Both the position numbers and the translations under genes were made by a program. From Amycolatopsis sp. FDAARGOS 1241 (GTDB lineage Bacteria > Actinomycetota > Actinomycetes > Mycobacteriales > Pseudonocardiaceae), in the NCBI RefSeq assembly GCF_016889705.1, contig NZ_CP069526.1, positions 2,852,001-2,916,000 on the forward strand: 64,000 bases of DNA, written 5' to 3'. The stretch's first letter is position 1. Every line of letters starts with the position of its first letter. Below the pieces are notes generated by a model that did no database searches, was not told the origin of the DNA, and saw nothing but the letters and a program-made list of their open reading frames with translations. This document shows, in pieces, positions 1 through 64,000 of the stretch.

Positions 1-376
1 GGCTCGGTCCGGTTTCAGGTCACCTTGCCGGGCTCGCACGTGAGAGCCATCGATCACCGTCCGTGACCAGTCGAGTGTGTCGGCGGTTTGTGCACGGCAG
101 TCGGAAGCGATCCGTGCAGGCGTTGCCCGACTCCCGTGTCATTCCCGTCCCGCAGGCGTCGCCAGCAGCACTCCCCGGACCGAAGCCTGGTTCCTGCGGC
201 AGAAACTCCCAGGGAATCCCGGTGGAGAGCACAAACAGGATGCCGCGGGGCACCGTGCGATCGTCCAGGCGCTTGCGACCAGGATGATCGGCACGTCGTG
301 GGACGACCGGCAACGGCTGGATGCGTGCCCACAACTCATCGGACACGATCCACGGCGGCAGCTGACCCTTCCTCAC
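1..376 (-). pseudogene. IS5-family transposase remnant, frameshifted, cut by window edge
   Basis: The N-terminus (ISDELW-type start, then the motif TGIPWEFLPQE) is typical of IS5-family transposases with an N-terminal DUF4096 domain. The reading frame breaks near 175: the expected continuation (WRRLRDGNDTGVGQRLH) lies in a second minus-strand frame. It breaks again near 60, where LDW followed by VIDGSHVRA (the first DDE-type aspartate region) is found in a third frame. At least two frameshifts make it non-functional. The sequence continues past base 1. The possible IS end, GAGCTCCTGACAAACGATC read on the minus strand near 407-430, abuts the stop codon of the dioxygenase gene. The family call is secure; the exact IS name is not. 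Confidence 0.8.
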
Positions 377-431
377 GTCTCGACCAACAGACAGGTGATC
401 AGGCTAGTCCACGATCGTTTGTCAGGAGCTC

Positions 432-1271
432 TTAGCGCAGGCGATCCAGCACGAAAGTGTGTTCGACGAGATCGAACGGACCGTCTGGCCCCTCTCGGAG
501 GTCACGTCGGTACAGCAGCGACCGCTTGGTGCCGAACACCGGGTCGTCGGCAAGGTACGGGTCGTCTTCGCGGAACAGCATCGTCGTCACGGTCGAGAAT
601 CCCGGTGCCGCAATCCGGACGTGGATGTGTCCGGGACGCATCACCGGCCGGCCGGTGGCGCGCATCAGCTCGCCGACGGGTCCGTCGTCGGGAATCGGGT
701 AGGGGGCCGGCGCGATGCTGCGGATCCTGACCGTCCCGTCCGGGCCTGTGCGGAACAGCCCGCGCATCGCGGCAGCGTCCAGGCCCGGTACGTCGGAGTC
801 GTAGTGGCCGTGGCTGTCGGCGTGCCACACGTCGAATTCGGCTCCGGGTACCGGGGCGCCGGTGGTGTCGACCACGGTGGCGTGGAACAGCAGTGGTGTG
901 CCGGGCAGTCCGTTGGAGATGTCGGCGCCATCGGAGAACTCAGGCCGTACCGCCCGGTAGAAGGGTCCCTGGACGCTGTTTTCGGTCGTGCCGGTGCTAC
1001 GTCGGTGGTTGACCGTGTCGACGAGCATGGTCACCCCGAGCACGTCGGAGAGCAGGATGAACTCCTGCCGCGTGTCGTCGGATTTCTGTCCGGTCCGGGT
1101 CAGGAAGCCGATCGCGTGCGCCCATTCGGACTCGGTGAGGTCCACGTCGCGGACGAAGTCGTGCAGATGCCGCACCAAGCTGGACAGCACCGTGCGGATT
1201 CGCGAGTCGGGCGCGTCCGCCAGTGTGCGCAGCACCGCTTCGGTGATGCTCTTCTCGTCCAGGTCCAGCAT
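432..1271 (-). CDS. Hydroxyquinol 1,2-dioxygenase (intradiol, Fe(III))
   Basis: A cytosolic intradiol dioxygenase that should cleave hydroxyquinol (benzene-1,2,4-triol) to maleylacetate. The 279-aa length and layout fit the family: an N-terminal dimerisation helical domain (about 1-100), then the catalytic beta-sandwich beginning at VQGPFYR. The four iron ligands are visible as Tyr157 (HGHYDSD), Tyr191 (APYPIP), His215 and His217 (RPGHIHV). A GGAGG ribosome site lies six bases before the ATG. It is divergent from the monooxygenase gene at 1441, and maleylacetate reductase lies at 10961, so the substrate is more probably hydroxyquinol than catechol. Chlorocatechol dioxygenase is the main alternative. 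Confidence 0.88.
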   Translation of the reverse strand: MLDLDEKSITEAVLRTLADAPDSRIRTVLSSLVRHLHDFVRDVDLTESEWAHAIGFLTRTGQKSDDTRQEFILLSDVLGVTMLVDTVNHRRSTGTTENSVQGPFYRAVRPEFSDGADISNGLPGTPLLFHATVVDTTGAPVPGAEFDVWHADSHGHYDSDVPGLDAAAMRGLFRTGPDGTVRIRSIAPAPYPIPDDGPVGELMRATGRPVMRPGHIHVRIAAPGFSTVTTMLFREDDPYLADDPVFGTKRSLLYRRDLREGPDGPFDLVEHTFVLDRLR

Positions 1272-1328
1272 TGCTGCCTCCTCGCGCTTGTGCCGGAAAG
1301 GTATCCGGGCCGCCGTTAGCAGCGGCGA

Positions 1329-1349
1329 AATCCGGTGTTAACCCGGATT
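1329..1349. promoter_or_regulatory. Inverted repeat in the divergent promoter region, candidate operator
   Basis: AATCCGG and CCGGATT form a perfect 7-bp inverted repeat separated by 7 bases (TGTTAAC). It sits midway in the 169-bp region between the divergent dioxygenase (start 1271) and monooxygenase (start 1441). The position suits an operator for one of the two cluster regulators. Binding is inference. Confidence 0.5.
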
Positions 1350-1440
1350 CACCCGGCGGGACCAGGTTTTCCTCACCCCGTTCGGCGGCACGGTCGGTAT
1401 CGGCGCATCGAGACGCGCCACCGAACGGAAGGAGCGACCT

Positions 1441-2970
1441 GTGCTGCGAACCGGTAAGGAATACCTGGAGGCACTGGACGACGGCCGCGTGGTGTGGGTG
1501 GGAGACGAAAAGGTCGACAACGTAGCCACCCATCCGAAGACACGCGACTACGCGAAGCGCATCGCGGACTTCTACGACCTGCATCACCGGGACGACCTGC
1601 GCGATGTCATGACCTTCGTCGACGACGACGGTGAGCGTCGTTCGATGACCTGGTTCCGCCACACCACGAAGGACGAGCTGAAGCAGAAGCGTCTTTACCT
1701 GGAGACGGTGATCCGCGAGCTCGACGGCGGCGCCGTGCCGAGGACGCCGGACGTCAACAACTACGTGCTGCTCACCTACAAAGACGATCCCGTGCCGTGG
1801 AGCGAGCAGTCGCAGGGCACCGGCGGGCGTGACCTGACCGTGGGAATCCACGAGTTCTGGGACCTGATGGTCGACGGCGACCTCAACGCCGCGCCGGCGT
1901 TCGTCGACCCGCAGACGGATCGGTCCCGTGAGTCGGCTCAGGCCGAGTCGCCGGCGCTGCGGATCGTGGAGACCCGCGAGGACGGCATCGTCGTGCGGGG
2001 TGTGAAGGCCATCGCGACGGGTGCGGCGTTCGCCGACTACATTCACATCGGGGTGTTCTTCCGGCCGGGCATCACCAGCGAACAGGTCATCTTCGGCGCG
2101 GTCCGCGCGAACACCCCTGGTGTCACGCTGGTCTGCCGGGAAAGCACGGTGAAGGAAGGGCAGTACGAAGAGCACCCGCTGGCCGCCAAGGGCGACGAGC
2201 TGGACACGACGATCCTCTTCGACGACGTGTTCATCCCGTGGAACCAGGTCTTCCACATCGGAAACCCGAAGCACGCTTCGCTCTACCCGCAGCGGGTCTT
2301 CGACTGGCTGCACTACCAGGCGCTCGTGCGCCAGACGATCCGCGCCGAGGTCATGGTCGGCCTGGCCCTGCTGATCACCGAGCACGTGGGGACCTACCAG
2401 CTGCCGCCGGTCAAGGCTCGGCTGGCTCAGCTCGTCGGCTTCCACCAGACGCTGCGCGCCCACGTGCTCGCCTGTGAGGAAGACGGGTTCACCACACCTG
2501 GTGGTCTGTACAAGCCGAGCGTGCTGCTGTTCGACTTCGGCCGGGCCTACTACTTGGAAAACGTGCCCCGGATGGTCAATGAGCTGGTCGATCTGGCCGG
2601 GCGCTCGTCGCTGATCTTCCCCACCGAGAAGCAGTGGAACCAGCCGGAGTTGCGCCGGTGGCTCGAGCCGTTGCAGACGGGTCCGATCGGGCGGCCGCAT
2701 GACCGGCTCAAGATCAGCCGGGTCATCCGGGACCTGTACCTCTCGGACTGGGGTGACCGGATCAGCGTGTTCGAGAACTTCAACGGAACCCCGTTGCTGG
2801 CTGTGCGAATGCTGACCATGGCTCGTGCCGAGATGGCACCGGGGGGTCCGCTGGCCGACCTCGCGCGCAAGATCGCTGGTATCGAGCCGGCAACCCCGAA
2901 GGACGATGCGAAGACGGAGTACGCCGGGCAAGCCGCCTACGCACGCCAGCAGGACGCGCGGGCCCATTGA
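1441..2970 (+). CDS. HpaB-family FADH2-dependent aromatic monooxygenase, oxygenase component
   Basis: The 509-aa product has the full 4-hydroxyphenylacetate 3-hydroxylase (HpaB/TcpA) fold: an N-terminal helical part, a middle beta-barrel (about 130-280, including IATGAAFADYIHIGVFF and LFDDVFIPWNQVF) and a C-terminal four-helix bundle. Such enzymes use reduced FAD supplied by a separate reductase and hydroxylate phenols. Here the likely product is hydroxyquinol, made from resorcinol or a substituted phenol. The start is GTG with AAGGAG just upstream. The partner reductase is at 5222-5782 and the ring-cleavage enzyme is divergent at 432-1271. The exact substrate cannot be read from the sequence; resorcinol, chlorophenol or nitrophenol are all possible. 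Confidence 0.85.
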   Translation: MLRTGKEYLEALDDGRVVWVGDEKVDNVATHPKTRDYAKRIADFYDLHHRDDLRDVMTFVDDDGERRSMTWFRHTTKDELKQKRLYLETVIRELDGGAVPRTPDVNNYVLLTYKDDPVPWSEQSQGTGGRDLTVGIHEFWDLMVDGDLNAAPAFVDPQTDRSRESAQAESPALRIVETREDGIVVRGVKAIATGAAFADYIHIGVFFRPGITSEQVIFGAVRANTPGVTLVCRESTVKEGQYEEHPLAAKGDELDTTILFDDVFIPWNQVFHIGNPKHASLYPQRVFDWLHYQALVRQTIRAEVMVGLALLITEHVGTYQLPPVKARLAQLVGFHQTLRAHVLACEEDGFTTPGGLYKPSVLLFDFGRAYYLENVPRMVNELVDLAGRSSLIFPTEKQWNQPELRRWLEPLQTGPIGRPHDRLKISRVIRDLYLSDWGDRISVFENFNGTPLLAVRMLTMARAEMAPGGPLADLARKIAGIEPATPKDDAKTEYAGQAAYARQQDARAH

Positions 2971-3065
2971 CCACAAGACCGCGGTTCGGGACGGCCGGTG
3001 TCCACTACCCGGCCGTTTCGGGCCGCCACCAAGCCGGAGGATGAGAGACGGTCACGCCCGCACTG

Positions 3066-5225
3066 TCATCGCCTTGGTGGTGCCGGCGCCGGCCGCGCTG
3101 CGCCGGTGTGCGCGGCACGGCCGGCGACCGTGCTCAGGGCGGCTCCCCGGCTCACGGCATCGGCGCGGTCATGGGCCCCCAGCTTGCGGAACACCGACCG
3201 GACATGGGTTTTCACGGTGTTGTGCGAGACGTGCAATTCGGCGGCGATCTCGCGCAGGGTCAGCGGCCCGGACAGGGCACGGAGCACCGCGCGTTCCCGG
3301 TCGGACAGCACCGCCGGGCGAAGGTCGGGAAACCCGCGAGGCCATTGCTCCTCGATCAACCCGGCGAGCACCGGGCCGTACCGGAGCCCAGTGAGTGCGG
3401 CACGCGCCTGAGCGTGTGCTTTCCGCCGGTGCCTCGCGTCGCCGGAAGCCGACGTGGATTGCGCGTGGAGGAGAGCCGAAAACGCCTCCGCATGGGGAGC
3501 GGCGGGTACCAGAGTCGCCGCAGGGGGCGGAATCCTGCCGCGGTCCGCGCCCGCCCTGGCAGCCAGGCACGCTGGTGCGACGACGGGAGCCACACACCGC
3601 GTCGGATCGAGCTGGTGCAAGGCGACTGCCTGTGTAGCCGAGGCCAGCGCGGCCGTGGTGTCGCCGGTGAGCAGCAATCCGGCGGTGCGCGCGTCCAGCG
3701 CCCGCACCGCGCCATCCCGATAGCCGAGCCGGTCCGCTTCGCGAGCCGTCGCGGCGAGCTGGTCGACGACGTCGGCTGCCTGCCCCTCCCACACCCCCAC
3801 GGCGCCGAGCGCGGCGTGAGCCATGAGCAGCCACCAGGGACGCTCTCCCGCCGGTGGGTTGACGGTGATCACCCGCGTGGCATCCCGCTGTGCGGTGGCC
3901 AAGTCGCCCCGGTGCAGTGCCAGCCACGCGCGCACGGCAAGCGCCGGGCCGTCGTCCGTACCGGCGAGCCGAGTCGCCGCACGGACGGGGCGCCCGCAAG
4001 CGAGCTCGGCCGCAGCGGCGACTGCGTGAGCCTCGGCGCGCACCGACGGTACCTCGTCGAGCCGTGCGAGCAGGGTCCGCGGATGTGCTGCCGGCCAGCT
4101 CTCGATCGCTGTCCGCACAGCGACGTCGGGTAGCCCGGCCAGTCGGGCGTGCTCATAGGCGGCGTCCGGATCGCCTTCCTGCCGCAGGCGCTCTGCCGCG
4201 CGGGCGTGCAGGACCGCGACGGCATCGGGATGTTCCTCCGCCAGCACGGAGCCGAGCACGAGCCGCAGCACCGGGTGGCATCGCAGGCCCGCCCCGGTCC
4301 GCCGCAGCAGCAGCGAAGACGCGGCCAGCGCGGTCAGCGTCTCACCGGCCGCAGGGAGCGCCGTCACTTCCGCACAACGACCGGGGGTCAGCTCCGCCAG
4401 GACGCTGCTGTACAGCAGTAGCCGGCGTTGGCGTGAGGTGACGCGTTCGAGCACCTCGGAACGGAAGAATTCCTCGACCGAGGGCACGGGATGTGGCAGA
4501 AGAACGCCGGGCGGCTGGTTCCGCAGGGCCATGCCGGCCAGCCGCAGACCGGTCGCCCAGCCCGCATATCCCCGCCACGCCGCTGCTGCTTCTGTCCGGT
4601 CGACCGGGCGGCCGGCTGCGGCTGACAGCAGCTGCTGTGTCTCCGCCAAGTCGAGCCGCAAGTCCTCCTCGGTGAATTCGGCGAGGCGCCCGGCCGCGCG
4701 AAGCGCGGCGATCGGCCCGCTCGGCGGGCGAGCCGTCGCCAGCACCACGCGGACGGTGTCCGGGGCCCGGCGGACGAACTCGTTCAGCGCTGCCCTGGTC
4801 GCCGGGTCCTCGATGACGTCCACCCCGTCGAGCACGAGCACCAGCGACCCGGCCGAAGCCAGTGCGTTGAGTAGTTCGGGGATGATCTCGGTGAACAGGG
4901 TCGTCTCGTCGTCGAGCAGTGCCGCCGGCGGTGCCGGAACCTCGGCGCAGTGGGCTCGTACCGATTCGAGCACCGCGGACCACACGCCCGCCGGGGTGTC
5001 GTCGTGGCTGCTGAGGCTCACCCAGGCACACCGCTGGGAGGCGACCCACTGCGCCAGGAGCACGGTTTTCCCGGCGCCGCGCGGCGCGGCCACCAGGATC
5101 ACTTGTTCGCTCACCACGTTCAGCCGGGCCAGCAGGCGCGTGCGGCGCACGTCGTCCGGATGCGGGGCGGGTGGCCGCAGCCGGGTCCGGACGACGACGG
5201 CCGAACGCGTTCGGGGTGCGCTCAC
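3066..5225 (-). CDS. LAL-type (MalT-like) LuxR-family ATPase regulator
   Basis: A 719-aa regulator with an N-terminal P-loop (APRGAGKT, about 47-54), an aspartate-rich Walker B-like strand (LVLVLDGVDVIED), a long helical TPR-like middle and a C-terminal LuxR helix-turn-helix (about 639-693, with SHNTVKTHV). This is the MalT/LAL design, in which ATP and an inducer drive oligomerisation and activation. The chosen GTG start at 5225 overlaps the TGA of the flavin reductase by 3 bases, so the two genes are translationally coupled. Longer upstream starts would run inside the reductase gene. It probably senses the aromatic substrate or a pathway metabolite and controls the hydroxyquinol genes; this is inferred from position only. 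Confidence 0.85.
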   Translation of the reverse strand: MSAPRTRSAVVVRTRLRPPAPHPDDVRRTRLLARLNVVSEQVILVAAPRGAGKTVLLAQWVASQRCAWVSLSSHDDTPAGVWSAVLESVRAHCAEVPAPPAALLDDETTLFTEIIPELLNALASAGSLVLVLDGVDVIEDPATRAALNEFVRRAPDTVRVVLATARPPSGPIAALRAAGRLAEFTEEDLRLDLAETQQLLSAAAGRPVDRTEAAAAWRGYAGWATGLRLAGMALRNQPPGVLLPHPVPSVEEFFRSEVLERVTSRQRRLLLYSSVLAELTPGRCAEVTALPAAGETLTALAASSLLLRRTGAGLRCHPVLRLVLGSVLAEEHPDAVAVLHARAAERLRQEGDPDAAYEHARLAGLPDVAVRTAIESWPAAHPRTLLARLDEVPSVRAEAHAVAAAAELACGRPVRAATRLAGTDDGPALAVRAWLALHRGDLATAQRDATRVITVNPPAGERPWWLLMAHAALGAVGVWEGQAADVVDQLAATAREADRLGYRDGAVRALDARTAGLLLTGDTTAALASATQAVALHQLDPTRCVAPVVAPACLAARAGADRGRIPPPAATLVPAAPHAEAFSALLHAQSTSASGDARHRRKAHAQARAALTGLRYGPVLAGLIEEQWPRGFPDLRPAVLSDRERAVLRALSGPLTLREIAAELHVSHNTVKTHVRSVFRKLGAHDRADAVSRGAALSTVAGRAAHTGAARPAPAPPRR

Positions 5226-5782
5226 ATCGCCGACGCGAAGTGCCAGCCCCCGGCCGTCCCGCTGTGGGTCGCCGGGCCCGAGAGGCTGCCGAAAGCGCTG
5301 GCGAAGTAGACCAGTGGGTTGGTGCCGGGGATGTGATCGCATTTCAGCACGTCGCCCACCACGATCGTGTGGTCGCCGCCCGGCAACGTGTCCGCGACGG
5401 CACAGACGAAGTGCGCGATCGCGTCGGCGAGCACCGGGACGTCACTGTCCGCCCGCAGATCGATTCCCGCGAACTTGTCTTTCCGGCGCGTCGCGAAGTG
5501 CTTCGCGATGTGTTCGTGGTCTTCGCCGAGGACGTTGACGGCGAAAGACCCCGACTCGACGATTGCTTTGCAGGTCGGAAGATTCGAGCCGATGCACACG
5601 AGCAGCTGCAGCGGGTCCATCGACAATGAGGCGACCGCGCTCGCGGTCATCCCGGCCGGCCCGTCCGCGGTGCGGGTGGTGATCACGGCTACCCCCGTGC
5701 TGAACCGGGAAATGGCCTGGCGGAAACGGTAAACCCCGTCGTCCGTATCAGCAGGCACGGCAAGATGCTTCACGCTGTCCAT
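5222..5782 (-). CDS. NAD(P)H:flavin oxidoreductase, HpaC-like
   Basis: A 186-aa protein with the flavin reductase split-barrel fold: FRQAISRFSTGVAVITT at the N-terminus, GMTASAVASLSMDPLQLLVCI as the flavin-binding strand region and GDHTIVVGDVL near the C-terminus. It reduces FAD with NAD(P)H and passes FADH2 by diffusion to the HpaB-type monooxygenase at 1441-2970. A GGAGG ribosome site precedes the ATG. It is the first gene of a two-gene unit with the LAL regulator. The family is certain; the preference for FAD over FMN is inferred from the partner. Confidence 0.88.
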   Translation of the reverse strand: MDSVKHLAVPADTDDGVYRFRQAISRFSTGVAVITTRTADGPAGMTASAVASLSMDPLQLLVCIGSNLPTCKAIVESGSFAVNVLGEDHEHIAKHFATRRKDKFAGIDLRADSDVPVLADAIAHFVCAVADTLPGGDHTIVVGDVLKCDHIPGTNPLVYFASAFGSLSGPATHSGTAGGWHFASAM

Positions 5783-5865
5783 TGCTACCTCCGTGGGAGC
5801 ACGCGGGTGACGCTGGCCATAACCACCGTGCCACCGACCCCGTTATCACCCGGGAAATCAGTGCG

Positions 5866-8800
5866 TCAGCTCCGCAGCCGGGTGACCAGGCGGTGCACTT
5901 CCGCCGACGGCGGAACGGCCAGCTCGTGCATGGTCGCCACGTAGCGTTGGTACAGCGCGAGCACGTCGTCGTCGTTGCCGCTGGCCTGGGCGAGAGTGAT
6001 CCGCAGCAGCCAGGCCTGCTCGCGGTACGGATCGAGGCGCAGAACCGTGTCCACGTTGGCGACCGCCTCCCGGTACCGGCCGAGCCGGAACGCAACCCTG
6101 GTCACGTCCAGCCGGGCCCGGAGGATGCGCTCGTCGAGTTCGGCGCGCCGCGCCTCCACCCACGCACCGGACAGGCTACCGAGGTATCTGCCTCGCTCGG
6201 TCCGGGCCAGCGCTACGGTCAACGTGTCCAGCCTGGCTTCCCCGTTCTGGTGATCGGCCTGCGCGAACGCCTCCAGGACCTCGGCCGCGCTGCTGCTCAC
6301 CAGGTCGAGGCCTGGTAGGCAGAACCGGTCTTCCCGCAGGACGGGCGACAGTTCGTCCGGCAGCACCTCACGCAGGCGATACAGCGCCTGCCGCAAGTAG
6401 CTGCGCCCAGCCGCTTCGTTGTTCGAGTCGAACAGTGCGCCGAGCAGTTCCTGCCGGCTCGCCTCGTGGTCTGGGGTGGCCAGCAGGTAGGCGAGCAGTT
6501 CGATGCTCTTGCGCAGCCGGGGCGTCACCGTCGCGCCGTCCACCCGCAGCTCCGGCTCGCCCAGATCCTCGAGCACCAGCCGCGGAGCCCGGCCGGCCGC
6601 GGTGATCCGGCGGCCGTTCGCGAGCGACGCAGTCAGCTCGTGCCAGCGTGACAACCGGTTCGATTCGGTGTCCGCGCCGCGTACGGCCACGGCCGGTACG
6701 TCCGCCAGCGCGCTGAGCAGCAGATGCACCGAACCCCGTTCCTCCGCGACACTGATCGCCAGTGCCGCCGACTCGTCGGAATCGTCCTCCGAGCCCAGTC
6801 GCCACAGGACTTCAGCCAGGTAACACGTCACTGTCGGGATCTCGAGCATGCGGTCCGCGGCGAGCATGCTCTGCAGGCACTGTTGCAGCACCTCACGGGC
6901 CTCGTCGTCGCGGTGCCGCAGCAGGAAGGCGAGCCCTCGCCAGAGAAATGCCAGTTCGCGAGTGAATGCGTGCGTGTTCGAGCCGCTCGCCTCCGCCTCG
7001 TCCAGTGCGCGATGCGCGGCTTCCGGGTCGTGATGAAGGCGCAAGCACAACTTCGCCTCCATCAGGTTCAGCAGCACCCGGTAGATCTGCGACCCGGTCG
7101 CCGCCACGAGTTCGTGGCCGCGCCGCAAGGCCTGCCACGCGTCCTCGGCGCGTCCGAGGTCGATCATGAGCTCCACGGCGTCCAGCGCGTGCAGCCACAG
7201 CGGCTGAGGTGCGTCGCGGTGCGCCTCGTAGCGCGCCATCGCCTGTTCGATCCGGCCCGTCGCGCGGAGGCCGGCGATGACCCAAGGGGCACCGAGAACG
7301 CTGCGCCAAGGACCATGGGCACCGGGGTCGTCCAATCCGGCCAGCCGGCCGCGCATGAAGGCCAGCCGCATGAGCATCCCGTCCAGCGGTCCCGACGGGG
7401 TGGTCGCGAAAGCGGGGAACGGGGGTGGTGGTTCGTCGCGGCTCAGGGCGAGCACGGTGAGTGCGATGTCCCTGGCTCGCCCCGGCGGCAGCAAACCGGA
7501 TACGTACTCGGCGTCCGCGATCCGGCCCGCATGCCACAGGCACCACACCAGCAGTACCAGAGCCTCACCCGAGCCGTTGTGCTCGTCGGCTGCCAGCTCG
7601 GTGATCCAGCCGCGACCGTGCCGGTCATACAGCTCGACCCCACGCCCGGCTTGTTCCAGGGCGAAAGCGACGTGCAGCACGATCCCGCCGATCCGCGGGG
7701 AAAGCGAACGTTCGGACACCTGCAGTTCGTCGAGCCAGCGCGCCGCCGGACCGAAGTCCATCCGCTCGATCAGGCGCGGTAACAGCTCTGCCGCCAGGAC
7801 CCACGCCTCGTCGACCGCACCGACACCGAGCAGGGCGTCCACGGCCTCCTCCTGCTCGCCCCGGCGGACCAGCAGCCGGGCATGCCGCAGTCGGACCCGC
7901 TTCACCTCGCCGGGATCCTGCTCGGCGAGCAGTTCGCGCAGGTGGTCCCGTAGCTGTGGGCTGACGATCAACGTTCGATCGTCGGGCCAGCTGGCGGGAA
8001 GATGACGGTGGCGCAGCGCCGCCATGATCCGGGGTGCGTCTTCGAGCTGGAGCGCGACCGCATCGTCGACGGTGACCTCATCCAGCAGGCTGGTGTACAC
8101 CAGGAACCGTCGCTCCTGTTCGGACAGTCCGGACAGGACGTGCGTGGTGAGGTAGTCACGAAGCCGGTGCGGTGCGGCGGCGACGGCTCCATCGGCGAAG
8201 AGAATTCCCGCCACCCAGCCCCCGGTGACGCGAATGGCCTCAGCCGCGTCCGACGCCGATCGCCCGGCCAGGCGCAACGCTTCCCCTGCCTCGTCGAGGT
8301 CGAAGGCGAGGTCCGGACCCGTGAGCTCGGCGACCCGGGCCAGTTCTCCGGTTGAACCGGTGTCCAGCGGCAGGGCGGTCCGGGAGATGAGGATGATCCG
8401 GACGTCCGCAGGTGCGTAACGAGCGAGTGCGGACAACACCGCGAGCGCCTCGTCGCTGCCGGAGATCCGCTCGGCGTTGTCACAGACGAGCACGATTCTG
8501 GTGCCGTGCAAGCTTTCGGCGAGCAGGCCCGCCGCCTCGCCGATCAGGATACCTGCAGCGAGGGCGTCGGTCGCCGCGCCACTCGCCTCGGGGGTGTGCG
8601 GCGCGAGGGCTGCCTCGATGTACAGCAGGAGGCGTCCTGCCGCTGATTCGGTACCGTCGAGCGACACCCACGCGACGGGTTGGTCGAGGTCACGCAGCGC
8701 CATGGCAACGGCGGTGGTCTTGCCCGATCCTGCTGCCGCATACACGGTGAGCACATTCGCCCGCGCGAGCAGGTCGCGAATGCGGTGGGTCACCCGACCC

Positions 8801-8901
8801 CGCCGGACCAGGCGGTCACCGAGAACCGGCGGCGCCAGCTTCCGCCGGATGACGGTACGCGATCCGGGCTCCGGCGGCACGCCGGCATCGGAAGGCGCCA
8901 C
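5866..8901 (-). CDS. Large ATPase regulator with C-terminal BTAD (SARP-like) domain
   Basis: A 1011-aa regulator. A P-loop (AAAGSGKTT, about 55-63) begins a STAND/MalT-like ATPase; long TPR-like helices follow. The last 240 residues carry a winged-helix segment (RLRKSIELLAYLL) and a bacterial transcriptional activation domain (YLGSLSGAWVEARRAELDERIL). In AfsR the SARP part is N-terminal; here it is C-terminal. The GTG at 8901 is preferred because GGGAGG stands 8 bases upstream; a GTG at 8970 without a ribosome site would add 23 residues. It lies between the flavin reductase and the FAD-synthetase-like gene, all on the minus strand, and probably regulates the catabolic island. Confidence 0.82.
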   Translation of the reverse strand: MAPSDAGVPPEPGSRTVIRRKLAPPVLGDRLVRRGRVTHRIRDLLARANVLTVYAAAGSGKTTAVAMALRDLDQPVAWVSLDGTESAAGRLLLYIEAALAPHTPEASGAATDALAAGILIGEAAGLLAESLHGTRIVLVCDNAERISGSDEALAVLSALARYAPADVRIILISRTALPLDTGSTGELARVAELTGPDLAFDLDEAGEALRLAGRSASDAAEAIRVTGGWVAGILFADGAVAAAPHRLRDYLTTHVLSGLSEQERRFLVYTSLLDEVTVDDAVALQLEDAPRIMAALRHRHLPASWPDDRTLIVSPQLRDHLRELLAEQDPGEVKRVRLRHARLLVRRGEQEEAVDALLGVGAVDEAWVLAAELLPRLIERMDFGPAARWLDELQVSERSLSPRIGGIVLHVAFALEQAGRGVELYDRHGRGWITELAADEHNGSGEALVLLVWCLWHAGRIADAEYVSGLLPPGRARDIALTVLALSRDEPPPPFPAFATTPSGPLDGMLMRLAFMRGRLAGLDDPGAHGPWRSVLGAPWVIAGLRATGRIEQAMARYEAHRDAPQPLWLHALDAVELMIDLGRAEDAWQALRRGHELVAATGSQIYRVLLNLMEAKLCLRLHHDPEAAHRALDEAEASGSNTHAFTRELAFLWRGLAFLLRHRDDEAREVLQQCLQSMLAADRMLEIPTVTCYLAEVLWRLGSEDDSDESAALAISVAEERGSVHLLLSALADVPAVAVRGADTESNRLSRWHELTASLANGRRITAAGRAPRLVLEDLGEPELRVDGATVTPRLRKSIELLAYLLATPDHEASRQELLGALFDSNNEAAGRSYLRQALYRLREVLPDELSPVLREDRFCLPGLDLVSSSAAEVLEAFAQADHQNGEARLDTLTVALARTERGRYLGSLSGAWVEARRAELDERILRARLDVTRVAFRLGRYREAVANVDTVLRLDPYREQAWLLRITLAQASGNDDDVLALYQRYVATMHELAVPPSAEVHRLVTRLRS

Positions 8902-9018
8902 GCGACGCACCTCCCAACGCTCTGCCGACTTGTGTGGCTCGTCCGCAACGCAGTGTCCCCCGCGCGACACCGGTGAGCAACGTGGGTTTTCGCGCGGATT
9001 AACAGGGGCCGGGCCACC

Positions 9019-9774
9019 TCAGCTTCGGTGGAGGAAGGCCACCTCGACCGGGCGCGCCTCGCGCCGCCGCTGCGATTCGATGACACCATCGGCGAGAACG
9101 GTCACCTGGGTCGTCGAGCCGTCGACGACCGCCGTATAGCGACCTGGGCTGGGAATCGCCAGAGCGGGATCGAACACCAGACGGCCGTCACCGATCACGC
9201 GGGCGGGCAGCGTGTGCGGCCGGCCGAGCAGCCGTGCGGCCCGCTCGACGTCACCGTCGGCGACGAGATCACGGATGCGGGACGAGGACACGATGTCCTC
9301 CTCGACTGTCACCATCTCCGCGACCGTGGTGGTGAACCGCCGATCCGCCCGCAGGGTTTCCGCATCGCCCGTGCCACGTGCGCCGAACCGGAAATCGGCC
9401 CCGATCGCCACCCGGACCGCTCCGAGTCGTCCGACCAGCACCTCGTCGACGAACGTGGCCGCGTCCACGGCCGCCCACTCGCGGTCGAACGGGATGACCA
9501 CGACTTCCCGCACACCCAGCGCGGCGAGCCTCTTTCGCTTGCCGGTCGCGTCAGTCAGCAGTCGCGGCCCATCGCCTGGTCGCACTACCGACCGCGGGTG
9601 CGGATGGAAGGTCAGCACGGTCTCGCAGCCCGCGATCACCCGCGCATGACCCAGGTGGACACCGTCGAAGGTGCCGACCGCCACCGTGCGGCGGCCCGGC
9701 CGCCGCACCGGTAGCGCGTCAACGAGCCGGGGCGGTGAGCTGTGCGGTGTTCCGAGCACTCCAGGACCATCCAT
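9019..9774 (-). CDS. FAD synthetase-like protein (RibF adenylyltransferase domain only)
   Basis: The nucleotidyltransferase signature GTFDGVHLGH (34-43) and the second signature SSSRIRDLVADGDVERAARLLGRP (split here as SSSRIR at about 163 and the LGRP end near 187) identify the FMN adenylyltransferase domain of bifunctional RibF. The usual C-terminal riboflavin kinase barrel is cut down to about 60 residues and lacks the RGxxLGxPTAN motif. At 251 aa it should therefore only convert FMN to FAD. A GGGGAGG ribosome site precedes the ATG. Its place among a flavin reductase and an FADH2 monooxygenase suggests a dedicated FAD supply; the housekeeping bifunctional enzyme is presumably elsewhere. Confidence 0.82.
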   Translation of the reverse strand: MDGPGVLGTPHSSPPRLVDALPVRRPGRRTVAVGTFDGVHLGHARVIAGCETVLTFHPHPRSVVRPGDGPRLLTDATGKRKRLAALGVREVVVIPFDREWAAVDAATFVDEVLVGRLGAVRVAIGADFRFGARGTGDAETLRADRRFTTTVAEMVTVEEDIVSSSRIRDLVADGDVERAARLLGRPHTLPARVIGDGRLVFDPALAIPSPGRYTAVVDGSTTQVTVLADGVIESQRRREARPVEVAFLHRS

Positions 9775-9969
9775 GATTCCTCCCCGTTCGGGGTTTGAGC
9801 CACCCGATGGTGCCCAACCGTGTGTTAGCGACGCGAGAGCCGGCCAGTCCGGTGCGGGGCACTACGTGAACGGCTCTGTTAGGCCGACTTGTCAGCCCAC
9901 GCCGGATCGCGTTGCAGTGGAAGCACCGTTGCGGCAGAGCCGCCGGGGGACAAGCAGAAGGAGACCCGA

Positions 9970-10758
9970 ATGGTGCCACGCAGCGAGTGGACGGGGCGGC
10001 GCACGGCGCTGGTGACCGGGGCCGGCAGCGGTATCGGGTACGTCGCGGCGCAGCTACTCGTCGAGGAGGGCGCCGCTGTCGCACTGCTCGCGCGGGACGA
10101 GACTGCCGTGAAGGACGCCGCGGTACGTCTGGGCGACGACACGCTGGCCGTACCCGCCGATGTGCGCGACAGCGAGTCCGTCGCCGCCGCAGCCGGCAAG
10201 GCGCACGCCTGGCACGGCCGGCTCGACATCGTCGTCACCTGCGCTGGACCCCAGATCGCGTCGGCGCCACTTGCCGACACCGACCACGGAGTGCTCGGGG
10301 CAGCGCTCGACACGAAACTTCGCCGTTTCGTTCGGGTCGCCCGAGCCGTTCTGCCCAAGATGACCGGTGGCGCGATCGTCGATGTTGCGGGAGCTACCGT
10401 GCACCTTCTGGTTCCGGGTGCCGCGGTCACCGGTATCACCAACGCGGCGGTCGTGGCTTTGACGAGCTACCTGGCGGCTGAAGCCGCGCAGCGCGGCGTC
10501 CGGGTCAATGCGGTGTCACCGGGGATGACTCTGACCGAAGGCCGGCTCGCGCGGCACGAGGCGATGGCCGAAGAACGAGGTCTGACTGCCGACGCGGTGC
10601 GCACCGACATGGTCGATGCGCCCGGAATTCACCTGAGCCGTTGGGCGCGCACCGAGGAGATCGCCTCCGCGGTCGCGTTCCTCGCCTCTGCCGACGCGTC
10701 CTACCTCACCGGTCAGGTGCTGCGCGTCGACGGTGGCCTGACGAAGCAGGTGGCCTGA
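9970..10758 (+). CDS. Short-chain dehydrogenase/reductase family protein with lost catalytic residues
   Basis: A 262-aa Rossmann protein with the NAD(P)-binding motif TGAGSGIG near residue 15 and the C-terminal motif YLTGQVLRVDGG. The catalytic YxxxK is not present: the segment aligned to YxxxKAAV reads TGITNAAV, so Tyr becomes Thr and Lys becomes Asn. The catalytic serine strand reads DVAGAT. The usual NNAG reads TCAG. The protein may bind a nucleotide without classical SDR chemistry, or use another mechanism. AAGGAG precedes the ATG. It overlaps the tautomerase gene by one base and heads a three-gene unit ending with maleylacetate reductase. Its role in the pathway is unknown. Confidence 0.8.
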   Translation: MVPRSEWTGRRTALVTGAGSGIGYVAAQLLVEEGAAVALLARDETAVKDAAVRLGDDTLAVPADVRDSESVAAAAGKAHAWHGRLDIVVTCAGPQIASAPLADTDHGVLGAALDTKLRRFVRVARAVLPKMTGGAIVDVAGATVHLLVPGAAVTGITNAAVVALTSYLAAEAAQRGVRVNAVSPGMTLTEGRLARHEAMAEERGLTADAVRTDMVDAPGIHLSRWARTEEIASAVAFLASADASYLTGQVLRVDGGLTKQVA

Positions 10759-10964
10759 TGCCGTTCATCCAGATCACGATCGCCGAGGGACACGACGTGT
10801 CCGTGAAACGAGACCTGCTGGCCGCCGTGTCCGCGGCGGCCGCCGATGCCACCGGAACGCCGGAGAGCGCCTTCAGGGGCTGGCTCGTCGAGGTGCCGGA
10901 CACCGCGGTCATGGTCGGTGGCACGATCCTGCACGACACCCGACACCCGCGAGCCACGCCATGA
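10758..10964 (+). CDS. 4-oxalocrotonate tautomerase-like small enzyme
   Basis: A 68-aa protein starting Met-Pro (MPFIQITIAEGHD). After Met removal it exposes the Pro1 that acts as the general base in the tautomerase superfamily, and the beta-alpha-beta length fits 4-OT. The ATG overlaps the SDR stop codon (TGATG) and its TGA overlaps the ATG of maleylacetate reductase (ATGA), so it sits inside a coupled operon. It could isomerise the enol form of maleylacetate or another dicarboxylate; this is inference. A longer reading from upstream would only be read-through of the SDR gene. Confidence 0.75.
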   Translation: MPFIQITIAEGHDVSVKRDLLAAVSAAAADATGTPESAFRGWLVEVPDTAVMVGGTILHDTRHPRATP

Positions 10965-12040
10965 CGGCCGAGTTCGAGTACGTCGGCCTGCCGTACCGCA
11001 TCGTCTTCGGCCGGGGGCTGCTGGCAAGGGTCAACGCGGAGGTTGCCCGGCTGCGCCGGTCCCGCGTGCTGCTTCTGACCGGCGGTGGTCTCGCGGAGCT
11101 CGGCGACCGGGTCGAGAACCTGCTCGGCCCACTGTGCGCCGCCCGGTTCGACGGCGCCGCTCTGCACACCCCGGTCAGCGTGACCGAGGAGGCACTGAGG
11201 CACTTGCGAGCAAGCGACGCCGACTGCGTGGTCGCGGTCGGCGGGGGCTCGACGACAGGCCTGTCGAAGGCGCTGGCCGCGCGGACTGGCGTCGACCAGA
11301 TCATTCTCCCGACGACCTACGCGGGCTCCGAGGTCACCCCGGTGCTGGGCGAGACCGCGGGCGGGAAGAAGACCACCCGGTCAACGCCGTCGGTTCTGCC
11401 CGAAACGGTGATCTACGACGTCGAGTTGTCCCGCGGGCTGCCCGTGCCGATCGCGGTCACCAGCGCGGTCAACGCGCTTGCGCACGCGATCGAGGCGCTG
11501 TATTCGGCCCAGGCCAACCCGATCGTCGACGGATGGGCGCTGGACGCGATCTCGGGCATCGGGAAGGGACTGAGACACGTCATCGGCGAGCCCACCAACG
11601 TCGAGGTGCGGTCGGACCTGCTCCGGGGCGCATGGCTGGCCGGAATGTGCCTGGCGTCGGTCGGAATGGGCCTTCACCACAAACTGTGCCATGTGCTGGG
11701 TGGCAGCTTCGGCCTACCGCATGCGATCACGCACACCGTGATCCTCCCGCATGTGATGCGCTACAACTCATCGGCCACGTCGGAAGTGATGTGGCGGATA
11801 GGCGGGGCCCTGGACGTGCCCGATGCACCGGCCGGCGTGTTCGACCTGATCAAGCAGGCAGATGGTCCGACGAGCCTGCGTGAGCTCGGGTTCGACTTCG
11901 GAAGCCTCAGTGAGGTGGCGGACCAGGTGATCGCCTCGCCGTATCCGAATCCGAAGCCGCTGACCAGGGAGGGGATCTTGGGGCTACTCACCCAAGCCTG
12001 GTACGGCGTTCGACCGGCCAGGGGAACGCGCGGCCATTGA
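10961..12040 (+). CDS. Maleylacetate reductase (iron-containing ADH family)
   Basis: The 359-aa product reduces maleylacetate to 3-oxoadipate with NAD(P)H, the step after hydroxyquinol ring cleavage. Diagnostic features are VAVGGGSTTGLSKA (dinucleotide site, about residue 90), PTTYAGSEVTPVLGET, the VLPETVIYD stretch, NALAHAIEAL and the histidine-bearing HHKLCHVLGG and LPHAITHTVILPH segments. These match TftE/GraC-type enzymes rather than general alcohol dehydrogenases. Its ATG overlaps the tautomerase stop. 3-Oxoadipate would then enter the general 3-oxoadipate route, whose genes are not in this window. Confidence 0.9.
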   Translation: MTAEFEYVGLPYRIVFGRGLLARVNAEVARLRRSRVLLLTGGGLAELGDRVENLLGPLCAARFDGAALHTPVSVTEEALRHLRASDADCVVAVGGGSTTGLSKALAARTGVDQIILPTTYAGSEVTPVLGETAGGKKTTRSTPSVLPETVIYDVELSRGLPVPIAVTSAVNALAHAIEALYSAQANPIVDGWALDAISGIGKGLRHVIGEPTNVEVRSDLLRGAWLAGMCLASVGMGLHHKLCHVLGGSFGLPHAITHTVILPHVMRYNSSATSEVMWRIGGALDVPDAPAGVFDLIKQADGPTSLRELGFDFGSLSEVADQVIASPYPNPKPLTREGILGLLTQAWYGVRPARGTRGH

Positions 12041-12327
12041 GGATGAACCAGTGGTAGGTAGCCGTTGCTTCGGCGCGATTACGCCGACTCATTCCGTCAT
12101 CTCGCCGAAGGGGTCTGGTCTCGCCCATTCCCGAACTGGTCCCGGAGCTCGGCGATCCGGTCCGCTGGTGCTGATTCGCCCCACCACTCCCGGCTGCTCC
12201 AGGCGGCCGGCTGCAGTGACCAGTAGCACGCGGGGCAGGTCGACAATCCGGAGCTGTTGTCGCGCGTCCGCCACTGTTGGTACGGCGTGGTGACGGGCAG
12301 CCCTCGCAGTGACAACGGAGGCAACCC

Positions 12328-12870
12328 ATGCCCGCATTGTCTGAAATCTGGGCGATTACCCCAGGAGGAGTGATCGCGGTCGCGCTCACGACGGTCGTGA
12401 TGTACGGGGTCTTCCTTGTGCTGGTACGAGTCATGGGGCGGCGCAGTTTGGCTGCCATGGCGCCTCATGATGTCGCCGGCATCATGGCCTTCGGCGCAGT
12501 GCTCGGCAGGACCGCACTACTGAGTGTGCCGACTCTCGCCGGCGGTGTTGTCGCCATGGTGACCTTGTTCGTGCTGCAGCGGTTGCTGGCACTTGCGCAG
12601 AAGACTCGGCCGTTCGGCGCGTCGCTGCGGCACGAGCCGGTTCTGCTCATGGCTGGGTCGGATGTCCGTCACGCTGACTTGCTCCGCGCCCGGGTGACAC
12701 ACGACGAACTGCGCCAGCGCCTTCGGCTGGCCGGTATAACGCGCCTTGACGACGTCGCCTGGGTCGTACTCGAGGCGAACGGTCAGATGAGCGTGGCCCG
12801 ACGGGGCTCCACGCCAGATCCATTCCTGGTCGAAGACATTCCTGGATACACCGAAGAGAGGTTTCCATGA
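12328..12870 (+). CDS. DUF421/YetF-domain membrane protein
   Basis: A 180-aa protein with an N-terminal membrane part (about 10-35 and 45-85: VIAVALTTVVMYGVFLVLVRVMGRR split here, and GIMAFGAVLGRTALL) followed by the soluble YetF C-terminal domain (EPVLLMAGSDVRHADLLRARVTHDELRQRLR, given in parts; ending VARRGSTPDP). This is the standard DUF421 layout; function is unknown in most bacteria. A GGAGG site lies before the ATG. Its stop overlaps the start of a small downstream gene. Confidence 0.8.
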   Translation: MPALSEIWAITPGGVIAVALTTVVMYGVFLVLVRVMGRRSLAAMAPHDVAGIMAFGAVLGRTALLSVPTLAGGVVAMVTLFVLQRLLALAQKTRPFGASLRHEPVLLMAGSDVRHADLLRARVTHDELRQRLRLAGITRLDDVAWVVLEANGQMSVARRGSTPDPFLVEDIPGYTEERFP

Positions 12871-13115
12871 ACGACGGTGGTGCGCCCGACACCTCGACCG
12901 GTGCGACGGCACATCCCGTGTCGGCGTCGGCGTTCCCGATCGTGCCGCCGACCTCCGGTGTGACCAGCGGGGCGCGCTCCTGGTTATTCCGATGGTGGTC
13001 GACCATCCGCTGCCACGGGCGTGTTTCGATCGTCGGACTGTGCGGCTCGGGCGATCGACACGACCACCCGCTCGCGCGCTGGGTCGATGCGCAGTTTCCG
13101 GAGGGTGTCGGCTGA
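12867..13115 (+). CDS. Small hypothetical protein coupled to the YetF gene
   Basis: The ATG overlaps the YetF stop codon (ATGA), which supports translation, and the product is 82 aa. The first 40 residues are rich in Ser, Thr, Ala and Pro; no recognised domain follows. The sequence then runs into a region of broken genes, so it may itself be a truncated reading frame. Function not recognised. Confidence 0.35.
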   Translation: MNDGGAPDTSTGATAHPVSASAFPIVPPTSGVTSGARSWLFRWWSTIRCHGRVSIVGLCGSGDRHDHPLARWVDAQFPEGVG

Positions 13116-13521
13116 GCGGGGTCGTTGGTGGGCAGCCTGTCCGTGTCGGCACCGGTACCGCGTACGTCGAGGCTGTGTCGTTCGGCCGAGGGCCGAGACG
13201 GCCTGGAGCAAACGCTGACCGACTTCGGCCGGAAGCGACTCACTGACCGCTGTGTCGCCGTCATCAGCGAGGCGCGGCCCGACAGCGGGTCGAACGTGCT
13301 CGTCGAGTCCGCTTCCCAGTCCCGGTGGGTCGAACACCTGCGCCGGGCCCCGCCCACGCCCGCCACGGTCAGGTCGGTCAGATCCGCGCGGGCATCCGAC
13401 CGCATCGATTTTCGTCGAGGTCGGCGGCGAACTCGCCCTCGCGTTTCACCAGCTGGGCCGCGTTCTGTCGGTCGACACGGTGCAGATCAGAGAAGGTCGG
13501 ATCACTGCGTATCGCGGGTCG

Positions 13522-13968
13522 TCAGCAACGCGCGACGTGACGACGAGGGAACGCTCGCGGGCAGATTACCCAGTAAGGACTGTCGTGCGAGCCATCACTG
13601 TTCGGGACCAGGACGTTGAGCGTGCCCGGCCGCGTGGCCACCGGCCAGACCATCCTGGTCCACGGCGCCGCGGGCGGCGTGGGCTCGATCGCGGTGCAGC
13701 TCGCCCAAGTGGTGGTGTAGGCGCGCCCGGCGACCTCGGTCACCGAGAGCTCGATCGTTCGGCAAGCGGTGGCCGAGGCCACGATCGGCACGGCCCGGGC
13801 ACCGTGCTCCCCGTTGGCGATGCGTTCCGGCGAGTACTGCACACCACAGCGTTCGATCGGCTGCTGTCGTGTCCAGCCGCGTTCGCGCCGAGCGGCGTGG
13901 AGTTCCGCACCAACGCCGGCGAGGAAGGCGCGCGACGCGTCGGCGAAACCGCTGCCACGGGGGTCCAT
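13522..13968 (-). pseudogene. XRE-family HTH regulator remnant
   Basis: From a possible ATG at 13968 the frame reads LAGVGAELHAARRERGW, then GVQYSPERIANGEHGARA, then ACRTIELSVTEVAGRAY. This is the N-terminal helix-turn-helix of actinobacterial XRE regulators, in which the YSPQTIASYEHGTRA-type segment is characteristic. After about residue 80 the frame runs antisense through an oxidoreductase fragment and looks non-natural, so the C-terminal part is lost. Start and functional state are uncertain. Confidence 0.5.
13584..13720 (+). pseudogene. Quinone oxidoreductase/zinc-type ADH fragment with internal deletion
   Basis: A GTG at 13584 with AAGGA upstream begins VRAITVRDQD, a typical N-terminus of medium-chain oxidoreductases. 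Only a few codons later, in another frame from 13622, the cofactor-binding segment GQTILVHGAAGGVGSIAVQL appears and then hits a TAG at 13718. More than a hundred residues between these two segments are missing, and the C-terminus is absent. It is a decayed copy. Confidence 0.6.
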
Positions 13969-14335
13969 CCCGGACGCAGATCGCGACGGACGCGGTGTCG
14001 CAGCCACCTTCGAGCGCGACGACACCGCGGTTGACGAACCCGAGGACCCACCGGCGGACCATGGAGACGGAGACCCCGGCTCGCACTGCGCCTTCGGTAA
14101 GTGCCCTGGAAACCAGCTCCGTACGGCACCGGCACGGAGTCGCACAACCGGGTCGGCGTGTTCCAGGACCAGTGCTTCGCGCTGGTCGGAGTTCAGACCG
14201 GGCGCGGTATCACCACAACGCGATGCCAGAGAGCTTCCGGCGGTGGCCGAACTGACGGAGCCGATCACCGACGCGATGACCTACACGCAGGGGTCGCCCG
14301 CCCTCGGGCGCCCCATTCCTGTGTAGATGTTGCCC

Positions 14336-14381
14336 GTGCCCCCGGTGAGATTCGAACTCACACTGGACGGGTTTTGAATCC
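14336..14381. repeat. attL: 46-bp direct repeat of the tRNA 3' part
   Basis: The sequence starts GTGCCCCCGGTGAGATTCGA and ends TTTTGAATCC, identical to 35910-35955. It covers the tRNA discriminator, the T arm, the variable region and the 3' side of the anticodon arm. After it the sequence departs from the tRNA, so no functional tRNA remains here. Confidence 0.88.
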
Positions 14382-14503
14382 AGCCCTGAAATGGCCCCTG
14401 ACCTGCATAGCGTCTGGTCTCTCGGGCGCGTGGGCCGCCCATAGACCGTGCCCGCCCGCGAAGCAGGCGTAGCGCTCGGGCGCTCCAGCGCGACTGAGCC
14501 TGC

Positions 14504-15514
14504 GTGATGGAGGAGTCCTCTGAGCCAGGGCAGCCCAGTGCCGGAGACGGAAGCGTCGAGTCGGCAGCTAACGTCGGAATGTCGGATCGCGGCTACGCCG
14601 TGACGCTGATTATCCGGGCGTCGAATGATCATCATCTGCCACCGCCGCTTGACCTTCCCGAAGGCATCACAGCGACGGTCGATGGACCGGAGGTCGTACT
14701 GGAGGTGCCGGTGCGCGCACCGGATGCCACAACGGCGCTAGGCGCTGCCGAGGACGCTGCACTGGACTTGATGATGACCCTTGCCTCAACGTTCAGCGGC
14801 TACGAGTTCGTAAGAGACGCACGGCGGCAAGTGCGTCGCACGGACGCGGTCTATCAATCAGACGGACCGCCGCCCCCGTTTGATGTGGTCGGTGGTGGGG
14901 TGACTGAGGCCGGAGCCGAATTGTACGACCCCGATGGCGAGGCCCGTCGGGCCGGAAGGGTGCTGAACATGCACCTCGCCGCGGTCGTAACGCATCCACC
15001 GGCTGAAGACGTTCGCCGGTTCGCGGGGCGGAAAGCCTGGTCGGCGCGGCTGCGTAACGGCCTGCGGCTGTTTCACGCGGCGCAGAACGCAAGGGACGAG
15101 ATTGTCAAGTTCGCCCTCATCGCGGCCGCGCTGGAAGTGCTCGTGGACGCCGACGAGACGTCACTGCTAGAGCGGCTTGGCGCTGAGAAGCGGCAACTCC
15201 TCGGTACGCGGTTGGACGCGTTGCTGGCGGACTTCGATCTCACGAAGCCAGAGCGCGAGCGACTTCGAGACCGGCTGCAGAGCACCCGGGCAAAGGGTAG
15301 TTTTCAGGCAACTCGCGACTATCTCGGCATGCACGATGTTGAGATCGAAGACGGTGATCTCCGGTGGTGGGTGAAGCAACGCGGGCGGTATCTCCACACT
15401 GGGACGTTCGTCGATGAGCCCGAACGCCGGCATCGGCTGGAGCACGCAGTGAGCGCCTGCCTGACCGCAGAACTCGATCGCTATGCACCAGGTGCTTCGC
15501 CCCGCGAGAGTTAG
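14504..15514 (+). CDS. Hypothetical protein, possible C-terminal HEPN-like domain
   Basis: First gene inside attL; 336 aa from the GTG (ATG two codons later, or ATG at 14579 giving MSDRGYAVTLII). Residues about 150-330 are predominantly helical by composition: FALIAAALEVLVDAD, a charged coiled region, and QRGRYLHTG near the end. The R-x4-H arrangement in RGRYLH, after an alpha-helical domain with a conserved-looking ALEVL segment, resembles HEPN proteins of the Apea type, many of which are RNases in defence systems. No signal peptide or membrane segment. The HEPN reading is a motif-level inference; I do not otherwise recognise the protein. Confidence 0.6.
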   Translation: MMEESSEPGQPSAGDGSVESAANVGMSDRGYAVTLIIRASNDHHLPPPLDLPEGITATVDGPEVVLEVPVRAPDATTALGAAEDAALDLMMTLASTFSGYEFVRDARRQVRRTDAVYQSDGPPPPFDVVGGGVTEAGAELYDPDGEARRAGRVLNMHLAAVVTHPPAEDVRRFAGRKAWSARLRNGLRLFHAAQNARDEIVKFALIAAALEVLVDADETSLLERLGAEKRQLLGTRLDALLADFDLTKPERERLRDRLQSTRAKGSFQATRDYLGMHDVEIEDGDLRWWVKQRGRYLHTGTFVDEPERRHRLEHAVSACLTAELDRYAPGASPRES

Positions 15515-16298
15515 GTAGACCTCTGACCTGCGAAACAGTGGATCCACGACTCCTCCGCGGTCTTAACTCCTGCCGTATCTGGCGCGGCCTGCGCTTCACC
15601 AACGGGCCATTGACCGCCACCTGCGACGGCAGGCACGACCCGAAGGTCAACAATGCGACGAGGCTGGCCGCCACGACCACGCGCGCAAGGGGAACCTCAG
15701 TCGACCGATCACCTCTCAGGCCCAACAGTCCGTCACTATGTGCTAACAGCAAGTGGATAGCCGAGTCGACGCCGGTAATGTCAACGAGGCCCTCCACCAG
15801 CCCATCCAGCTGGTGTCAGAGGGATGGTCAGCAAAGTTGCGCGAGCCCTTGGATCTGGTGTTCGATAATCCGGTTGTTGAAGCTGTCCTGGTTGCGCATG
15901 GGCTCGATCAACCGGTCACTCGGACGGTGCGCGGCACCCGCTACTACGCAGCCGGATCGACTTCGACAGGAACGCTTGGCTAATATTTCACGGGGGCGCT
16001 AGTTGGCGACACGAGCGTTCTCGACGTCCCCGTTACATTCACATGAGCAACGCTTCGCGGCGAGGACCGAAGAAGATTGACGAAAATGACGTCAATAGAC
16101 ACTTTGGCGTGCTGAATCCGTACACACGCGAGATCCCGCGATCGCTTTCGTACAGGGTCTGGTAAGCAACCACCGGAACCGCGGCCGCAATGGCAACCAC
16201 TCAGGAGCGATCAGGCCGGCCTCGCCCCACCGGACCCGGCCGCCGGCAGCAGCAGCCCACGGTTGACCGCCCTGCGACAGCAAGCGGACTATCCGAGA
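15515..16298. other. Element region without a supported gene
   Basis: A 784-bp gap. Short open frames exist on both strands: 15753-15983 plus, and a minus frame at about 15700 with the hydrophobic stretch LARVVVAASLVALLTFGSC. None has a ribosome site or a recognisable family, and the frames overlap antisense. I see no clear repeat or terminator here. It may hold decayed cargo. Confidence 0.4.
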
Positions 16299-17903
16299 AT
16301 GACCGAGCAAAATTTCGTGGCGGTGCCGGGCAGTTCACGCGCCGCGCTGGCGGATGCACAGGTCGTCGGACCACTGGGGGCCGAACAGCGGATCACCGCT
16401 ACCCTGGTCCTGCGGCGACGGTCCACACTTCCGACCGAACTCGTCGAAGGGCCGGGAACCCTGACCCGGCAGGAACTTGCCGACCGGCACGGCGCCGACC
16501 CGGCGGATATCGATGCGGTCACGGCGGCGCTCACCGCGGCCGGGCTGGAGATCGTGCGGACCGAGCCCGGTTCGCGACGGATCGTCGTGGCCGGGTCGGC
16601 GTCGGCGATGACCGCCGCGTTCGGTGTCGAGCTGAACGTGGTGCGCAGCAACGATCCGGTCGCGGACGGGATGATCGAGCACCGGGCGAGGTCCGGCGAG
16701 CTGAGCGTACCCGCCGCACTTGACGGGATCGTGGTCGCGGTGCTGGGTCTCGACAACCGTCCGCAGGCCCGCCCGCATATGCGGGTGCAGGGACTGCACG
16801 CACACGCGGGGGCGCAGAAGTCGTACACCCCGGACAAGCTCGCCGCGGTGTACAAGTTCCCTGCCGGGACCGACGGCGACGGCGAGACCCTCGCGATCCT
16901 GGAACTCGGCGGCGGATTCACCACCAAGGACGTGAACACCTATTTCCAGGACCTGGGCATCGACACCCCCTCGGTGACCGAAGTTCTCGTCGATGGCGGA
17001 GAGAATTCTCCGTCGGGCGACCCGAATTCGGCCGACGGCGAGGTGTTGCTGGATATCGAGGTGGCCGGTGCGCTCGCGCCGAAGGCCAAGCAAGTGGTCT
17101 ATTTCGCGCCGAACACCGACCAGGGATTCGTCGACGCGCTGAGCGCCGCCGTGCACGCCGACCCGACACCGACCGCAGTCAGCATCAGCTGGGGTGCCAG
17201 CGAGGACCAGTGGACATCACAGGCGCGCATCGCATTCGATGACGCGCTCGCCGACGCGGCGGCGCTGGGGGTCACGGTCACCGCGGCGGCCGGCGACAAC
17301 GGCAGCTCGGACGGGCAGGCGGACGGCAGTCCGCACGCGGACTTCCCGGCGTCCAGCCCGCACGTGCTGGCCTGCGGCGGCACCAACCTGAACGCCGATG
17401 CCCGCGGCACGGTGAGCTCGGAAACGGTGTGGAACAACGGAGACGGCGGCGGAGCGACCGGTGGCGGGGTGAGTGATTCCTTCGAGCGACCGGCGTATCA
17501 GACCGGCGCGGGCGTGCCGAAACCTCCGCGCGGCGGGAAGAACGACGGGCGCGGGGTGCCGGATGTGGCCGGCGACGCCGACCCGGCCAGCGGGTACGAG
17601 GTACTGGTGGACGGCAGGAGGATGGTGATCGGCGGTACCAGCGCGGTGTCCCCGCTGTGGGCGGCGCTGGTGTGCCGGCTGGTCCAGTCGCTCGAGCGAC
17701 CGTTGGGGCTGATCCAGACCGAGTTGTACGCCGGCGTGACGCCCGGTCAGGTACAGCCGGGGTTCCGGGACATCACCGAAGGCGACAACGGCGACTACCG
17801 GGCCGGGCCCGGCTGGGACGCCTGCACCGGGCTCGGCGTCCCGGACGGCGAAGCGCTGCTGGCCGCTTTGTCGCACCGCGGATCGGACGGAGTCAGGGGG
17901 TAA
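16299..17903 (+). CDS. Sedolisin (S53) serine-carboxyl protease with pro-domain
   Basis: A 534-aa kumamolisin-like endopeptidase. Residues about 1-170 form the S53 pro-domain; the catalytic domain starts near YTPDKLAAVYKFP. The Glu and Asp of the catalytic triad lie in DGEVLLDIEVAG (about 248 and 252), the oxyanion Asp in AAAGDNGSSDG (about 330) and the nucleophile Ser in GGTSAVSP (about 446). The calcium site DITEGDNGDY...GPGWDACTGLG is intact. No classical signal peptide is visible, as in several bacterial kumamolisins. The ATG at 16299 is chosen because it directly precedes the pro-domain; the ribosome site is weak. It sits alone as cargo near attL and should act on protein outside the cell at acid pH. 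Confidence 0.88.
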   Translation: MTEQNFVAVPGSSRAALADAQVVGPLGAEQRITATLVLRRRSTLPTELVEGPGTLTRQELADRHGADPADIDAVTAALTAAGLEIVRTEPGSRRIVVAGSASAMTAAFGVELNVVRSNDPVADGMIEHRARSGELSVPAALDGIVVAVLGLDNRPQARPHMRVQGLHAHAGAQKSYTPDKLAAVYKFPAGTDGDGETLAILELGGGFTTKDVNTYFQDLGIDTPSVTEVLVDGGENSPSGDPNSADGEVLLDIEVAGALAPKAKQVVYFAPNTDQGFVDALSAAVHADPTPTAVSISWGASEDQWTSQARIAFDDALADAAALGVTVTAAAGDNGSSDGQADGSPHADFPASSPHVLACGGTNLNADARGTVSSETVWNNGDGGGATGGGVSDSFERPAYQTGAGVPKPPRGGKNDGRGVPDVAGDADPASGYEVLVDGRRMVIGGTSAVSPLWAALVCRLVQSLERPLGLIQTELYAGVTPGQVQPGFRDITEGDNGDYRAGPGWDACTGLGVPDGEALLAALSHRGSDGVRG

Positions 17904-17982
17904 AGCTGGGCGGCGTCGCTATGTCCGGGCAATTGGTGTCTCGTGGTGCCGTCAGCCGGAATGAAGTGGGTACGGTCGACGC

Positions 17983-18315
17983 GTGATCGCTGGTGAGCAG
18001 CCGGACATGGACGATATTGAGGCGCACTTCGTCGCGCTTCTTGACAGGCGAATGAGCCGTGACGCTGTCGACCGGTGGGCTGGTCAGTGGCTTTTGGATG
18101 ACGGTCACGGCGGCGAAGACGATGCTGGTCGGCCTGGCCGAGACTGCCGTCCAGTCGATTACTGGAAACTGAGGACTGGTGGACATAGAACGACCAGTTG
18201 CGTGACAGCGGCGGGGCCACCGGACTTTAGGTGGTCCCACCGCCCCGCGAACTCACGCCGGTCGCTGGATCTCGCGCAACTCGTTGAGGAAGTCGCCGGC
18301 GGCGGCCTCGCCTGA
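17983..18315 (+). pseudogene. Truncated small hypothetical gene of a common actinobacterial family
   Basis: The start MDDIEAHFVALLDRRMSRDA (plus VDRWAGQWLLDD) matches a widespread family of short actinobacterial proteins that begins this way and continues with a WWALDLLHGIDL-type segment. Here that continuation is absent and the frame drifts into unrelated residues, overlapping the convergent XRE gene. I read it as a broken remnant. Function of the family is unknown to me. Confidence 0.4.
18213..18238. terminator. Hairpin between convergent genes
   Basis: GGGGCCACC pairs with GGTGGTCCC (one G-U pair) across an 8-base loop. It lies just before the 3' end of the XRE-TPR gene and could terminate it; no U tract is present. 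Confidence 0.4.
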
Positions 18316-19485
18316 GTATCGCTCACGTAGCACGGTCGATAGGTCCTGAGAGACCATGGTCAGCGACGGCAACGACTTGCGTCCGTTGGTCAGCGCCCGA
18401 CGTCCATACACCACAGCTCCGTCGAGATCTCCCTCGCGAGCCGCAGCTACGCCGAGTGTGATCTGAGCTTCAGCGATGCGCATCGGCCAACGATCCTGGT
18501 CTTGGAAGCCGGAGCTGACGCGGATGACTTCATCGGATAGTTCGCGCGCGAGGCGGTCCTCGCCGACGTGGCGGTAACAGTCCATCGCGTAAAAGTCGTA
18601 CTTGGACGGATCGACGACGAAGTGGTTGTCGATGTTTGCGGGATATTCGAGCTTGTCGAGCGCTACGCGGCCGCGCTCGAGTGTCGTGTTCATCTCGGCG
18701 TGCATGCCCATCCGGGCGTACGCCTTCGCCTGCTGTGCAATCAGCTGGACCGACACGCTGTGTGTCCCGGAGACCTGCTCGCCAGCCCGACCAGCTGCCA
18801 GTACGCCGCGATAGTCGCCCGCGGTGAGCGCGAACCAGGCCGTCATCTCGTGCGCCCAACCCATGATGCCGGGGCTGCCGACCTCCTTGCCCAGGCTCAA
18901 CGCGGCCTGTCGAGTCGCCTCGGCTGCTCGTCGGTCGCCCAGGTCGTACTCGAGGCAGCCAACAAGGAGGGCGAGCCAGCCGGCGAGTTCGAGGGTGTCG
19001 CGGCGCTGGCGGAAGTTGAGTCGCTGTTCCTGCATCTCCACCAGTCGGCGAAGCCACTGGCGCCCTTCGGTGATCAGCTCGAACGGGGGTTGGCGGGCGT
19101 ACTCCGAGCACAGGCGGTCAACGGTGATCCGGACCGCCTCAAGGGTTGCGTCGTTTACGTCAGACGCCTGAAGTCGGCTGACGATTTCGAGCGTGTCCAT
19201 GCCCGTTGCAGTCAGCAGCTCGACGGAGTTGCTGGGCGCCTGCTCAGGGGGGAAGAGCGCTTGGGTTGCCGTGTTGAGAGTGGCGGCGATGAGCGGGGCG
19301 TAATGGCCGCCGGGCTTGTTCTCGCCGAGTTCCCATGCCTTCCACCGGCGGAGTAGGTGATCCGCGTCGGGAAGTGTCTTGTCGGAGTGGCGGCGCATCT
19401 GCTCGGCTGCCTCAGCCTGCGACCAGCCGCGGGCCTCACGCATGCTGCGAATGCGTCGGGCCCAGCTCGGTTGAGCGTCGCTCAT
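18253..19485 (-). CDS. XRE-family HTH regulator with TPR-like C-terminal domain
   Basis: A 410-aa protein. The N-terminal helix-turn-helix reads SMREARGWSQAEAAEQMRRH and ends RWKAWELGENKPG (about 8-65). The rest is helical and TPR-like (for example LELAGWLALLVGCLEYDLGD and RRAAEATRQAALSLG), a layout seen in quorum- or peptide-responsive regulators and in many actinobacterial regulators. The ATG at 19485 gives MSDAQPSWARRIRS; a longer start would add an unlikely arm. It may control element functions or respond to a host signal; no partner peptide gene is recognised nearby. Upstream lies an 8-bp inverted repeat that could be its own operator. Confidence 0.75.
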   Translation of the reverse strand: MSDAQPSWARRIRSMREARGWSQAEAAEQMRRHSDKTLPDADHLLRRWKAWELGENKPGGHYAPLIAATLNTATQALFPPEQAPSNSVELLTATGMDTLEIVSRLQASDVNDATLEAVRITVDRLCSEYARQPPFELITEGRQWLRRLVEMQEQRLNFRQRRDTLELAGWLALLVGCLEYDLGDRRAAEATRQAALSLGKEVGSPGIMGWAHEMTAWFALTAGDYRGVLAAGRAGEQVSGTHSVSVQLIAQQAKAYARMGMHAEMNTTLERGRVALDKLEYPANIDNHFVVDPSKYDFYAMDCYRHVGEDRLARELSDEVIRVSSGFQDQDRWPMRIAEAQITLGVAAAREGDLDGAVVYGRRALTNGRKSLPSLTMVSQDLSTVLRERYSGEAAAGDFLNELREIQRPA

Positions 19486-19565
19486 GCTTGTCCCTTCGGC
19501 GTGCTGTGGGCGCCTTTCAAGATTCCAGTGTGGCACTCCGCGTCCGGTGCTGAGCAGTGATGCAC

Positions 19566-19587
19566 TGGTGATGTTGGTACATCACCA
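19566..19587. promoter_or_regulatory. Inverted repeat upstream of the XRE gene
   Basis: TGGTGATG and CATCACCA form a perfect 8-bp inverted repeat with a 6-base spacer (TTGGTA). A second, weaker repeat, GTCAC-CAATC-GTGAC, lies at 19600-19614. Both are in the region between the XRE gene and the GntR gene, suitable for regulator binding. Confidence 0.5.
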
Positions 19588-19745
19588 CCTCACCATCTCG
19601 TCACCAATCGTGACACTGTGATCGACGCTTTGTAACCGCGATCTTGGTTTACATGGAAACCAGCAACCGCAGAGCAACGACCGCAAGTCGTGCAACTAGC
19701 GATAGGTGGTGCTCCTGCAACGTCTGTGACTGGACTAGGCGGTCG

Positions 19746-20114
19746 TCAGCGCCTCTCGTCAATCTTGGCCTCGATTGCCTTGAGTCGGTCCGTGATCTCC
19801 TGCAGGGAGCGGAGCACTTCCGGCCACGGGCCGACGTCGCGACCGGCGATGTTGAGATCTGCGGGGTCGAGGTCGGGTCGGACGATCGAGCCGGCGCCGT
19901 GGCGTGTCACGACAATTCCCTGCTCGCGCAGCCGTCCAACGGCGCTCTGAGCCGTCCCGACGGCGACTCCGTACTCATTGGCCAACGCCTTGTAGCTCGG
20001 CAAAGCAGCGCCGGGCGCGTATCGCCCTTCACGGATCGCGTTGAGCAGCGCGTCCGCAACTTGCACGTACGGCGGTCTGGGGCGGCTCAGGTCGGGTTGT
20101 CCCATGTCAACCAC
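19746..20114 (-). CDS. GntR-family repressor (KorSA-like) of the transfer operon
   Basis: A 122-aa protein with an N-terminal GntR winged helix (PPYVQVADALLNAIREGRYA, then LPSYKALANEYGVAVGTAQS and GIVVTRHGAGSIV). It has no large effector domain, only a short C-terminal helix (EVLRSLQEITDRLKAIEAKI) that could dimerise. KorSA-type regulators of integrative elements in actinomycetes have this shape. It is divergent from the transfer operon at 20286, and inverted repeats lie between the two, so it probably represses transfer. The start could be the ATG at 20114 or at 20105. Confidence 0.8.
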   Translation of the reverse strand: MVDMGQPDLSRPRPPYVQVADALLNAIREGRYAPGAALPSYKALANEYGVAVGTAQSAVGRLREQGIVVTRHGAGSIVRPDLDPADLNIAGRDVGPWPEVLRSLQEITDRLKAIEAKIDERR

Positions 20115-20141
20115 GGTACAGGCGAGTCACTCAACAATCTC

Positions 20142-20185
20142 AGTCAACCAAGTGTGTTGACACAGTTGACTGACTTAACTAACCT
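20142..20185 (+). promoter_or_regulatory. Candidate transfer-operon promoter with overlapping operators
   Basis: TTGACA at 20157-20162 and TAACCT at 20180-20185, spaced 17 bases, resemble a sigma-70-type promoter facing the operon at 20286. The -35 box sits inside TGTGTTGACACA (a 5-bp inverted repeat) and between AGTCAAC (20142-20148) and GTTGACT (20165-20171), a perfect 7-bp inverted repeat. A repressor bound here would block the promoter. Confidence 0.55.
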
Positions 20186-20285
20186 CGCAACTGTTGCAGG
20201 TTTCGCCACCTCTTCCCAACAGCAAGAAGCCCCGACCGGTGTTGCAGCACCAGCCGGGGCGCACATCGAAACCCTTGGAGAAACG

Positions 20286-20543
20286 ATGCAGGTTGAGCGT
20301 ACCCGGCTGTACCGGGTTCGAGCGGTCGCGGACGAACTCGACGTCTCGGTGGCCACGATCTACAGGGCGGTGGAGTCGGGCGTGCTGCGTGCGATCCGGC
20401 TGGGCACCGGCAAGGGCGCGGTTCGGATCTGGGGCCACGCGATCGAGGACTACCTGGCGGCGTGCGAGTCGGCCGCGGTGACGCGCGCAGACCACGACCA
20501 GCAGGACCAGTGCGAGGCCGTCTCCGCGGGGGGTGCGGCCTGA
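20286..20543 (+). CDS. Small helix-turn-helix protein, excisionase-like
   Basis: An 85-aa protein with a MerR/AlpA-type DNA-binding fold: YRVRAVADELDVSVATIYRA, followed by ESGVLRAIRLGTGKGAVRIWG. GGAG lies 7 bases before the ATG. It is the first gene of the transfer operon and overlaps the next gene by one base. A second, more typical excisionase sits beside the integrase at 31643, so this one is more likely an operon regulator or relaxosome DNA-binding accessory. Its precise role is unknown. Confidence 0.75.
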   Translation: MQVERTRLYRVRAVADELDVSVATIYRAVESGVLRAIRLGTGKGAVRIWGHAIEDYLAACESAAVTRADHDQQDQCEAVSAGGAA

Positions 20544-22648
20544 TGCGGACGTTCAAGGCGTTTCTGATTTCGGCGGTGCTGATCGCTTCGGGCGTGCTCG
20601 CGAGTGAGTGGCACGTGAAGGTGGCGGCGATCTGGCCGTGGCTGGTGACCGTCGGCGTGGCTGCGGGAGTGCTGGGCTTGGCCGAGTTGATGAAGGGCAA
20701 CGCGGCCCGGGTGGTGACGGTGGCGGCCGGGCTGGTGGGGCTGTCGCTGTGGTTCCTCGGTTGGGTGCCGGCGGAGACGCCGGGCTACGGCGTGTGGCCG
20801 TGGGGCCTGATCCTTGGCAGCCCGGTGTTGCTGGTCGCGGCGTTCCTGGGCGTGCGCGGCCGGGGTGGTTCGCGTGGCCTGATCGGCCGCTGGTCGCGGC
20901 GTTCGCGCCGCAACGGTGGTGTGGCGTCGCGTTGGCAGATCTGGCGGGTCGCGTCGAAGCACGCGATGCGCCGCAAGGCGAAGGTCCTCAAGCCGAGCCT
21001 GCGCAAGGAGATGTGGTGGACCCGCCGGCAGACGCCGGTGCTGCAGTACGCCACGCCGATCGCCCGCGTCGGGCGTCAGCGGATCTGGTCGCCGGTGGAG
21101 GACGTGACGCTGCGCTTCGGTGGTCCGCGTTCGGGCAAGACGGGGGAGCTGGCGTGCCGGATTCTGGACGCGCCGGGAGCGGTGATCGCGACCTCCACGC
21201 GGACGGACCTGATCGACCTCACGTCGAAGCTGCGCGAGCAGCGCAACGGCCCGACGTTCGTGTTCAATCCCTCTGCGCTCGGCAAGTTGGAGTCGACGAT
21301 CACGTTCGACCCGCTGACCGGGTGCGAGAACCCGGTGACGGCCACGCACCGCGCCGCGGACATGCTCCCGGCTGACGGCGGGGACTCCGAGCGGGAGCAC
21401 TGGATCGCTCAGGCCCGTCGTGCGCTGGCCACGCTGATGCACGCCGCGGCTCTCGGTGAGCTGACCATGAGCGATGTAGCCGCGTGGGTCGCGGACCCGG
21501 CGGAGTCGGCCGATGAGGTGCTGCGCCTGCTGCGCCGTTCGCCGGAGGCGTCGTTCGAGGCGGCGGCCCAGCAGTTCCTGACCACGAACGACCGCACCCG
21601 TTCGTCGATCACGACGACGATCATGCCTGCGCTGGCGTGGCTGACCGACCCGAACGCGAAGGCCGCTGCGACCGGTGGGGCGTTCGATGTGGCCGAGCTG
21701 CTCGACTCGCGCGCCACGGTCTACATGCTCGGCGCCGAGGAGGGGCACACGGCGCCGCTGTTGGCCGCGCTGACCTCGCACCTGGCGCGGGAGGCCCGGC
21801 GCATCGCGTCGGAGTCGCTCGGTGGGCGGCTGGACCCGGCGCTGACGCTGGTCCTTGATGAGGCCGCATTGGTGGCTCCCGTGCCGCTGGACAAGTGGAC
21901 CGCGGACATGGGTGGCCGCAACGTGACCATCCACATGGGCGCGCAGTCACGGGCGCAGCTGCGCCAGCGCTGGGGCGACACCGGCTGCGCGGCGATCATG
22001 ACGAACTCGGCGACCGTGCTGATCCTCGCCGGCGCCCGCGACGGCGACGACTTGCAGGCGTACTCGCTGCTCACGGCGGACCGCCACGAGATGGTCGAGT
22101 CCGAGGACGCCGACGGCCACATCACGGGCCGGACGCCTCAGCGGGTGCCGGTGCTCTCGCCCGGGCAGATCGCGCAGCTGCCGGAGCTGCACGCGGTGGT
22201 CGTGCGCCGGGGGATGCCCGCGGCGATCGGGCAGCTGCAAATGGCGTGGAAGCGCGGCGACGTGAAAGCCGTGGAGCGCCGCGAACGCTGGGATGAGTTC
22301 TCCGGACGCTGGGAGCAGCGCCGCGACGAGTGGGCCGTGCGGTTCGCCGCGTTCGTCGACCTGCTCGCCGACAAGGTCGAACCCTGGCTGGCCCGACTCG
22401 AGGACTGGCACGCCGCCCGCAAGGCCGCCAAGGCCAACGTCGCGATCCCCGCCCAGGACCACACCGAGCCGGTGCTCGCGAAGGTTGTCCGGCTCGACGT
22501 CGCCGACTCCGCGCCGGTGGTCGTCCGGCGCGGCGACGCGCCGGAGGAGGAGCCGCTGGCGGTGCTGGACGCCGAGCTGGAGGCCGAGGCCGGCGAGTGG
22601 ACCGAGACCGGCGCAGACGCCACCGACGAGCGTGGTGAGCAGCGATGA
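20543..22648 (+). CDS. VirD4/TraD-like type IV coupling ATPase
   Basis: A 701-aa membrane-anchored ATPase. Hydrophobic helices occupy about 5-25, 33-50, 57-75 and 90-108. The Walker A motif GGPRSGKTGEL is near residue 193 and the Walker B motif LTLVLDEAAL near 435, in the order found in TraG/TraD (VirD4) proteins that dock the relaxase-DNA complex. The C-terminal 120 residues are acidic and likely bind the substrate. The ATG overlaps the preceding stop (TGATG). With the MobF relaxase at the end of the same operon it points to single-strand DNA transfer rather than the double-strand TraB route. Confidence 0.85.
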   Translation: MRTFKAFLISAVLIASGVLASEWHVKVAAIWPWLVTVGVAAGVLGLAELMKGNAARVVTVAAGLVGLSLWFLGWVPAETPGYGVWPWGLILGSPVLLVAAFLGVRGRGGSRGLIGRWSRRSRRNGGVASRWQIWRVASKHAMRRKAKVLKPSLRKEMWWTRRQTPVLQYATPIARVGRQRIWSPVEDVTLRFGGPRSGKTGELACRILDAPGAVIATSTRTDLIDLTSKLREQRNGPTFVFNPSALGKLESTITFDPLTGCENPVTATHRAADMLPADGGDSEREHWIAQARRALATLMHAAALGELTMSDVAAWVADPAESADEVLRLLRRSPEASFEAAAQQFLTTNDRTRSSITTTIMPALAWLTDPNAKAAATGGAFDVAELLDSRATVYMLGAEEGHTAPLLAALTSHLAREARRIASESLGGRLDPALTLVLDEAALVAPVPLDKWTADMGGRNVTIHMGAQSRAQLRQRWGDTGCAAIMTNSATVLILAGARDGDDLQAYSLLTADRHEMVESEDADGHITGRTPQRVPVLSPGQIAQLPELHAVVVRRGMPAAIGQLQMAWKRGDVKAVERRERWDEFSGRWEQRRDEWAVRFAAFVDLLADKVEPWLARLEDWHAARKAAKANVAIPAQDHTEPVLAKVVRLDVADSAPVVVRRGDAPEEEPLAVLDAELEAEAGEWTETGADATDERGEQR

Positions 22649-23028
22649 GCACCTTGACCACGCGACTTCCCGCCCTGCTCCAGACCGGCCACGCCACAAT
22701 CTCGGCCAGCTACGACGCGAGCGAGCCCTACGCGATCGCGTTCGGGTTCGACGCAGTACAGCCCGGCCTGGAGTGGATGGTCAGCCGAGAACTGCTGGCC
22801 GACGCCCTGATCTACGGCACGGCCGGCGAGGGCGACCTGAAGGTCACCGCCCGCGGCGACCTGGTCGTGCTCGGCCTGTCCAGCCCCGACGGCACCGGAA
22901 CTGTGGTGCTGCGCCGCGATGACGTCGACACCCTCGTGGTCGCGACCCACCGGATCGTGCCGCCCGGCCAGGAGTCCGAGCACCTGGACTGGTCCGACAC
23001 TGCGGACTTCCCGGGGGTGAGCCAGTGA
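22645..23028 (+). CDS. SsgA-like (SALP family) cell-division protein
   Basis: The 127-aa product aligns over its length to sporulation-specific cell-division proteins: YDASEPYAIAFGFD, GLEWMVSRELLADALIYGTAGEGDL (given in part), and RIVPPGQESEHLDW at the end. Chromosomal SsgA/SsgB proteins of sporulating actinomycetes position FtsZ and sporulation septa. Here the gene is embedded in a transfer operon, overlapping its neighbours by 4 bases and 1 base. It may couple DNA transfer to septum formation or cell-wall remodelling; this is inference. Confidence 0.75.
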   Translation: MSTLTTRLPALLQTGHATISASYDASEPYAIAFGFDAVQPGLEWMVSRELLADALIYGTAGEGDLKVTARGDLVVLGLSSPDGTGTVVLRRDDVDTLVVATHRIVPPGQESEHLDWSDTADFPGVSQ

Positions 23029-24263
23029 TGAGCACTGCCGCCAACGAGCGGTTGAACGCACGCGGCTACGCGACCGGGCTGGGCGCGCTCAGTGAGACCG
23101 AGGCACGGACGCTGATCACGCGTGTGGCCGCCGGGGACCGGGATGCGTGGGGGCAGCTGTACGAGCACGGACGATCGTCCGTGGCCGCGTACCTGTCGCG
23201 ACGGATGCCGGAACAGGCTGATGTCGACGACGTCGTGCACGACACGTTCGTGCGACTGCCGGAGATGGCGAAGGACTTCATGCCGGACGATGTTGGCGAG
23301 GTCGGCGCCTGGTTGTGTGGCCGGGTCGCTCGGTACACGTTGACCGACTACGGGCACCGGCGGTTCCGGCACCGCGCGGCAGCTGCAGAGACCTTCCTTG
23401 CTTCGCAGATCGCGCCGCCGGAGTCAGTGGAGGAACGGGAGTCCCGGCCGCTGTCGGATCGGATGCTGCACGCGCTGGCGCAGTTGCCGGACGCGCAGCG
23501 CAAGAGCATGCAGTTGCGGTATCTCGACAACCTGTCGAGGGCCGATGCCGCGCGGGAGGCCGGGTGCAGCCCCAACACCGTGGCGGACCAGTGCGTGAAG
23601 GCGCGTAAGCAGCTGCGTGCGCAACTGGCGGATCTGGCGCCGACGGCTCGCTCGTGGCTGGACGCGCTCAGCAAAAAGGAAGCGGTACACGAGGCGTTCG
23701 CCGCGGTGGGCGAGGACGACGTGCCCAAGGTGATGGCTTGGCTGCAGGACAACGGTGTCCAAGTGACGCACTCCTACGTGTGCGGCATCCGTAAAGGCCG
23801 GTACGGAGCGGCCCCGGCTGGGGTCGCCGCCGATGCCGGGCAGCCGACGCGGCCCAAGCCATCGGTGAAGCGCGACCGTGCGCGCTCGGTTGCGCAGCAG
23901 CACCAGGACTCCCACGGTCGCCTGCCGACGAGCGAGCAATTGGCTGAGCTCGCTGGGGTGAGCTCGACCACCGCACAGAAAGCGCTGAGCGACATCCGCG
24001 CCGAGCTTGCTGGGGTCGAGCCGCTGGCTGCGGTTCCCGCACCGCGTGCGGCCGAGCCAGAACGGCCCGTGGACCGGGCAGCGGCGTCCCGGCGGCAGAC
24101 GGACGCGGCGCTGACCGCAGCAGCGTCGGCGGTGCAGCAGCTGCGAGCAGCACCCGAGTTGCGGGCCGACGAGACCGAGCGCGAGCGGTCGCAGCAGGTC
24201 GCCAGTTGGCAGGCCGACGACGCCGCTTCCGCAGACCGGGACGCGCTGGACCTCGCGTCGTGA
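23028..24263 (+). CDS. Sigma-70 (ECF)-like protein with a C-terminal HTH extension
   Basis: A 411-aa protein. Residues about 25-110 resemble sigma region 2 (LITRVAAGDRDAWGQLYEHG, VDDVVHDTFVRLP) and 140-205 region 4 (MLHALAQLPDAQRKSMQLRY, GCSPNTVADQCVKARKQLR). An extra domain at 281-327 (KRDRARSVAQQHQDSHGRLP and following) is shared with the membrane protein at 25167. The ATG at 23028 overlaps the preceding TGA; a GTG three bases earlier is an alternative. No anti-sigma gene is visible. It may be a genuine sigma factor for element genes, or a DNA-binding transfer protein that reuses the fold. Confidence 0.72.
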   Translation: MSTAANERLNARGYATGLGALSETEARTLITRVAAGDRDAWGQLYEHGRSSVAAYLSRRMPEQADVDDVVHDTFVRLPEMAKDFMPDDVGEVGAWLCGRVARYTLTDYGHRRFRHRAAAAETFLASQIAPPESVEERESRPLSDRMLHALAQLPDAQRKSMQLRYLDNLSRADAAREAGCSPNTVADQCVKARKQLRAQLADLAPTARSWLDALSKKEAVHEAFAAVGEDDVPKVMAWLQDNGVQVTHSYVCGIRKGRYGAAPAGVAADAGQPTRPKPSVKRDRARSVAQQHQDSHGRLPTSEQLAELAGVSSTTAQKALSDIRAELAGVEPLAAVPAPRAAEPERPVDRAAASRRQTDAALTAAASAVQQLRAAPELRADETERERSQQVASWQADDAASADRDALDLAS

Positions 24264-24355
24264 TGGCCGACGGTCCGGGCTGGGCGGCCAACGTGCCGTC
24301 CGGCTTCGGCCGGCCTCTGGACTTCATTTCTACGACCTTCGGGGAGAACCAATGA
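24263..24355 (+). CDS. 30-aa coupled small protein
   Basis: The frame MADGPGWAANVPSGFGRPLD, with ten more residues ending FGENQ, starts on an ATG that overlaps the sigma-like stop (TGATG) and stops on a TGA that overlaps the ATG of the next gene (ATGA). The double overlap, matching every other junction in this operon, is the evidence that it is translated. No known function; it could also simply be a coupling leader. Confidence 0.45.
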   Translation: MADGPGWAANVPSGFGRPLDFISTTFGENQ

Positions 24356-25170
24356 ACGAGATCCTGACCTGTGTCCTGTGTGGACGCCGGGGTGTTCGGG
24401 ACTTCGAGCCCGCCGACGCGCTGTCGCGGCGATGCGTCAACCGCGATGCCTGCCAGCGTCGCGTCGACGAGGCGGCGATGGAGCGGCCGTTCCTGCCCGG
24501 CTCCGCCGAGAGCGCTGCCGCAGCGGAGCCGGATGCGGCGCTGGCGGGGATCGCCCGTGAGGTCGAGGGGTTGCGCAAGGCCACCGAGACGATCCCGACG
24601 TTGTTCAAGCAGGTGGAAGACCTGGCCCGGGTGGTGCAGGACCTGGCCGCCAACATCGCGGCCCGCCCGGCCGAGGGCAACGCGGCGATGTCGTGGCTGG
24701 TCATGCCCGACGACCTGCAGCTGACCCGCGAGGTGCTCGACGAGCTGTGCGGGTGGCTGCGGGAGGTGTTCCTGCGCTACGCCGACGCCGCCGGCGCCCT
24801 GCCCGAGTGCTGGTTGTGGCACCCGGACGTGGTCGAGGAGCTGCTGTGGCTGATGCGCGTGTGGATCGCCGCCTATCAGGACGAGGACGCGTCGGCAGGC
24901 CGGGCCGGGGACTGGCACGACCGCTACCGCCCGGGCGTGGTGAAGCGGATCAAGCAGGCCACCGGCAACTGCTCGCTCGAGAACCACCAGGACGGAGGCA
25001 GCCATTACCGCCCCGCGCCGACGGTGCCGCTGACGGACGCAGTTGACCAGGTGGCCGCCTGGTGGGCCACGGCCCGCGAGGTCGCCGCGCCGGAGCCGAC
25101 CGCGGAGCAGCTGTCGGCCGCGCACGTCGCCCAGGCCGAGCAGCGCCGCAACGGGAGTGGTCGCCGATGA
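24352..25170 (+). CDS. DUF4913-like protein with N-terminal zinc-finger-like cysteines
   Basis: A 272-aa protein. The N-terminus carries CVLCGRRG and CVNRDACQRR, four cysteines placed like a small zinc ribbon. A helical linker (GIAREVEGLRKATETIPTLF, continuing to about 100) looks coiled-coil. The C-terminal part, with LCGWLREVFLRYADAAGALP, ECWLWHPDVVEELLWLM and WHDRYRPGVVKRI, matches the DUF4913 family that is common on actinobacterial plasmids and integrative elements. Function unknown; its place between the coupling ATPase and the relaxase suggests a relaxosome or transfer accessory. Confidence 0.72.
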   Translation: MNEILTCVLCGRRGVRDFEPADALSRRCVNRDACQRRVDEAAMERPFLPGSAESAAAAEPDAALAGIAREVEGLRKATETIPTLFKQVEDLARVVQDLAANIAARPAEGNAAMSWLVMPDDLQLTREVLDELCGWLREVFLRYADAAGALPECWLWHPDVVEELLWLMRVWIAAYQDEDASAGRAGDWHDRYRPGVVKRIKQATGNCSLENHQDGGSHYRPAPTVPLTDAVDQVAAWWATAREVAAPEPTAEQLSAAHVAQAEQRRNGSGRR

Positions 25171-26072
25171 GCCGGGCAGGATGGTCAAAGCTGGCGCTGC
25201 TGGTGCCCGGGCTGCTGGTGGCGCTGGGCGCGGCCGCCGCGACGGCGCACGGCCTGTTCGAGGTCGCCTCCGCGTCCGGGGTGCCGGCCGGTATCGCGTG
25301 GATCTACCCGCTGATCACCGACGGGCTGGCGATCGTGGCCTACGCGTCGACGTCGCGGCTCAGCGATGCGGGCAGCCGCTACGCGTGGGCTGTCGTGATC
25401 CTCGCCGCGGGACTATCGGGCGTCGCGCAGGCCGTGTTCCTCGCCGGTGGCTTCACCGCCACACCGACCGACGGGGCGCCAGCGACACCGGCGCCGGAGG
25501 TGCTGCGGTTCGGGGTCGGAGCGTGGCCGGCCATCGCGGCGGCGATCGTGGCGCACCTGTTGTTCATGCTCGCCACCGACCACTCGTCGGATGCGGTGGA
25601 CGCGACCGACACAGCGGCGAGCGGGACGGTCCCGGCGGAAGCCGATCGGCTCGCGGCGTCCACTCCGGTCGTCGCGCCGAAGCCCGTTCAGCCGTCCGGC
25701 GTCCAGTCGCCGTCCGTTCAGCCCGGGCCTGTACAGCCGAGGGAGTTGGACGCGGCTTCGCGGTCCGCGTCGGATGGACGTACAGCCGCGCAGCCCGGGT
25801 CCGTACAGCCGGAGCCATCTCGCGAGCCCGCGGCCGAGGAGCCCAAGCGGGAGCGCCCGGTCTCGACGCCGTCGTCGCCGAAGCGCGACCGTGCGCGGGC
25901 AGCCGCGCGCAGGCACCAGGCCACCCACGGCACCCTCCCGACCGTCGATCACCTCATGGAAATCGCCGACGTCTCCCGAGGCACAGCCGGAACCGCCCTC
26001 CAAGAACTCCGCGAGCAACCCGCACCACTGCAACTCATCACCGAACTCAGCAACACCAAGGCCAACTCATGA
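25167..26072 (+). CDS. DUF2637-like membrane protein (Spd-like) with C-terminal HTH tail
   Basis: A 301-aa protein. Four hydrophobic segments (about 8-28, 42-62, 73-95 and 117-137) include the phrase IYPLITDGLAIVAYA typical of DUF2637 transfer/spread proteins. A Pro/Gln-rich linker with repeated VQP follows (165-215). Residues 239-283 (KRDRARAAARRHQATHGTLP and following) form a helix-turn-helix-like domain closely similar to the tail of the sigma-like protein. The ATG overlaps the previous TGA. The layout suggests a membrane protein that also contacts DNA or a partner on the cytoplasmic side. Confidence 0.72.
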   Translation: MSRAGWSKLALLVPGLLVALGAAAATAHGLFEVASASGVPAGIAWIYPLITDGLAIVAYASTSRLSDAGSRYAWAVVILAAGLSGVAQAVFLAGGFTATPTDGAPATPAPEVLRFGVGAWPAIAAAIVAHLLFMLATDHSSDAVDATDTAASGTVPAEADRLAASTPVVAPKPVQPSGVQSPSVQPGPVQPRELDAASRSASDGRTAAQPGSVQPEPSREPAAEEPKRERPVSTPSSPKRDRARAAARRHQATHGTLPTVDHLMEIADVSRGTAGTALQELREQPAPLQLITELSNTKANS

Positions 26073-26293
26073 TCACCAACTCACCCAACACAGCAGAACC
26101 ACCAAGCAAGCCACCAACTCAGACCAAGACCACCAAGAGCCACTCACCCAGCAACAACTCACCAAACCAAAAACGAGATGCACACCTCGGCATCACGATC
26201 CGATGGGCCGCTGCGCCGTGGCCGGCGCGCGGGAACGCCACTGCCGTTGTTGATCTCCACCGACCGCTAGTTGATCTTGTGAGGGGGTTCTGA
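26069..26293 (+). CDS. 74-aa coupled small protein of unknown function
   Basis: The ATG overlaps the stop of the membrane protein (ATGA) and the TGA overlaps the ATG of the relaxase (TGATG). Residues 1-35 are rich in Thr, Ser, Pro, Asn and Lys and come from a DNA stretch that is unusually rich in A and C. Residues 45-74 (RWAAAPWPARGNATAVVDLH and following) are of normal composition. It is either a real small protein or a translated stretch across a cis-acting DNA site. Confidence 0.4.
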   Translation: MITNSPNTAEPPSKPPTQTKTTKSHSPSNNSPNQKRDAHLGITIRWAAAPWPARGNATAVVDLHRPLVDLVRGF

Positions 26294-29200
26294 TGCTGTC
26301 GATCGGGCGGGGTTACTCGGTCAAGTACCTGACCGATGAGGTCGCGAAGGGCCGGGAGAACTACTACACCGACGCCGTGGCCGAGGGGGAGCCTCCGGGC
26401 CGCTGGTACGGCGCCGGGGCGGAGAAACTGGGCCTGACGGGGCTGGTCAACGAGCAGGACATGCGGGCGGTCTACGAGCAGTTCGTGGACCCGCGGGACG
26501 AGCTGTTCAAGGATCCGACCCGGTGGGCCGAGGCGTCCACTCTGGGCCACACCGGGCGGAACTATCCGACGCCGGACGGGCTGTACGCCGCTGCGTTGGA
26601 CGCGGAGCCGCACGCGACGGCTGAACGGCGCGAGCAGTTGAGGTTGGAGGCGAACAAGAGCGCGCGGCAGAACGTGGCCTTTTTGGACGCCACGTTCAGC
26701 GTCCAGAAGTCCGTCACGGTCTTGCACACCGCGTTCGAGGCGCAGCAGGTGAAGGCTGAACGGACGGCTGAACGCCTCTCGGACGCGCTCACCTCGGCGG
26801 CCGGCTCGGGGGTGGATCCGGCCGAGGTGGCCGAGCTGGCGCGCCAGCGCGACGACGCGCGCGCCGTGGCGGACTCGTGGCGGGCGCACCGCGGCGCGGT
26901 TGAGGACGCGATCTGGGCCGGGAACCGCGCGGCGCTGGACTACCTGTCCGAGCACGCCGGCTACTCGCGGATCGGGCACCACGGCGGTGCCGCCGGGCGG
27001 TTCGTCGACGCCCACGACTTCGTGGTCGCGTCGTTCTTTCAACACGACTCCCGCGACCACGACCCGCAGCTGCACATCCACAACGCAATCCTCAACCGCG
27101 TGCAGGGCTCCGACGGCAAGTGGCGGACGCTGGACTCGAAGGCGATCTACAAGTTCCGCGGTGCCGCCGCCGCGGTCGGCGAGCGCACCACCGAGGAACA
27201 CATCGCGCGCGCCCTGGGCGTGCGCTTCGCCGCCCGGCCGGACGGGAAGGCCCGCGAGGTCGTGGGAATCGATCAGCGGGTGATGGACCTGTTCAGCTCG
27301 CGCCGCCGCGCGATCACCCGCAAGACCGCAAAGCTGGTCGAGGCGTTCGAGACGCGGTTCGGACGCGAGCCGAACTCCCTGGAGCTGGACCGCTTGCAGC
27401 AGCAGGCCACGTTCGCCACCCGCAAAGCCAAGTCCCACGACGGCGAAACCGCCGAGGAGCGGCTGGAACGCTGGGACCGGGAGCTGCGTGCCGAGGTCGC
27501 AGACGGCCTGGCCGGCGTCGCCCGTGACGTGCTCAACCAGCCCCGGGGACCGCGCGAGGCGACGACGTGGTCGCCAGAGGAGGTGCTCAAGACCGCGCTG
27601 GCCGATGTGCAGTCGACCAAAGCCGGATGGACGGCACCGGACCTGACTCGGGCGATCTCCGACGCGTTGCCGGATCAGCTGGGCGACCTTGACGGCGCGC
27701 AAATGACGCGGCTGTTGGACACCCTCACCGCGGAGGGAGTGAAGCTGGCGACCCCGTTGACGACCTCCCGGCCGGGGGTTGCGGTGCTCCCGGACGAGCT
27801 GAAGCTCGCCGACGGGCGCTCTGCTTACGAGGCACCGGCCGGGCAGCTATACGCGACGCCGGATCACGTGCACACCGAACGTGCACTGCTGGCTTCGACG
27901 GCCCGCGGTGGGGCGCCGGCGCTCGACGTGTCCGCAGTGGACGGCTTCGTCTCGGCGCTGGCTGAGCACAACGTCGTCCTCGGCGCCGACCAGGCCGCCG
28001 CCGTGCGCGGTGTCCTCTCCTCCGGTGCGGCCGTCGAGTCGCTGGTCGGCCCGGCCGGCACGGGGAAGTCGTTTGTGGTCGGCGCGGTGGCGAAGGCCTG
28101 GCAAGACCCCGGTCTGTGGGGCGGGCAGGCGCGGAAGGTGGTGGGCCTGGCGGCGAGCCAGGTCGCCACCGACGTGCTCGCCGAGGAGGGACTGACCGCG
28201 CGGAACATCGCACGGTGGCTGAACGCTCAGGCCAAGCTTGCCGAAGGGTCGACACACCCGGAGCACGAGGCGTGGCGGCTGACCGCGGGGGACCTGGTGG
28301 TGGTCGACGAGTCGGCGATGGCCAACACCGCGGACCTGGCGAAGATCCACCGCTACGTCGAGCAGGCCGGGGCGAAGCTGCTGCTGACTGGTGATCACCG
28401 CCAGCTGGCCGCGGTCGGCGCGGGCGGTGGCATGGAGCTGATGGCCGACGCGGGCGCGGCATACGAGCTGACCGAGGTCCGCCGGTTCGCCGCCGACTGG
28501 GAGCGTGCGGCGTCGCTGCGGCTGCGCGACGGTGACGAGTCGGTGCTGTCGGACTACCACAAGCAGGGCCGGATCGTGGACGCCGGAACCCGCGAGCAGG
28601 CCGAGAGGGCCGCGGGCAAGGCGTGGCTGGCCGACACGCTGGCCGGGAAGCACTCGATCCTGATCGTGGACACCAACGAGCAGGCCGCGCAGCTGTGCGC
28701 CGAGCTGCGCAACGAACTCGTGCGCCTGGGCAAGGTGACCGAGACCGGCGTGCCGCTGGGCAAGCAGGGCACCTACGCCGGCGTCGGGGACCTGATCCAG
28801 GCCCGCAAGAACGGCTGGGAACTGGCCGGGTTCGAGGGCAACGGCGAAGTGCCGATCAACCGCAAGCGCTACCGAGTGCTCGACACCCGCGAGGACGGTG
28901 GCCTGGTCGTGGCGCGGGTCCTGGGCCGTGAGGATGGCATGGGGGAGGTGCTGGGGGAGCGGATCACACTGCCGGGCTCCTACGTCGGCGAGCACGTCGC
29001 GCTCGGCTACGCCTCGACCGTCCACAGCGCCCAGGGCCTCACCGTCGACACCAGCCACGCCGTGGTGACCGAGGCGACCGGGCAGGAAGCCCTCTACGTC
29101 GGGCTGACCCGCGGCCGGCACGGCAACACTGCCCACGTCACCACCGTGGCCGTCCCGAAGGACGCACCCGAAGGCGCGGCGCTGGCGGCGGTGCGGCGCA

Positions 29201-30744
29201 AGCCCACTGCGGTGCTCGCCGGGGCATTCGAGGGCAGCGTGCCCCAGAGGTCGGCGTTGCAGGAGGCGACCGAGGCCGCGGCCGAGGCCGAGGCGATCCG
29301 CACCCCGGCCGAGCTGCTCGCCGACGCGACAGAGCTGGCGACAGCGGGCCGCACCGCGCGGTGGCTGGACGATCTGGTGGAGGGTGGGATGCTCACGGAG
29401 AACGAGCGGGAACGGATCGCTGCCGAGGACGGCGCGCCGACGTTGGCGCGGTTGCTGCGTCGGGCGGAGCTGGCCGGCCACGACCCGCGGCAGGTCCTCG
29501 GCGACGCGGTGAGCGCCCGTGATTTCGCCGGGGCTCGTGAGCTGTCGAATGTGATCTACCGGCGGATCACGAGGTCGGTGCGGCTGGAACCGGTCGGTGA
29601 CTCCTACGCCGATTGGCTTCCCAAGGTCGACGACCCGCAGTGGTCGGCCTACCTGCAGTCGCTGGCCGCCACCGCTGACCAGCGGCGTCGGGACCTCGGC
29701 GAGCGGCTGGCCGAGGAACCGCAGCAGTGGGCGCTGGAGGCGTTCGGGCCGGTGCCCGAACAGCCCGAGGCCCGGGACGAGTGGATCCGGCGGGCAGCGG
29801 TGGTGGCCGCGCACCGCGAGCTGACCGGCCACGACGACGCCGCGGCCGCGTTGGGTGCGGCACCGAAGACCGGGCAGGTCCAGGAGTACGCGTCTTGGCG
29901 CGCCGCGTGGCGGGCACTGGGCCGCCCGGAGGAAGGAGCAGACGAGGAAGAGATGTCCGACGGCCGCCTGCTGGTCCGCGTGCGGGCCTGGGAGCGAGAG
30001 AAGGCGTGGGGACCGGAGTTCGTCGGCAACGAACTGGCTGGCACACGCCAGGCCCAGCAGCGGCACAGCCACGAGGCGACGATGCGCCGCGCCGAAGCCG
30101 ACGCGGCGACCGACGAGACCGAGCGCGCCCGGCTACTGCAGGAAGCCACCGAGGCCGAGGCGCTGGCCGAGGTGCTTAGCCAGCGCGCGACCGAGCTGGC
30201 GACTGCGGACGAGGCGCGGGCAATGTGGCTGGCGCACACCGCGGAGACCCGCGCCGCCGCCGACCGGGCCCGAGCACAGCTCAACGCCCGCGCCGTCGAG
30301 CGTGAGCCGGAGCAAAAGGTCACCGCTGACGAGTGGCTCGACGCGCACCGCGAGCACATGGCCGTCGAGGACGCCCACCGAGACGTCACCGGCGAGCACG
30401 ACCTCACCGATGTAGCCGAGCAGCAGGCCGCAGACCTGGCAGCACTGGCTGAAGGTGATGAGGTCGCGCGCGGGGCCACCGAGACCGAGGTGGCAGACGT
30501 GCGCGAGGTCGCGGCCGAAGAACCGACGGTGGTCGACTCGGACGACGTGCGCGTGCCGTCGGCACCCGAGACCGCGGAGACGATCGAGCACGCTCAGCGA
30601 GCGTTGCGGGAGATTCAGGCGCGCGAGGCCGCCGACGCCCAACGGGCTGCCGAGGAAGCACAGGCCGCGGAGATGTACCGCCGCCACACCGCGGACACAG
30701 CCGAACTGGCGGCAGCCGACGACGATGCGGCGGTGGCGTCGTGA
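26293..30744 (+). CDS. MobF-family relaxase-helicase (TraA/TrwC-like)
   Basis: A 1483-aa protein with two linked activities. The relaxase (about 1-430) shows the paired tyrosines in ENYYTDAV near residue 23 and the metal-binding histidine motif DPQLHIHNAILNR near 258. The helicase part (about 570-1000) has Walker A GPAGTGKSF near 586, Walker B VVVDESAM, motif GDHRQLAAVGAGG, and the later motifs STVHSAQGLTVD and YVGLTRGR, a RecD/TraI-type superfamily 1 helicase. The last 450 residues are Ala/Glu-rich coiled-coil. It should nick at oriT, stay covalently bound, and unwind the transferred strand. The ATG overlaps the previous stop; it is the last gene of the operon. Confidence 0.9.
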   Translation: MLSIGRGYSVKYLTDEVAKGRENYYTDAVAEGEPPGRWYGAGAEKLGLTGLVNEQDMRAVYEQFVDPRDELFKDPTRWAEASTLGHTGRNYPTPDGLYAAALDAEPHATAERREQLRLEANKSARQNVAFLDATFSVQKSVTVLHTAFEAQQVKAERTAERLSDALTSAAGSGVDPAEVAELARQRDDARAVADSWRAHRGAVEDAIWAGNRAALDYLSEHAGYSRIGHHGGAAGRFVDAHDFVVASFFQHDSRDHDPQLHIHNAILNRVQGSDGKWRTLDSKAIYKFRGAAAAVGERTTEEHIARALGVRFAARPDGKAREVVGIDQRVMDLFSSRRRAITRKTAKLVEAFETRFGREPNSLELDRLQQQATFATRKAKSHDGETAEERLERWDRELRAEVADGLAGVARDVLNQPRGPREATTWSPEEVLKTALADVQSTKAGWTAPDLTRAISDALPDQLGDLDGAQMTRLLDTLTAEGVKLATPLTTSRPGVAVLPDELKLADGRSAYEAPAGQLYATPDHVHTERALLASTARGGAPALDVSAVDGFVSALAEHNVVLGADQAAAVRGVLSSGAAVESLVGPAGTGKSFVVGAVAKAWQDPGLWGGQARKVVGLAASQVATDVLAEEGLTARNIARWLNAQAKLAEGSTHPEHEAWRLTAGDLVVVDESAMANTADLAKIHRYVEQAGAKLLLTGDHRQLAAVGAGGGMELMADAGAAYELTEVRRFAADWERAASLRLRDGDESVLSDYHKQGRIVDAGTREQAERAAGKAWLADTLAGKHSILIVDTNEQAAQLCAELRNELVRLGKVTETGVPLGKQGTYAGVGDLIQARKNGWELAGFEGNGEVPINRKRYRVLDTREDGGLVVARVLGREDGMGEVLGERITLPGSYVGEHVALGYASTVHSAQGLTVDTSHAVVTEATGQEALYVGLTRGRHGNTAHVTTVAVPKDAPEGAALAAVRRKPTAVLAGAFEGSVPQRSALQEATEAAAEAEAIRTPAELLADATELATAGRTARWLDDLVEGGMLTENERERIAAEDGAPTLARLLRRAELAGHDPRQVLGDAVSARDFAGARELSNVIYRRITRSVRLEPVGDSYADWLPKVDDPQWSAYLQSLAATADQRRRDLGERLAEEPQQWALEAFGPVPEQPEARDEWIRRAAVVAAHRELTGHDDAAAALGAAPKTGQVQEYASWRAAWRALGRPEEGADEEEMSDGRLLVRVRAWEREKAWGPEFVGNELAGTRQAQQRHSHEATMRRAEADAATDETERARLLQEATEAEALAEVLSQRATELATADEARAMWLAHTAETRAAADRARAQLNARAVEREPEQKVTADEWLDAHREHMAVEDAHRDVTGEHDLTDVAEQQAADLAALAEGDEVARGATETEVADVREVAAEEPTVVDSDDVRVPSAPETAETIEHAQRALREIQAREAADAQRAAEEAQAAEMYRRHTADTAELAAADDDAAVAS

Positions 30745-30748
30745 CCGG

Positions 30749-31171
30749 TCAGCTGTGCGGCCACGGGGGAGCGGGAACCGCGATCGGAGGCTTCCCGTTG
30801 CCCCACCACGCCCACTCGAACGTCCAGTACACCTGCTCCAGCCAGCCCGGACGTTTCGTCAGCCAGTACGGCACCGGGCGACGACCCAGCAGCTTCGCCG
30901 TCGCCAGCGACTCCTCCACGATCGTTTCCTCGATCGCCGAGCCGAACCGCTGCGTGACCGGGGCGTCCGCCATGAACCACTTTCCAGTGGCCGGCCGAAC
31001 CGTCGCGGTCGCCAACCAGCGGCACGTCTGCACCACGCCGAAGTGCGACCAGGTCTGCTCGCGCTCGTATAGCTGCTCAGCAGCAAGCCACAACCGCGCG
31101 AACTCCACCTTCGACACCCCGCGCACGTTCCCCGCCGGGATCTTGTCGAAATCGCGTCCCGTCAACTCCAT
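30749..31171 (-). CDS. Conserved element-associated hypothetical protein
   Basis: 140 aa from ATG 31171 (MELTGRDFDKIP); longer starts run through a region with no coding character. Visible segments: EQLYEREQTWSHFGVVQTCR, WLATATVRPATGKW, APVTQRFGSAIEETIVEESL, and an aromatic C-terminus (VYWTFEWAWWGNGKPP). I have the impression that similar proteins recur on actinomycete integrative elements, but no function is known to me. It is convergent with the relaxase gene, ending 4 bases beyond its stop. Confidence 0.6.
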   Translation of the reverse strand: MELTGRDFDKIPAGNVRGVSKVEFARLWLAAEQLYEREQTWSHFGVVQTCRWLATATVRPATGKWFMADAPVTQRFGSAIEETIVEESLATAKLLGRRPVPYWLTKRPGWLEQVYWTFEWAWWGNGKPPIAVPAPPWPHS

Positions 31172-31348
31172 AGCACCGATGATGACAGCCAGCACCGACA
31201 AGAACCGCCACCGAGCAGAGCAGATGCGGACCAAAAAGGTGATGCTTTCGGGCCCGGAGAGGCGAAAAGAAAAAGACATGTCCTCGCCGGACGGGCAGGT
31301 CTCCAGGATGGTCGAGAAGAGCAGGACGGTTGCGTTCGTGTGTGCCTG

Positions 31349-31482
31349 TCGTCCATCCCGCCGACCTCCCGAAGGGCTATCAGGCCTGTCAAGAGGGCAG
31401 ACCGCAGGCACGCTCACCACAGCAGGAAGGTGCCCCCTTGACAGACCCGATCGGGCTGGCGCCAGGTCGACGGGATGGACGA
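31349..31482. repeat. Long imperfect inverted repeat upstream of xis-int
   Basis: The outer arms, TCGTCCATCCCGCCGACCT (31349-31367) and AGGTCGACGGGATGGACGA (31464-31482), match in inverted orientation at 18 of 19 bases. Nested inside are CTGTCAAGAGGGCA (31386-31399) and TGCCCCCTTGACAG (31431-31444), 13 of 14. The centre is 31 bases. The whole lies in a gene-free stretch (31172-31642) and could be an origin of transfer, a recombination arm region, or a small decayed transposable element. Confidence 0.6.
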
Positions 31483-31500
31483 AGAGGCCCCCACTTGTAG

Positions 31501-31516
31501 GTGGTCAAAAGACCAC
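31501..31516. repeat. Short hairpin next to the long inverted repeat
   Basis: GTGGTC and GACCAC pair perfectly across AAAA. It lies 18 bases after the long inverted repeat and about 125 bases before the excisionase start. Possible operator or structured DNA site. Confidence 0.45.
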
Positions 31517-31642
31517 TCTCGGCGCTGACCGGAATGGGCGAGAGTAGCCCGGTTTCACGCTGAATTCGAATTACCGCGGACGATCACGAATAGGTCCGGG
31601 GATCTTGGCTGACCAAAATCCGACCCGAAAGGTCCTTTTCTT

Positions 31643-31843
31643 ATGCGTACCAACGACGGGCCCGGCGCGATGTTGACACTTGAAGAAGTGTGCGCCGAGC
31701 TGCGAATCAACCGATCAACGTTCAATGGCTGGCGAGCGAAGAAATGCGCCCCGCCGTGCCTGAAATTGCCCAACGGGAAGTTGCGGTTCAGGCGATCCGA
31801 GCTGGACCGCTGGCTGCGCTCGTGCGCGGAGGTGACTGCGTGA
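31643..31843 (+). CDS. Excisionase (MerR/AlpA-type HTH)
   Basis: A 66-aa protein with a helix-turn-helix and wing: LTLEEVCAELRINRSTFNGW, then KLPNGKLRFRRSELDRWL. This is the standard fold of excisionases next to actinomycete integrases. Its TGA overlaps the integrase ATG (TGATG). It should bend DNA at the att site and favour excision. Confidence 0.85.
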   Translation: MRTNDGPGAMLTLEEVCAELRINRSTFNGWRAKKCAPPCLKLPNGKLRFRRSELDRWLRSCAEVTA

Positions 31844-33285
31844 TGGAAACGACGTTCGATGTCCGTATCTGGGACGTGCGTGTGAAGACCGGTCGCCCCC
31901 GCAAAGGCGGGAAGCCTGGACGGAAGTCCTACGTCGTGCGCTGGGTAGTCGCCGGCCACGAGTTCCCGAAGACGTACGCGACTTCAGCGCTGGCGGAGAG
32001 CTTCCGCTCCAAGCTGGTCGTGGCTCAGCGCAACGGAGAGGCGTTCCGCGTCGTCGATGGACTTCCCGTCTCGATGGCACGAGCCGAGAACGATCAGTCG
32101 TGGTTCACATTCGCGCAAGAGTACGCGGACATGAAGTGGTCCCACGCCGCCGCGAAGTCCCGCGCGGGCAACGCTGATGCGCTCGCCACGGCGACGTTGG
32201 CCCTTCTCGCGAGCTCCCGCGGCAAGCCTGAGGACAAGGTGCTGCGCCGGGCGATGACCGGCTGGGCGTACAACACCTACAGACGGGACACGAGCAGGCC
32301 GGCCGACGTGGAGGCCGCGCTGGAGTGGCTCGGCTCGCACACCGTCAAGATGTCACGGCTCGACGACCTGACGATGCTCCGGGGCGTGCTCGACCGCCTC
32401 GCGCTGAAGATGGACGGCACGGCCGCCGCGGCGAAAACCGTCTACCGGAAGCGCGCTGTCGTGTTCAACGCACTGGAGTTCGCGGTCGAGAAGCGGCTGC
32501 TCCTGAAGAACCGGTTGCCCGAGGTGAAGTGGACTGCACCGAAGCGCGTGCGGGCGATCGACACGCGCGTCGTCGTCAACACGCGTCAAGGACCGCAGCT
32601 GCTGGCAGCGGTAGCCGAGCAGAAGGTGATGCGGGTGCCGGCAGGCTCATCCGAGCCGGTGATCGTGACGCGCCGCTCGTCCGGGCCGCGACTGGTTGCA
32701 TGCTTCGGGGCGATGTACTACTCCGCGCTCCGGCCAGAGGAGGCGGTCATGCTTCGAGACGTCGACCTCAAGCTGCCGCGGAAGGGCTGGGGCGAGCTCC
32801 TGCTGTCCGAGACTGCGCCGATCGCTGGCGCGGCATGGACGGACAGCGGCGAGCGCCGCGACCGCCGTCAGCTCAAGCAGCGCGCCAAGGGCGAGGTGCG
32901 ACCCGTGCCGTGCCCGCCGCCGCTGACCGCGATGCTGCACCGCCACGTCGAGCAGTACGGCGTCGCCGACGACGGCCGCCTGTTCCGGAGCCTCGACGGC
33001 GGTGACGTCGCAGAGTCGACGCTCGCACGGGTCTGGGACAAGGCCCGCCAAGCAGCCCTGTCCGAGGAGGAGTACCGATCGCCGCTGGCGCGCCGGCCGT
33101 ACGACCTGCGGCACGCGTGCGTGTCGACTTGGCTGGCGGCCGGCGTACAGTCCGCCCAGGTAGCTGCCTGGGCGGGGCACTCAGTGGCTGTGCTGCACGA
33201 GGTGTACGCGAAGGTGCTGGCAGGGCTGGAAGAGGTATCGCTGGCGAAGATCGCCACAATCCTCGGTCTGGTCGAGGAAGAGTAG
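31843..33285 (+). CDS. Tyrosine-type site-specific integrase
   Basis: A 480-aa recombinase. Residues about 1-60 form an arm-binding start (GRPRKGGKPGRKSYVVRW), the core-binding helical domain covers about 85-250, and the catalytic domain follows. Catalytic residues: Arg in SALRPEEAVML (about 296), YDLRHACVSTW (about 419, with Tyr in place of the first His of HxxR, as is common in actinomycete integrases), GHSV (about 446) and the nucleophile Tyr in HEVYAKVL (about 455). It should recombine the 46-bp core at the tRNA gene. It is coupled to the excisionase. Confidence 0.92.
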   Translation: METTFDVRIWDVRVKTGRPRKGGKPGRKSYVVRWVVAGHEFPKTYATSALAESFRSKLVVAQRNGEAFRVVDGLPVSMARAENDQSWFTFAQEYADMKWSHAAAKSRAGNADALATATLALLASSRGKPEDKVLRRAMTGWAYNTYRRDTSRPADVEAALEWLGSHTVKMSRLDDLTMLRGVLDRLALKMDGTAAAAKTVYRKRAVVFNALEFAVEKRLLLKNRLPEVKWTAPKRVRAIDTRVVVNTRQGPQLLAAVAEQKVMRVPAGSSEPVIVTRRSSGPRLVACFGAMYYSALRPEEAVMLRDVDLKLPRKGWGELLLSETAPIAGAAWTDSGERRDRRQLKQRAKGEVRPVPCPPPLTAMLHRHVEQYGVADDGRLFRSLDGGDVAESTLARVWDKARQAALSEEEYRSPLARRPYDLRHACVSTWLAAGVQSAQVAAWAGHSVAVLHEVYAKVLAGLEEVSLAKIATILGLVEEE

Positions 33286-33310
33286 GCCCCGGCCCCCTCC
33301 GCCGCGACGA

Positions 33311-33421
33311 ATGTGGACAGCGAATAGACCAAGTGTAGCCGTACTTTGCCGGTCGCCGTCGCGCGCCACGGCGGACAAAGATCGGCCCCTGACCGGGTTG
33401 CGCCTGGTCAGGGGCCGGTTT
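33311..33421. repeat. Copy 1 of a duplicated post-integrase segment
   Basis: Begins ATGTGGACAGCGAATAGACC and includes an uninterrupted shared stretch from GTAGCCGTACTTTGCC through GCGCGCCA. It is closely similar to 35781-35893 along its whole length, including a hairpin. It lies 25 bases after the integrase stop. Confidence 0.8.
33386..33414 (+). terminator. Hairpin downstream of the integrase
   Basis: CCCCTGACC pairs with GGTCAGGGG across an 11-base loop. It lies 100 bases after the integrase stop and is a fair candidate for its terminator; only a short GGTTT follows. Confidence 0.55.
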
Positions 33422-33469
33422 CTGAGTCATCGCCGGTCAACCCCGAGGTCGTCCAGCAGTTGCTAGCGG

Positions 33470-34501
33470 TCATTCCGGCCCGAGACCAGCGCAATCTACA
33501 GCCGTAAAGTGTCCGACGTCTTGCCCTAGTCCGACGAGTTCGACGTCGCGGAATCGCGAAAGTGGCTCAGACCGGAGCTGGTGCCAAAGATGCCCGTTCG
33601 TTGTTGTTCCTACTATATGGAGGCCCTCGCTGGTTGTCGCCGCGGCCACGCTATTAAAGGTTCCGACATCAAACTCGACCGCTGGAAGACCTAAATAAGT
33701 CGAAAGTTCCAGGTCTTTCCATTTCGTCCAACTTGTTCCTGTAGCAGTTCCTGTTTGTGTGGCGAGCCACACGTGGCCATCCCCGGTGACGCACAAGAAG
33801 TGCAATCCTGAGGGGGAGGAATTGACGGCGACGTCTATTATGCCACCATGTGCGGTGAGGTCGCCCGCGGCTGCTGGGTCGTCAACGAGAGTGAACGGAT
33901 CCCACGTGCCGCCTTGACCATGCGACCAGTGCATTCGTCCATCAGCGCTGGCCCCTACGAGTTGGACGACACGGCTGTCAATTTTCGAACTACCACTGAC
34001 GTCCACTGACCGGAAGCTGACCGTCGGTTTGACTCGATTTGGCGCACCGAATACCTGGCCGCCTGCAGGAGATTCGTCTCTAAACTCTGCAAATAAGCTA
34101 CCGTTATCGGTCACTGCAGCAAGATCGAGATCAACATAACCTTGTTGACCTTTCTCTGGCCAACTCCGGTTCACTGCTGCTGCGACACGACGTGGTCTCG
34201 AAAAGGTCGGCTGTTGGTTTTGGTTACCTGTAAACCAAGTTCCAAAATGCTCGTCGCGCCACAATAAGAGTGGCAGTCCTGCGCTGGTGGCCAAGAACAC
34301 GTACAGACCTTCGAGTGGAGCAATATCCGTTGGCGTACGACGTGCGCAAGCCACATCTACCGCGCCATTGAGGGCTGGATCGACGCCTGCTTGGGTCAAG
34401 ACATTGTCGAATGGTTTTGTCCACCCGAAAGGGCTCCGAATTGTGTGAAATACTCCCCCATTAGATGTGCGTCCGACGACGTGCAAGTAGTTATCAGGCA
34501 T
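33470..34501 (-). CDS. Beta-propeller lectin-like (PLL-type) protein, low-GC cargo
   Basis: 343 aa from ATG 34501, chosen because AAAGGAGGAG stands 8 bases upstream. The sequence is built of repeated units such as LHVVGRTSNGGVFHTIR, VQLVGASADGRMHWSHGQGG, LHFLCVTGDGHVWLATQ and LHIVGTTTNGHLWHQLR. Each has a strand, an asparagine/aspartate-glycine turn and aromatic residues, as in PLL/tectonin-like propeller lectins that bind sugars such as fucose. No signal peptide is seen. The DNA is clearly poorer in GC than its neighbours, which indicates recent transfer. It may bind a surface glycan or act as a toxin-like or adhesion protein; this is inference. Confidence 0.7.
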   Translation of the reverse strand: MPDNYLHVVGRTSNGGVFHTIRSPFGWTKPFDNVLTQAGVDPALNGAVDVACARRTPTDIAPLEGLYVFLATSAGLPLLLWRDEHFGTWFTGNQNQQPTFSRPRRVAAAVNRSWPEKGQQGYVDLDLAAVTDNGSLFAEFRDESPAGGQVFGAPNRVKPTVSFRSVDVSGSSKIDSRVVQLVGASADGRMHWSHGQGGTWDPFTLVDDPAAAGDLTAHGGIIDVAVNSSPSGLHFLCVTGDGHVWLATQTGTATGTSWTKWKDLELSTYLGLPAVEFDVGTFNSVAAATTSEGLHIVGTTTNGHLWHQLRSEPLSRFRDVELVGLGQDVGHFTAVDCAGLGPE

Positions 34502-35024
34502 TTCGAGCTCCTCCTTTGGCCAGATTGTGGACGAGCAAGGGGAATTACTGCCGATGACTTTAGCCGCTTGCCGGGTCATCGCCATCGACGGTGTGAACCC
34601 CAGGGAATCTCTTCTGTGGCTAACGTGGCCAGCCTAGGTGAGGTTGCGAGACAGGCTGGCTCGCCCAATTCAGGTGAACTGCCCTATCCTTACAGCAGGG
34701 CACGCAGCGTCACTAGTTCGCAAATGCGAATCAGGCCGACACGGGTCCTTGTCCGTCATCGACCGAGCAAGTTCAGCTCTTGGTCCATCGGCTCGAGCGT
34801 CACTGAGGGGCTTTTCGCCCCTCCGCTAGGTTCAGGATCCAGACTCCGCTGCGACGCACCTGCTGCGCGCGTGATCAAGCGGTGGCCTTGCCAGGTGGTC
34901 ATCGGTTGGCGCTCGCAGCTGGGTCTCGAACTGATTGACGAGACGGTCTATCGGTCGCGCTGACGGATCGTGAGGCCGTCTTCGACGGGCGGCGACGCGA
35001 CCGCCGGTCGTCGCGGTCGGCGGA
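34502..35024. other. Gap of 523 bases without a supported gene
   Basis: Contains the strong ribosome site of the lectin-like gene at its left end. A perfect 7-bp hairpin (GAGGGGC and GCCCCTC, loop TTTTC) lies at 34805-34823. No coding frame has a ribosome site or a recognisable product. Confidence 0.4.
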
Positions 35025-35492
35025 TCAGGTCAGCGCGCACCGCAGGACGATCTCGCCGTCGTCGATCTCACCGGTCGGCTCGAAGCCGAAACCGCGGTAG
35101 AACGGCCACGGTTCGCCCTTTCCCGGTTGGTAACTGGTGAACAGCTCGGTGCCACCGTCCGCCCTGACCAGTTCGATGACCTTGGCAAGCGCGGCACGCC
35201 CGTAGCCGCGGCGCTGGAACTGCGCCCCGACGAGCAGCCGCCACAGGAAGTACGAGCCGGCCACGCCGCGCGTACCCGGCGGCACCGCCCAGTTCAACAT
35301 GACGAACCCGACGGGCTCGTCGTCCGCGTACACAGCGCGATACCAGGGCGACAAGTGGGGCTTCTTGTGCGCCTCCTTCAGCGACTTCTTCACCGAGGCG
35401 ACGAACTTCTTCTGGTCCGGCCGGACCCGCACGGCGCACACCGCCTCGCGGTTGGCGTCGGTGATCTCACGCAGTTCGACGTGTGCGGTCAC
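35025..35492 (-). CDS. GNAT-family N-acetyltransferase
   Basis: 155 aa from a GTG. The acetyl-CoA binding motif A is visible as LLVGAQFQRRGYGRAALAKV (R/Q-x-x-G-x-G pattern QRRGYG), followed by the FYRGFGFEPTGE segment of motif B. The substrate cannot be predicted; many such small acetyltransferases modify antibiotics, polyamines or peptides. It lies inside the element, between the lectin gene and attR, on a normal-GC stretch. Confidence 0.8.
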   Translation of the reverse strand: MTAHVELREITDANREAVCAVRVRPDQKKFVASVKKSLKEAHKKPHLSPWYRAVYADDEPVGFVMLNWAVPPGTRGVAGSYFLWRLLVGAQFQRRGYGRAALAKVIELVRADGGTELFTSYQPGKGEPWPFYRGFGFEPTGEIDDGEIVLRCALT

Positions 35493-35780
35493 CCGGCCAT
35501 AATCAGTCCGGACCCGCCAGTCTTACCACGCGACATTTTTACATCAGTGGGTAGGTGAACGTACGACGTATCGGTTGCACTCCCGCTCTTCGGTCTCGCA
35601 GCAACGACGGTGGCGAGCACAGCTGAGCCGATAGTGATGACCAGCATGGCTCTGTCGCCGTCGAGTTGCCAGCAGGCGACCGCAGCGATACCGACGGTTA
35701 GGTCTCCCAGGGCGCCGCAAGCGCCTTCTAGTCGCGGCCGGGCGTGGACTGCGCTTCCTTGAGCGCACGGGCTGAGGAAG

Positions 35781-35893
35781 ATGTGGACCGTGAATAGACC
35801 GCGCGTAGCCGTACTTTGCCGGTCGCCGTCGCGCGCCATCGGTTGACACAAGATCGACCCCTGACCGGTTTTCGCCTGGTCAGGGGCAGATTT
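35781..35893. repeat. Copy 2 of the duplicated post-integrase segment
   Basis: Begins ATGTGGACCGTGAATAGACC and ends with the hairpin and GCAGATTT, closely similar to 33311-33421. It ends 17 bases before attR. The preceding GCTGAGGAAG resembles the GTCGAGGAAG end of the integrase gene, suggesting a remnant of a related integrase tail. Confidence 0.78.
35858..35886. terminator. Hairpin in repeat copy 2
   Basis: CCCCTGACC pairs with GGTCAGGGG across an 11-base loop, the counterpart of 33386-33414. No gene ends directly before it now. Confidence 0.45.
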
Positions 35894-35907
35894 GTGCTGG
35901 TGGGCCG

Positions 35908-35984
35908 TGGTGCCCCCGGTGAGATTCGAACTCACACTGGACGGGTTTTGAATCCGTTGCCTCTGCCAGTTGGGCTACGGGGGC
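35908..35984 (-). tRNA. tRNA, anticodon CAA (Leu), integration target
   Basis: Read on the minus strand: acceptor GCCCCCG pairs with CGGGGGC, discriminator A and encoded CCA at the 3' end; D arm GCCC...GGC; anticodon loop TTCAAAA giving CAA, a leucine codon reader; T arm GTGAG-TTCGAAT-CTCAC. The variable region is only about five bases (CCAGT), unlike the long arm of ordinary leucine tRNAs. The closing pair of the anticodon stem (A-C) is a mismatch. The identity rests on the anticodon; charging by LeuRS is not shown. Confidence 0.8.
35910..35955. repeat. attR: 46-bp direct repeat within the tRNA gene
   Basis: Identical to 14336-14381. It covers the 3' end of the tRNA from one base of the CCA through the anticodon loop, so integration leaves the tRNA intact at this end. 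Confidence 0.88.
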
Positions 35985-36156
35985 GTAGCCGGACGAACTC
36001 TACGGGATCAGTCGCGCACGGGGTGGACCGGGGAGGGGTGTCGTGGGCGCCACTTCGTGGTGAACGCCATCTTGGGATCTGGATCGGTCCCGGTAGGCTG
36101 ACCTTTCGCGGATTACCGCGAGTCAACCGTCCCGCCGAGCCTTCAGGAGGACCCCG

Positions 36157-36768
36157 GTGACCGAACAGGCTACCGAGGCCAACGGTGCCGCCACCGTGCC
36201 GCAGCGTCGGGTTCTCGTCGCCGAGGACGAGGCGCTCATCAGGCTCGACCTGGTCGAGATGCTGCGTGAAGAGGGCTACGAAGTGGTCGGCGAGGCGGGT
36301 GACGGCGAGGAAGCCGTCAGCCTCGCCACCGACCTCAAGCCCGACCTTGTCATCCTCGACGTCAAGATGCCGAAGCTCGACGGCATCGAGGCCGCGGCCA
36401 AGATCACGAGCGACCGGATCGCACCGGTCGTCATCCTGACCGCGTTCAGCCAGCGCGACCTCGTCGAGCGGGCCCGCGATGCGGGCACCATGGCCTACCT
36501 GGTCAAGCCGTTCGCGAAGCGCGACCTCGTGCCGGCGATCGAGCTGGCCGTGAGCCGCTTCTCCGAGCTGCAAGCGCTCGAAGCCGAGGTCGCCGGCCTC
36601 ACCGATCGCCTCGAGACGCGCAAGGTCATCGACCGCGCCAAGGGCCTGCTGATGAGCCGGCAGGGCCTGTCCGAACCGGACGCGTTCCGCTGGATACAGC
36701 GCACGGCGATGGACCGGCGCACCACGATGAAGGCGGTCGCCGAAGCCGTGGTGGAGAGCATCGGCTAG
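36157..36768 (+). CDS. pdtaR: ANTAR-domain response regulator
   Basis: A 203-aa protein with an N-terminal receiver domain (VLVAEDEALIRLDL; phospho-acceptor Asp in LVILDVKMPKLDG; switch Lys in YLVKPFAK) and a C-terminal ANTAR RNA-binding domain (DRAKGLLMSRQGLSEPDAFR, then MDRRTTMKAVAEAV). It should bind paired hairpins in target mRNAs and prevent termination when phosphorylated. It matches mycobacterial PdtaR (Rv1626) in design and in being near polA, rpsA and coaE. Its partner kinase PdtaS is usually encoded elsewhere. The start is a GTG after AGGAGG. Confidence 0.92.
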   Translation: MTEQATEANGAATVPQRRVLVAEDEALIRLDLVEMLREEGYEVVGEAGDGEEAVSLATDLKPDLVILDVKMPKLDGIEAAAKITSDRIAPVVILTAFSQRDLVERARDAGTMAYLVKPFAKRDLVPAIELAVSRFSELQALEAEVAGLTDRLETRKVIDRAKGLLMSRQGLSEPDAFRWIQRTAMDRRTTMKAVAEAVVESIG

Positions 36769-36794
36769 GCCATTCACTCGAAGGGGTGCCACCG

Positions 36795-36824
36795 CGGGCG
36801 TGACCAGGGGGTCGCGCCCGTTTT
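36795..36824 (+). terminator. Rho-independent terminator of pdtaR
   Basis: CGGGCGTGAC pairs with GTCGCGCCCG (one G-U pair) over a 6-base loop, followed by TTTT. It lies 27 bases after the stop codon. Confidence 0.75.
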
Positions 36825-37189
36825 GGTGTGTTGTGCCGTCGCTCTGCGCGGTCTCAAAGGGCAAGTTTGCTACCTTCGAGTCTGGTCATGTCTCGTTACC
36901 TCTTCACCGAACGAGCCGAGTCAAGGAGACTGCCAACAGAAATAAGGCCGCAAGTCAAGTGCTCCGATTGAGGCTTACTCGCACACTCACTGTCATCACC
37001 CGGTTGTCAAATTACGACGATCGGGTGGAAAGCGTCCATTACTGCCGGTGACGACCGTCACGATGTGGATACAAGACACTGGGTAACTCTGTGCAACACC
37101 TCACGGGGCGGCTACTTTCAGCGGCCAGTCAGGTCCCACGCAGGGACGAACCGCTCAGGCGAGCGGTTGGTTGGCATTTGGAGGAACGA
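36825..37189. other. Leader region of the branched-chain transporter operon
   Basis: 365 bases without a gene and with lower GC than the flanks. It presumably holds the promoter and 5' leader of the liv operon. I see no certain promoter; TTGTCA near 37006 is a candidate -35 box. An ANTAR-responsive leader is conceivable given the neighbour, but I could not identify paired hairpins. Confidence 0.35.
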
Positions 37190-38398
37190 GTGCAGAGAGC
37201 ACGACTCACGAAGATCTTCGTGCTGGCGGCTGCGGGGGCCATCTCCCTGAGCGCGTGCGCGGCGCGTAACGACAGTGGTTCGAGCGGTGGCAACACCAGC
37301 GCGCCGCAGGCGGCCGCCCCGTCGGCCGCAGCGAACGCCGCCGACCCGGCGGGTGACGGCAAGGCGCAGTGTTCGCCGACCTCCATCGCGTACGCCGGCA
37401 CGATCAACGGCGCGAACGCGGCCCTGGGCATCAACATCCTCAACGGTGCGAAGCTCGCGGTCGACCAGCACAACAAGGCGAACCCGAACTGCCAGGTCAA
37501 GCTGGAGCAGTTCGACACGGAGGGCACGCCCGACAAGGCGCCCGGCATCGTGACCCAGATCGTCAACACCCCGTCGATCATCGGCGTGGTGGGCCTCCCG
37601 TTCTCGGGTGAGTCCAAGGCGGCGGGCAACATCTTCAACGGCGCGGGCCTCGTGACCGTCACGCCGTCGGCCACCGCACCCGCGCTGAGCACCAACGGCT
37701 GGAAGACCTTCTTCCGCGGCCTCGGCAACGACAACAGCCAGGGCCCGGCCGCCGCGAAGTTCATGACCGGTGAGCTCGGCGCCAAGAAGGTCTGCGTCAT
37801 CGAGGACGACTCCGAGTACGGCACCGGTCTCGCCGCGACGACCAAGCAGGGCCTCGGCAGCGCCCTGGCGTGCGAGGACAAGGTCAAGACGAAGCAGACC
37901 GACTTCTCGGCCGTGGTCAACAAGGTCAAGGCCGCGGCGCCCGACGCGGTGTTCTACTCCGGCTACTACCAGGAAGCCGCTCCGTTCGCGCAGCAGCTGA
38001 ACGACGCCGGTGTCACCGCGAAGTTCGTGGGCCCGGACGGTGTGAAGGACGACGAGTTCGTGAAGGGCGCCGGCGACGCCGCCGCCAACGCGTACTTCAC
38101 CTGCCCGTGCGTGCCGGCCGACCAGTTCACGAAGTTCACCGACGCGTACAAGGCCGCGACCGGCAAGGACCCGGGCACCTACTCGCCCGAGGCCTACGAC
38201 CTGGCCACGATCCTGCTGAAGGGCATCGACTCCGGCAAGACCACGCGCCCGGCGCTGCTCGACTTCGTCAAGAACTACGACGGCCAGGGCCTCACGAAGC
38301 ACTTCAAGTGGAACGCCCAGGGTGAGCTCTCGGCGACCACCGTGTGGACCTACAAGGTCGAGAACGGGAAGATCGTCCGCAACACCGAGATCAAGTAG
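37190..38398 (+). CDS. Branched-chain amino acid ABC transporter substrate-binding lipoprotein
   Basis: 402 aa from a GTG with GGAGG six bases upstream. The signal peptide ends at the lipobox LSAC (Cys23), so the mature protein is a lipid-anchored periplasmic-binding-type protein outside the membrane. An Ala/Gly/Ser linker is followed by the two-lobe LivJ/LivK-type fold (SIAYAGTINGANAALGINIL, VVGLPFSGESKAAG, GPDGVKDDEFVKGAGDAA). The ligand may be leucine/isoleucine/valine or a related compound. It begins the operon that continues through LivH, LivM, LivG and LivF. Confidence 0.9.
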   Translation: MQRARLTKIFVLAAAGAISLSACAARNDSGSSGGNTSAPQAAAPSAAANAADPAGDGKAQCSPTSIAYAGTINGANAALGINILNGAKLAVDQHNKANPNCQVKLEQFDTEGTPDKAPGIVTQIVNTPSIIGVVGLPFSGESKAAGNIFNGAGLVTVTPSATAPALSTNGWKTFFRGLGNDNSQGPAAAKFMTGELGAKKVCVIEDDSEYGTGLAATTKQGLGSALACEDKVKTKQTDFSAVVNKVKAAAPDAVFYSGYYQEAAPFAQQLNDAGVTAKFVGPDGVKDDEFVKGAGDAAANAYFTCPCVPADQFTKFTDAYKAATGKDPGTYSPEAYDLATILLKGIDSGKTTRPALLDFVKNYDGQGLTKHFKWNAQGELSATTVWTYKVENGKIVRNTEIK

Positions 38399-38484
38399 CC
38401 CAGAATCCCTTCCGGTAACCGGGGTGCGTGTCCGGCGGCTCGATCCCGCCGGACCCGCACCCCGGACCCACATGGAGAACTAGT

Positions 38485-39501
38485 GTGTCGATGACCCATG
38501 ACCTGAGCTCGCTCGTCCTGGCACAGGGCGACAGCTGGATCACCTTCGACGTGAGCGGATTCCTGGACCAGTTCTGGGCCAACACGATCGACGGTCTTGC
38601 TTACGGCAGTATCTACGCGCTCGTGGCGCTGGGCTACACCCTCGTCTACGGCGTCCTCAAGCTCATCAACTTCGCCCACTCCGAGGTGTTCATCTACGGC
38701 GCCTACGCGACGTGGTTCACCTTCTTCGGCCTGGGCTTCCGGCCCGGCAGCACCCCCGAGCTCCCGGTGTTCGAACTGATCGGGTTCCTGCTCATCGCCC
38801 TCCTGGCCTCGATGGCGGTGTCAGGCGGTACAGCCGTGCTGCTCGAACGCGTCGCCTACCGTCCACTGAGGAAACGCGGCGCACCGAAACTGGTCTTCCT
38901 GATCACCGCGATCGGCGCGTCGTTCGTGCTGCAGCAGATCCTGTTCATCTGGCGCGGCGGCAACGCGGAGCAGGGCATCCGCCTGCTGCGCAACGAACCG
39001 GTGTTCAACATCTTCGGCGCCGCCGTCACCAACGTCACGATCATCACCATCATCGCGTCGATCCTGCTGATGATCGCCACGGACCAGTTCGTCAACCGGA
39101 CCAAGTTCGGCCGGGGCATCCGCGCGGTCGCGCAGGACCCGGACACCGCCACGCTCATGGGCGTGAACAAGGAACGCGTCATCACGCTCACGTTCCTCAT
39201 CGGTGGCCTGCTCGCCGGCGCAGCCGCGCTGTTCTACATGATGAAGATCCCGCAGGGCGCTTCGTACCAGGGCGGGTTCATCCTCGGCATCAAGGCGTTC
39301 ACCGCCGCGGTGCTGGGCGGCATCGGCAACCTGCGCGGCGCGCTGCTCGGCGGCCTGATCCTGGGGGTCGTCGAGAACTACGGCCAGACGCTGTTCGGCG
39401 GGGAGTGGCGCGACGTCGTCGCGTTCGTGCTCCTCGTGCTGATCCTGATGGTCCGCCCGACGGGTATCCTCGGTGAATCGCTCGGAAAGGCACGGGTATG
39501 A
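38485..39501 (+). CDS. livH: Branched-chain amino acid ABC transporter permease LivH
   Basis: 338 aa from a GTG (GGAG 7 bases upstream; an ATG two codons later is possible). The family signature NTIDGLAYGSIYALVALGYT and LINFAHSEVFIYGAY at the N-terminus, ANTR-like GIRAVAQDPDTATLMGVN in the cytoplasmic coupling loop, and AVLGGIGNLRGALLGGLILG near the end identify LivH. About eight membrane helices. Its stop overlaps the start of livM by four bases. Confidence 0.9.
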   Translation: MSMTHDLSSLVLAQGDSWITFDVSGFLDQFWANTIDGLAYGSIYALVALGYTLVYGVLKLINFAHSEVFIYGAYATWFTFFGLGFRPGSTPELPVFELIGFLLIALLASMAVSGGTAVLLERVAYRPLRKRGAPKLVFLITAIGASFVLQQILFIWRGGNAEQGIRLLRNEPVFNIFGAAVTNVTIITIIASILLMIATDQFVNRTKFGRGIRAVAQDPDTATLMGVNKERVITLTFLIGGLLAGAAALFYMMKIPQGASYQGGFILGIKAFTAAVLGGIGNLRGALLGGLILGVVENYGQTLFGGEWRDVVAFVLLVLILMVRPTGILGESLGKARV

Positions 39502-40646
39502 CGGTGACCTCGACAGCACCGGCCGCACCCGCTCCGGCCAAGCGCAAGCGGCCGATCTCGGACTGGTGGAACAACCTGCCGCGGGTGCAGCAGTGGCTCG
39601 TGCTCGTGCCGCTGGTGGCGCTCGTCTACCTGCTGCCCGTGCTCAACCCGCCGATCATCACCACGCAGCCGGGTTACGACTTCCCGATCGCGATGTTCGA
39701 GGTGTCCCGCTACGCGCTGGTCGCCATCGGCCTCAACATCGTCGTCGGCCAGGCCGGCCTGCTGGACCTCGGGTACGTGGGCTTCTTCGCCGTCGGCGCG
39801 TACGTGATGGCGCTGTTCACAAGCCCCGACTCGTCGCTGCACAAGCTGCCGTTCCTCGTCGTGCTCCCCATCGCGATGGTGGTCACGATGATCTTCGGTG
39901 TCATCCTCGGGACACCGACGCTGCGGCTACGCGGTGACTACCTCGCGATCGTGACGCTGGGGTTCGGCGAGATCGTCCGGCTGCTGGCCGACAACGTCGA
40001 CCCGCTGCGTGGCAACCGCGGTTTCCAGGGGGTCGGGCACCCGCCGGGCACGAACGCCGACGGCACGCCGCTGTTCAACAACACGAACGGCATACCGTGG
40101 TACTGGCTCTGCGTCACGATCATCATCATCGTCCTGTTCCTGGTCGGGAACCTGGAGCGCAGCCGGGTCGGCCGCGCCTGGGTCGCGATCCGCGACGACG
40201 AGGACGCGGCCGAGATCATGGGCCTGCCGACCTACAAGTTCAAGATCTGGGCGTTCGTGTCCGGTGCGGCCGTCGGTGGTCTCTCCGGTGCGCTCTACGC
40301 CGGGCAGCTCGGCTTCGTGAACAACCAGAAGTTCGACGTCGTCACGTCCATGCTGTTCCTCGCCGCGGTGATCCTCGGCGGTGCGGGCAACAAGGTCGGC
40401 GTGCTGCTGGGCGCGATCGTGGTGGCGTACGTGCCGCTGCGGTTCCAGGCGATCGCCGAGTACAAGTACCTGATCTTCGGCCTGGCGCTGATCATCCTGA
40501 TGATCTTTCGCCCGCAGGGCCTGCTGGGTGCGCGGCAGCGGCTGCTCACCTACGGCAGGCAGGCGTACCAGCGCCTGCTCGGCAAGGGCGAGCAGATCTC
40601 GAGCGACGGTTCGCTGGCCCCTGAGACCACGGGAGAGAAGGCATGA
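39498..40646 (+). CDS. livM: Branched-chain amino acid ABC transporter permease LivM
   Basis: 382 aa, about ten membrane helices after a 25-residue cytoplasmic start. LivM features: [40 protein letters not shown], the coupling loop [20 protein letters not shown] and [15 protein letters not shown]. It pairs with LivH to form the channel. The gene overlaps both neighbours by four bases (ATGA). Confidence 0.9.
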
Positions 40647-41572
40647 CCGCCCCTGGCAACGGCACCGGACCGGAGGTCCCGGCCGAGGGCGGCCTCGTGG
40701 CCGAGGTCGCCCAGATGAGCGCGGAGGAGCTCGCCGAGCACGAGGCGGAGGTCGCCGAGGTCGTCGCACCGGACCGTGACATCGCGGTTTCGGTCGGCCA
40801 GACGCTGCTGAAAGTGGACGACGTCACCGTGCGCTTCGGTGGCCTCGTCGCGCTCGACTCGGTGTCGTTCGACATCCGCCGCGGCGAGATCCTGGGCCTG
40901 ATCGGCCCGAACGGCGCCGGCAAGACGACGTGCTTCAACGCGATGACCGGCGTCTACCGGCCCACGTCGGGCCGGGTGCTGCTCGAGGACAAGCCACTGG
41001 GCAAGGCCTCGCGCCACGCCATCACGCAGCTCGGCATCGCGCGCACGTTCCAGAACATCCGGCTCTTCTCGGAGATGACGGCGCTGGAGAACGTGGTGGT
41101 CGGCACCGACGCCCGCCACAAGACCAGCCTGGTCGGCGCCCTGCTCCGCACTCCGCGCCACCACCGCGAGGAGAAGCAGGCGATCGAGAAGGGCATGGCG
41201 CTGCTGGAGTTCGTCGGCATCGCCGACCGGGCGGCCGACCGCGCGAAGAACCTGCCCTACGGCTACCAGCGGCGCCTGGAGATCGCACGGGCGCTCGCAA
41301 CCGAGCCGAAGCTGCTGTGCCTCGACGAGCCGGCCGCCGGGTTCAACCCGGCGGAGAAGGAAGAGCTCATGGGGCTGATCCGGACTATCCGCGACGACGG
41401 CTTCACCGTCCTGCTGATCGAACACGACATGAAGCTGGTCATGGGCGTGACCGACCGGATCGTGGTGCTGGAGTTCGGCAAGAAGATCGCCGAGGGTGTG
41501 CCTGCCGAGATCCGGCAGAACCCCGCGGTGATCGCCGCCTACCTGGGGGTGCCCGACGATGACGTTGCTTGA
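40643..41572 (+). CDS. livG: Branched-chain amino acid ABC transporter ATPase LivG
   Basis: 309 aa, about 50 residues longer at the N-terminus than usual, with an acidic Glu/Ala-rich leader ([17 protein letters not shown]). ABC motifs: Walker [10 protein letters not shown], signature [15 protein letters not shown] in place of LSGGQ, Walker [14 protein letters not shown], and the H-loop in [12 protein letters not shown] LivG-type insertion ([19 protein letters not shown]) is present. It overlaps livM by 4 and livF by 14 bases. Confidence 0.9.
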
Positions 41573-42272
41573 GCTCGACAACGTGTCCGTCCACTACGGA
41601 CGGATCCAGGCCGTGTCGGGGCTGTCCATCACGGTCAACCAGGGTGAAGTCGTCACGTTGATCGGGGCCAACGGCGCGGGCAAGTCCACCACGATGCGGG
41701 CCATCTCCGGGATCCGGCCGATCTCGGGCGGCACGATCCGCTTCGACGGCGAGGACATCTCGCGCCTGCGCGGTGACCTGCGGGTGGTCCGCGGGATCTC
41801 CCAGTCGCCCGAGGGCCGGGGGATCTTCCCAGGCATGACGGTGCTGGAGAACCTGGACATGGGCGCGTACGCCCGCAAGGACCGGAAGAACCTGCGGCCG
41901 GACTTCGAACGCGTCTTCGAGCTCTTCCCGCGGCTCGCGGAACGCAAGAGCCAGGTCGGTGGCACGATGTCCGGTGGTGAGCAGCAGATGCTGGCGATCG
42001 GCCGCGCGCTGATGGCGAAGCCGCGGCTGCTGCTGCTCGACGAGCCGTCGATGGGCCTCGCGCCGCAGTTCATCCAGCAGATCTTCCGGATCATCACGGA
42101 GATCAACCGGCAGGGCACGACCGTGCTGCTGGTGGAACAGAACGCGCAGCAGGCGCTGTCGCGGGCCCACCGGGCGTACGTGCTCGAGACCGGGCAGATC
42201 ACCAAGTCGGGCACCGGCAAGGAGCTACTGGCCGACACCAGCATCAAGGAGGCCTACCTCGGCGTGGGGTAG
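41559..42272 (+). CDS. livF: Branched-chain amino acid ABC transporter ATPase LivF
   Basis: A 237-aa ABC ATPase with Walker A GANGAGKSTT, signature MSGGEQQMLAIGRAL, Walker B LLLLDEPSMGLAP and H-loop segment VLLVEQNAQQAL, the order and length typical of LivF. It forms the ATPase pair with LivG. The start lies inside the livG gene by 14 bases, so the two are coupled. A strong hairpin follows the stop. Confidence 0.9.
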   Translation: MTLLELDNVSVHYGRIQAVSGLSITVNQGEVVTLIGANGAGKSTTMRAISGIRPISGGTIRFDGEDISRLRGDLRVVRGISQSPEGRGIFPGMTVLENLDMGAYARKDRKNLRPDFERVFELFPRLAERKSQVGGTMSGGEQQMLAIGRALMAKPRLLLLDEPSMGLAPQFIQQIFRIITEINRQGTTVLLVEQNAQQALSRAHRAYVLETGQITKSGTGKELLADTSIKEAYLGVG

Positions 42273-42291
42273 GGCAGGGGAGCCTCGCGAA

Positions 42292-42330
42292 CCGGCCCCG
42301 CGTGCTTCGGCGCACGGGGCCGGTTCTTTG
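42292..42330 (+). terminator. Rho-independent terminator of the liv operon
   Basis: CCGGCCCC...GTGC pairs with GCAC...GGGGCCGG (a 2-base bulge on one side) over a 6-base loop, followed by TTCTTTG. It starts about 20 bases after the livF stop. Confidence 0.7.
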
Positions 42331-42492
42331 CGGCAGCTCGGGCGGACACGGCCCCGCATTCCGCACAACGGCCGGCGCACCAGTGTGAGACTGCGTCGGC
42401 TGCTGGACTGAGCGATGTCACGGGGCCCCGGGCCGAGTGAAATCGGGAGGGAGGAAGCCGGCTCTCACCGCGGCCGGCGGAGCCGGGGCGGA

Positions 42493-42930
42493 CTACACCG
42501 GCGGCCGGTCCCGCACGACGCACGTCAGGCGGGCGGTGCAGGTGCGCCGGCCCTCGTCGTCGGTCAGCACGATCTCCGCGGTGATGGTGCCGCGCCCGAC
42601 GTGCAGCGGCGTGGCGACCGCGGTGACGGTGCCCGAGCGCACGGCGCGGTGGTGCGTGCACGAGAGCTCGAGGCCCATCGAGGCGCGGTCCGGCCCCGCG
42701 TTGAGCCCGGCGACCATCGAGCCGAGTGCTTCGGCGATCGTCGCGTTGGCGCCGCCGTGCAGCAGGCCGTAGGGCTGGAGGTTGCCCTCGACGGGGATGG
42801 TGCCGACGACGCGCTCGGGCGTGGCCTCGATGATCTTCAGCCCGATCTTGTCGTTGAGCTGCTGGTCGGCAGCCGCTGGGTCGACCCCCACGAAAGTGCC
42901 CAGCTCGATTTCGCCGGCCTGCTCGGTCAC
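42493..42930 (-). CDS. Hotdog-fold thioesterase (PaaI family)
   Basis: A 145-aa protein. The central helix segment YGLLHGGANATIAEALGSMV is the PaaI/YdiI-type hotdog signature (HGG...aE), followed by a five-strand sheet ending TARLTCVV. It should hydrolyse acyl- or aryl-CoA thioesters in the cytosol. It is divergent from polA. The start is an ATG; substrate not predictable. Confidence 0.85.
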   Translation of the reverse strand: MTEQAGEIELGTFVGVDPAAADQQLNDKIGLKIIEATPERVVGTIPVEGNLQPYGLLHGGANATIAEALGSMVAGLNAGPDRASMGLELSCTHHRAVRSGTVTAVATPLHVGRGTITAEIVLTDDEGRRTCTARLTCVVRDRPPV

Positions 42931-42992
42931 GCAACGCTCCTCAACCTATGCGACACGCAAGAGTGTCGGGCCCTCACTTTAGACTCGGCTCC

Positions 42993-45728
42993 GTGAGCCC
43001 GAGTGAGAACCGAACCGTAGCGAACACCACAACCGCCACCACCACGGCCGAGCGGCCGAAACTGCTGCTCATCGACGGCCATTCGATGGCCTACCGCGCC
43101 TTCTTCGCCCTGCCCGCGGAGAACTTCAAGACCAAGACCGGGCAGGTCACCAACGCGGTGTTCGGCTTCACCTCGATGCTCATCAACCTGCTGCGCGACG
43201 AGGAGCCGACCCACCTCGCGGTTGCCTTCGACCTTTCGCGCAAGACCTTCCGGTCGGAGACCTACGCCGACTACAAGGCCAACCGCAGCACCACGCCCGA
43301 CGAGTTCCGCGGCCAGGTCGACCTGGTCAAGGAGGTGCTCGACGTGCTGGGCATCCCGTCGCTCACGAAGGAGAACTTCGAGGCCGACGACATCATCGCC
43401 ACCCTCACCACCCAGGCGGAGAGCTTCGACGTGCTCATCTGCACCGGCGACCGCGACGCGCTGCAGCTGGTCAACGACCACGTCACGGTGCTTTACCCGA
43501 AGCGCGGCGTGTCCGACCTGGTGCGGTTCACCCCGGATGCCGTCGAGGAGAAGTACGGGCTCACACCGAGCCAGTACCCCGACTTCGCGGCGCTGCGCGG
43601 CGACCCGTCGGACAACCTGCCGGGCATCCCCGGGGTGGGGGAGAAGACGGCCGCGAAGTGGATCCGGCAGTTCGGCACGCTGGCCGACCTCATCGACCGC
43701 GTCGACGAGGTCAAGGGGAAAGTCGGCGACGCGCTGCGCGAGCACCTCACCTCGGTCGCTCTCAACCGGCAGCTCACCGAACTGGTGCGCGACGTGCCGC
43801 TGGACACGGTCCCCGACCAGCTCGAGCTGCGGCCGTGGAACCGCGAGGCCGTGCACCACCTGTTCGACGAGCTGGAGTTCCGGGTGCTGCGCGACCGGCT
43901 CTTCGCCACGCTGAGCAGCGCCGAGCCGGAGGCCGACGAGGGCTTCGAGGTCTCGGGCGGCGCGGTCGAGCCGGGCAGGCTGGGCGAGTGGCTCGCCGCG
44001 CACGCCGGCGAGGGCGCGCCGGTGGCGCTGGCGTTCCGAGCCACCGGCGCGTCGATCCGCTCGGACCTGCGGGCGCTGGCGTTCGCGGCGCCCGACGGCG
44101 AAGGCGCCTACGTCGACGTCACGGCGATGGACGAGGCCGACGACGCGGCGCTGGCCGCGTGGCTCGCCGACGAGAAGGTCCGCAAGATCGGCCATGACCT
44201 GAAGGTCGCGCTGCACGCGGTGCGGGCCCGCGGCTGGACGCTCGCGGGCCTGGTGATGGACACCGCGCTCGCGGCCTACCTCGCGCGCCCGGGCCAGCGG
44301 ACGTTCGAGCTCGACGACCTCGCGCTGCGCTACCTGCACCGCGAGCTGCGCTCGGAGACCGGCGAGGGCGACGGTCAGCTGTCGCTGCTCGACGGCGGCG
44401 CCGACGGGCTCGAGCAGCAGGAGATGCAGCAGGAGCTGGTCAAGGCGCGCGCGATCTTCGAACTCGCCGACGCGCTGGGCGAGGAGCTCGGGCAGCTGGG
44501 CGGGGCCCGCCTGCTCACCGAGCTGGAGCTGCCACTGCTCGAGGTCATCACGGAGCTGGAGGCGGCGGGCATCGCTGTCGACGTCGAGCAGCTGACCGAG
44601 CTGGAGGCCCACTACCTCAGCCGGGTCACGCAGGCGGCCGAAGAGGCGTACAAGGTGATCGGCAAGCAGATCAACCTGGGTTCGCCGAAGCAGCTGCAGG
44701 TCGTGCTGTTCGAAGAGCTGGGCATGCCGAAGACCAAGCGCACCAAGACCGGCTACACCACGGACGCCGAGGCGCTGCAGAGCCTGTTCGAGAAGACCGA
44801 GCACCCGTTCCTGCAGCACATGCTGGAACACCGCGACGCCACCCGGCTGCGGACCACCGTCGAAGGCCTCATCAAGTCGATCGCCGACGACGGGCGCATC
44901 CACACCACGCTCCAGCAGACGATCGCGGCCACGGGGCGCCTGTCGTCGGTCGACCCGAACCTGCAGAACATCCCGGTGCGCACGGAAGAAGGCCGGCGCA
45001 TCCGCGACGCGTTCGTCGTCGGCGAGGGTTACGCCGAGCTGATGACCGCGGACTACAGCCAGATCGAGATGCGGATCATGGCGCACCTGTCGCAGGACGA
45101 CGGCTTGATCGAGGCGTTCAACAGCGGTGAGGATCTGCACACGTTCGTCGCGTCGCGCGCGTTTTCCGTGCCGGGCGAGGAGATCACCCCCGAACAGCGC
45201 TACCGCGTGAAGGCGATGTCGTACGGCCTGGCCTACGGGCTGTCGGCCTACGGGCTGTCGCAGCAGCTGCGCATCTCGACCGAAGACGCGAAGGCGCAGA
45301 TGGAGGCGTACTTCAACCGCTTCGGCGGGGTACGCGACTACCTCCAGTCGGTCGTGGGCGAAGCCGGGAAGACCGGCTACACCGAAACGATCTTCGGCCG
45401 CCGCCGTTACCTGCCGGACCTCAACAGCGACAACCGGCAGCGCCGCGAGATGGCGGAGCGCATGGCGCTCAACGCGCCCATCCAGGGCAGTGCGGCCGAC
45501 ATCATCAAGGTCGCGATGCTCAACGTGCACCGCGCGCTGGTGGAGGCGAAGCTGCGCAGCCGGGTGCTGCTGCAGGTGCACGACGAACTCGTGCTCGAGG
45601 TCGCCGAGGGTGAGCGCGCGGAGGTCGAGAAGCTCGTGCGCGAAGGCATGGGTTCGGCCTACGACCTCGCGGTGCCGCTGGAGGTTTCGGTGGGGTACGG
45701 CCGTTCGTGGAACGAAGCCGCGCACTGA
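42993..45728 (+). CDS. polA: DNA polymerase I
   Basis: 911 aa from GTG 42993; an ATG at 42948 would add 15 residues but would leave only 17 bases from the divergent gene. The 5'-3' exonuclease domain (KLLLIDGHSMAYRAFFALPA, FEADDIIATLT, GIPGVGEKTA) covers about 15-300. The middle 3'-5' exonuclease-like domain lacks the metal-binding acids: the place of the DxE motif reads ALAFRATGAS, so no proofreading is expected, as in mycobacteria. The polymerase domain has LSSVDPNLQNIPVRTEEGR, MTADYSQIEMRIMAHLS, the O-helix region and VHDELVLEV. It acts in gap filling and repair. Confidence 0.95.
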   Translation: MSPSENRTVANTTTATTTAERPKLLLIDGHSMAYRAFFALPAENFKTKTGQVTNAVFGFTSMLINLLRDEEPTHLAVAFDLSRKTFRSETYADYKANRSTTPDEFRGQVDLVKEVLDVLGIPSLTKENFEADDIIATLTTQAESFDVLICTGDRDALQLVNDHVTVLYPKRGVSDLVRFTPDAVEEKYGLTPSQYPDFAALRGDPSDNLPGIPGVGEKTAAKWIRQFGTLADLIDRVDEVKGKVGDALREHLTSVALNRQLTELVRDVPLDTVPDQLELRPWNREAVHHLFDELEFRVLRDRLFATLSSAEPEADEGFEVSGGAVEPGRLGEWLAAHAGEGAPVALAFRATGASIRSDLRALAFAAPDGEGAYVDVTAMDEADDAALAAWLADEKVRKIGHDLKVALHAVRARGWTLAGLVMDTALAAYLARPGQRTFELDDLALRYLHRELRSETGEGDGQLSLLDGGADGLEQQEMQQELVKARAIFELADALGEELGQLGGARLLTELELPLLEVITELEAAGIAVDVEQLTELEAHYLSRVTQAAEEAYKVIGKQINLGSPKQLQVVLFEELGMPKTKRTKTGYTTDAEALQSLFEKTEHPFLQHMLEHRDATRLRTTVEGLIKSIADDGRIHTTLQQTIAATGRLSSVDPNLQNIPVRTEEGRRIRDAFVVGEGYAELMTADYSQIEMRIMAHLSQDDGLIEAFNSGEDLHTFVASRAFSVPGEEITPEQRYRVKAMSYGLAYGLSAYGLSQQLRISTEDAKAQMEAYFNRFGGVRDYLQSVVGEAGKTGYTETIFGRRRYLPDLNSDNRQRREMAERMALNAPIQGSAADIIKVAMLNVHRALVEAKLRSRVLLQVHDELVLEVAEGERAEVEKLVREGMGSAYDLAVPLEVSVGYGRSWNEAAH

Positions 45729-45741
45729 CGGATCGCGTTCG

Positions 45742-45782
45742 CCGGAACGGCCCCTTCCCCCGCCGGGAGGGAGCCGTTCCGG
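45742..45782 (+). terminator. Hairpin after polA
   Basis: CCGGAACGGC pairs perfectly with GCCGTTCCGG; the intervening CCC...GGGAGGG part can extend the stem. It begins 14 bases after the polA stop; no U tract. Confidence 0.55.
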
Positions 45783-45924
45783 TCACTTCGCGTCATTGCG
45801 GAAATCACCGGGTCGTGGCCGTGGCAGACCCGGGTGCCGGTGCAGGTGATCTTCAGGCGCGACAACGCTGAGCTTCGCCCACGAGGTCCCCGGCCAAGGG
45901 GGACCCGCGAAAGGACGGCGAGCG

Positions 45925-46479
45925 ATGGCGAGCGAACTGCAGAGACGCAAGATCACCACCGTGTTCGGCGCGATGGACGACGACGGCGACGGATTCCTCA
46001 CCGAGTCCGACTTCCAGGCCCTCACCGATCGCTGGACGAAAGCCCGCGGCCTGGCCCCGGATTCGCCGGCGGCGACGCGGCTGACCGAGATCATGATGGG
46101 CTGGTGGACGACGCTGCTCGCCGCGTCCGACATCGACCGCGACGACAAGGTGACCGTCGACGAGGTCCTGCTCGTGGTGGACCAGCTGGGGGACATGCCC
46201 GACGCGATGCGCGGGACGGCGTCGGCGATGTTCGAGGCCATCGACGAGAACGGCGACGGGCGCATCTCCCGCGAGGAGTACCGCCGGCTGATCGAGACGT
46301 GGAACGGCTCGGCGACCGACACCGACACGGTGTTCCCGGTGCTGGACCTCGACGGCGACTGTTACGTGTCGGCCGGCGAGTTCACCGAGCACTGGATCGA
46401 GTTTTGGGCGGGAGACGACGCGGCCGCGCCGGGCACGTGGGTGTTCGGGCGGTTCGAACTTCCGCCGGCAGCCCGCTGA
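45925..46479 (+). CDS. Four-EF-hand calcium-binding protein (calerythrin-like)
   Basis: A 184-aa protein with four EF-hand loops: DDDGDGFLTESDF (about 18-30), DIDRDDKVTVDEV (about 70), DENGDGRISREEY (about 107) and DLDGDCYVSAGEF (about 140). The spacing matches calerythrin/CabA sarcoplasmic-type calcium buffers of actinomycetes. It should be cytosolic and bind up to four calcium ions. Loop 2 has an Asp where glycine is usual at position 6, which may weaken binding there. Confidence 0.9.
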   Translation: MASELQRRKITTVFGAMDDDGDGFLTESDFQALTDRWTKARGLAPDSPAATRLTEIMMGWWTTLLAASDIDRDDKVTVDEVLLVVDQLGDMPDAMRGTASAMFEAIDENGDGRISREEYRRLIETWNGSATDTDTVFPVLDLDGDCYVSAGEFTEHWIEFWAGDDAAAPGTWVFGRFELPPAAR

Positions 46480-47225
46480 CGGCCCGCGCGCCCCGGCCGC
46501 CGGTACCGGTGGCCGGGCCGCGCGGTCGGGTCGGGCAGACCTGATGCACCAGGCATCCATTCGGATGGCACAACCGCCGGCTTCCGGCTGCACCGGGCTG
46601 CCCCCGCGTGGCGCGCCGCGCTCGAAGCGCCTGCGCCCGCTCGTCGCCACGCAGGCCCGAAGTTCCTGCCGCTGTCCGCCGCCGACCAAATGAAGCACGG
46701 CCGGAGCCCCGCGAACCATGGCCACCGTCACGACGATCGCCACCGACCTCGACAGCGCTTTCTTCGGCCCGGCGGAGGCGGAGCCCGGGTGGAAGCTGCG
46801 GTCCGTCGCCTGGCCGCGCGGGAGACCGATCCCGCGCTCTCCCCATGCCGATGCGCGGGCGGCAGCGACCGGGTGACTGTGCTGGGAGGTGGGCCGCTTT
46901 TCGCTGCGGGTCAAGGCTTCCGCAGCTCGGCGGGGGCAACCTCGGCCGTGTGTGGATCCAGCAACCGGAGGCGCGCGCGTTCTCCGCCGGTGCGCGCGTG
47001 GCGCCCGCCGTCTGCCGCGCCCCAGTGGCACGAGCGTCACGAGCGGCACGAGCAGGCTCACCACCGGCCCTGGTGTGCTTCGACGTGCCCGACCTCATGC
47101 CCGCTGCCATGAGCGGCGCGCGGAGCTTCGACGACCGGACAGCTCGACGTGCTGCCCGGTCGGCTGGCGGACGTCCGCTGCGTCACTTGGGCGTCCGGTG
47201 TGGACAGTGCGGGGTGGAAGCCGGC
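46480..47225. other. Gap of 746 bases without a supported gene
   Basis: Long open frames exist on both strands, as expected at this GC, but none has a convincing product. A 52-codon frame at 46718-46876 (MATVTTIATDLDSAFFGPAE and following) has plausible amino acid composition but no ribosome site. I see no repeat or RNA gene here. Confidence 0.4.
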
Positions 47226-48077
47226 TCAGAACAACGTCGGCGGTCCCACCGGCATCGGCTCGGCGAGCACCTCGACCTCCGGCACCCGGGTTCGCACCTC
47301 GTCGTGGAAGCGCCGCGCGAGCGCGAGCGCGTCGGCGTTGTCCGGCGTGTGGATGAACACCGTCGGCGACCGGCCCTCGCGCAGCCACCCGGCCACCGCG
47401 TCGGCCCACGGACCCCAGCCCGCGGCCGTCTGCCCGGCGTCGTCGCGCCCGAGATAACGGACCACGGGGTGACCGGTCAGCGCGCGCAGCCGGCGCGGCA
47501 TCCGCGGCTTCTTCACCCACGCCTCCTGCTCGGCCTCGCTGCCCGGCGGCTTCGCGAACAACACCGTCGTGTCGAAGGTGATCCACTCGGCACCGGCCCT
47601 GCCGAGGACGCGCTCCAGCCACTGGGCCGCCCGCGCGTCCTCGAAGAACGCGCGATGCCGCACCTCGATCGCGTACCGGTGCTCGCGTGGCAACCGCTGC
47701 AGGAACCCCGCGAGCGTGCCGAGGTGCTCGGGCGAGAACGACGGCGGCAGCTGGATCCAGACGGTGTGGAGGCGCTCGGCCAATGGCTCCACCGCCGTCA
47801 GGAAGGCCTTGAGCGGCAGGTCGGCGTCGCCGAGACCCCGTTCGTGCGTGATGGTCTTCGGCAGCTTGAGCACGAAGCGGAAGTCCGCCGGCGTCTGCTC
47901 GGCCCAGGTCTCGACCGTGGCTCGGGAGGGCGTCGCGTAGAACGTCGTGTTGCCCTCGACCGCGTTGCACCACGTGGCGTACGCCCGCAGTCGTTCGTGT
48001 GGCGCCAAGGGATGCGGCAGGTACCGCCCCTGCCAGGGCCCGTGCGTCCACATCGCGCAGCCGACGTGGAGTTTCAT
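47226..48077 (-). CDS. DUF72 (YecE-like) TIM-barrel protein
   Basis: A 283-aa protein. LHVGCAMWTHGPWQGRYLPH at the N-terminus, AVEGNTTFYATPS, FRFVLKLPKTITHER and YAIEVRHRAFF are the DUF72/YecE core segments. The fold is a TIM barrel; the biochemical role is not established. The start is the ATG that gives the canonical N-terminus. No operon partner; the next gene is divergent. Confidence 0.88.
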   Translation of the reverse strand: MKLHVGCAMWTHGPWQGRYLPHPLAPHERLRAYATWCNAVEGNTTFYATPSRATVETWAEQTPADFRFVLKLPKTITHERGLGDADLPLKAFLTAVEPLAERLHTVWIQLPPSFSPEHLGTLAGFLQRLPREHRYAIEVRHRAFFEDARAAQWLERVLGRAGAEWITFDTTVLFAKPPGSEAEQEAWVKKPRMPRRLRALTGHPVVRYLGRDDAGQTAAGWGPWADAVAGWLREGRSPTVFIHTPDNADALALARRFHDEVRTRVPEVEVLAEPMPVGPPTLF

Positions 48078-48245
48078 GCGAGCGAGCGTAGCGGGTCCGC
48101 CCCAGCGCGGCGGGGCACCGCTCGGCGTCCGCGGGGCCCGCGGCGTGATTCACCCGGGTCACCCGCCCACTCAGCGGTACCCGCGTCACCGCTGCCTCAC
48201 TTAGCGTGACAGGGCAGGTGTCGATCGATAGCGGAGGACCGAGAG

Positions 48246-48338
48246 ATGATCAAGCGCCTCTTCCAGTTCGTCATGCGCCACGGCTGCTGCTCGGCGTGCA
48301 CCGGCAAGGGCTGCGGCTGCTGCGCCAACTGCGGCTGA
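48246..48338 (+). CDS. 30-aa cysteine-rich peptide
   Basis: A frame too short for ordinary gene finding: ATG, 30 codons, TGA. GGAGG lies 9 bases before the ATG. Residues 1-13 are basic and hydrophobic (MIKRLFQFVMRHG); residues 14-30 hold seven cysteines (14, 15, 18, 23, 25, 26 and 29) spaced by Gly, Ser, Ala, Thr, Lys and Asn, as in CCSACTGKGCGCCANCG. The composition suggests metal binding (metallothionein-like) or disulphide-rich folding; a RiPP precursor is possible, but no modifying enzyme is nearby. It is divergent from DUF72 and convergent with the TetR gene. Confidence 0.6.
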   Translation: MIKRLFQFVMRHGCCSACTGKGCGCCANCG

Positions 48339-48368
48339 CCACCCGGCGAGAACGGGGGCTCGGTCGCT

Positions 48369-48941
48369 TCAGCCGCGGCCGAGGCCCCGGATCAGCACCA
48401 TCACGGACTCGCGCACTTCGGCGCGGGTGCGCGCTGGCTGGAAGACCTGCCAGTCGAGCGCGACGACCAGCATCGTGCCGAACAGGCCCGCCGCGGCGGT
48501 CTCGATGGCGACGCCGTCGGGCAGGCGGCCCGCGCGGGCGAGCCGCTGCAACTGGCCCTTCACGAGCGAGATGATCTCTTCGCGCAGCAGCGCCAGCGTG
48601 TCGTGCCACTGGCCCGGTGTGCGCCACAGCTCGCTCACCACGATCTGCGAGAACCCCGGGTACTCGGCGATGAACTCGAGCGTCGTGTCGACCTGTGCCT
48701 CGATCACGGTGAGCGGGTCGTCGTCGGTCACGGCCGCGCGCAGGCGCCTGGCGAGCAAGTCGACGCCGAAGCGCAACAGGCTGTCGACCAGCCCGTCTTT
48801 GGACCCGAAGTTGTAGTACACCGTGCCTTTGGCGACGCCCGCCTCGGTCGCGATCTCGTCCACCGTCAGCCCCACGAGGCCCCTGCTGGCCGAAAGCCGC
48901 AGGGTCGCGTCGAAAAGCTTCCGCTTGGTCGACTCCCTCAC
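48369..48941 (-). CDS. TetR-family repressor of the YhgE/Pip operon
   Basis: 190 aa. The N-terminal helix-turn-helix reads KRKLFDATLRLSASRGLVGL, TVDEIATEAGVAKGTVYYNF (GSKDGL follows). The start is the GTG that overlaps the TGA of the upstream membrane gene by four bases, so it is the third gene of that operon. A 14-bp perfect palindrome in front of the operon (51615-51628) is its likely operator, giving autoregulation. Confidence 0.88.
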   Translation of the reverse strand: MRESTKRKLFDATLRLSASRGLVGLTVDEIATEAGVAKGTVYYNFGSKDGLVDSLLRFGVDLLARRLRAAVTDDDPLTVIEAQVDTTLEFIAEYPGFSQIVVSELWRTPGQWHDTLALLREEIISLVKGQLQRLARAGRLPDGVAIETAAAGLFGTMLVVALDWQVFQPARTRAEVRESVMVLIRGLGRG

Positions 48942-50863
48942 AGGCTCAGCTCGGGTTTCAGCGCGGACACCGACCACACCCGGTGCTTGCGAGCGGCGAG
49001 CGTCGACAGCACGATCCCGCCGGCGAGGTAGGCCAGCAGCACCCCGACGTCTCCCAGGATCTGCAGCGACGCGCCCGTGTAGAGCAGGTGCCGGAAGCCG
49101 TCGATCGCATACCCCATCGGCAGCACCACGTGCAGCGGGTAGAGCGCGTCGGGGATCGTCTGCCACGGGAACGTGCCGCCCGCGCTCACCAGCTGCAGCA
49201 CCAGCAGCACGAGCCCGAGGAACTTGCCCACCGCGCCGAAGAACGCGTTGAGCGCGTGCACCACCGACGTGAACGCCAGCGACACGAGGACGGCGAACCC
49301 GATCGCGCCCAGCGGGTGCGCGGGGTGGATGCCCACCAGCCACGTGACGGCCGCGAACAGCACGATCACCTGCGCGATACCCAGCACGGCCGACGACAAC
49401 CAGCCGCCGAGCGCCACCCGCAGCGGTGCCGCGCCCGCGGTGAGCGCCCGCGTCGACAGCGGCCGGATCAGCAGGAACAGCACGAACGCACCGATCCACG
49501 TCGCCAGCGAGATGAAGAACGGGGCCAGGCCCGCGCCGTACGTGCCGGCGGAGGCGACGCCGTTCGACGTCACCGCGACCGGGTCGGCGATGGTGTTCGC
49601 CGTGGCGGTGCGGGTCGGGTCGTCGGGGTTGGGGATCTGCGTGAGGCCGGCCGCCAGCCCGTCGCGCAGCTGGGCCGCACCGCTCGCGAGCTGGTCGGTA
49701 CCCGTGACGGCCGTCTTCTCGCCGTCGTTCAGCTTCGCCGCGCCGTCACGCAGCCGGTCGGCACCGTCGGACGCCTGCGCGATCCCGCTCGACAGCTGGG
49801 GCGCGGCCGTGGCCAGCCGGCGCGCGCCGTCCGAGACCTGCCGCGCGCCGCTCGCCAGCTTCGCGAGGTCACCGTTGGCGGACTGGATCTTCGCGTTCGC
49901 CTGGTCGACGGGGGAGCGCAGCTGGTCGAGCCGCGCGAGGATGTCGTTCACCTGGCTGTCGGACAGGCCCGCGTCGTGCAGGTCGGTGTTCAGCTGCATG
50001 CGGTAGCCGTCGAGGCGGCCTTGGATGTCCGACGACGCGGCGGCCGCGACCGAGGCCGCGTCGGCCACCTGCTGGTTGCCGTCGGCGACCTGGCCCGCGC
50101 CGCTCGCGAGCTGCTGCGTCTGGCTCGGGAGCAGTGCGGTGCTCGACTCGAGCGTGCCGAGGCCCGTGGCGAGCGAGCTCGATCCGGTCGCCAGCTGACT
50201 CGCGCCGTCGGCGAGCTGGTGCTGGCCGGTCTGCAGCTGAGCGGCGCCGTCGGCGAGCTCCTTGGCGCCGTTGGCCGCGTCGGACACCTTGCCGTAGATC
50301 GTGGAGAAGCCGACGAGGAAGCGGTCGGCCGCCTCGCCGCCGACCTTTTCGGCGATCGTCTTGCGCACCTGGTCGGCCACCTGCTTCGCGATCGTGCCCG
50401 CGAGGTAGTTGTTGGCGTCGTTGGTGGTCAGCGTGATCGTCGCCTGCTGGGGGGTGAAGGTGCCCGACGAGAGCAGCGCGGCCGAGAAGTCGCGCGGGAT
50501 CCCGATGGCGAAGGAGTACTTGTCGTCGCGCACGCCGTTTCGAGCGTCCTGTTCGGACACGTCGTGCCACTGGAAGGTACCGGACTTCAGGAGCTCGTCG
50601 GTCACCTCGCGGCCGACATTGCGCGTCGCACCCGTCGTGTCCTTGGCCCCGGCGTCGGAGGTGAACACGGCGGCCGGCAGCTTGTCGAGACGGCCGTACG
50701 GGTCGTAGTTCGCGTACAGGTAGAAGGACGCGTAGAGCAGCGGCACGAGCACGAGCGCGCCGAGGGCCAGCTTGGGCAGCGTGCCGGCCGACAGCCGGCG
50801 CAGCTCGTTGTGCGCGATGCGGAACGCGTTGAGACCGCCGGCGCGCTTGTCGGGGGAGGTCAT
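48938..50863 (-). CDS. YhgE/Pip-type ABC-2 membrane protein
   Basis: 641 aa. One N-terminal membrane helix (LALGALVLVPLLYASFYLYA), then a long extracellular helical region with repeated short motifs of the form ASGAxQVADG / LADGAxQLxTG (about 200-420), then five C-terminal membrane helices (for example ISLATWIGAFVLFLLIRPLS). This is the YhgE/Pip layout, related to phage-infection protein Pip and ABC-2 permeases such as ESX-linked or drug exporters. The ATG overlaps the stop of the ATPase-like gene. Cargo unknown. Confidence 0.88.
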   Translation of the reverse strand: MTSPDKRAGGLNAFRIAHNELRRLSAGTLPKLALGALVLVPLLYASFYLYANYDPYGRLDKLPAAVFTSDAGAKDTTGATRNVGREVTDELLKSGTFQWHDVSEQDARNGVRDDKYSFAIGIPRDFSAALLSSGTFTPQQATITLTTNDANNYLAGTIAKQVADQVRKTIAEKVGGEAADRFLVGFSTIYGKVSDAANGAKELADGAAQLQTGQHQLADGASQLATGSSSLATGLGTLESSTALLPSQTQQLASGAGQVADGNQQVADAASVAAAASSDIQGRLDGYRMQLNTDLHDAGLSDSQVNDILARLDQLRSPVDQANAKIQSANGDLAKLASGARQVSDGARRLATAAPQLSSGIAQASDGADRLRDGAAKLNDGEKTAVTGTDQLASGAAQLRDGLAAGLTQIPNPDDPTRTATANTIADPVAVTSNGVASAGTYGAGLAPFFISLATWIGAFVLFLLIRPLSTRALTAGAAPLRVALGGWLSSAVLGIAQVIVLFAAVTWLVGIHPAHPLGAIGFAVLVSLAFTSVVHALNAFFGAVGKFLGLVLLVLQLVSAGGTFPWQTIPDALYPLHVVLPMGYAIDGFRHLLYTGASLQILGDVGVLLAYLAGGIVLSTLAARKHRVWSVSALKPELSL

Positions 50864-51576
50864 GCCGGGTCTCCTTCGGCGCTGAGTTCTTCCGCGCGGG
50901 GTTCTTCGGCGCCGTTTTCTTCGGCGCTGCTTTCTTCTGGGCCGGCGAGCAGGCGCACCGGTCCGGGCTGGTCGGTCGACCCGATGCGGGCCGGCGGGTG
51001 GGGCAGGGCGGCGGCCGGCGTCGTCGCGGTCAGCACCGCGACGGCCAGGCCGCGCTTCGCGTGGTCTTCGGCGACCGCCGTCCACGACTCGACGTGGCTC
51101 GTGTGCCGGTCGGGGGTGTCGAGCACGAGCACGCGCACACCGGTGCGCTCGGCGGCCAGCTCGGCGAGCAGCCGCGTGCGCAGCGCGGGTTCCAGGTTCT
51201 CGAACCGCGTGCCGGCGAAGGGCGCGGCGTCGTGCTCGGTGAGCCAGCGCAGCACGTCGTCCTTGCCCGCGGGCCGGTGCGCCAGCGCGAGCTCCTCGCC
51301 GGCGACCACGCGCAGGGCGAGCGCCTCGTCGGGCTCGCTCACACCGGGGGCGTCGACCACAGCGACGAGGTCCCGCAGCAGGCCGGGGACGTCGGCGGTC
51401 ACGGTGCCGGTGGACGGCTTGACGCGCCCGGCGAGGGCCAGCGCGAGCGCGGTGATCCCGACGCCCGGCTCGCCGTGGACCAGCGTCACGCAACCGTCCT
51501 CGACCGCGAGCGAGGTGGGTGGCAACAGTGTGCCGTGGGGTCCCTCCAGGGACACCCGGTCGGCTCGTACCTGCAC
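50860..51576 (-). CDS. ABC ATPase-like protein with a degenerate P-loop
   Basis: 238 aa. The order of segments resembles an ABC ATPase: SLEGPHGTLLPPTSLAVEDG, then HGEPGVGITALALALAGRVK where GxxGxGKS/T is expected, and VRVLVLDTPD as a Walker B-like strand. The P-loop lysine is replaced by isoleucine and no LSGGQ signature is visible, so it probably does not hydrolyse ATP well. The C-terminus has a repeated acidic Glu/Ala tail. It is first in the operon with the YhgE/Pip protein and TetR, and may be a regulatory or structural partner of the membrane protein. Confidence 0.75.
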   Translation of the reverse strand: MQVRADRVSLEGPHGTLLPPTSLAVEDGCVTLVHGEPGVGITALALALAGRVKPSTGTVTADVPGLLRDLVAVVDAPGVSEPDEALALRVVAGEELALAHRPAGKDDVLRWLTEHDAAPFAGTRFENLEPALRTRLLAELAAERTGVRVLVLDTPDRHTSHVESWTAVAEDHAKRGLAVAVLTATTPAAALPHPPARIGSTDQPGPVRLLAGPEESSAEENGAEEPRAEELSAEGDPA

Positions 51577-51610
51577 GGCGAACTCTCCAACGTGGGTGCA
51601 CCCGGCACTT

Positions 51611-51632
51611 TTGAACTGACCGGTCAGTGCAA
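51611..51632. promoter_or_regulatory. TetR-type operator palindrome
   Basis: ACTGACCGGTCAGT (51615-51628) is a perfect 14-bp palindrome; flanking TTG and CAA extend it with one mismatch. It lies 35 bases upstream of the first gene of the TetR-containing operon. Confidence 0.7.
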
Positions 51633-51707
51633 AAAGTAGCTCAGTTGATCACCGACGGGCAAGGCGAGTGGTCGCACGTCACACGACCGGGCGGCCGTGT
51701 GCGCGGT

Positions 51708-52619
51708 TCACCGCAGTGAGGACGCCGGGTGGGCTTCCCAGGAGGTCCACAGTGGACGGTAACCCTGCCGGTGCCAGAACACCGACGAGAGCGGGTTCAT
51801 CGGGTTGTAGTAGAGGTACGCACCGACCACGCCCGGGCGCAGCAGTTCGCGGTGCACGTGGGCCATGAGCGCGCGGCCGACCCCGCTGCCGCGGTACCGC
51901 GGAGCGGTCACGACGTTGTTCACGTATGCCCAGAGCCCCGGTGGCAGCAGCTCGGCGGCGTCGGTGTCCGGCGCCGAGTCCACCCACGCGCACTGCGCGA
52001 GCGCCACGGCCTCGCCGCCGGCCTCGGCCAGCCAGGTGACCGGTTCGTCGAGCGCGCGGCGCAGCGCCGGGGCGAGCAGCTCGGCGGTCTGCTCGCGGCG
52101 GCGGTGCGCGACCAGCCCCGTGTAGTCGAACGTCGCCGCGCAGAGGGTCAGCACCTCGTCGAAGTCGGCGGGGCCCGCGAGGCGCACAGTGACACCGTCG
52201 CGGGCCGGCTCCGCAGGCGACGGCGGCGGTGTCGTGCGCACGGCCAGTGCGGACATCGGGGCGAGCCCATGGTCGAGGAACGCGCGGATCGCCTCGGCGT
52301 CACGGCTCGGCCAGTTCACCACGCACGCCGAATCGGCGCCGGGCGGCTCACCGTCCACGAGCGCCCGCAGCTCGCCGAGCAGGAGGTCGAACCCCTCGGT
52401 GCCCGGGGTGTCCGCGTCGGGGAACAATTGCCACACCTGCGCGGCCGACCACAGCAGGGGCGGGTCACCCGGGCCGTGCCGGTAGCGCTGCACCACACCG
52501 GACACGCGCACGCCGGCGGCCGTCACCGCGGACACGCGCTCGCCCGCGGCGGCCGGCGCGGGCGGCGGCAGCAGCGGGTCGAGCGCGGCGAAGCGCGCCG
52601 CCGGTTCGGTCGTGGCCAC
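51708..52619 (-). CDS. GNAT-family acetyltransferase
   Basis: 303 aa. The C-terminal half has GNAT motif A (AYVNNVVTAPRYRGSGVGRA) and motif B (YYNPMNPLSSVFWHRQGYRP). The N-terminal half (about 1-140) looks like a degenerate second GNAT-like domain with no clear acetyl-CoA motif. Substrate unknown. It is followed at 20 bases by a methyltransferase gene on the same strand, upstream in position. Confidence 0.82.
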   Translation of the reverse strand: MATTEPAARFAALDPLLPPPAPAAAGERVSAVTAAGVRVSGVVQRYRHGPGDPPLLWSAAQVWQLFPDADTPGTEGFDLLLGELRALVDGEPPGADSACVVNWPSRDAEAIRAFLDHGLAPMSALAVRTTPPPSPAEPARDGVTVRLAGPADFDEVLTLCAATFDYTGLVAHRRREQTAELLAPALRRALDEPVTWLAEAGGEAVALAQCAWVDSAPDTDAAELLPPGLWAYVNNVVTAPRYRGSGVGRALMAHVHRELLRPGVVGAYLYYNPMNPLSSVFWHRQGYRPLWTSWEAHPASSLR

Positions 52620-52638
52620 GAAGGCGCAGCGTAGCCGC

Positions 52639-53493
52639 TCAGGCGCGACGCGTGCGGAAGATCGCCGTGCCGGGGAAGAGCTTGCCGCGCAACGGGCTCC
52701 ACTGGCCCCACGTCCGGGTGTGCCCCTCCGGCCACTCCGGCTCGAGCAGGTCCTCGAGCGCGAACCCGGTCGCGGCGAGCGCGCGCACGTAGTCGCCGAC
52801 CGTGCGGTGGTACTCGACGTAGGTGGCTGTGCCGTCGTCGTCGACCTCCACGTAGGGCGTGCGGTCGAAGTACGGCTGTGTGACCGTGAGCCCCTGCGGA
52901 CCCGGATCGTCGGGGAAGATCCAGCGCATCGGGTGGGTCACCGAGAACACCCACGGCGAACCGGGCCGCAGCACGCGGTGCACCTCGGCGAAGACCGTGG
53001 CCACCGACGGCACGAACGGCAGTGCGCCGAACGCGGAGCACGCGGCGTCGAAACTGGCCGGCGCGAACGGCAGATGCTCCGCGTTGGCCTGCACGAGCGG
53101 CACGGCGACACCGGTGCGCTCGTTGCCCTCGCGCGCGTGGCGCAGCATCCCGCCCGACAGGTCGGTCGCGACGGCGTCGGCGCCCGCCGCGGCTAGCCAG
53201 CGCGAGCACGCCGCCTGGCCGCAGCCGACCTCGAGCACGCGCCGACCGCGGACGTCGCCGAGCAGGCGCGCGTCGGCCTCGCGCACGCCCTCCGGGCACC
53301 AGACAAACTCGGCGTCGCCGAGGAAACCGCCGTGGGTGGCCTGGTAGTCGTCGGCATCGGCGTCCCACCACGCGAGGTTGGCGGCCACCGCCTCCGCGCC
53401 GCGCACCGCGCGGTACGCGACGCCGGACGTGCCGAGCCGCTGCTCGGCGCGCGCGTGGCGGTCCGCCTCGGGCGCGGCCGAAGACTCGGGCAT
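52639..53493 (-). CDS. SAM-dependent class I methyltransferase
   Basis: 284 aa from ATG 53493 with GGGAGG upstream. Motif I VLEVGCGQAACSRWLAAAGA, the acidic ATDLSGGM strand and QANAEHLPFAPASFDAACSA (motif II/III region) define the SAM fold. LRPGSPWVFSVTHPMRWIFP is typical of an actinobacterial family of small-molecule methyltransferases. Substrate not known. It may form a two-gene unit with the acetyltransferase, which starts 20 bases beyond its stop. Confidence 0.85.
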   Translation of the reverse strand: MPESSAAPEADRHARAEQRLGTSGVAYRAVRGAEAVAANLAWWDADADDYQATHGGFLGDAEFVWCPEGVREADARLLGDVRGRRVLEVGCGQAACSRWLAAAGADAVATDLSGGMLRHAREGNERTGVAVPLVQANAEHLPFAPASFDAACSAFGALPFVPSVATVFAEVHRVLRPGSPWVFSVTHPMRWIFPDDPGPQGLTVTQPYFDRTPYVEVDDDGTATYVEYHRTVGDYVRALAATGFALEDLLEPEWPEGHTRTWGQWSPLRGKLFPGTAIFRTRRA

Positions 53494-53795
53494 AGCGGGG
53501 CCTCCCGGGAATGTGGGCACCGGCGGAAACGTCGCCAGAAGGGTACCGGGAGCAGTGGGGACCCTGATTGTGTGCCCTACCGGAGCCCGCGTACGATGAC
53601 TGTTAGCGCAGTGGGTTCGCGCTGCCCGGGTCGTCACTGCCGGGGCCGCGCACCGTTTGCGGGTCGTGCCGCGGTCGTTCCCTGGTGGACGTTTGCCCGA
53701 CGTTGGTTCGTGGGGTTCGTTGCATGTCTCGTCTTGCAGCCTGCTGCGTCGCCAACTGCACACCTACGATCCCATCCACCGGAGCAACCCGCCTA

Positions 53796-55286
53796 ATGAC
53801 CACCGACACCGCCACCGCCCCGACCGCCCCCGCCGGCCCGCAGCAGGTCGCCATCAACGATATCGGGTCGGAGGAAGACTTCCTCGCGGCGATCGACAAG
53901 ACGATCAAGTACTTCAACGATGGCGACATCGTCGAGGGCACGATCGTCAAGGTCGACCGCGACGAGGTCCTGCTCGACATCGGGTACAAGACCGAGGGTG
54001 TCATCCCCTCGCGTGAGCTGAGCATCAAGCACGATGTCGACCCGGCTGAGGTTGTCTCCGTGGGCGATGAGGTCGAAGCCCTCGTTCTCCAGAAGGAGGA
54101 CAAGGAAGGCCGCCTGATCCTGTCCAAGAAGCGCGCCCAGTACGAGCGCGCCTGGGGCACGATCGAGGAGCTCAAGGAGAAGGACGAGCCCGTCAAGGGC
54201 ACCGTCATCGAGGTCGTCAAGGGCGGCCTGATCCTCGACATCGGCCTCCGCGGCTTCCTGCCCGCCTCGCTCGTCGAGATGCGCCGCGTGCGCGACCTGC
54301 AGCCGTACGTCGGCCGCGAGCTCGAGGCGAAGATCATCGAGCTGGACAAGAACCGCAACAACGTGGTCCTGTCCCGCCGCGCCTACCTCGAGCAGACGCA
54401 GTCCGAGGTCCGCAGCGAGTTCCTCAACAACCTCGCCAAGGGCCAGGTCCGCAAGGGCGTCGTCTCGTCCATCGTCAACTTCGGTGCCTTCGTGGACCTG
54501 GGTGGCGTCGACGGCCTCGTGCACGTCTCCGAGCTGTCCTGGAAGCACATCGACCACCCGTCCGAGGTCGTCGAGGTCGGCCAGGAGGTCACGGTCGAGG
54601 TCCTGGACGTCGACATGGACCGCGAGCGCGTCTCACTGTCGCTGAAGGCGACCCAGGAAGACCCGTGGCGCCAGTTCGCCCGCACCCACGCGATCGGCCA
54701 GATCGTGCCGGGCAAGGTCACCAAGCTCGTCCCGTTCGGTGCGTTCGTGCGCGTCGAGGAGGGCATCGAGGGCCTGGTGCACATCTCCGAGCTGGCCGAG
54801 CGCCACGTGGAGATCCCGGAGCAGGTCGTCCAGGTCAACGGCGACGTCTTGGTCAAGGTCATCGACATCGACCTCGAGCGCCGCCGGATCTCGCTGTCAC
54901 TGAAGCAGGCCAACGAGGGCGTCACGCCGGACACCGAGTTCGACCCGACCCAGTACGGCATGGCCGCCGAGTACGACGCCGAGGGCAACTACATCTACCC
55001 CGAAGGCTTCGACCCGGACACCCAGGAGTGGCAGGAAGGCTTCGACAAGCAGCGCGAGGAGTGGGAGCGGCAGTACGCCGAGGCCCACGCGCGCTACGAG
55101 GCCCACATGGCGCAGGTCAAGAAGGCCGCCGAGGCCGACGCGGAAGCCGCTGCCGACGCCGCGACCGGCGTCGAGGGTGGCGACCAGTCCTACACCTCCG
55201 CTCCGGCCGAGACCAAGAGCGGCGGCACGCTGGCCAGCGACGAGCAGCTCGCGGCTCTGCGCGAGAAGCTCTCCGGTGGTGCGTGA
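53796..55286 (+). CDS. rpsA: 30S ribosomal protein S1
   Basis: 496 aa from ATG 53796 (GGAG upstream). Four S1 RNA-binding domains begin at about 38 (GDIVEGTIVKVDRDEVLLDI), 124 (VKGTVIEVVKGGLILDIGLR), 209 (VRKGVVSSIVNFGAFVDLGG) and 296 (VPGKVTKLVPFGAFVRVEEG), followed by the actinobacterial tail with an acidic, aromatic segment (YNYIYPEGFDP-type) and an Ala-rich end. The protein recruits mRNA to the 30S subunit. The order polA, rpsA, coaE is conserved with mycobacteria, here with inserted genes. A strong terminator follows. Confidence 0.96.
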   Translation: MTTDTATAPTAPAGPQQVAINDIGSEEDFLAAIDKTIKYFNDGDIVEGTIVKVDRDEVLLDIGYKTEGVIPSRELSIKHDVDPAEVVSVGDEVEALVLQKEDKEGRLILSKKRAQYERAWGTIEELKEKDEPVKGTVIEVVKGGLILDIGLRGFLPASLVEMRRVRDLQPYVGRELEAKIIELDKNRNNVVLSRRAYLEQTQSEVRSEFLNNLAKGQVRKGVVSSIVNFGAFVDLGGVDGLVHVSELSWKHIDHPSEVVEVGQEVTVEVLDVDMDRERVSLSLKATQEDPWRQFARTHAIGQIVPGKVTKLVPFGAFVRVEEGIEGLVHISELAERHVEIPEQVVQVNGDVLVKVIDIDLERRRISLSLKQANEGVTPDTEFDPTQYGMAAEYDAEGNYIYPEGFDPDTQEWQEGFDKQREEWERQYAEAHARYEAHMAQVKKAAEADAEAAADAATGVEGGDQSYTSAPAETKSGGTLASDEQLAALREKLSGGA

Positions 55287-55326
55287 ACCTCGCTGCTTCC
55301 GGTGCTGACTGAGCACTGAGCACGAA

Positions 55327-55375
55327 CACCGCGGCCCCGGTCCAGTTCGGACCGGGGCCGCGGTGTTTTCGTTTC
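55327..55375 (+). terminator. Rho-independent terminator of rpsA
   Basis: CACCGCGGCCCCGGTCC pairs perfectly with GGACCGGGGCCGCGGTG over the loop AGTTC, followed by TTTTCGTTTC. One of the clearest terminators in the window. Confidence 0.92.
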
Positions 55376-55451
55376 GGGGCGGCGGTTTCGCGCTGACGGC
55401 GGCTCGGGGAGGCCCAGACCGTGCGGGGATCAGCGCACCGGCGGGCCGGTG

Positions 55452-56087
55452 TCAGTTGTGGAGGCCGAGGCCGGAGATCATCGACAGCACACCCGTGCGG
55501 TACACGGCTTCGTGGGCGTCGTCGGTCGGTTCGATGAACCAGTCGTTGAGCGGGGTCTGCGAGCGGATGGTGAGCTCGACGCTGACGAGCCCGTGCATCG
55601 ACGTCCACAGCAGGTAGCCGTACTGCCGCGCGTCGGCGGCCGGGTCGCTGCTGATGCGGCGGATCTTGCCGACGAACATGGCGAACGTGGTGCGCAGGAC
55701 GGCCGTGCGCAGGGCCGGGTCGGGGTCGTAGCCGTGGACCGACCGTTCGAACATCATCGCGTAGCGCGCCGGGCTCTCGAGCGCGAAGCGGCGGTACGCG
55801 AGCGCGACGTCGAGCAGGTCGGCGACGCCGTCTTCGGATTCGGGCGGGACGTCGAGGAGCTGCTCGCGCAGCAGGTCGAACGCGCGCTCGTACAGCGCGT
55901 CGAGCAACCCGGTGCGGCCGCCGAAGCGTGTGTAGACGGTGATGGTCGACGTGCCGGCCGCTTCGGCCACGCCGCGCACGGTCAGGCCGCCGACACCGCG
56001 GTCGGTGAGCACCGCCAGTGCGGCGTCGAGAAACCGTGCGCGGTTGTGCTGCTCGGCCGGCTGCGTCGACAGATGGCGGGTGGCCAC
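55452..56087 (-). CDS. TetR-family transcriptional regulator
   Basis: 211 aa from GTG 56087. The helix-turn-helix is visible as ARFLDAALAVLTDRGVGGLT, then VRGVAEAAGTSTITVYTRFG. The C-terminal domain (YRRFALESPARYAMMFERSV) is of the WHG/TetR_C type. It is divergent from the OsmC gene and may control it. Effector unknown. Confidence 0.85.
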   Translation of the reverse strand: MATRHLSTQPAEQHNRARFLDAALAVLTDRGVGGLTVRGVAEAAGTSTITVYTRFGGRTGLLDALYERAFDLLREQLLDVPPESEDGVADLLDVALAYRRFALESPARYAMMFERSVHGYDPDPALRTAVLRTTFAMFVGKIRRISSDPAADARQYGYLLWTSMHGLVSVELTIRSQTPLNDWFIEPTDDAHEAVYRTGVLSMISGLGLHN

Positions 56088-56298
56088 GTCCCTTACCCCC
56101 TTCGCCCGTGCCGCGCAGGACAGGTCCGCGTCTCGCCTGGTGAAGATACGATATTCGGGCGCGGTTGGGAACTTCGCCGGGCGGCCGGATCTGTGGGATC
56201 TTCGTCTTGTGGACCTCGCCACGGCGTGGCATGGCTTCGTCCACAAACGACGTTCGGTCAAGTGGAACGATCGAGCAAGCGAGCAGGAGGCACACCGG

Positions 56299-56739
56299 AT
56301 GACCCAACCGGAACCGGGCACCGTCGTCGTCAGCGAGGCGGGCACCGGCCGCTACACGCAGCACGTCACCGCGGGCGGGTACGAGTTCGTCGTCGACGAG
56401 CCCGTGTCCATGGGCGGTGACGGCAGCGGTCCCACGCCGTACGACTTCCTGCTCGGCGCACTGGGTTCGTGCACCGCGATCACGCTGCGCATGTACGCCG
56501 ACCGCAAGAACATTCCGCTGGCCAACGTGAACATCCGCTTGAAGCACGACCGCATCCACGCGCGCGACTGCGAACGCTGCGACACCGAGGTCGGCATGGT
56601 CAGCCGCATCACGCGCGAGATCGAACTCGAGGGCGACCTCGACGACGAGCAGCGCGCGAAGCTGCTCGCGATCGCGGACAAGTGCCCCGTGCACCGTACG
56701 CTGGAGAACCAGATCGACGTGCAGACGAAACTGGTCTGA
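56299..56739 (+). CDS. OsmC-family peroxidase/hydroperoxide-detoxifying protein
   Basis: 146 aa from ATG 56299 with AGGAGG upstream. Catalytic cysteines: Cys58 in GALGSCTAITLRMY and Cys129 in ADKCPVHRTL, the Ohr/OsmC pattern. Two further cysteines (CERC, 91-94) are unusual and could bind metal. It reduces organic or sulphur-based peroxides using dithiols. It lies between the divergent TetR gene and the GlxA-type regulator, with a 12-base gap to the latter, and probably forms an operon with it. Confidence 0.88.
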   Translation: MTQPEPGTVVVSEAGTGRYTQHVTAGGYEFVVDEPVSMGGDGSGPTPYDFLLGALGSCTAITLRMYADRKNIPLANVNIRLKHDRIHARDCERCDTEVGMVSRITREIELEGDLDDEQRAKLLAIADKCPVHRTLENQIDVQTKLV

Positions 56740-56751
56740 AGGAGCGTGCGG

Positions 56752-57750
56752 ATGGGTCGGGGTGCGCGGTCCGAGCGGGTCGTGGTCGTGGTGTACGACT
56801 CGGTGCGGCTGCTCGACGTCACCGGGCCGCTCGAGGTCTTCGGCATGGCCAACGAGCACGGCGCGAGCTACGAACTGCTGACCGCTTCGCCCGGCGGCAC
56901 CGACGTCCGAACCACGACCGGCACCCGCCTCGGCGCTGACGTCGCGCTCGAGGAGGCCGACGTCAAGGGCGGCACGCTCATCGTCCCCGGAGGTCCGGAC
57001 TGGCAGCGCACGGTGACCGACGAGCACCTGCTCGGGGAGGTTCGCCGCCTGTCGCACCAGGCCCGTCGCACGGCGTCGGTCTGCGCGGGCGCCTTCACCC
57101 TCGCGGCCGCGGGCCTGCTGGAGGGCCGCCGCGCGGCCACGCACTGGGAGCTCGCAGACCAGCTCGCCCGCCGCTACCCGGGCGTCGAGGTCGACTGCGA
57201 GGCGATTTTCGTGCGCGACGGCTCGGTGATCTCCTCGGCGGGCGTCACCTCGGGCATCGACCTGTCGCTGGCTCTCGTCGAGGAGGACCTCGGTTCGGCC
57301 GCCGCGCGGCTCGTCGCCAAACACCTCGTGGTGTTCCTGCAACGTCCCGGCGGTCAGTCGCAGTTCAGCGTGCGGCTCGCGGCGCAGCCCTCGCGCAACG
57401 ACCTGCTGCGCCGGATCATGGACCGCATCACCGCCGACCCGGCGGCGGAGCACAGCCTCTCGCTCCTGGCCGACGACGCGGGCGTCAGCGTCCGCCACCT
57501 CACGCGGCTCTTCCGCGAACAGCTGGGCACCTCGGTGGCGCGTTTCGTCGAAAGCACCCGGCTCGAAGCCGCCCGGCAGCTGCTGGAAAGTGGTACGGAC
57601 CCGCTGGACGTGGTCGCCCGCCGCACGGGCTTCGGTTCCGCGGAAACCCTGCGGCGGGTCTTCGCGCGCGAAGTGGGCATCCCGCCCAGCGCCTACCGCG
57701 CGCGCTTCCGCACGACAGGTACTCCGGCTCTGGCCGGGGCCGGCCACTAG
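56752..57750 (+). CDS. GlxA-type AraC regulator with DJ-1/PfpI domain
   Basis: 332 aa from ATG 56752 (GGAG 7 bases upstream; a GTG at 56746 is too close to it). Residues about 8-190 form a DJ-1/PfpI amidotransferase-like domain (VVVVYDSVRLLDVTGPLEVF, with the nucleophile-elbow cysteine in TASVCAGAFTLAAAGLL). Residues 225-325 hold the AraC double helix-turn-helix (AGVSVRHLTRLFREQLGTSV, RRTGFGSAETLRRVFAREVG). Such regulators respond to small amines or aldehydes. Overlap with the OsmC function is inferred from position. Confidence 0.88.
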   Translation: MGRGARSERVVVVVYDSVRLLDVTGPLEVFGMANEHGASYELLTASPGGTDVRTTTGTRLGADVALEEADVKGGTLIVPGGPDWQRTVTDEHLLGEVRRLSHQARRTASVCAGAFTLAAAGLLEGRRAATHWELADQLARRYPGVEVDCEAIFVRDGSVISSAGVTSGIDLSLALVEEDLGSAAARLVAKHLVVFLQRPGGQSQFSVRLAAQPSRNDLLRRIMDRITADPAAEHSLSLLADDAGVSVRHLTRLFREQLGTSVARFVESTRLEAARQLLESGTDPLDVVARRTGFGSAETLRRVFAREVGIPPSAYRARFRTTGTPALAGAGH

Positions 57751-57823
57751 CCGGCATCACACCTCGAGGGAGCTTGTTCGATCCTCGGCGCGCCGGAGCG
57801 ACTTCATCGCCGGGACGGCGACC

Positions 57824-58039
57824 TCAGGAAGCCGACACCGCCGGCACCCAGATGCGTTCGAGGGCCGCGGCTCGGGCACGGCGGCGGAGGCCGGCGAAGC
57901 TGTGCTGGGCGGGCACGAGCAGTGCGCTGAGCCAGGTCCGCCGGTATTCGGCGAGGGCGTCGGCCACCTGGCGGTAGGCAACGCAGTGCACCAGGCCCGG
58001 CGTTCCGAGCCGGTGCTTACCGACGTGCTTGTCCGCCAT
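57824..58039 (-). CDS. Small hypothetical protein, 71 aa
   Basis: ATG at 58039 is preceded by ACGGAGGAACG, a near-ideal ribosome site, which is the main support. The product starts MADKHVGKHRLGTPGLVHCV and is basic, with a central LAEYRRTWLSALLVPAQ segment. No family recognised. It is convergent with the GlxA-type gene and divergent from coaE. Confidence 0.55.
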   Translation of the reverse strand: MADKHVGKHRLGTPGLVHCVAYRQVADALAEYRRTWLSALLVPAQHSFAGLRRRARAAALERIWVPAVSAS

Positions 58040-58244
58040 CGTTCCTCCGTGTGGGCTACCCGTCCGCCGCGCACGGTACGCACTCGCCTCGGCAATTCGG
58101 CGTAGCCGGGACGGCGTGTCACCCGGAGCAGTGGGAAAAGTCCTTGCGTTTCGACGGTGGGTGTGCGTGCACTCGTGCGAGTGCACGTGCAGGCCTCTCA
58201 TGTCCCCTGATCGGGTGGCGGCCGGGCCTGGTTAGGGTGGCCCC

Positions 58245-59432
58245 ATGCTGCGAGTGGGCCTGACGGGCGGGATCGGCGCGGGGAAATCGACGGTGGCGAG
58301 CCGGTTCGCCGAGCACGGGGCCGTCCTCGTGGACTCCGACCGGATCGCGCGCGAGGTCGTGGAGCCGGGCACGCCCGGGCTGGCGGCGATCGTGGAGGCG
58401 TTCGGGGCGGACGTGCTCGCTCCTGACGGCTCGCTGGACCGGCCGGCGCTCGCCGCGAAGGCGTTCGCGGACGAGGAGTCGCGCAAGCGCCTCAACGGGA
58501 TCGTCCACCCGCTCGTCGGCAAGCGCACGGCCGAGCTGATGGCCCAGGCGGCCGACGACGCGGTGATCGTGCACGACATCCCGCTGCTCGTCGAAGGCAA
58601 CCTCGCCCCCGCCTACCACCTGGTGGTGATCGTCGACGCGCCCGTGGAGGTGCGCGTGCGCCGGCTCGTCGAGGCGCGCGGCATGGCGGAGGCCGACGCG
58701 CGGGCGCGGATCCGCGCGCAGGCCAGCGAAGAGCAGCGTCGCGCGGTCGCCGACGTCTGGCTCGACAACGGCGGCGCGCAGGACGCCGTGCTCGCCGAGG
58801 TCGACGCGTTGTGGGCCGACCGGCTCGTGCCGTACGAGGCGAACCTGCGGCTGCGCAAACCGCGCCCGCCGATGTCACCGGTGATCGCGCCGTACGACGC
58901 GAGCTGGCCGCTGCAGGCCGAGCGCCGCCTGGCGCGGTTGCGGCAGGTCGCGGGCGAGCGGCTGGTGCGCGCAGACCACATCGGCTCGACGTCCGTGCCC
59001 GGGCTGCCCGCCAGGGACGTCCTCGACCTGCAGCTGACCGTCTCCACGCTCGCCGACGCCGACGCGCTGTCGGACGCCCTGGCCGACGCCGGCTTCCCCC
59101 GCCTCGACGGCGACTGGTGGGACGACCCGCAGGACGGCTCCGCCGTTCCGTGGCCCAAGCGCTTCCACGTCGGCGCGGACCCGAAGCGCGCGGTGAACCT
59201 GCACGTCCGCTCCACCGAGACGCCGGCGTGGCGGCTCGCCCTGCTGTTCCGCGACTGGATCCGTGCGCACCCGGCCGAGCGCGACGCGTACGCGGCGGTG
59301 AAGACGGAGCTGGCGCGCGAGCACGAGGCCGACGGGACCGTCGTGCAGTACGCCGAGGCCAAGCAGAGCTGGGTCAACGCCGCCTTCGCACGCGCGGAGG
59401 CCTGGGCCGCGGACACGTCCTGGCGGCCGTGA
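58245..59432 (+). CDS. coaE: Dephospho-CoA kinase fused to a GrpB-like domain
   Basis: 395 aa. Residues 1-200 are dephospho-CoA kinase: P-loop [17 protein letters not shown], then the [20 protein letters not shown] and NGIVHPLV segments; it performs the last step of CoA synthesis. Residues about 210-385 are a GrpB/UPF0157 domain, a nucleotidyltransferase-like fold ([40 protein letters not shown]). The same fusion is known in mycobacteria and related actinobacteria. The position after rpsA matches that order. ATG start. Confidence 0.93.
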
Positions 59433-59536
59433 AAACCACGTGCCCGAGCGCGGTGCCCGCTGTTACCGTCACGGGCATGCAGCGCTCACTCGGCACGACG
59501 ACGCCGGACACCGTCCCGGCGCGCTGAGAACTGAGC

Positions 59537-59568
59537 GAAAGCCCCGGGGTGGCCACCCCGGGGCTTTC
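59537..59568 (+). terminator. Terminator between coaE and the ThrRS-like gene
   Basis: GAAAGCCCCGGGGTGG and CCACCCCGGGGCTTTC form a perfect 16-bp palindrome with almost no loop, flanked by A and T tracts. It can act in both directions. Confidence 0.75.
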
Positions 59569-59620
59569 GTCGTACGACTGGGTGCCCGGGCCGCCGCCTC
59601 GCCGTCCCGAGGAGGAACCC

Positions 59621-60817
59621 GTGCCCGACCACCGCAGGATCGGTCGTGAACTCGGCCTGTTCGGCAGCGACCCGCTCATGGGCGCCGGTCTGCCGTACCT
59701 GCTGCCCGACGGCGCCGTCGTACGCCACGAGCTGGAGGAGTACGTCCGCGCCGTCGAACGGCGCGCGGGCTACCGGCACGTGTGCTCGCCGGTGCTCGGC
59801 AAACGCGAGCTGTACGAGATCTCCGGCCACTGGGCCCACTACCGCGACGACATGTTCCCGCCCATGGCCGTCGGCGGCGAGCAGTTCGTGCTGCGCCCCA
59901 GCCTGTGCCCGCACCACGCGCTGATCTACCGCTCCCGCGGGCACAGCTACCGCGAACTGCCGCTGCGGATCGCCGAGCTGGGCGGGATGTACCGCGCCGA
60001 GCTTTCGGGTGTGCTCGGCGGGCTCGGCCGCGTGCGCGGGATCCAGCTGAACGACGCCCACGTCTTCTGCCGGCTCGACCAGGTCGCGGGCGAGGCCCGC
60101 GCGGCGCTCGAGCTGATCCGCCGGGTCCACGCCGACCTCGGCCTGCGGCCCGCGCGCTACCGCTTGTCGCTGGCCGGGGACGGCGACTACGCCGGCTCAC
60201 CCGAGCACTGGGCCCGCGCGCAGGCGCTGCTCGTCGAGGCACTCGACGGGTTCGACTACGACGTGGCGCCCGGCGAAGCGGCGTTCTACGGGCCGAAGAT
60301 CGACGTCCAGGTCGCCGACAGTGCCAGCCGCTCGGTGAGCCTGTCGACGGTCCAGGTCGACTTCCACCAGCCCGAGCGGTTCGATCTCGCCTTCATCGGC
60401 CCCGACGGCGCCGGGCACCGCCCGGTGATGGTGCACCGCAGCCTGCTCGGCAGCGTCGAACGCGCGATGGCGCAGCTGCTCGAGGAGCACGGTGGTGCGC
60501 TGCCGCCGTGGCTCGCGCCGGTGCAGGTCGTGGTGCTGCCGGTCTCGGCCGCCGAGCAGCCGGCGGCCGAAGCCGTGCTGCGCTGCTGCGCCGAAGCCGG
60601 GTTGCGGTCCGAGCTGTCGGCGGACGGCAGCCTCGGCGCGCGCATTCGCCGCGCGCGGTTCGTGCCGTACCAGCTCGTGGTCGGCCCACGAGAAGCCGAG
60701 GCGGACGTGGTCGCTGCGCGGCTGCGCAATGGCCGGCACCTGGATCCGTTGCCGGCCAAGGAGTTCGCCGCCGCGGCGGCCGGCCGGGTGGCAGCTCGCG
60801 GGGCGGTGCTGTGGTGA
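59621..60817 (+). CDS. Threonyl-tRNA synthetase-like protein (catalytic and anticodon domains only)
   Basis: 398 aa from GTG 59621 with GAGGAGGAAC upstream. The class II core is clear: motif 2 region YRAELSGVLGGLGRVRG, the zinc-ligand Cys in PSLCPHH, the His in LNDAHVFC and motif 3 MVHRSLLGSVERAM with its His. An anticodon-binding domain follows (PPWLAPVQVVVLPVS). The TGS and editing domains of a normal ThrRS (about 640 aa) are missing, and TQDDAH of the threonine pocket reads QLNDAH. It may charge an amino acid to tRNA or to another carrier, or protect against a ThrRS inhibitor. The housekeeping ThrRS is presumably elsewhere. Confidence 0.85.
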   Translation: MPDHRRIGRELGLFGSDPLMGAGLPYLLPDGAVVRHELEEYVRAVERRAGYRHVCSPVLGKRELYEISGHWAHYRDDMFPPMAVGGEQFVLRPSLCPHHALIYRSRGHSYRELPLRIAELGGMYRAELSGVLGGLGRVRGIQLNDAHVFCRLDQVAGEARAALELIRRVHADLGLRPARYRLSLAGDGDYAGSPEHWARAQALLVEALDGFDYDVAPGEAAFYGPKIDVQVADSASRSVSLSTVQVDFHQPERFDLAFIGPDGAGHRPVMVHRSLLGSVERAMAQLLEEHGGALPPWLAPVQVVVLPVSAAEQPAAEAVLRCCAEAGLRSELSADGSLGARIRRARFVPYQLVVGPREAEADVVAARLRNGRHLDPLPAKEFAAAAAGRVAARGAVLW

Positions 60818-60830
60818 GTCCGGGGCCGGC

Positions 60831-61406
60831 TCAGCCGAGCGGGTTGGCGGCGAGCCTCGTCCCGATCCCGCTCGCCACCGCCTGTCCCGCCGCGCTGGCC
60901 GGTTTGCGGGCCGCCTGGTCTTCGAAGCACGTCAGGAACTGCGCGCCGAAGTCCAGGCGCGGGTAGCGCGACAGCACCCCGGCCCGCGCTTCGGCCGGGA
61001 ACTCCTCCGGCCGGCGTCCCGAGACGTCCCAGCTCGTGGCAACCTGGAGCAGGTGGGATTCGGCGTCGGCGCCGGCCGTGACGTCGGGGCGCATGTGCAG
61101 GACGATGATCTCCTCGGCACGCGCGGCGCGCTCCGCGGGCCAGCCCGCCGCGATGCCGAAGACCCAGGCCAGGTGGCCGCCCGCGTCCTCGAACGCCAGG
61201 CGGTGGTTGTCGAATTCGCGCATGAGCCCGAGGTCGTGCAGCAGGGCCGCCACGTAGTAGAGCTCGTCGTCGAATGCGATGCCGTGGGCGGCGGCGTAGT
61301 GGGTGCCCCACAAGTACGCGCGGACGGAGTGGTTGAGCAGCGCGGGTGAGCAGTAGCGCGTGGCCACGGTCAGCGCCGCCGCCGCGGCAGGCGTCTCGGG
61401 GAACAT
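60831..61406 (-). CDS. HD-domain hydrolase, cyanamide-hydratase-like
   Basis: 191 aa. The HD motif residues are visible in LNHSVRAYLWG (first His), ALLHDLGL (HD pair) and EEIIVLHMRP (later His), the pattern of the cyanamide hydratase-like HD family. It should bind one or two metal ions and hydrolyse a small molecule; the natural substrate is unknown. It is convergent with the ThrRS-like gene. Confidence 0.82.
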   Translation of the reverse strand: MFPETPAAAAALTVATRYCSPALLNHSVRAYLWGTHYAAAHGIAFDDELYYVAALLHDLGLMREFDNHRLAFEDAGGHLAWVFGIAAGWPAERAARAEEIIVLHMRPDVTAGADAESHLLQVATSWDVSGRRPEEFPAEARAGVLSRYPRLDFGAQFLTCFEDQAARKPASAAGQAVASGIGTRLAANPLG

Positions 61407-61428
61407 GCCGCTCAGCCAACCACAACCG

Positions 61429-62055
61429 TCATGAACCGAGCAGGCCCCGTTCGAAGGCGACGGCCACCGCGGCGGCGCGGTCCTTCACGCCGAGCTTCGC
61501 GTACGCGTGGATCAGGTGCGTCTTCACCGTCGCTTCGCTGATGAAGAGCTTCTTCGCGGCGTCCTTGTTCGTGCAGCCGCGCGCGACGAGCGTGAGCACC
61601 TCGATTTCCCGGTGCGACAACGGTTCCTTCGCCGGCGCGCGCATCTGCCCCATGAGCCGGCTCGCGACGGCGGGGGAGAGCACCGCCTCACCGCGCGACG
61701 CCGCGCGCACGGCGCGGAAGAGTTCTTCGCGCGGCGCGTCCTTGAGCAGGTACCCGGTGGCGCCGGCCTCGATGGCGGGCAGCACGTCGGAGTCGGTGTC
61801 GTACGTCGTCAGCACCAGCACACGGGCCGGGTTACCGAGGCGCGCGAGCTCGGTGATGGCGCTGACACCGTCGGCGGCCGGCATGCGCAGGTCCATCAGC
61901 ACCACATCGGGTCTGAGCGACTCGGCGAGGGTGACCGCTTCGGCGCCGTTCGCAGCTTCGCCGAGTACCTCGAAGCCGTGTTCGCCGGTGAAGATGCCGC
62001 GCAGCCCGTCGCGGACGATGGGGTGGTCGTCGGCGATGAGCAGCGTGACGGTCAT
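61429..62055 (-). CDS. NarL/LuxR-type response regulator
   Basis: 208 aa. Receiver domain with acidic pair ADDHPIVRDGL, phospho-acceptor Asp in DVVLMDLRMPAADG and switch Lys in YLLKDAP. The C-terminal LuxR helix-turn-helix reads LSHREIEVLTLVARGCTNKD, SEATVKTHLIHAYAKLG. The ATG overlaps the kinase stop by four bases. It should control genes, probably nearby, in response to the paired kinase. Confidence 0.92.
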   Translation of the reverse strand: MTVTLLIADDHPIVRDGLRGIFTGEHGFEVLGEAANGAEAVTLAESLRPDVVLMDLRMPAADGVSAITELARLGNPARVLVLTTYDTDSDVLPAIEAGATGYLLKDAPREELFRAVRAASRGEAVLSPAVASRLMGQMRAPAKEPLSHREIEVLTLVARGCTNKDAAKKLFISEATVKTHLIHAYAKLGVKDRAAAVAVAFERGLLGS

Positions 62056-63383
62056 GCGGACGCCCCCTCGTTCTCGATCCCGTCCAGTGTGGCAGCCGGG
62101 ACGGCGGGCAGGTTCACCGAGATCGCCGTGCCGCCACCGGGTTCCGACTCCACGTGCAGCGTGCCCGCGAGCCGCTGCACACGGCTGCGCATGCCCGGCA
62201 GCCCGAAGCCGCCTTCGCCCGGCGCGGGGTCGTCGGGGCCGAACCCGACGCCGTCGTCGCGCACGTCGAGCGAGACCTCGTCGCCCATGTACGACAACGT
62301 GAGCCCGGCCCGTCCGGCCCGCGCATGTTTGGCCACATTGGACAGTGCTTCCTGGGTGATCCGCAGCAGCGTCGCCTCGAGCTCGGGGTGCAGGGGCACC
62401 GGCGTGCCGGTGGCCGTGAACCCGGCCGGCACGCCGGTGCGTTCGCTCCACAGCCGCGCGACCTCGGCGAGCGCGTCGGGCAGCGTCGCGGCTTCGAGCG
62501 GTTCCGGGCGCAACGCGTGGACCGACCGCCGTGCGGCCGTGAGGTTCTCGCGCGCGAGCGCGGTGGCGGTGTCGAGGTGCCGCCGCCACTCGGCTGGGTC
62601 GTCCTGCGCCTGCGCCGCCGCTTCGAGCTGGGTGATGATGCCGGTGAAGCCCTGCGCGAGCGTGTCGTGGATTTCCTCGCTCAGCCGCTGCCGTTCGTCG
62701 AGCACGCCGGCTTCCCGCGCCTGGGTGAGCAGCTGCCGCTGCAGGCCGCGGTTCTCGGCCTCCGCGGCGGCGAGCTGGTCGAGCATGCGCTTGCGTTCGG
62801 CGCTCTCGCGCCCGACGGCCGCGAACACCGCGCCGCCGCCACCGATCCCGGCGGTCTGCACGACCACGAGCGTCACCCAGATCGCCGGCGCTGTGGCGAG
62901 TGCGTGGATCGGCCCGCCGTTCGCGACGGTGTTGATCAGCAGCGACGTGATGGCCACGCCGAGGATCGCCGCCGCCACCGGGCGCATCCGCATGGCCGCG
63001 AAGAACCCGTGCACCATGAAGATCAGGAAGTAGGTCTCCCTGGCCTCGAGCACCGAGCCGAAGCTCACGATCCCGGCGAAGGTGAGCGCGGCGAACGCAC
63101 CGTGCTCGCGCACCCGCGCGCTCGGCACGAGGGTGGTCAGCACGAGCCACCCCGCGGCGCCCGCCGCGATCGCGAGCGTGGTGAGCCGGTGCGCGGTCGT
63201 CTGGTCCGCGCGCAGCGCGCTCAGCAGGGTGGGAACGGCCAGCAGCACGTACGGCACCGTCGTTTCCGCGCGCGAGAACCACCAGTGCCACCGCGGGGGC
63301 GGATCCGCGTGCCGCTTCGCCACGGGTGGCAGCAGCGAGCCCCGCCAGTCCACCTTCACGTCCCGCGGGGCGCCCAGTCTCAT
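62052..63383 (-). CDS. Membrane histidine kinase (HisKA_3 type)
   Basis: 443 aa from ATG 63383. About five or six membrane helices occupy residues 40-190. The dimerisation/phospho-acceptor helix has RLSEEIHDTLAQGFTGI with the His in EIHD. The ATPase part shows ITQEALSNVAKHARA (N box) and VRDDGVGFGPDD (G1), then GFGLPGMRSRVQRL. This is the NarX/DesK-like class that pairs with NarL regulators. The stop and start overlap those of the regulator and of the upstream gene. Signal unknown. Confidence 0.9.
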   Translation of the reverse strand: MRLGAPRDVKVDWRGSLLPPVAKRHADPPPRWHWWFSRAETTVPYVLLAVPTLLSALRADQTTAHRLTTLAIAAGAAGWLVLTTLVPSARVREHGAFAALTFAGIVSFGSVLEARETYFLIFMVHGFFAAMRMRPVAAAILGVAITSLLINTVANGGPIHALATAPAIWVTLVVVQTAGIGGGGAVFAAVGRESAERKRMLDQLAAAEAENRGLQRQLLTQAREAGVLDERQRLSEEIHDTLAQGFTGIITQLEAAAQAQDDPAEWRRHLDTATALARENLTAARRSVHALRPEPLEAATLPDALAEVARLWSERTGVPAGFTATGTPVPLHPELEATLLRITQEALSNVAKHARAGRAGLTLSYMGDEVSLDVRDDGVGFGPDDPAPGEGGFGLPGMRSRVQRLAGTLHVESEPGGGTAISVNLPAVPAATLDGIENEGASA

Positions 63384-64000
63384 GCCTTCAGGTCCTTCTG
63401 CTGCGGCCAGAGCACCGACCAGCTTTGGGTGCGGCCGGTGAGCAGCCAGATCGGCAGGTGCTCGCTCGCGTTGGGCACACGCAGGTGGTTTTCCACCCTG
63501 CCGATGATCCGCGCGGAACGGAAGTGCGGCGTCAGTTTCGCCGGATCCGCCCCCACGAAGAGCACCGCGTCGGCGGAATCGGGCGGCCGGCCGAAGTACC
63601 AGAGGCCGCGGCTGCCGCTGTAGGCCTCCGGCAGGCCGAACTCCGGGCCGTAGCGGTCGAGCGCGCCGCCGGCCCAGTAGCCGGCCGTGACGAGCGCGGT
63701 GCGGGTGCGTTCTCCGGGTGGCAGCAGCCGGTAGACCCCGGCGACGGCCTCCGCGAGGTCCGGCCAGCCGACCTCTTCGGTGGCGTACGCCGGATGCGGG
63801 GCTTCGGGGTGCTCGACGAGCCACTGCACGGGCCACACGGGTAGCGCGTAGGGCAGGCTGTACAGCGCCGACAGGACGAACACCGGCCACGTGGGCACCC
63901 ACCGCCACCACAGCGCGGGCCGCCGGTCCTGCAGGTGCACGGCCGCGGCGGCCCACAGGATCGGGAACGTCCCGGCGGCGTAGTAGAACCGGCCGTTGGC
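63380..64000 (-). CDS. Membrane glycosyltransferase (ArnT/GT39-like), C-terminal part
   Basis: The frame runs to the window edge without a start. The edge segment NGRFYYAAGTFPILWAAAAV and FVLSALYSLPYALPVWPVQW look like the last membrane helices of a dolichyl-phosphate-mannose-type (GT39/ArnT) glycosyltransferase. A soluble C-terminal domain follows (LVTAGYWAGGALDRYGPEFG, GLWYFGRPPDSADAVLFVG). Its stop overlaps the kinase start by four bases, so the three genes are one operon. The family call is by hydrophobic layout and is not certain. Confidence 0.65.
   Translation of the reverse strand, partial: ANGRFYYAAGTFPILWAAAAVHLQDRRPALWWRWVPTWPVFVLSALYSLPYALPVWPVQWLVEHPEAPHPAYATEEVGWPDLAEAVAGVYRLLPPGERTRTALVTAGYWAGGALDRYGPEFGLPEAYSGSRGLWYFGRPPDSADAVLFVGADPAKLTPHFRSARIIGRVENHLRVPNASEHLPIWLLTGRTQSWSVLWPQQKDLKA

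Follow-up and report, generated by a model that had tools for sequence, protein, structure and literature searches.

A tRNA-integrated actinomycete element combines a MobF relaxase, a VirD4-type ATPase and a DUF2637 membrane protein in a putative minimal transfer module

Analysis of Amycolatopsis sp. FDAARGOS 1241 revealed a 21.6-kb mobile element, inserted in tRNA-Leu(CAA) and bounded by perfect 46-bp repeats, that combines an integrase (weak match), a relaxase and a T4CP. In our estimate, the chance falls a little short of even that this element undergoes relaxase-driven transfer by a compact module whose pore would consist of VirD4 and a DUF2637 protein. We tentatively propose that the module may be a self-sufficient minimal machine for single-strand conjugation between actinomycete hyphae, working without a VirB4/VirB6 channel, and we slightly favour such a minimal translocon over the borrowing of a T4SS. 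The passages on Actinobacteria in Guglielmini et al. 2011 (PMC3158045) report many relaxases, few T4SS or coupling proteins and surprisingly few conjugative systems. The module is a recurrent answer to this relaxase-channel gap, in which a relaxase comes with a coupling ATPase and a membrane partner of its own and with a candidate oriT.

Structure and gene content of the element

Coordinates are positions in the window, the whole stretch of 64,000 nt that was analyzed (NZ_CP069526.1, 2,852,001-2,916,000, forward strand). The direct repeats of the initial annotation, a left one (attL, 14336-14381) and a right one (attR, 35910-35955), are 100% identical, and the right copy lies within the tRNA-Leu(CAA) gene (35908-35984, minus strand). 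An empty site is kept in the relative L111, where the window segments 14256-14381 and 35910-36824 map next to each other, with an overlap, around a single 46-bp copy at 17145. This site was traced through relatives of the right flank (one of the four examined, L108-L111); the left-flank search gave poor matches. Comparison of these sequences supports site-specific insertion of the element. The excisionase-integrase pair proposed initially was upheld for the excisionase-like HTH_17 protein (31643-31843, plus strand; PF12728, 5e-11), and less firmly for the integrase (31843-33285, plus strand), which gave a weak PF00589 match below the cut-off (0.0074) and appears, as read by eye, to have tyrosine-recombinase-like residues.

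The putative transfer operon lies on the plus strand and begins with a gene call for a small HTH_17 protein (20286-20543; PF12728, 1.7e-07). It is followed by a VirD4/TraG-type coupling ATPase (20543-22648; PF02534, 1.1e-21; PF12696, 3e-16; also PF10412), in agreement with the VirD4/TraD-like ATPase first read from the letters. The protein has a RecA-like ATPase domain with Walker A and B motifs, which are conserved across the 36 core loci compared, a TraG/TraD C-terminal signature and a membrane N-terminus with four hydrophobic segments in residues 3-104 according to hydropathy. Further along the plus strand is the gene for the 1483-aa relaxase-helicase, likewise borne out as a MobF protein of TrwC/TraI type (26293-30744; TrwC PF08751, 1.3e-48; AAA_30, 2e-47; NCBIfam MobF profile above cut-off). 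Its HUH relaxase domain is of TrwC type, and the N-terminal tyrosines Y12, Y24 and Y25 and the three HUH histidines H251, H261 and H263 are 100% conserved in the 36 loci, across which the helicase motifs are also conserved. Judging from the preserved reading frame and catalytic residues, MobF is apparently intact.

Between these two genes are encoded an SsgA-like protein (22645-23028; PF04686, 5.7e-16), an ECF-sigma-like protein with a C-terminal HTH (23028-24263; PF08281, 6.9e-12), whose cluster is represented in fewer than three among 43 loci, a DUF4913-like helical protein (24352-25170), assigned from family membership and conservation, and a DUF2637 protein (25167-26072) with four predicted membrane helices and a predicted C-terminal HTH, assigned from PF10935 and a structural model. 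Matches to PF16259 at E<=0.1 were obtained for 5 of 23 members of the DUF4913-like family (best 0.0012) and none for the window member. The core of this protein was modeled as all-helical (mean pLDDT 85.7), with no match at E<=0.001 in a fold search of the model against the PDB, and a literature search yielded no paper on DUF4913 and a single one on DUF2637. The PF10935 match of the DUF2637 protein is marginal on its own (23.6 bits, cut-off 22.8), and the domain is carried by its close homologues. Its model, of moderate confidence overall (mean pLDDT 67.7), has helices at 4-146 and, with pLDDT of about 95, at 238-283. Among the 60 matches listed, its relatives are named DUF2637 or hypothetical or have a blank name, and none is a named Spd. 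Beyond mobF lies a small convergent ORF (30749-31171, minus strand), present in 22 of the 36 core loci and without a family match.

Conservation of the module

VirD4, the DUF4913-like gene and MobF are each present in all 36 core loci, three of which are in the element's own genome, and the DUF4913-like gene is the downstream partner of VirD4 in every one. The initial annotation had proposed a comparison of the operon with other loci, which identifies the DUF2637 protein as a conserved membrane partner found in 35 of 36 (31 by clustering, L058 by HMM, L070 and L080 by Pfam, and L074 through a cluster common with L070); L071 is the one core locus without a proven DUF2637 protein. The DUF2637 gene lies upstream rather than downstream of VirD4 in L070, L074, L080 and in L096 and L097, two further module copies outside the 36 core loci. 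In the VirD4 tree, the core loci form one clade of 34 rows with support of 100/99; truncated L057, L068 and L086 were omitted, and long branches lead to several of the plasmid and T4SS sequences. At the sequence level, the gene set is conserved as a unit. Distance correlations ranged from 0.37 to 0.87 for pairs of module proteins, and from 0.52 to 0.72 among VirD4, DUF4913-like, DUF2637 and MobF proteins, values that are uninformative without a null. No MobF was found within the stretch read at the divergent VirD4/DUF4913-like loci L084 and L086-L089.

The module was found in 50 of 297 family genomes, patchily and in 15 genera, one genome (G015) being counted from two contig-end fragments. At least 90 module copies occur among the matches listed, three candidates per genome being scored, and the lineage has radiated and is often multicopy. 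The own genome has three relaxase and three VirD4 copies, with two sister modules in the same chromosome. Besides these sister copies, an SsgA-like gene, a DUF4913-like gene found in all core loci and the candidate oriT described below are additions to the initial account. Forty loci were hand-picked from the listed VirD4 matches, mostly strong and seven divergent, some strong ones being skipped; most were read over short stretches (13.9-26 kb each). A scan of genome contigs with the VirD4 query found 2 loci only.

Search for a mating channel

The initial annotation had noted the absence of a recognisable mating channel, and our profile searches agree: no match to the VirB4, VirB6 or FtsK/TraB families, including the FtsK/TraB-type translocase PF01580, was obtained among the window products tested. 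The idea that one of the operon products might have a TraB-like domain was specifically considered and rejected, none being present in those tested. No Pfam match for an AICE-type autonomous replication initiator such as RepSA, RepAM or Prim-Pol was found among the tested products, a test in which RepSA is without a named Pfam model and short or uncalled ORFs lie outside. Accessory proteins (118 of 506 genes, 33 loci) included no channel family among the first 25 of 142 families. VirB4 queries likewise found no match among the genes called in the 36 core loci, within the 13.9-26 kb read of each. The same search paired a non-VirB4 protein of L088 with an L078 gene in one weak match (7.7e-05).

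SCO6880 is one half of the split actinobacterial VirB4. The own genome has no PF19044 match and no match to the VirB4-ATPase probe. SCO6880 exceeded the cut-off in 80 of the 297 family genomes and was of full-length type in 77, the partial matches in G001, G242 and G263 being left out. Full-length-type SCO6880 occurs in 19 of the 50 module genomes (20 if G263, itself a module genome, is included) and is if anything commoner there than in the other genomes (58/247; odds ratio 2.0, p 0.05, uncorrected for kinship). It is absent from 31 module genomes, of which 25, the own genome included, have no VirB4-ATPase match at 1e-6 (control genomes 3/3 positive) and six have weaker VirB4-ATPase matches. 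Half of the module genomes (25/50) thus have neither. Among the places listed, 828 kb is the shortest distance that separates a module from an SCO6880 gene on the same contig.

These distributions bear on the strongest alternative, a helper-dependent integrative mobilisable element that would plug its own relaxosome and coupling protein into the SCO6880/VirB4-type T4SS of a visiting plasmid or ICE, the DUF2637 protein then being an accessory relaxosome or anchoring factor. We consider this quite possible, if short of probable. The frequency of SCO6880 in the family and in module genomes is in its favour, and VirD4/DUF4913 pairs are known from T4SS loci too: at the T4SS-bearing loci L088 and L089, a DUF4913-type protein adjoins VirD4 or lies one gene off. 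Moreover, one plasmid, L105, bears both the module and, at another place, a SCO6880/VirB4/SCO6881-like/NlpC set. Together, the L105 combination and the DUF4913/VirD4 pairing in T4SS loci make the module compatible with a channel. Also in its favour, a 2017 review gives two putative Streptococcus IMEs, with MobC relaxases, as predicted elements that bring a VirD4 but no channel (PMC5704250). Against it, the canonical IMEs of that review include no MobF (PMC5704250), the module lineage has radiated in often multiple copies, and 25 module genomes showed neither full-length SCO6880 nor a VirB4-ATPase match, although a helper would be needed only at transfer. The two alternatives offered initially, a borrowed channel or a minimal system based on the DUF2637-like protein, both survive, and that account is partly supported.

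A candidate oriT upstream of mobF

Alignment of the region upstream of mobF, together with a genome scan and controls, identified a conserved 20-bp site, CACACCNNNGCATCACGATC (26181-26200), as a candidate oriT core (nic region). It adjoins a hairpin (26208-26232, minus strand) located 5' of the site as read on that strand, and two GTTGATCT-type repeats (26246-26279, plus strand) were aligned in the interval from hairpin to mobF start. The site, exact or as a close variant, and the hairpin are found upstream of mobF in 36/36 core loci. Exact copies number 79, spread over 43 of the 297 family genomes (a reversed-pattern control gave 0), and 78 of them lie inside module copies or contig-end pieces of modules. 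The hairpin had a mean z of -1.11, whereas five control windows ranged from -0.29 to +0.56. That the 20-mer is conserved as coding sequence was rejected from the alignment, judged by eye.

The site and hairpin look like an oriT, a candidate role read from sequence that leaves some room for an operator or attenuator of mobF, for which the invariable position upstream of mobF could speak. We regard this other function as unlikely given a non-palindromic core that hardly varies among diverged relaxases, an excess of hairpin potential on one side only, and a small ORF separating the site from mobF in L096 and L097, which suits a promoter-proximal operator less. The 20-bp site is a marker for the module whether the latter is self-sufficient or helper-dependent, and the module makes the published puzzle of actinobacterial relaxases, numerous beside few channels, testable.

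A proposed minimal translocon

In the minimal translocon that we slightly favour, Int and Xis would excise the element as a circle and MobF would nick the minus strand at the 20-bp site, beside the hairpin. The DUF4913-like protein might then act as an adaptor docking the relaxosome onto VirD4, whose hexamers would pump the strand. Our committed guess is that the pore would be VirD4 plus an oligomeric DUF2637 protein, with no further channel. Streptomyces TraB and SpdB2 are thought to form a membrane pore, and the role of pore former guessed for the DUF2637 protein is drawn by analogy. The setting would be hyphal contacts or cross-walls, where membranes in close apposition are the only barrier, and the SsgA-like protein of Amycolatopsis-type copies could tie transfer to septum sites. 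We know of no experiment in which a VirD4-type ATPase moved DNA from cell to cell in the absence of a VirB channel. SpdB2 is described as a membrane protein that binds DNA, forms oligomers and contacts TraB (PMC4170104), and TraB as a coupling protein that acts with no other T4SS subunit known (PMC12857230). In the open literature searched, we found no account of either a minimal translocon or T4SS borrowing for MobF elements of this kind.

The same proteins could instead serve septum crossing within one mycelium, or copy maintenance, with VirD4 and the DUF2637 protein at cross-walls under the direction of the SsgA-like protein. Two sources describe a requirement for Spd proteins in intramycelial spreading (PMC12857230, PMC4170104), and the SsgA-like gene directly follows virD4 in 10 of 36 core loci. 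This gene was not found in the other 26, however. Nicking of a specific strand is implied by MobF and the oriT-like site, and a patchy distribution over 15 genera suggests transfer between strains; we consider the hypothesis improbable. Least credible by far is a dead or decaying remnant of a full T4SS ICE whose channel genes were deleted. The small size of the element and the lack of a VirB4-like protein among the tested products would fit, but the 36 compared loci keep the module with no VirB4 found in the stretches read, which argues against a recent deletion, VirD4 forms one clade, and reading frames, catalytic residues and the cis site are preserved. The initial annotation had named VirB4 genes in related copies and a TraB-like motif in an operon product as the findings that would speak against it, and neither turned up in the searches above.

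A self-sufficient module would show that no VirB channel is needed for a VirD4-type ATPase to act; a helper-dependent one would be a large family of MobF mobilisable elements. A minimal machine, if true, would be the single-strand counterpart of TraB/Spd transfer and would explain many orphan actinobacterial MobF relaxases.

Relationship to known elements and plasmids

AICEs and Streptomyces TraB and Spd plasmids (pSAM2, pSVH1, pIJ101) resemble the window element as integrated or plasmid elements of actinomycetes that have no T4SS and that pair one translocase with a membrane protein containing a DNA-binding part, which is predicted in the DUF2637 protein. Their translocase is of FtsK/TraB type, whereas that of the window element is of VirD4/TraG type and is accompanied by a MobF relaxase and an oriT-like site, which imply single-strand transfer. 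With the T4SS-type actinobacterial ICEs (Ghinet 2011; SCO6880-type L088 and L089) the module has in common a VirD4 with a DUF4913-type neighbour (0-1 gene between), but no linked SCO6880 or VirB4 ATPase gene was found for it. By gene content, it also belongs with the IMEs that have their own coupling protein, as it contains an integrase, a relaxase and VirD4 and no mating channel. It differs from them by the DUF2637 protein of nearly all copies, by the many module genomes without full-length SCO6880, and by MobF in place of the MobC named in the review section cited above (PMC5704250).

Also close are the plasmid pA387 from Amycolatopsis benzoatilytica and small Streptomyces plasmids (L091, L103, L106, L107), which combine VirD4, a DUF4913-like protein and MobF (for L091, MobF is partly from the record annotation) on 30-46 kb and, like the window module, have no SCO6880/VirB4 matches. 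Their VirD4 is about 31-34% identical to that of the window, and they differ in that mobF is opposed to virD4 and a membrane protein lies upstream of virD4. Nine whole plasmids were scanned, chosen from the top matches for a size below 50 kb; L093, read over 39.8 of its 59.8 kb, lies outside this set. Eight of the nine carry VirD4, DUF4913-like and MobF genes without SCO6880/VirB4, L105 being the ninth. In several plasmids, the membrane protein adjoining VirD4 is without a Pfam match. PLSDB types six of the nine as 'non-mobilizable' despite their MobF, VirD4 and DUF4913-like genes, and thus undercounts such plasmids.

Element organization and insertion site

The element (14336-35955) lies between perfectly matching 46-bp direct repeats, a left copy at 14336-14381 and a right copy at 35910-35955 that is part of tRNA-Leu(CAA). 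In an alignment with the relative L111, a single repeat copy joins both flanks as expected of an empty site, so the insertion, of ~21.6 kb, is real. An HTH_17 excisionase and a tyrosine-recombinase-like integrase, the latter with a weak family match, are encoded toward the right end. A packed operon encodes, in order, an HTH protein, a VirD4-type ATPase, an SsgA-like, a sigma-like and a DUF4913-like protein, and a DUF2637 membrane protein, and the gene of a MobF relaxase-helicase follows after a 220-bp gap. The HMM search advised in the initial annotation gave zero matches to VirB4, VirB6 and FtsK/TraB families among the window products tested. Together with the repeats and the empty site, this confirms its description of an element bearing a VirD4-like ATPase and a relaxase-helicase and lacking a recognisable channel.

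The element also carries a cargo gene (16299-17903) with a pro-kumamolisin activation domain (sedolisin-type secreted protease). The sigma-like (23028-24263) and DUF2637 (25167-26072) proteins have a similar C-terminal HTH segment in common, as seen from a BLAST match and a 77-bp DNA repeat. About 115 bp following the integrase gene (33311-33424) recur before the tRNA (35781-35896) as two blocks of 91% and 87% identity, and the 2.4-kb segment between them, with a GNAT acetyltransferase gene and one gene of unknown kind, may represent a satellite added by tandem accretion; at the same tRNA, the relative L108 carries the GNAT segment and an integrase end related to this one.

A conserved VirD4-MobF module

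The transfer genes form a module that is a conserved unit. Two further copies occur in the same genome, with relaxases 80-81% identical. VirD4 matches at 1e-30 were found in 95 of 297 family genomes, and the close VirD4 clade in 50, with at least 90 copies over 380 bits; module genomes were defined by a VirD4 over 380 bits or by contig-end pieces (G015). Forty loci were fetched, 33 of which, with the three copies of the genome itself, make up a core set of 36; outside it stand seven divergent loci (L083-L089), two of them (L088 and L089) with T4SS genes. This comparison, also proposed at the outset, reveals that VirD4, the DUF4913-like gene and MobF are constant, each being present in 36/36 core loci. 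The HUH histidines, tyrosines and helicase motifs of MobF are kept across these loci, as are the VirD4 Walker motifs (Walker A at 97% or less, some rows being truncated). Because the core-locus VirD4 proteins form one clade (34 rows, support 100/99), we regard the module as an established lineage rather than repeated accidents.

Other components vary. A DUF2637 protein clustering with that of the window occurs in 31/36 core loci, L058 being added by HMM. A different PF10935 protein is encoded directly upstream of virD4 in L070 and L080 (52 and 38.4 bits); L074 has a homologue of the L070 protein, and L071 only a similar-looking protein without Pfam match. In two extra copies from genome G237 (L096 and L097), the window-type DUF2637 HMM found nothing, and a PF10935 protein again lies directly upstream of virD4 (33.1 and 46.3 bits). 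A small convergent ORF is found in 22 of the 36 core loci. The SsgA-like gene (22645-23028), of sporulation/cell-division type, lies within the conjugation operon in 10. Its relatives are septum-site regulators, and its presence fits septal or hyphal-contact transfer, though it occurs in so few loci.

The open-licence literature searched yielded no description of a DUF2637-VirD4-DUF4913-MobF module. A search for sets of MobF, VirD4 and VirB4, reported by Ghinet et al. 2011 as finding 17 in 275 genomes (PMC3218068), leaves out this module by its criteria. Guglielmini et al. 2011 describe actinobacteria as having many MOB and few T4SS (PMC3158045). A 2017 review mentions two IMEs, both putative and with MobC, that bring their own VirD4, and lists no canonical IME with MobF (PMC5704250). 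MOBF is called rare among Gram-positives in a passage of a 2025 review (PMC12857230) and is the commonest plasmid relaxase in a Mycolicibacterium survey (PMC8190616); in a survey of Streptomyces, elements that lack a T4SS are assigned to the IMEs (PMC9513070).

A candidate oriT upstream of mobF

Alignment of the gap before mobF revealed a near-invariant site, CACACCNNNGCATCACGATC (26181-26200), present exactly or as a close variant in all 36 core loci. Its exact pattern has 79 copies in 43 of the 297 family genomes (reversed control, 0); 71 of these copies follow a listed module VirD4, at a distance of 0.7-6.3 kb and on its strand, and seven of the remaining eight are in module copies or contig-end fragments thereof. 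An order-wide sample of 298 genomes, overlapping the family sample, has the exact site in 10, nine of this family and the tenth G347. The exact site is missing downstream of 19 of 90 listed VirD4 copies; of the eight of these in the core set, L059, L060, L063, L068, L071 and L080 among them, those whose site was listed carry a variant. A hairpin adjoins the site, and its sequence drifts while pairing is kept (mean z -1.11, 23 of 36 below -1; five control windows, -0.29 to +0.56). Two resemblances serve as leads: read along the minus strand, the hairpin comes first, on the 5' side of the site, as in R388, and that strand reads GGTGTG, the hexamer around the F nic site. The site with its hairpin is a strong candidate for oriT; an operator is a possible alternative.

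In L099 (genome G276), the exact site occurs without the module, beside a bare 43-bit MobF match only; this locus would be either a copy in decay or a hitchhiker that has the oriT alone.

Search for channel genes

The channel loci of L088 and L089 encode SCO6880, which is half of the split actinobacterial VirB4, a separate VirB4-type ATPase, VirD4 and a DUF4913-type protein. SCO6880 of L088 matches the N-terminal part of a VirB4 profile; the channel genes of L089 come after one for a 567-aa protein that has seven hydrophobic segments and no match in a family search. Since Pfam alone nearly misses the VirB4-type ATPase, the channel proteins themselves were used as probes. Neither the SCO6880 nor the VirB4-ATPase probe matched genes called in the 36 core loci (stretches of 13.9-26 kb).

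Genome-wide, SCO6880 is above cut-off in 80/297 family genomes. A full-length-type match is present in 19 of the 50 module genomes and absent from 31; among the places listed, no SCO6880 sharing a contig with a module comes closer to it than 828 kb. At 1e-6, the VirB4-ATPase probe, which matched in 3/3 control genomes, gave no match in 25 of the 31, including the genome studied here (9.80 Mb, two contigs), and weaker matches in six. This genome has no PF19044 match and a single SCO6880 match below cut-off (E 5.2e-5). Module and SCO6880 show a mildly positive association (odds ratio 2.0, p 0.05) that, uncorrected for kinship, favours neither side.

Open frames of ~700-890 aa (G260:C1:1564412-1566040 and G263:C35:94602-96368) encode a VirB4-like protein in which the ATPase seems to be joined to the C-terminal part of SCO6880. 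Many family genomes have similar SCO6880 matches that fall below the cut-off or close to it.

All nine plasmids of 30-50 kb compared (L090-L092 and L102-L107), taken from the best matches for shortness, carry MobF and the VirD4/DUF4913-like pair (MobF of L091 partly by annotation), and eight have no SCO6880 or VirB4 ATPase. The ninth, Streptomyces plasmid L105 (NZ_CP023993.1), carries at separate loci the module and an SCO6880-type T4SS with VirB4 ATPase and NlpC/P60 hydrolase. VirD4 lacks a strong hydrophobic segment in the four plasmids tested (L090, L103, L105 and L106), and ahead of it the eight measured encode a protein with two to four of these segments. This protein matches PF10935 in L091 and, weakly, L106, is annotated as DUF2637 in L103 and L107, and is unrecognised by Pfam in L090, L092 and L104. 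This arrangement hints that a DUF2637-type protein could anchor the ATPase in the membrane.

Self-sufficient or helper-dependent transfer

In Streptomyces, TraB can count as a coupling protein that operates together with membrane Spd proteins and no further known subunits of a T4SS (PMC12857230), and SpdB2 is described as an oligomeric DNA-binding membrane protein contacting TraB (PMC4170104). The module would pair VirD4 with a DUF2637 protein for which structure modelling predicts four helices in the membrane and, with confidence, a helical (HTH) domain at the C-terminus. By this analogy, our proposal is that the two proteins together form a translocon, which MobF would feed from the candidate oriT. 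We put such self-sufficiency at somewhat short of an even chance; a helper-dependent element bringing its own coupling protein is a nearly equal alternative. Both proposals of the initial annotation, a minimal system and a borrowed channel, are retained. Loss of VirB4-type genes by deletion, which it named as a refuting case, is very unlikely, given the absence of any VirB4 match among the genes called in the 13.9-26 kb read of each of the 36 core copies, and their single VirD4 clade.

The DUF4913-like protein is predicted by a structure model to be mainly helical, and a fold search with this model found no PDB relative. Its gene sits by VirD4 in channel-less and T4SS loci alike, which suggests an adaptor for the ATPase.

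The same genome also encodes FtsK/SpoIIIE-domain proteins of 517 aa (C1:1034675, L018) and 785 aa (C1:1139700, L019), which may be TraB-type translocases of AICEs residing on this chromosome.
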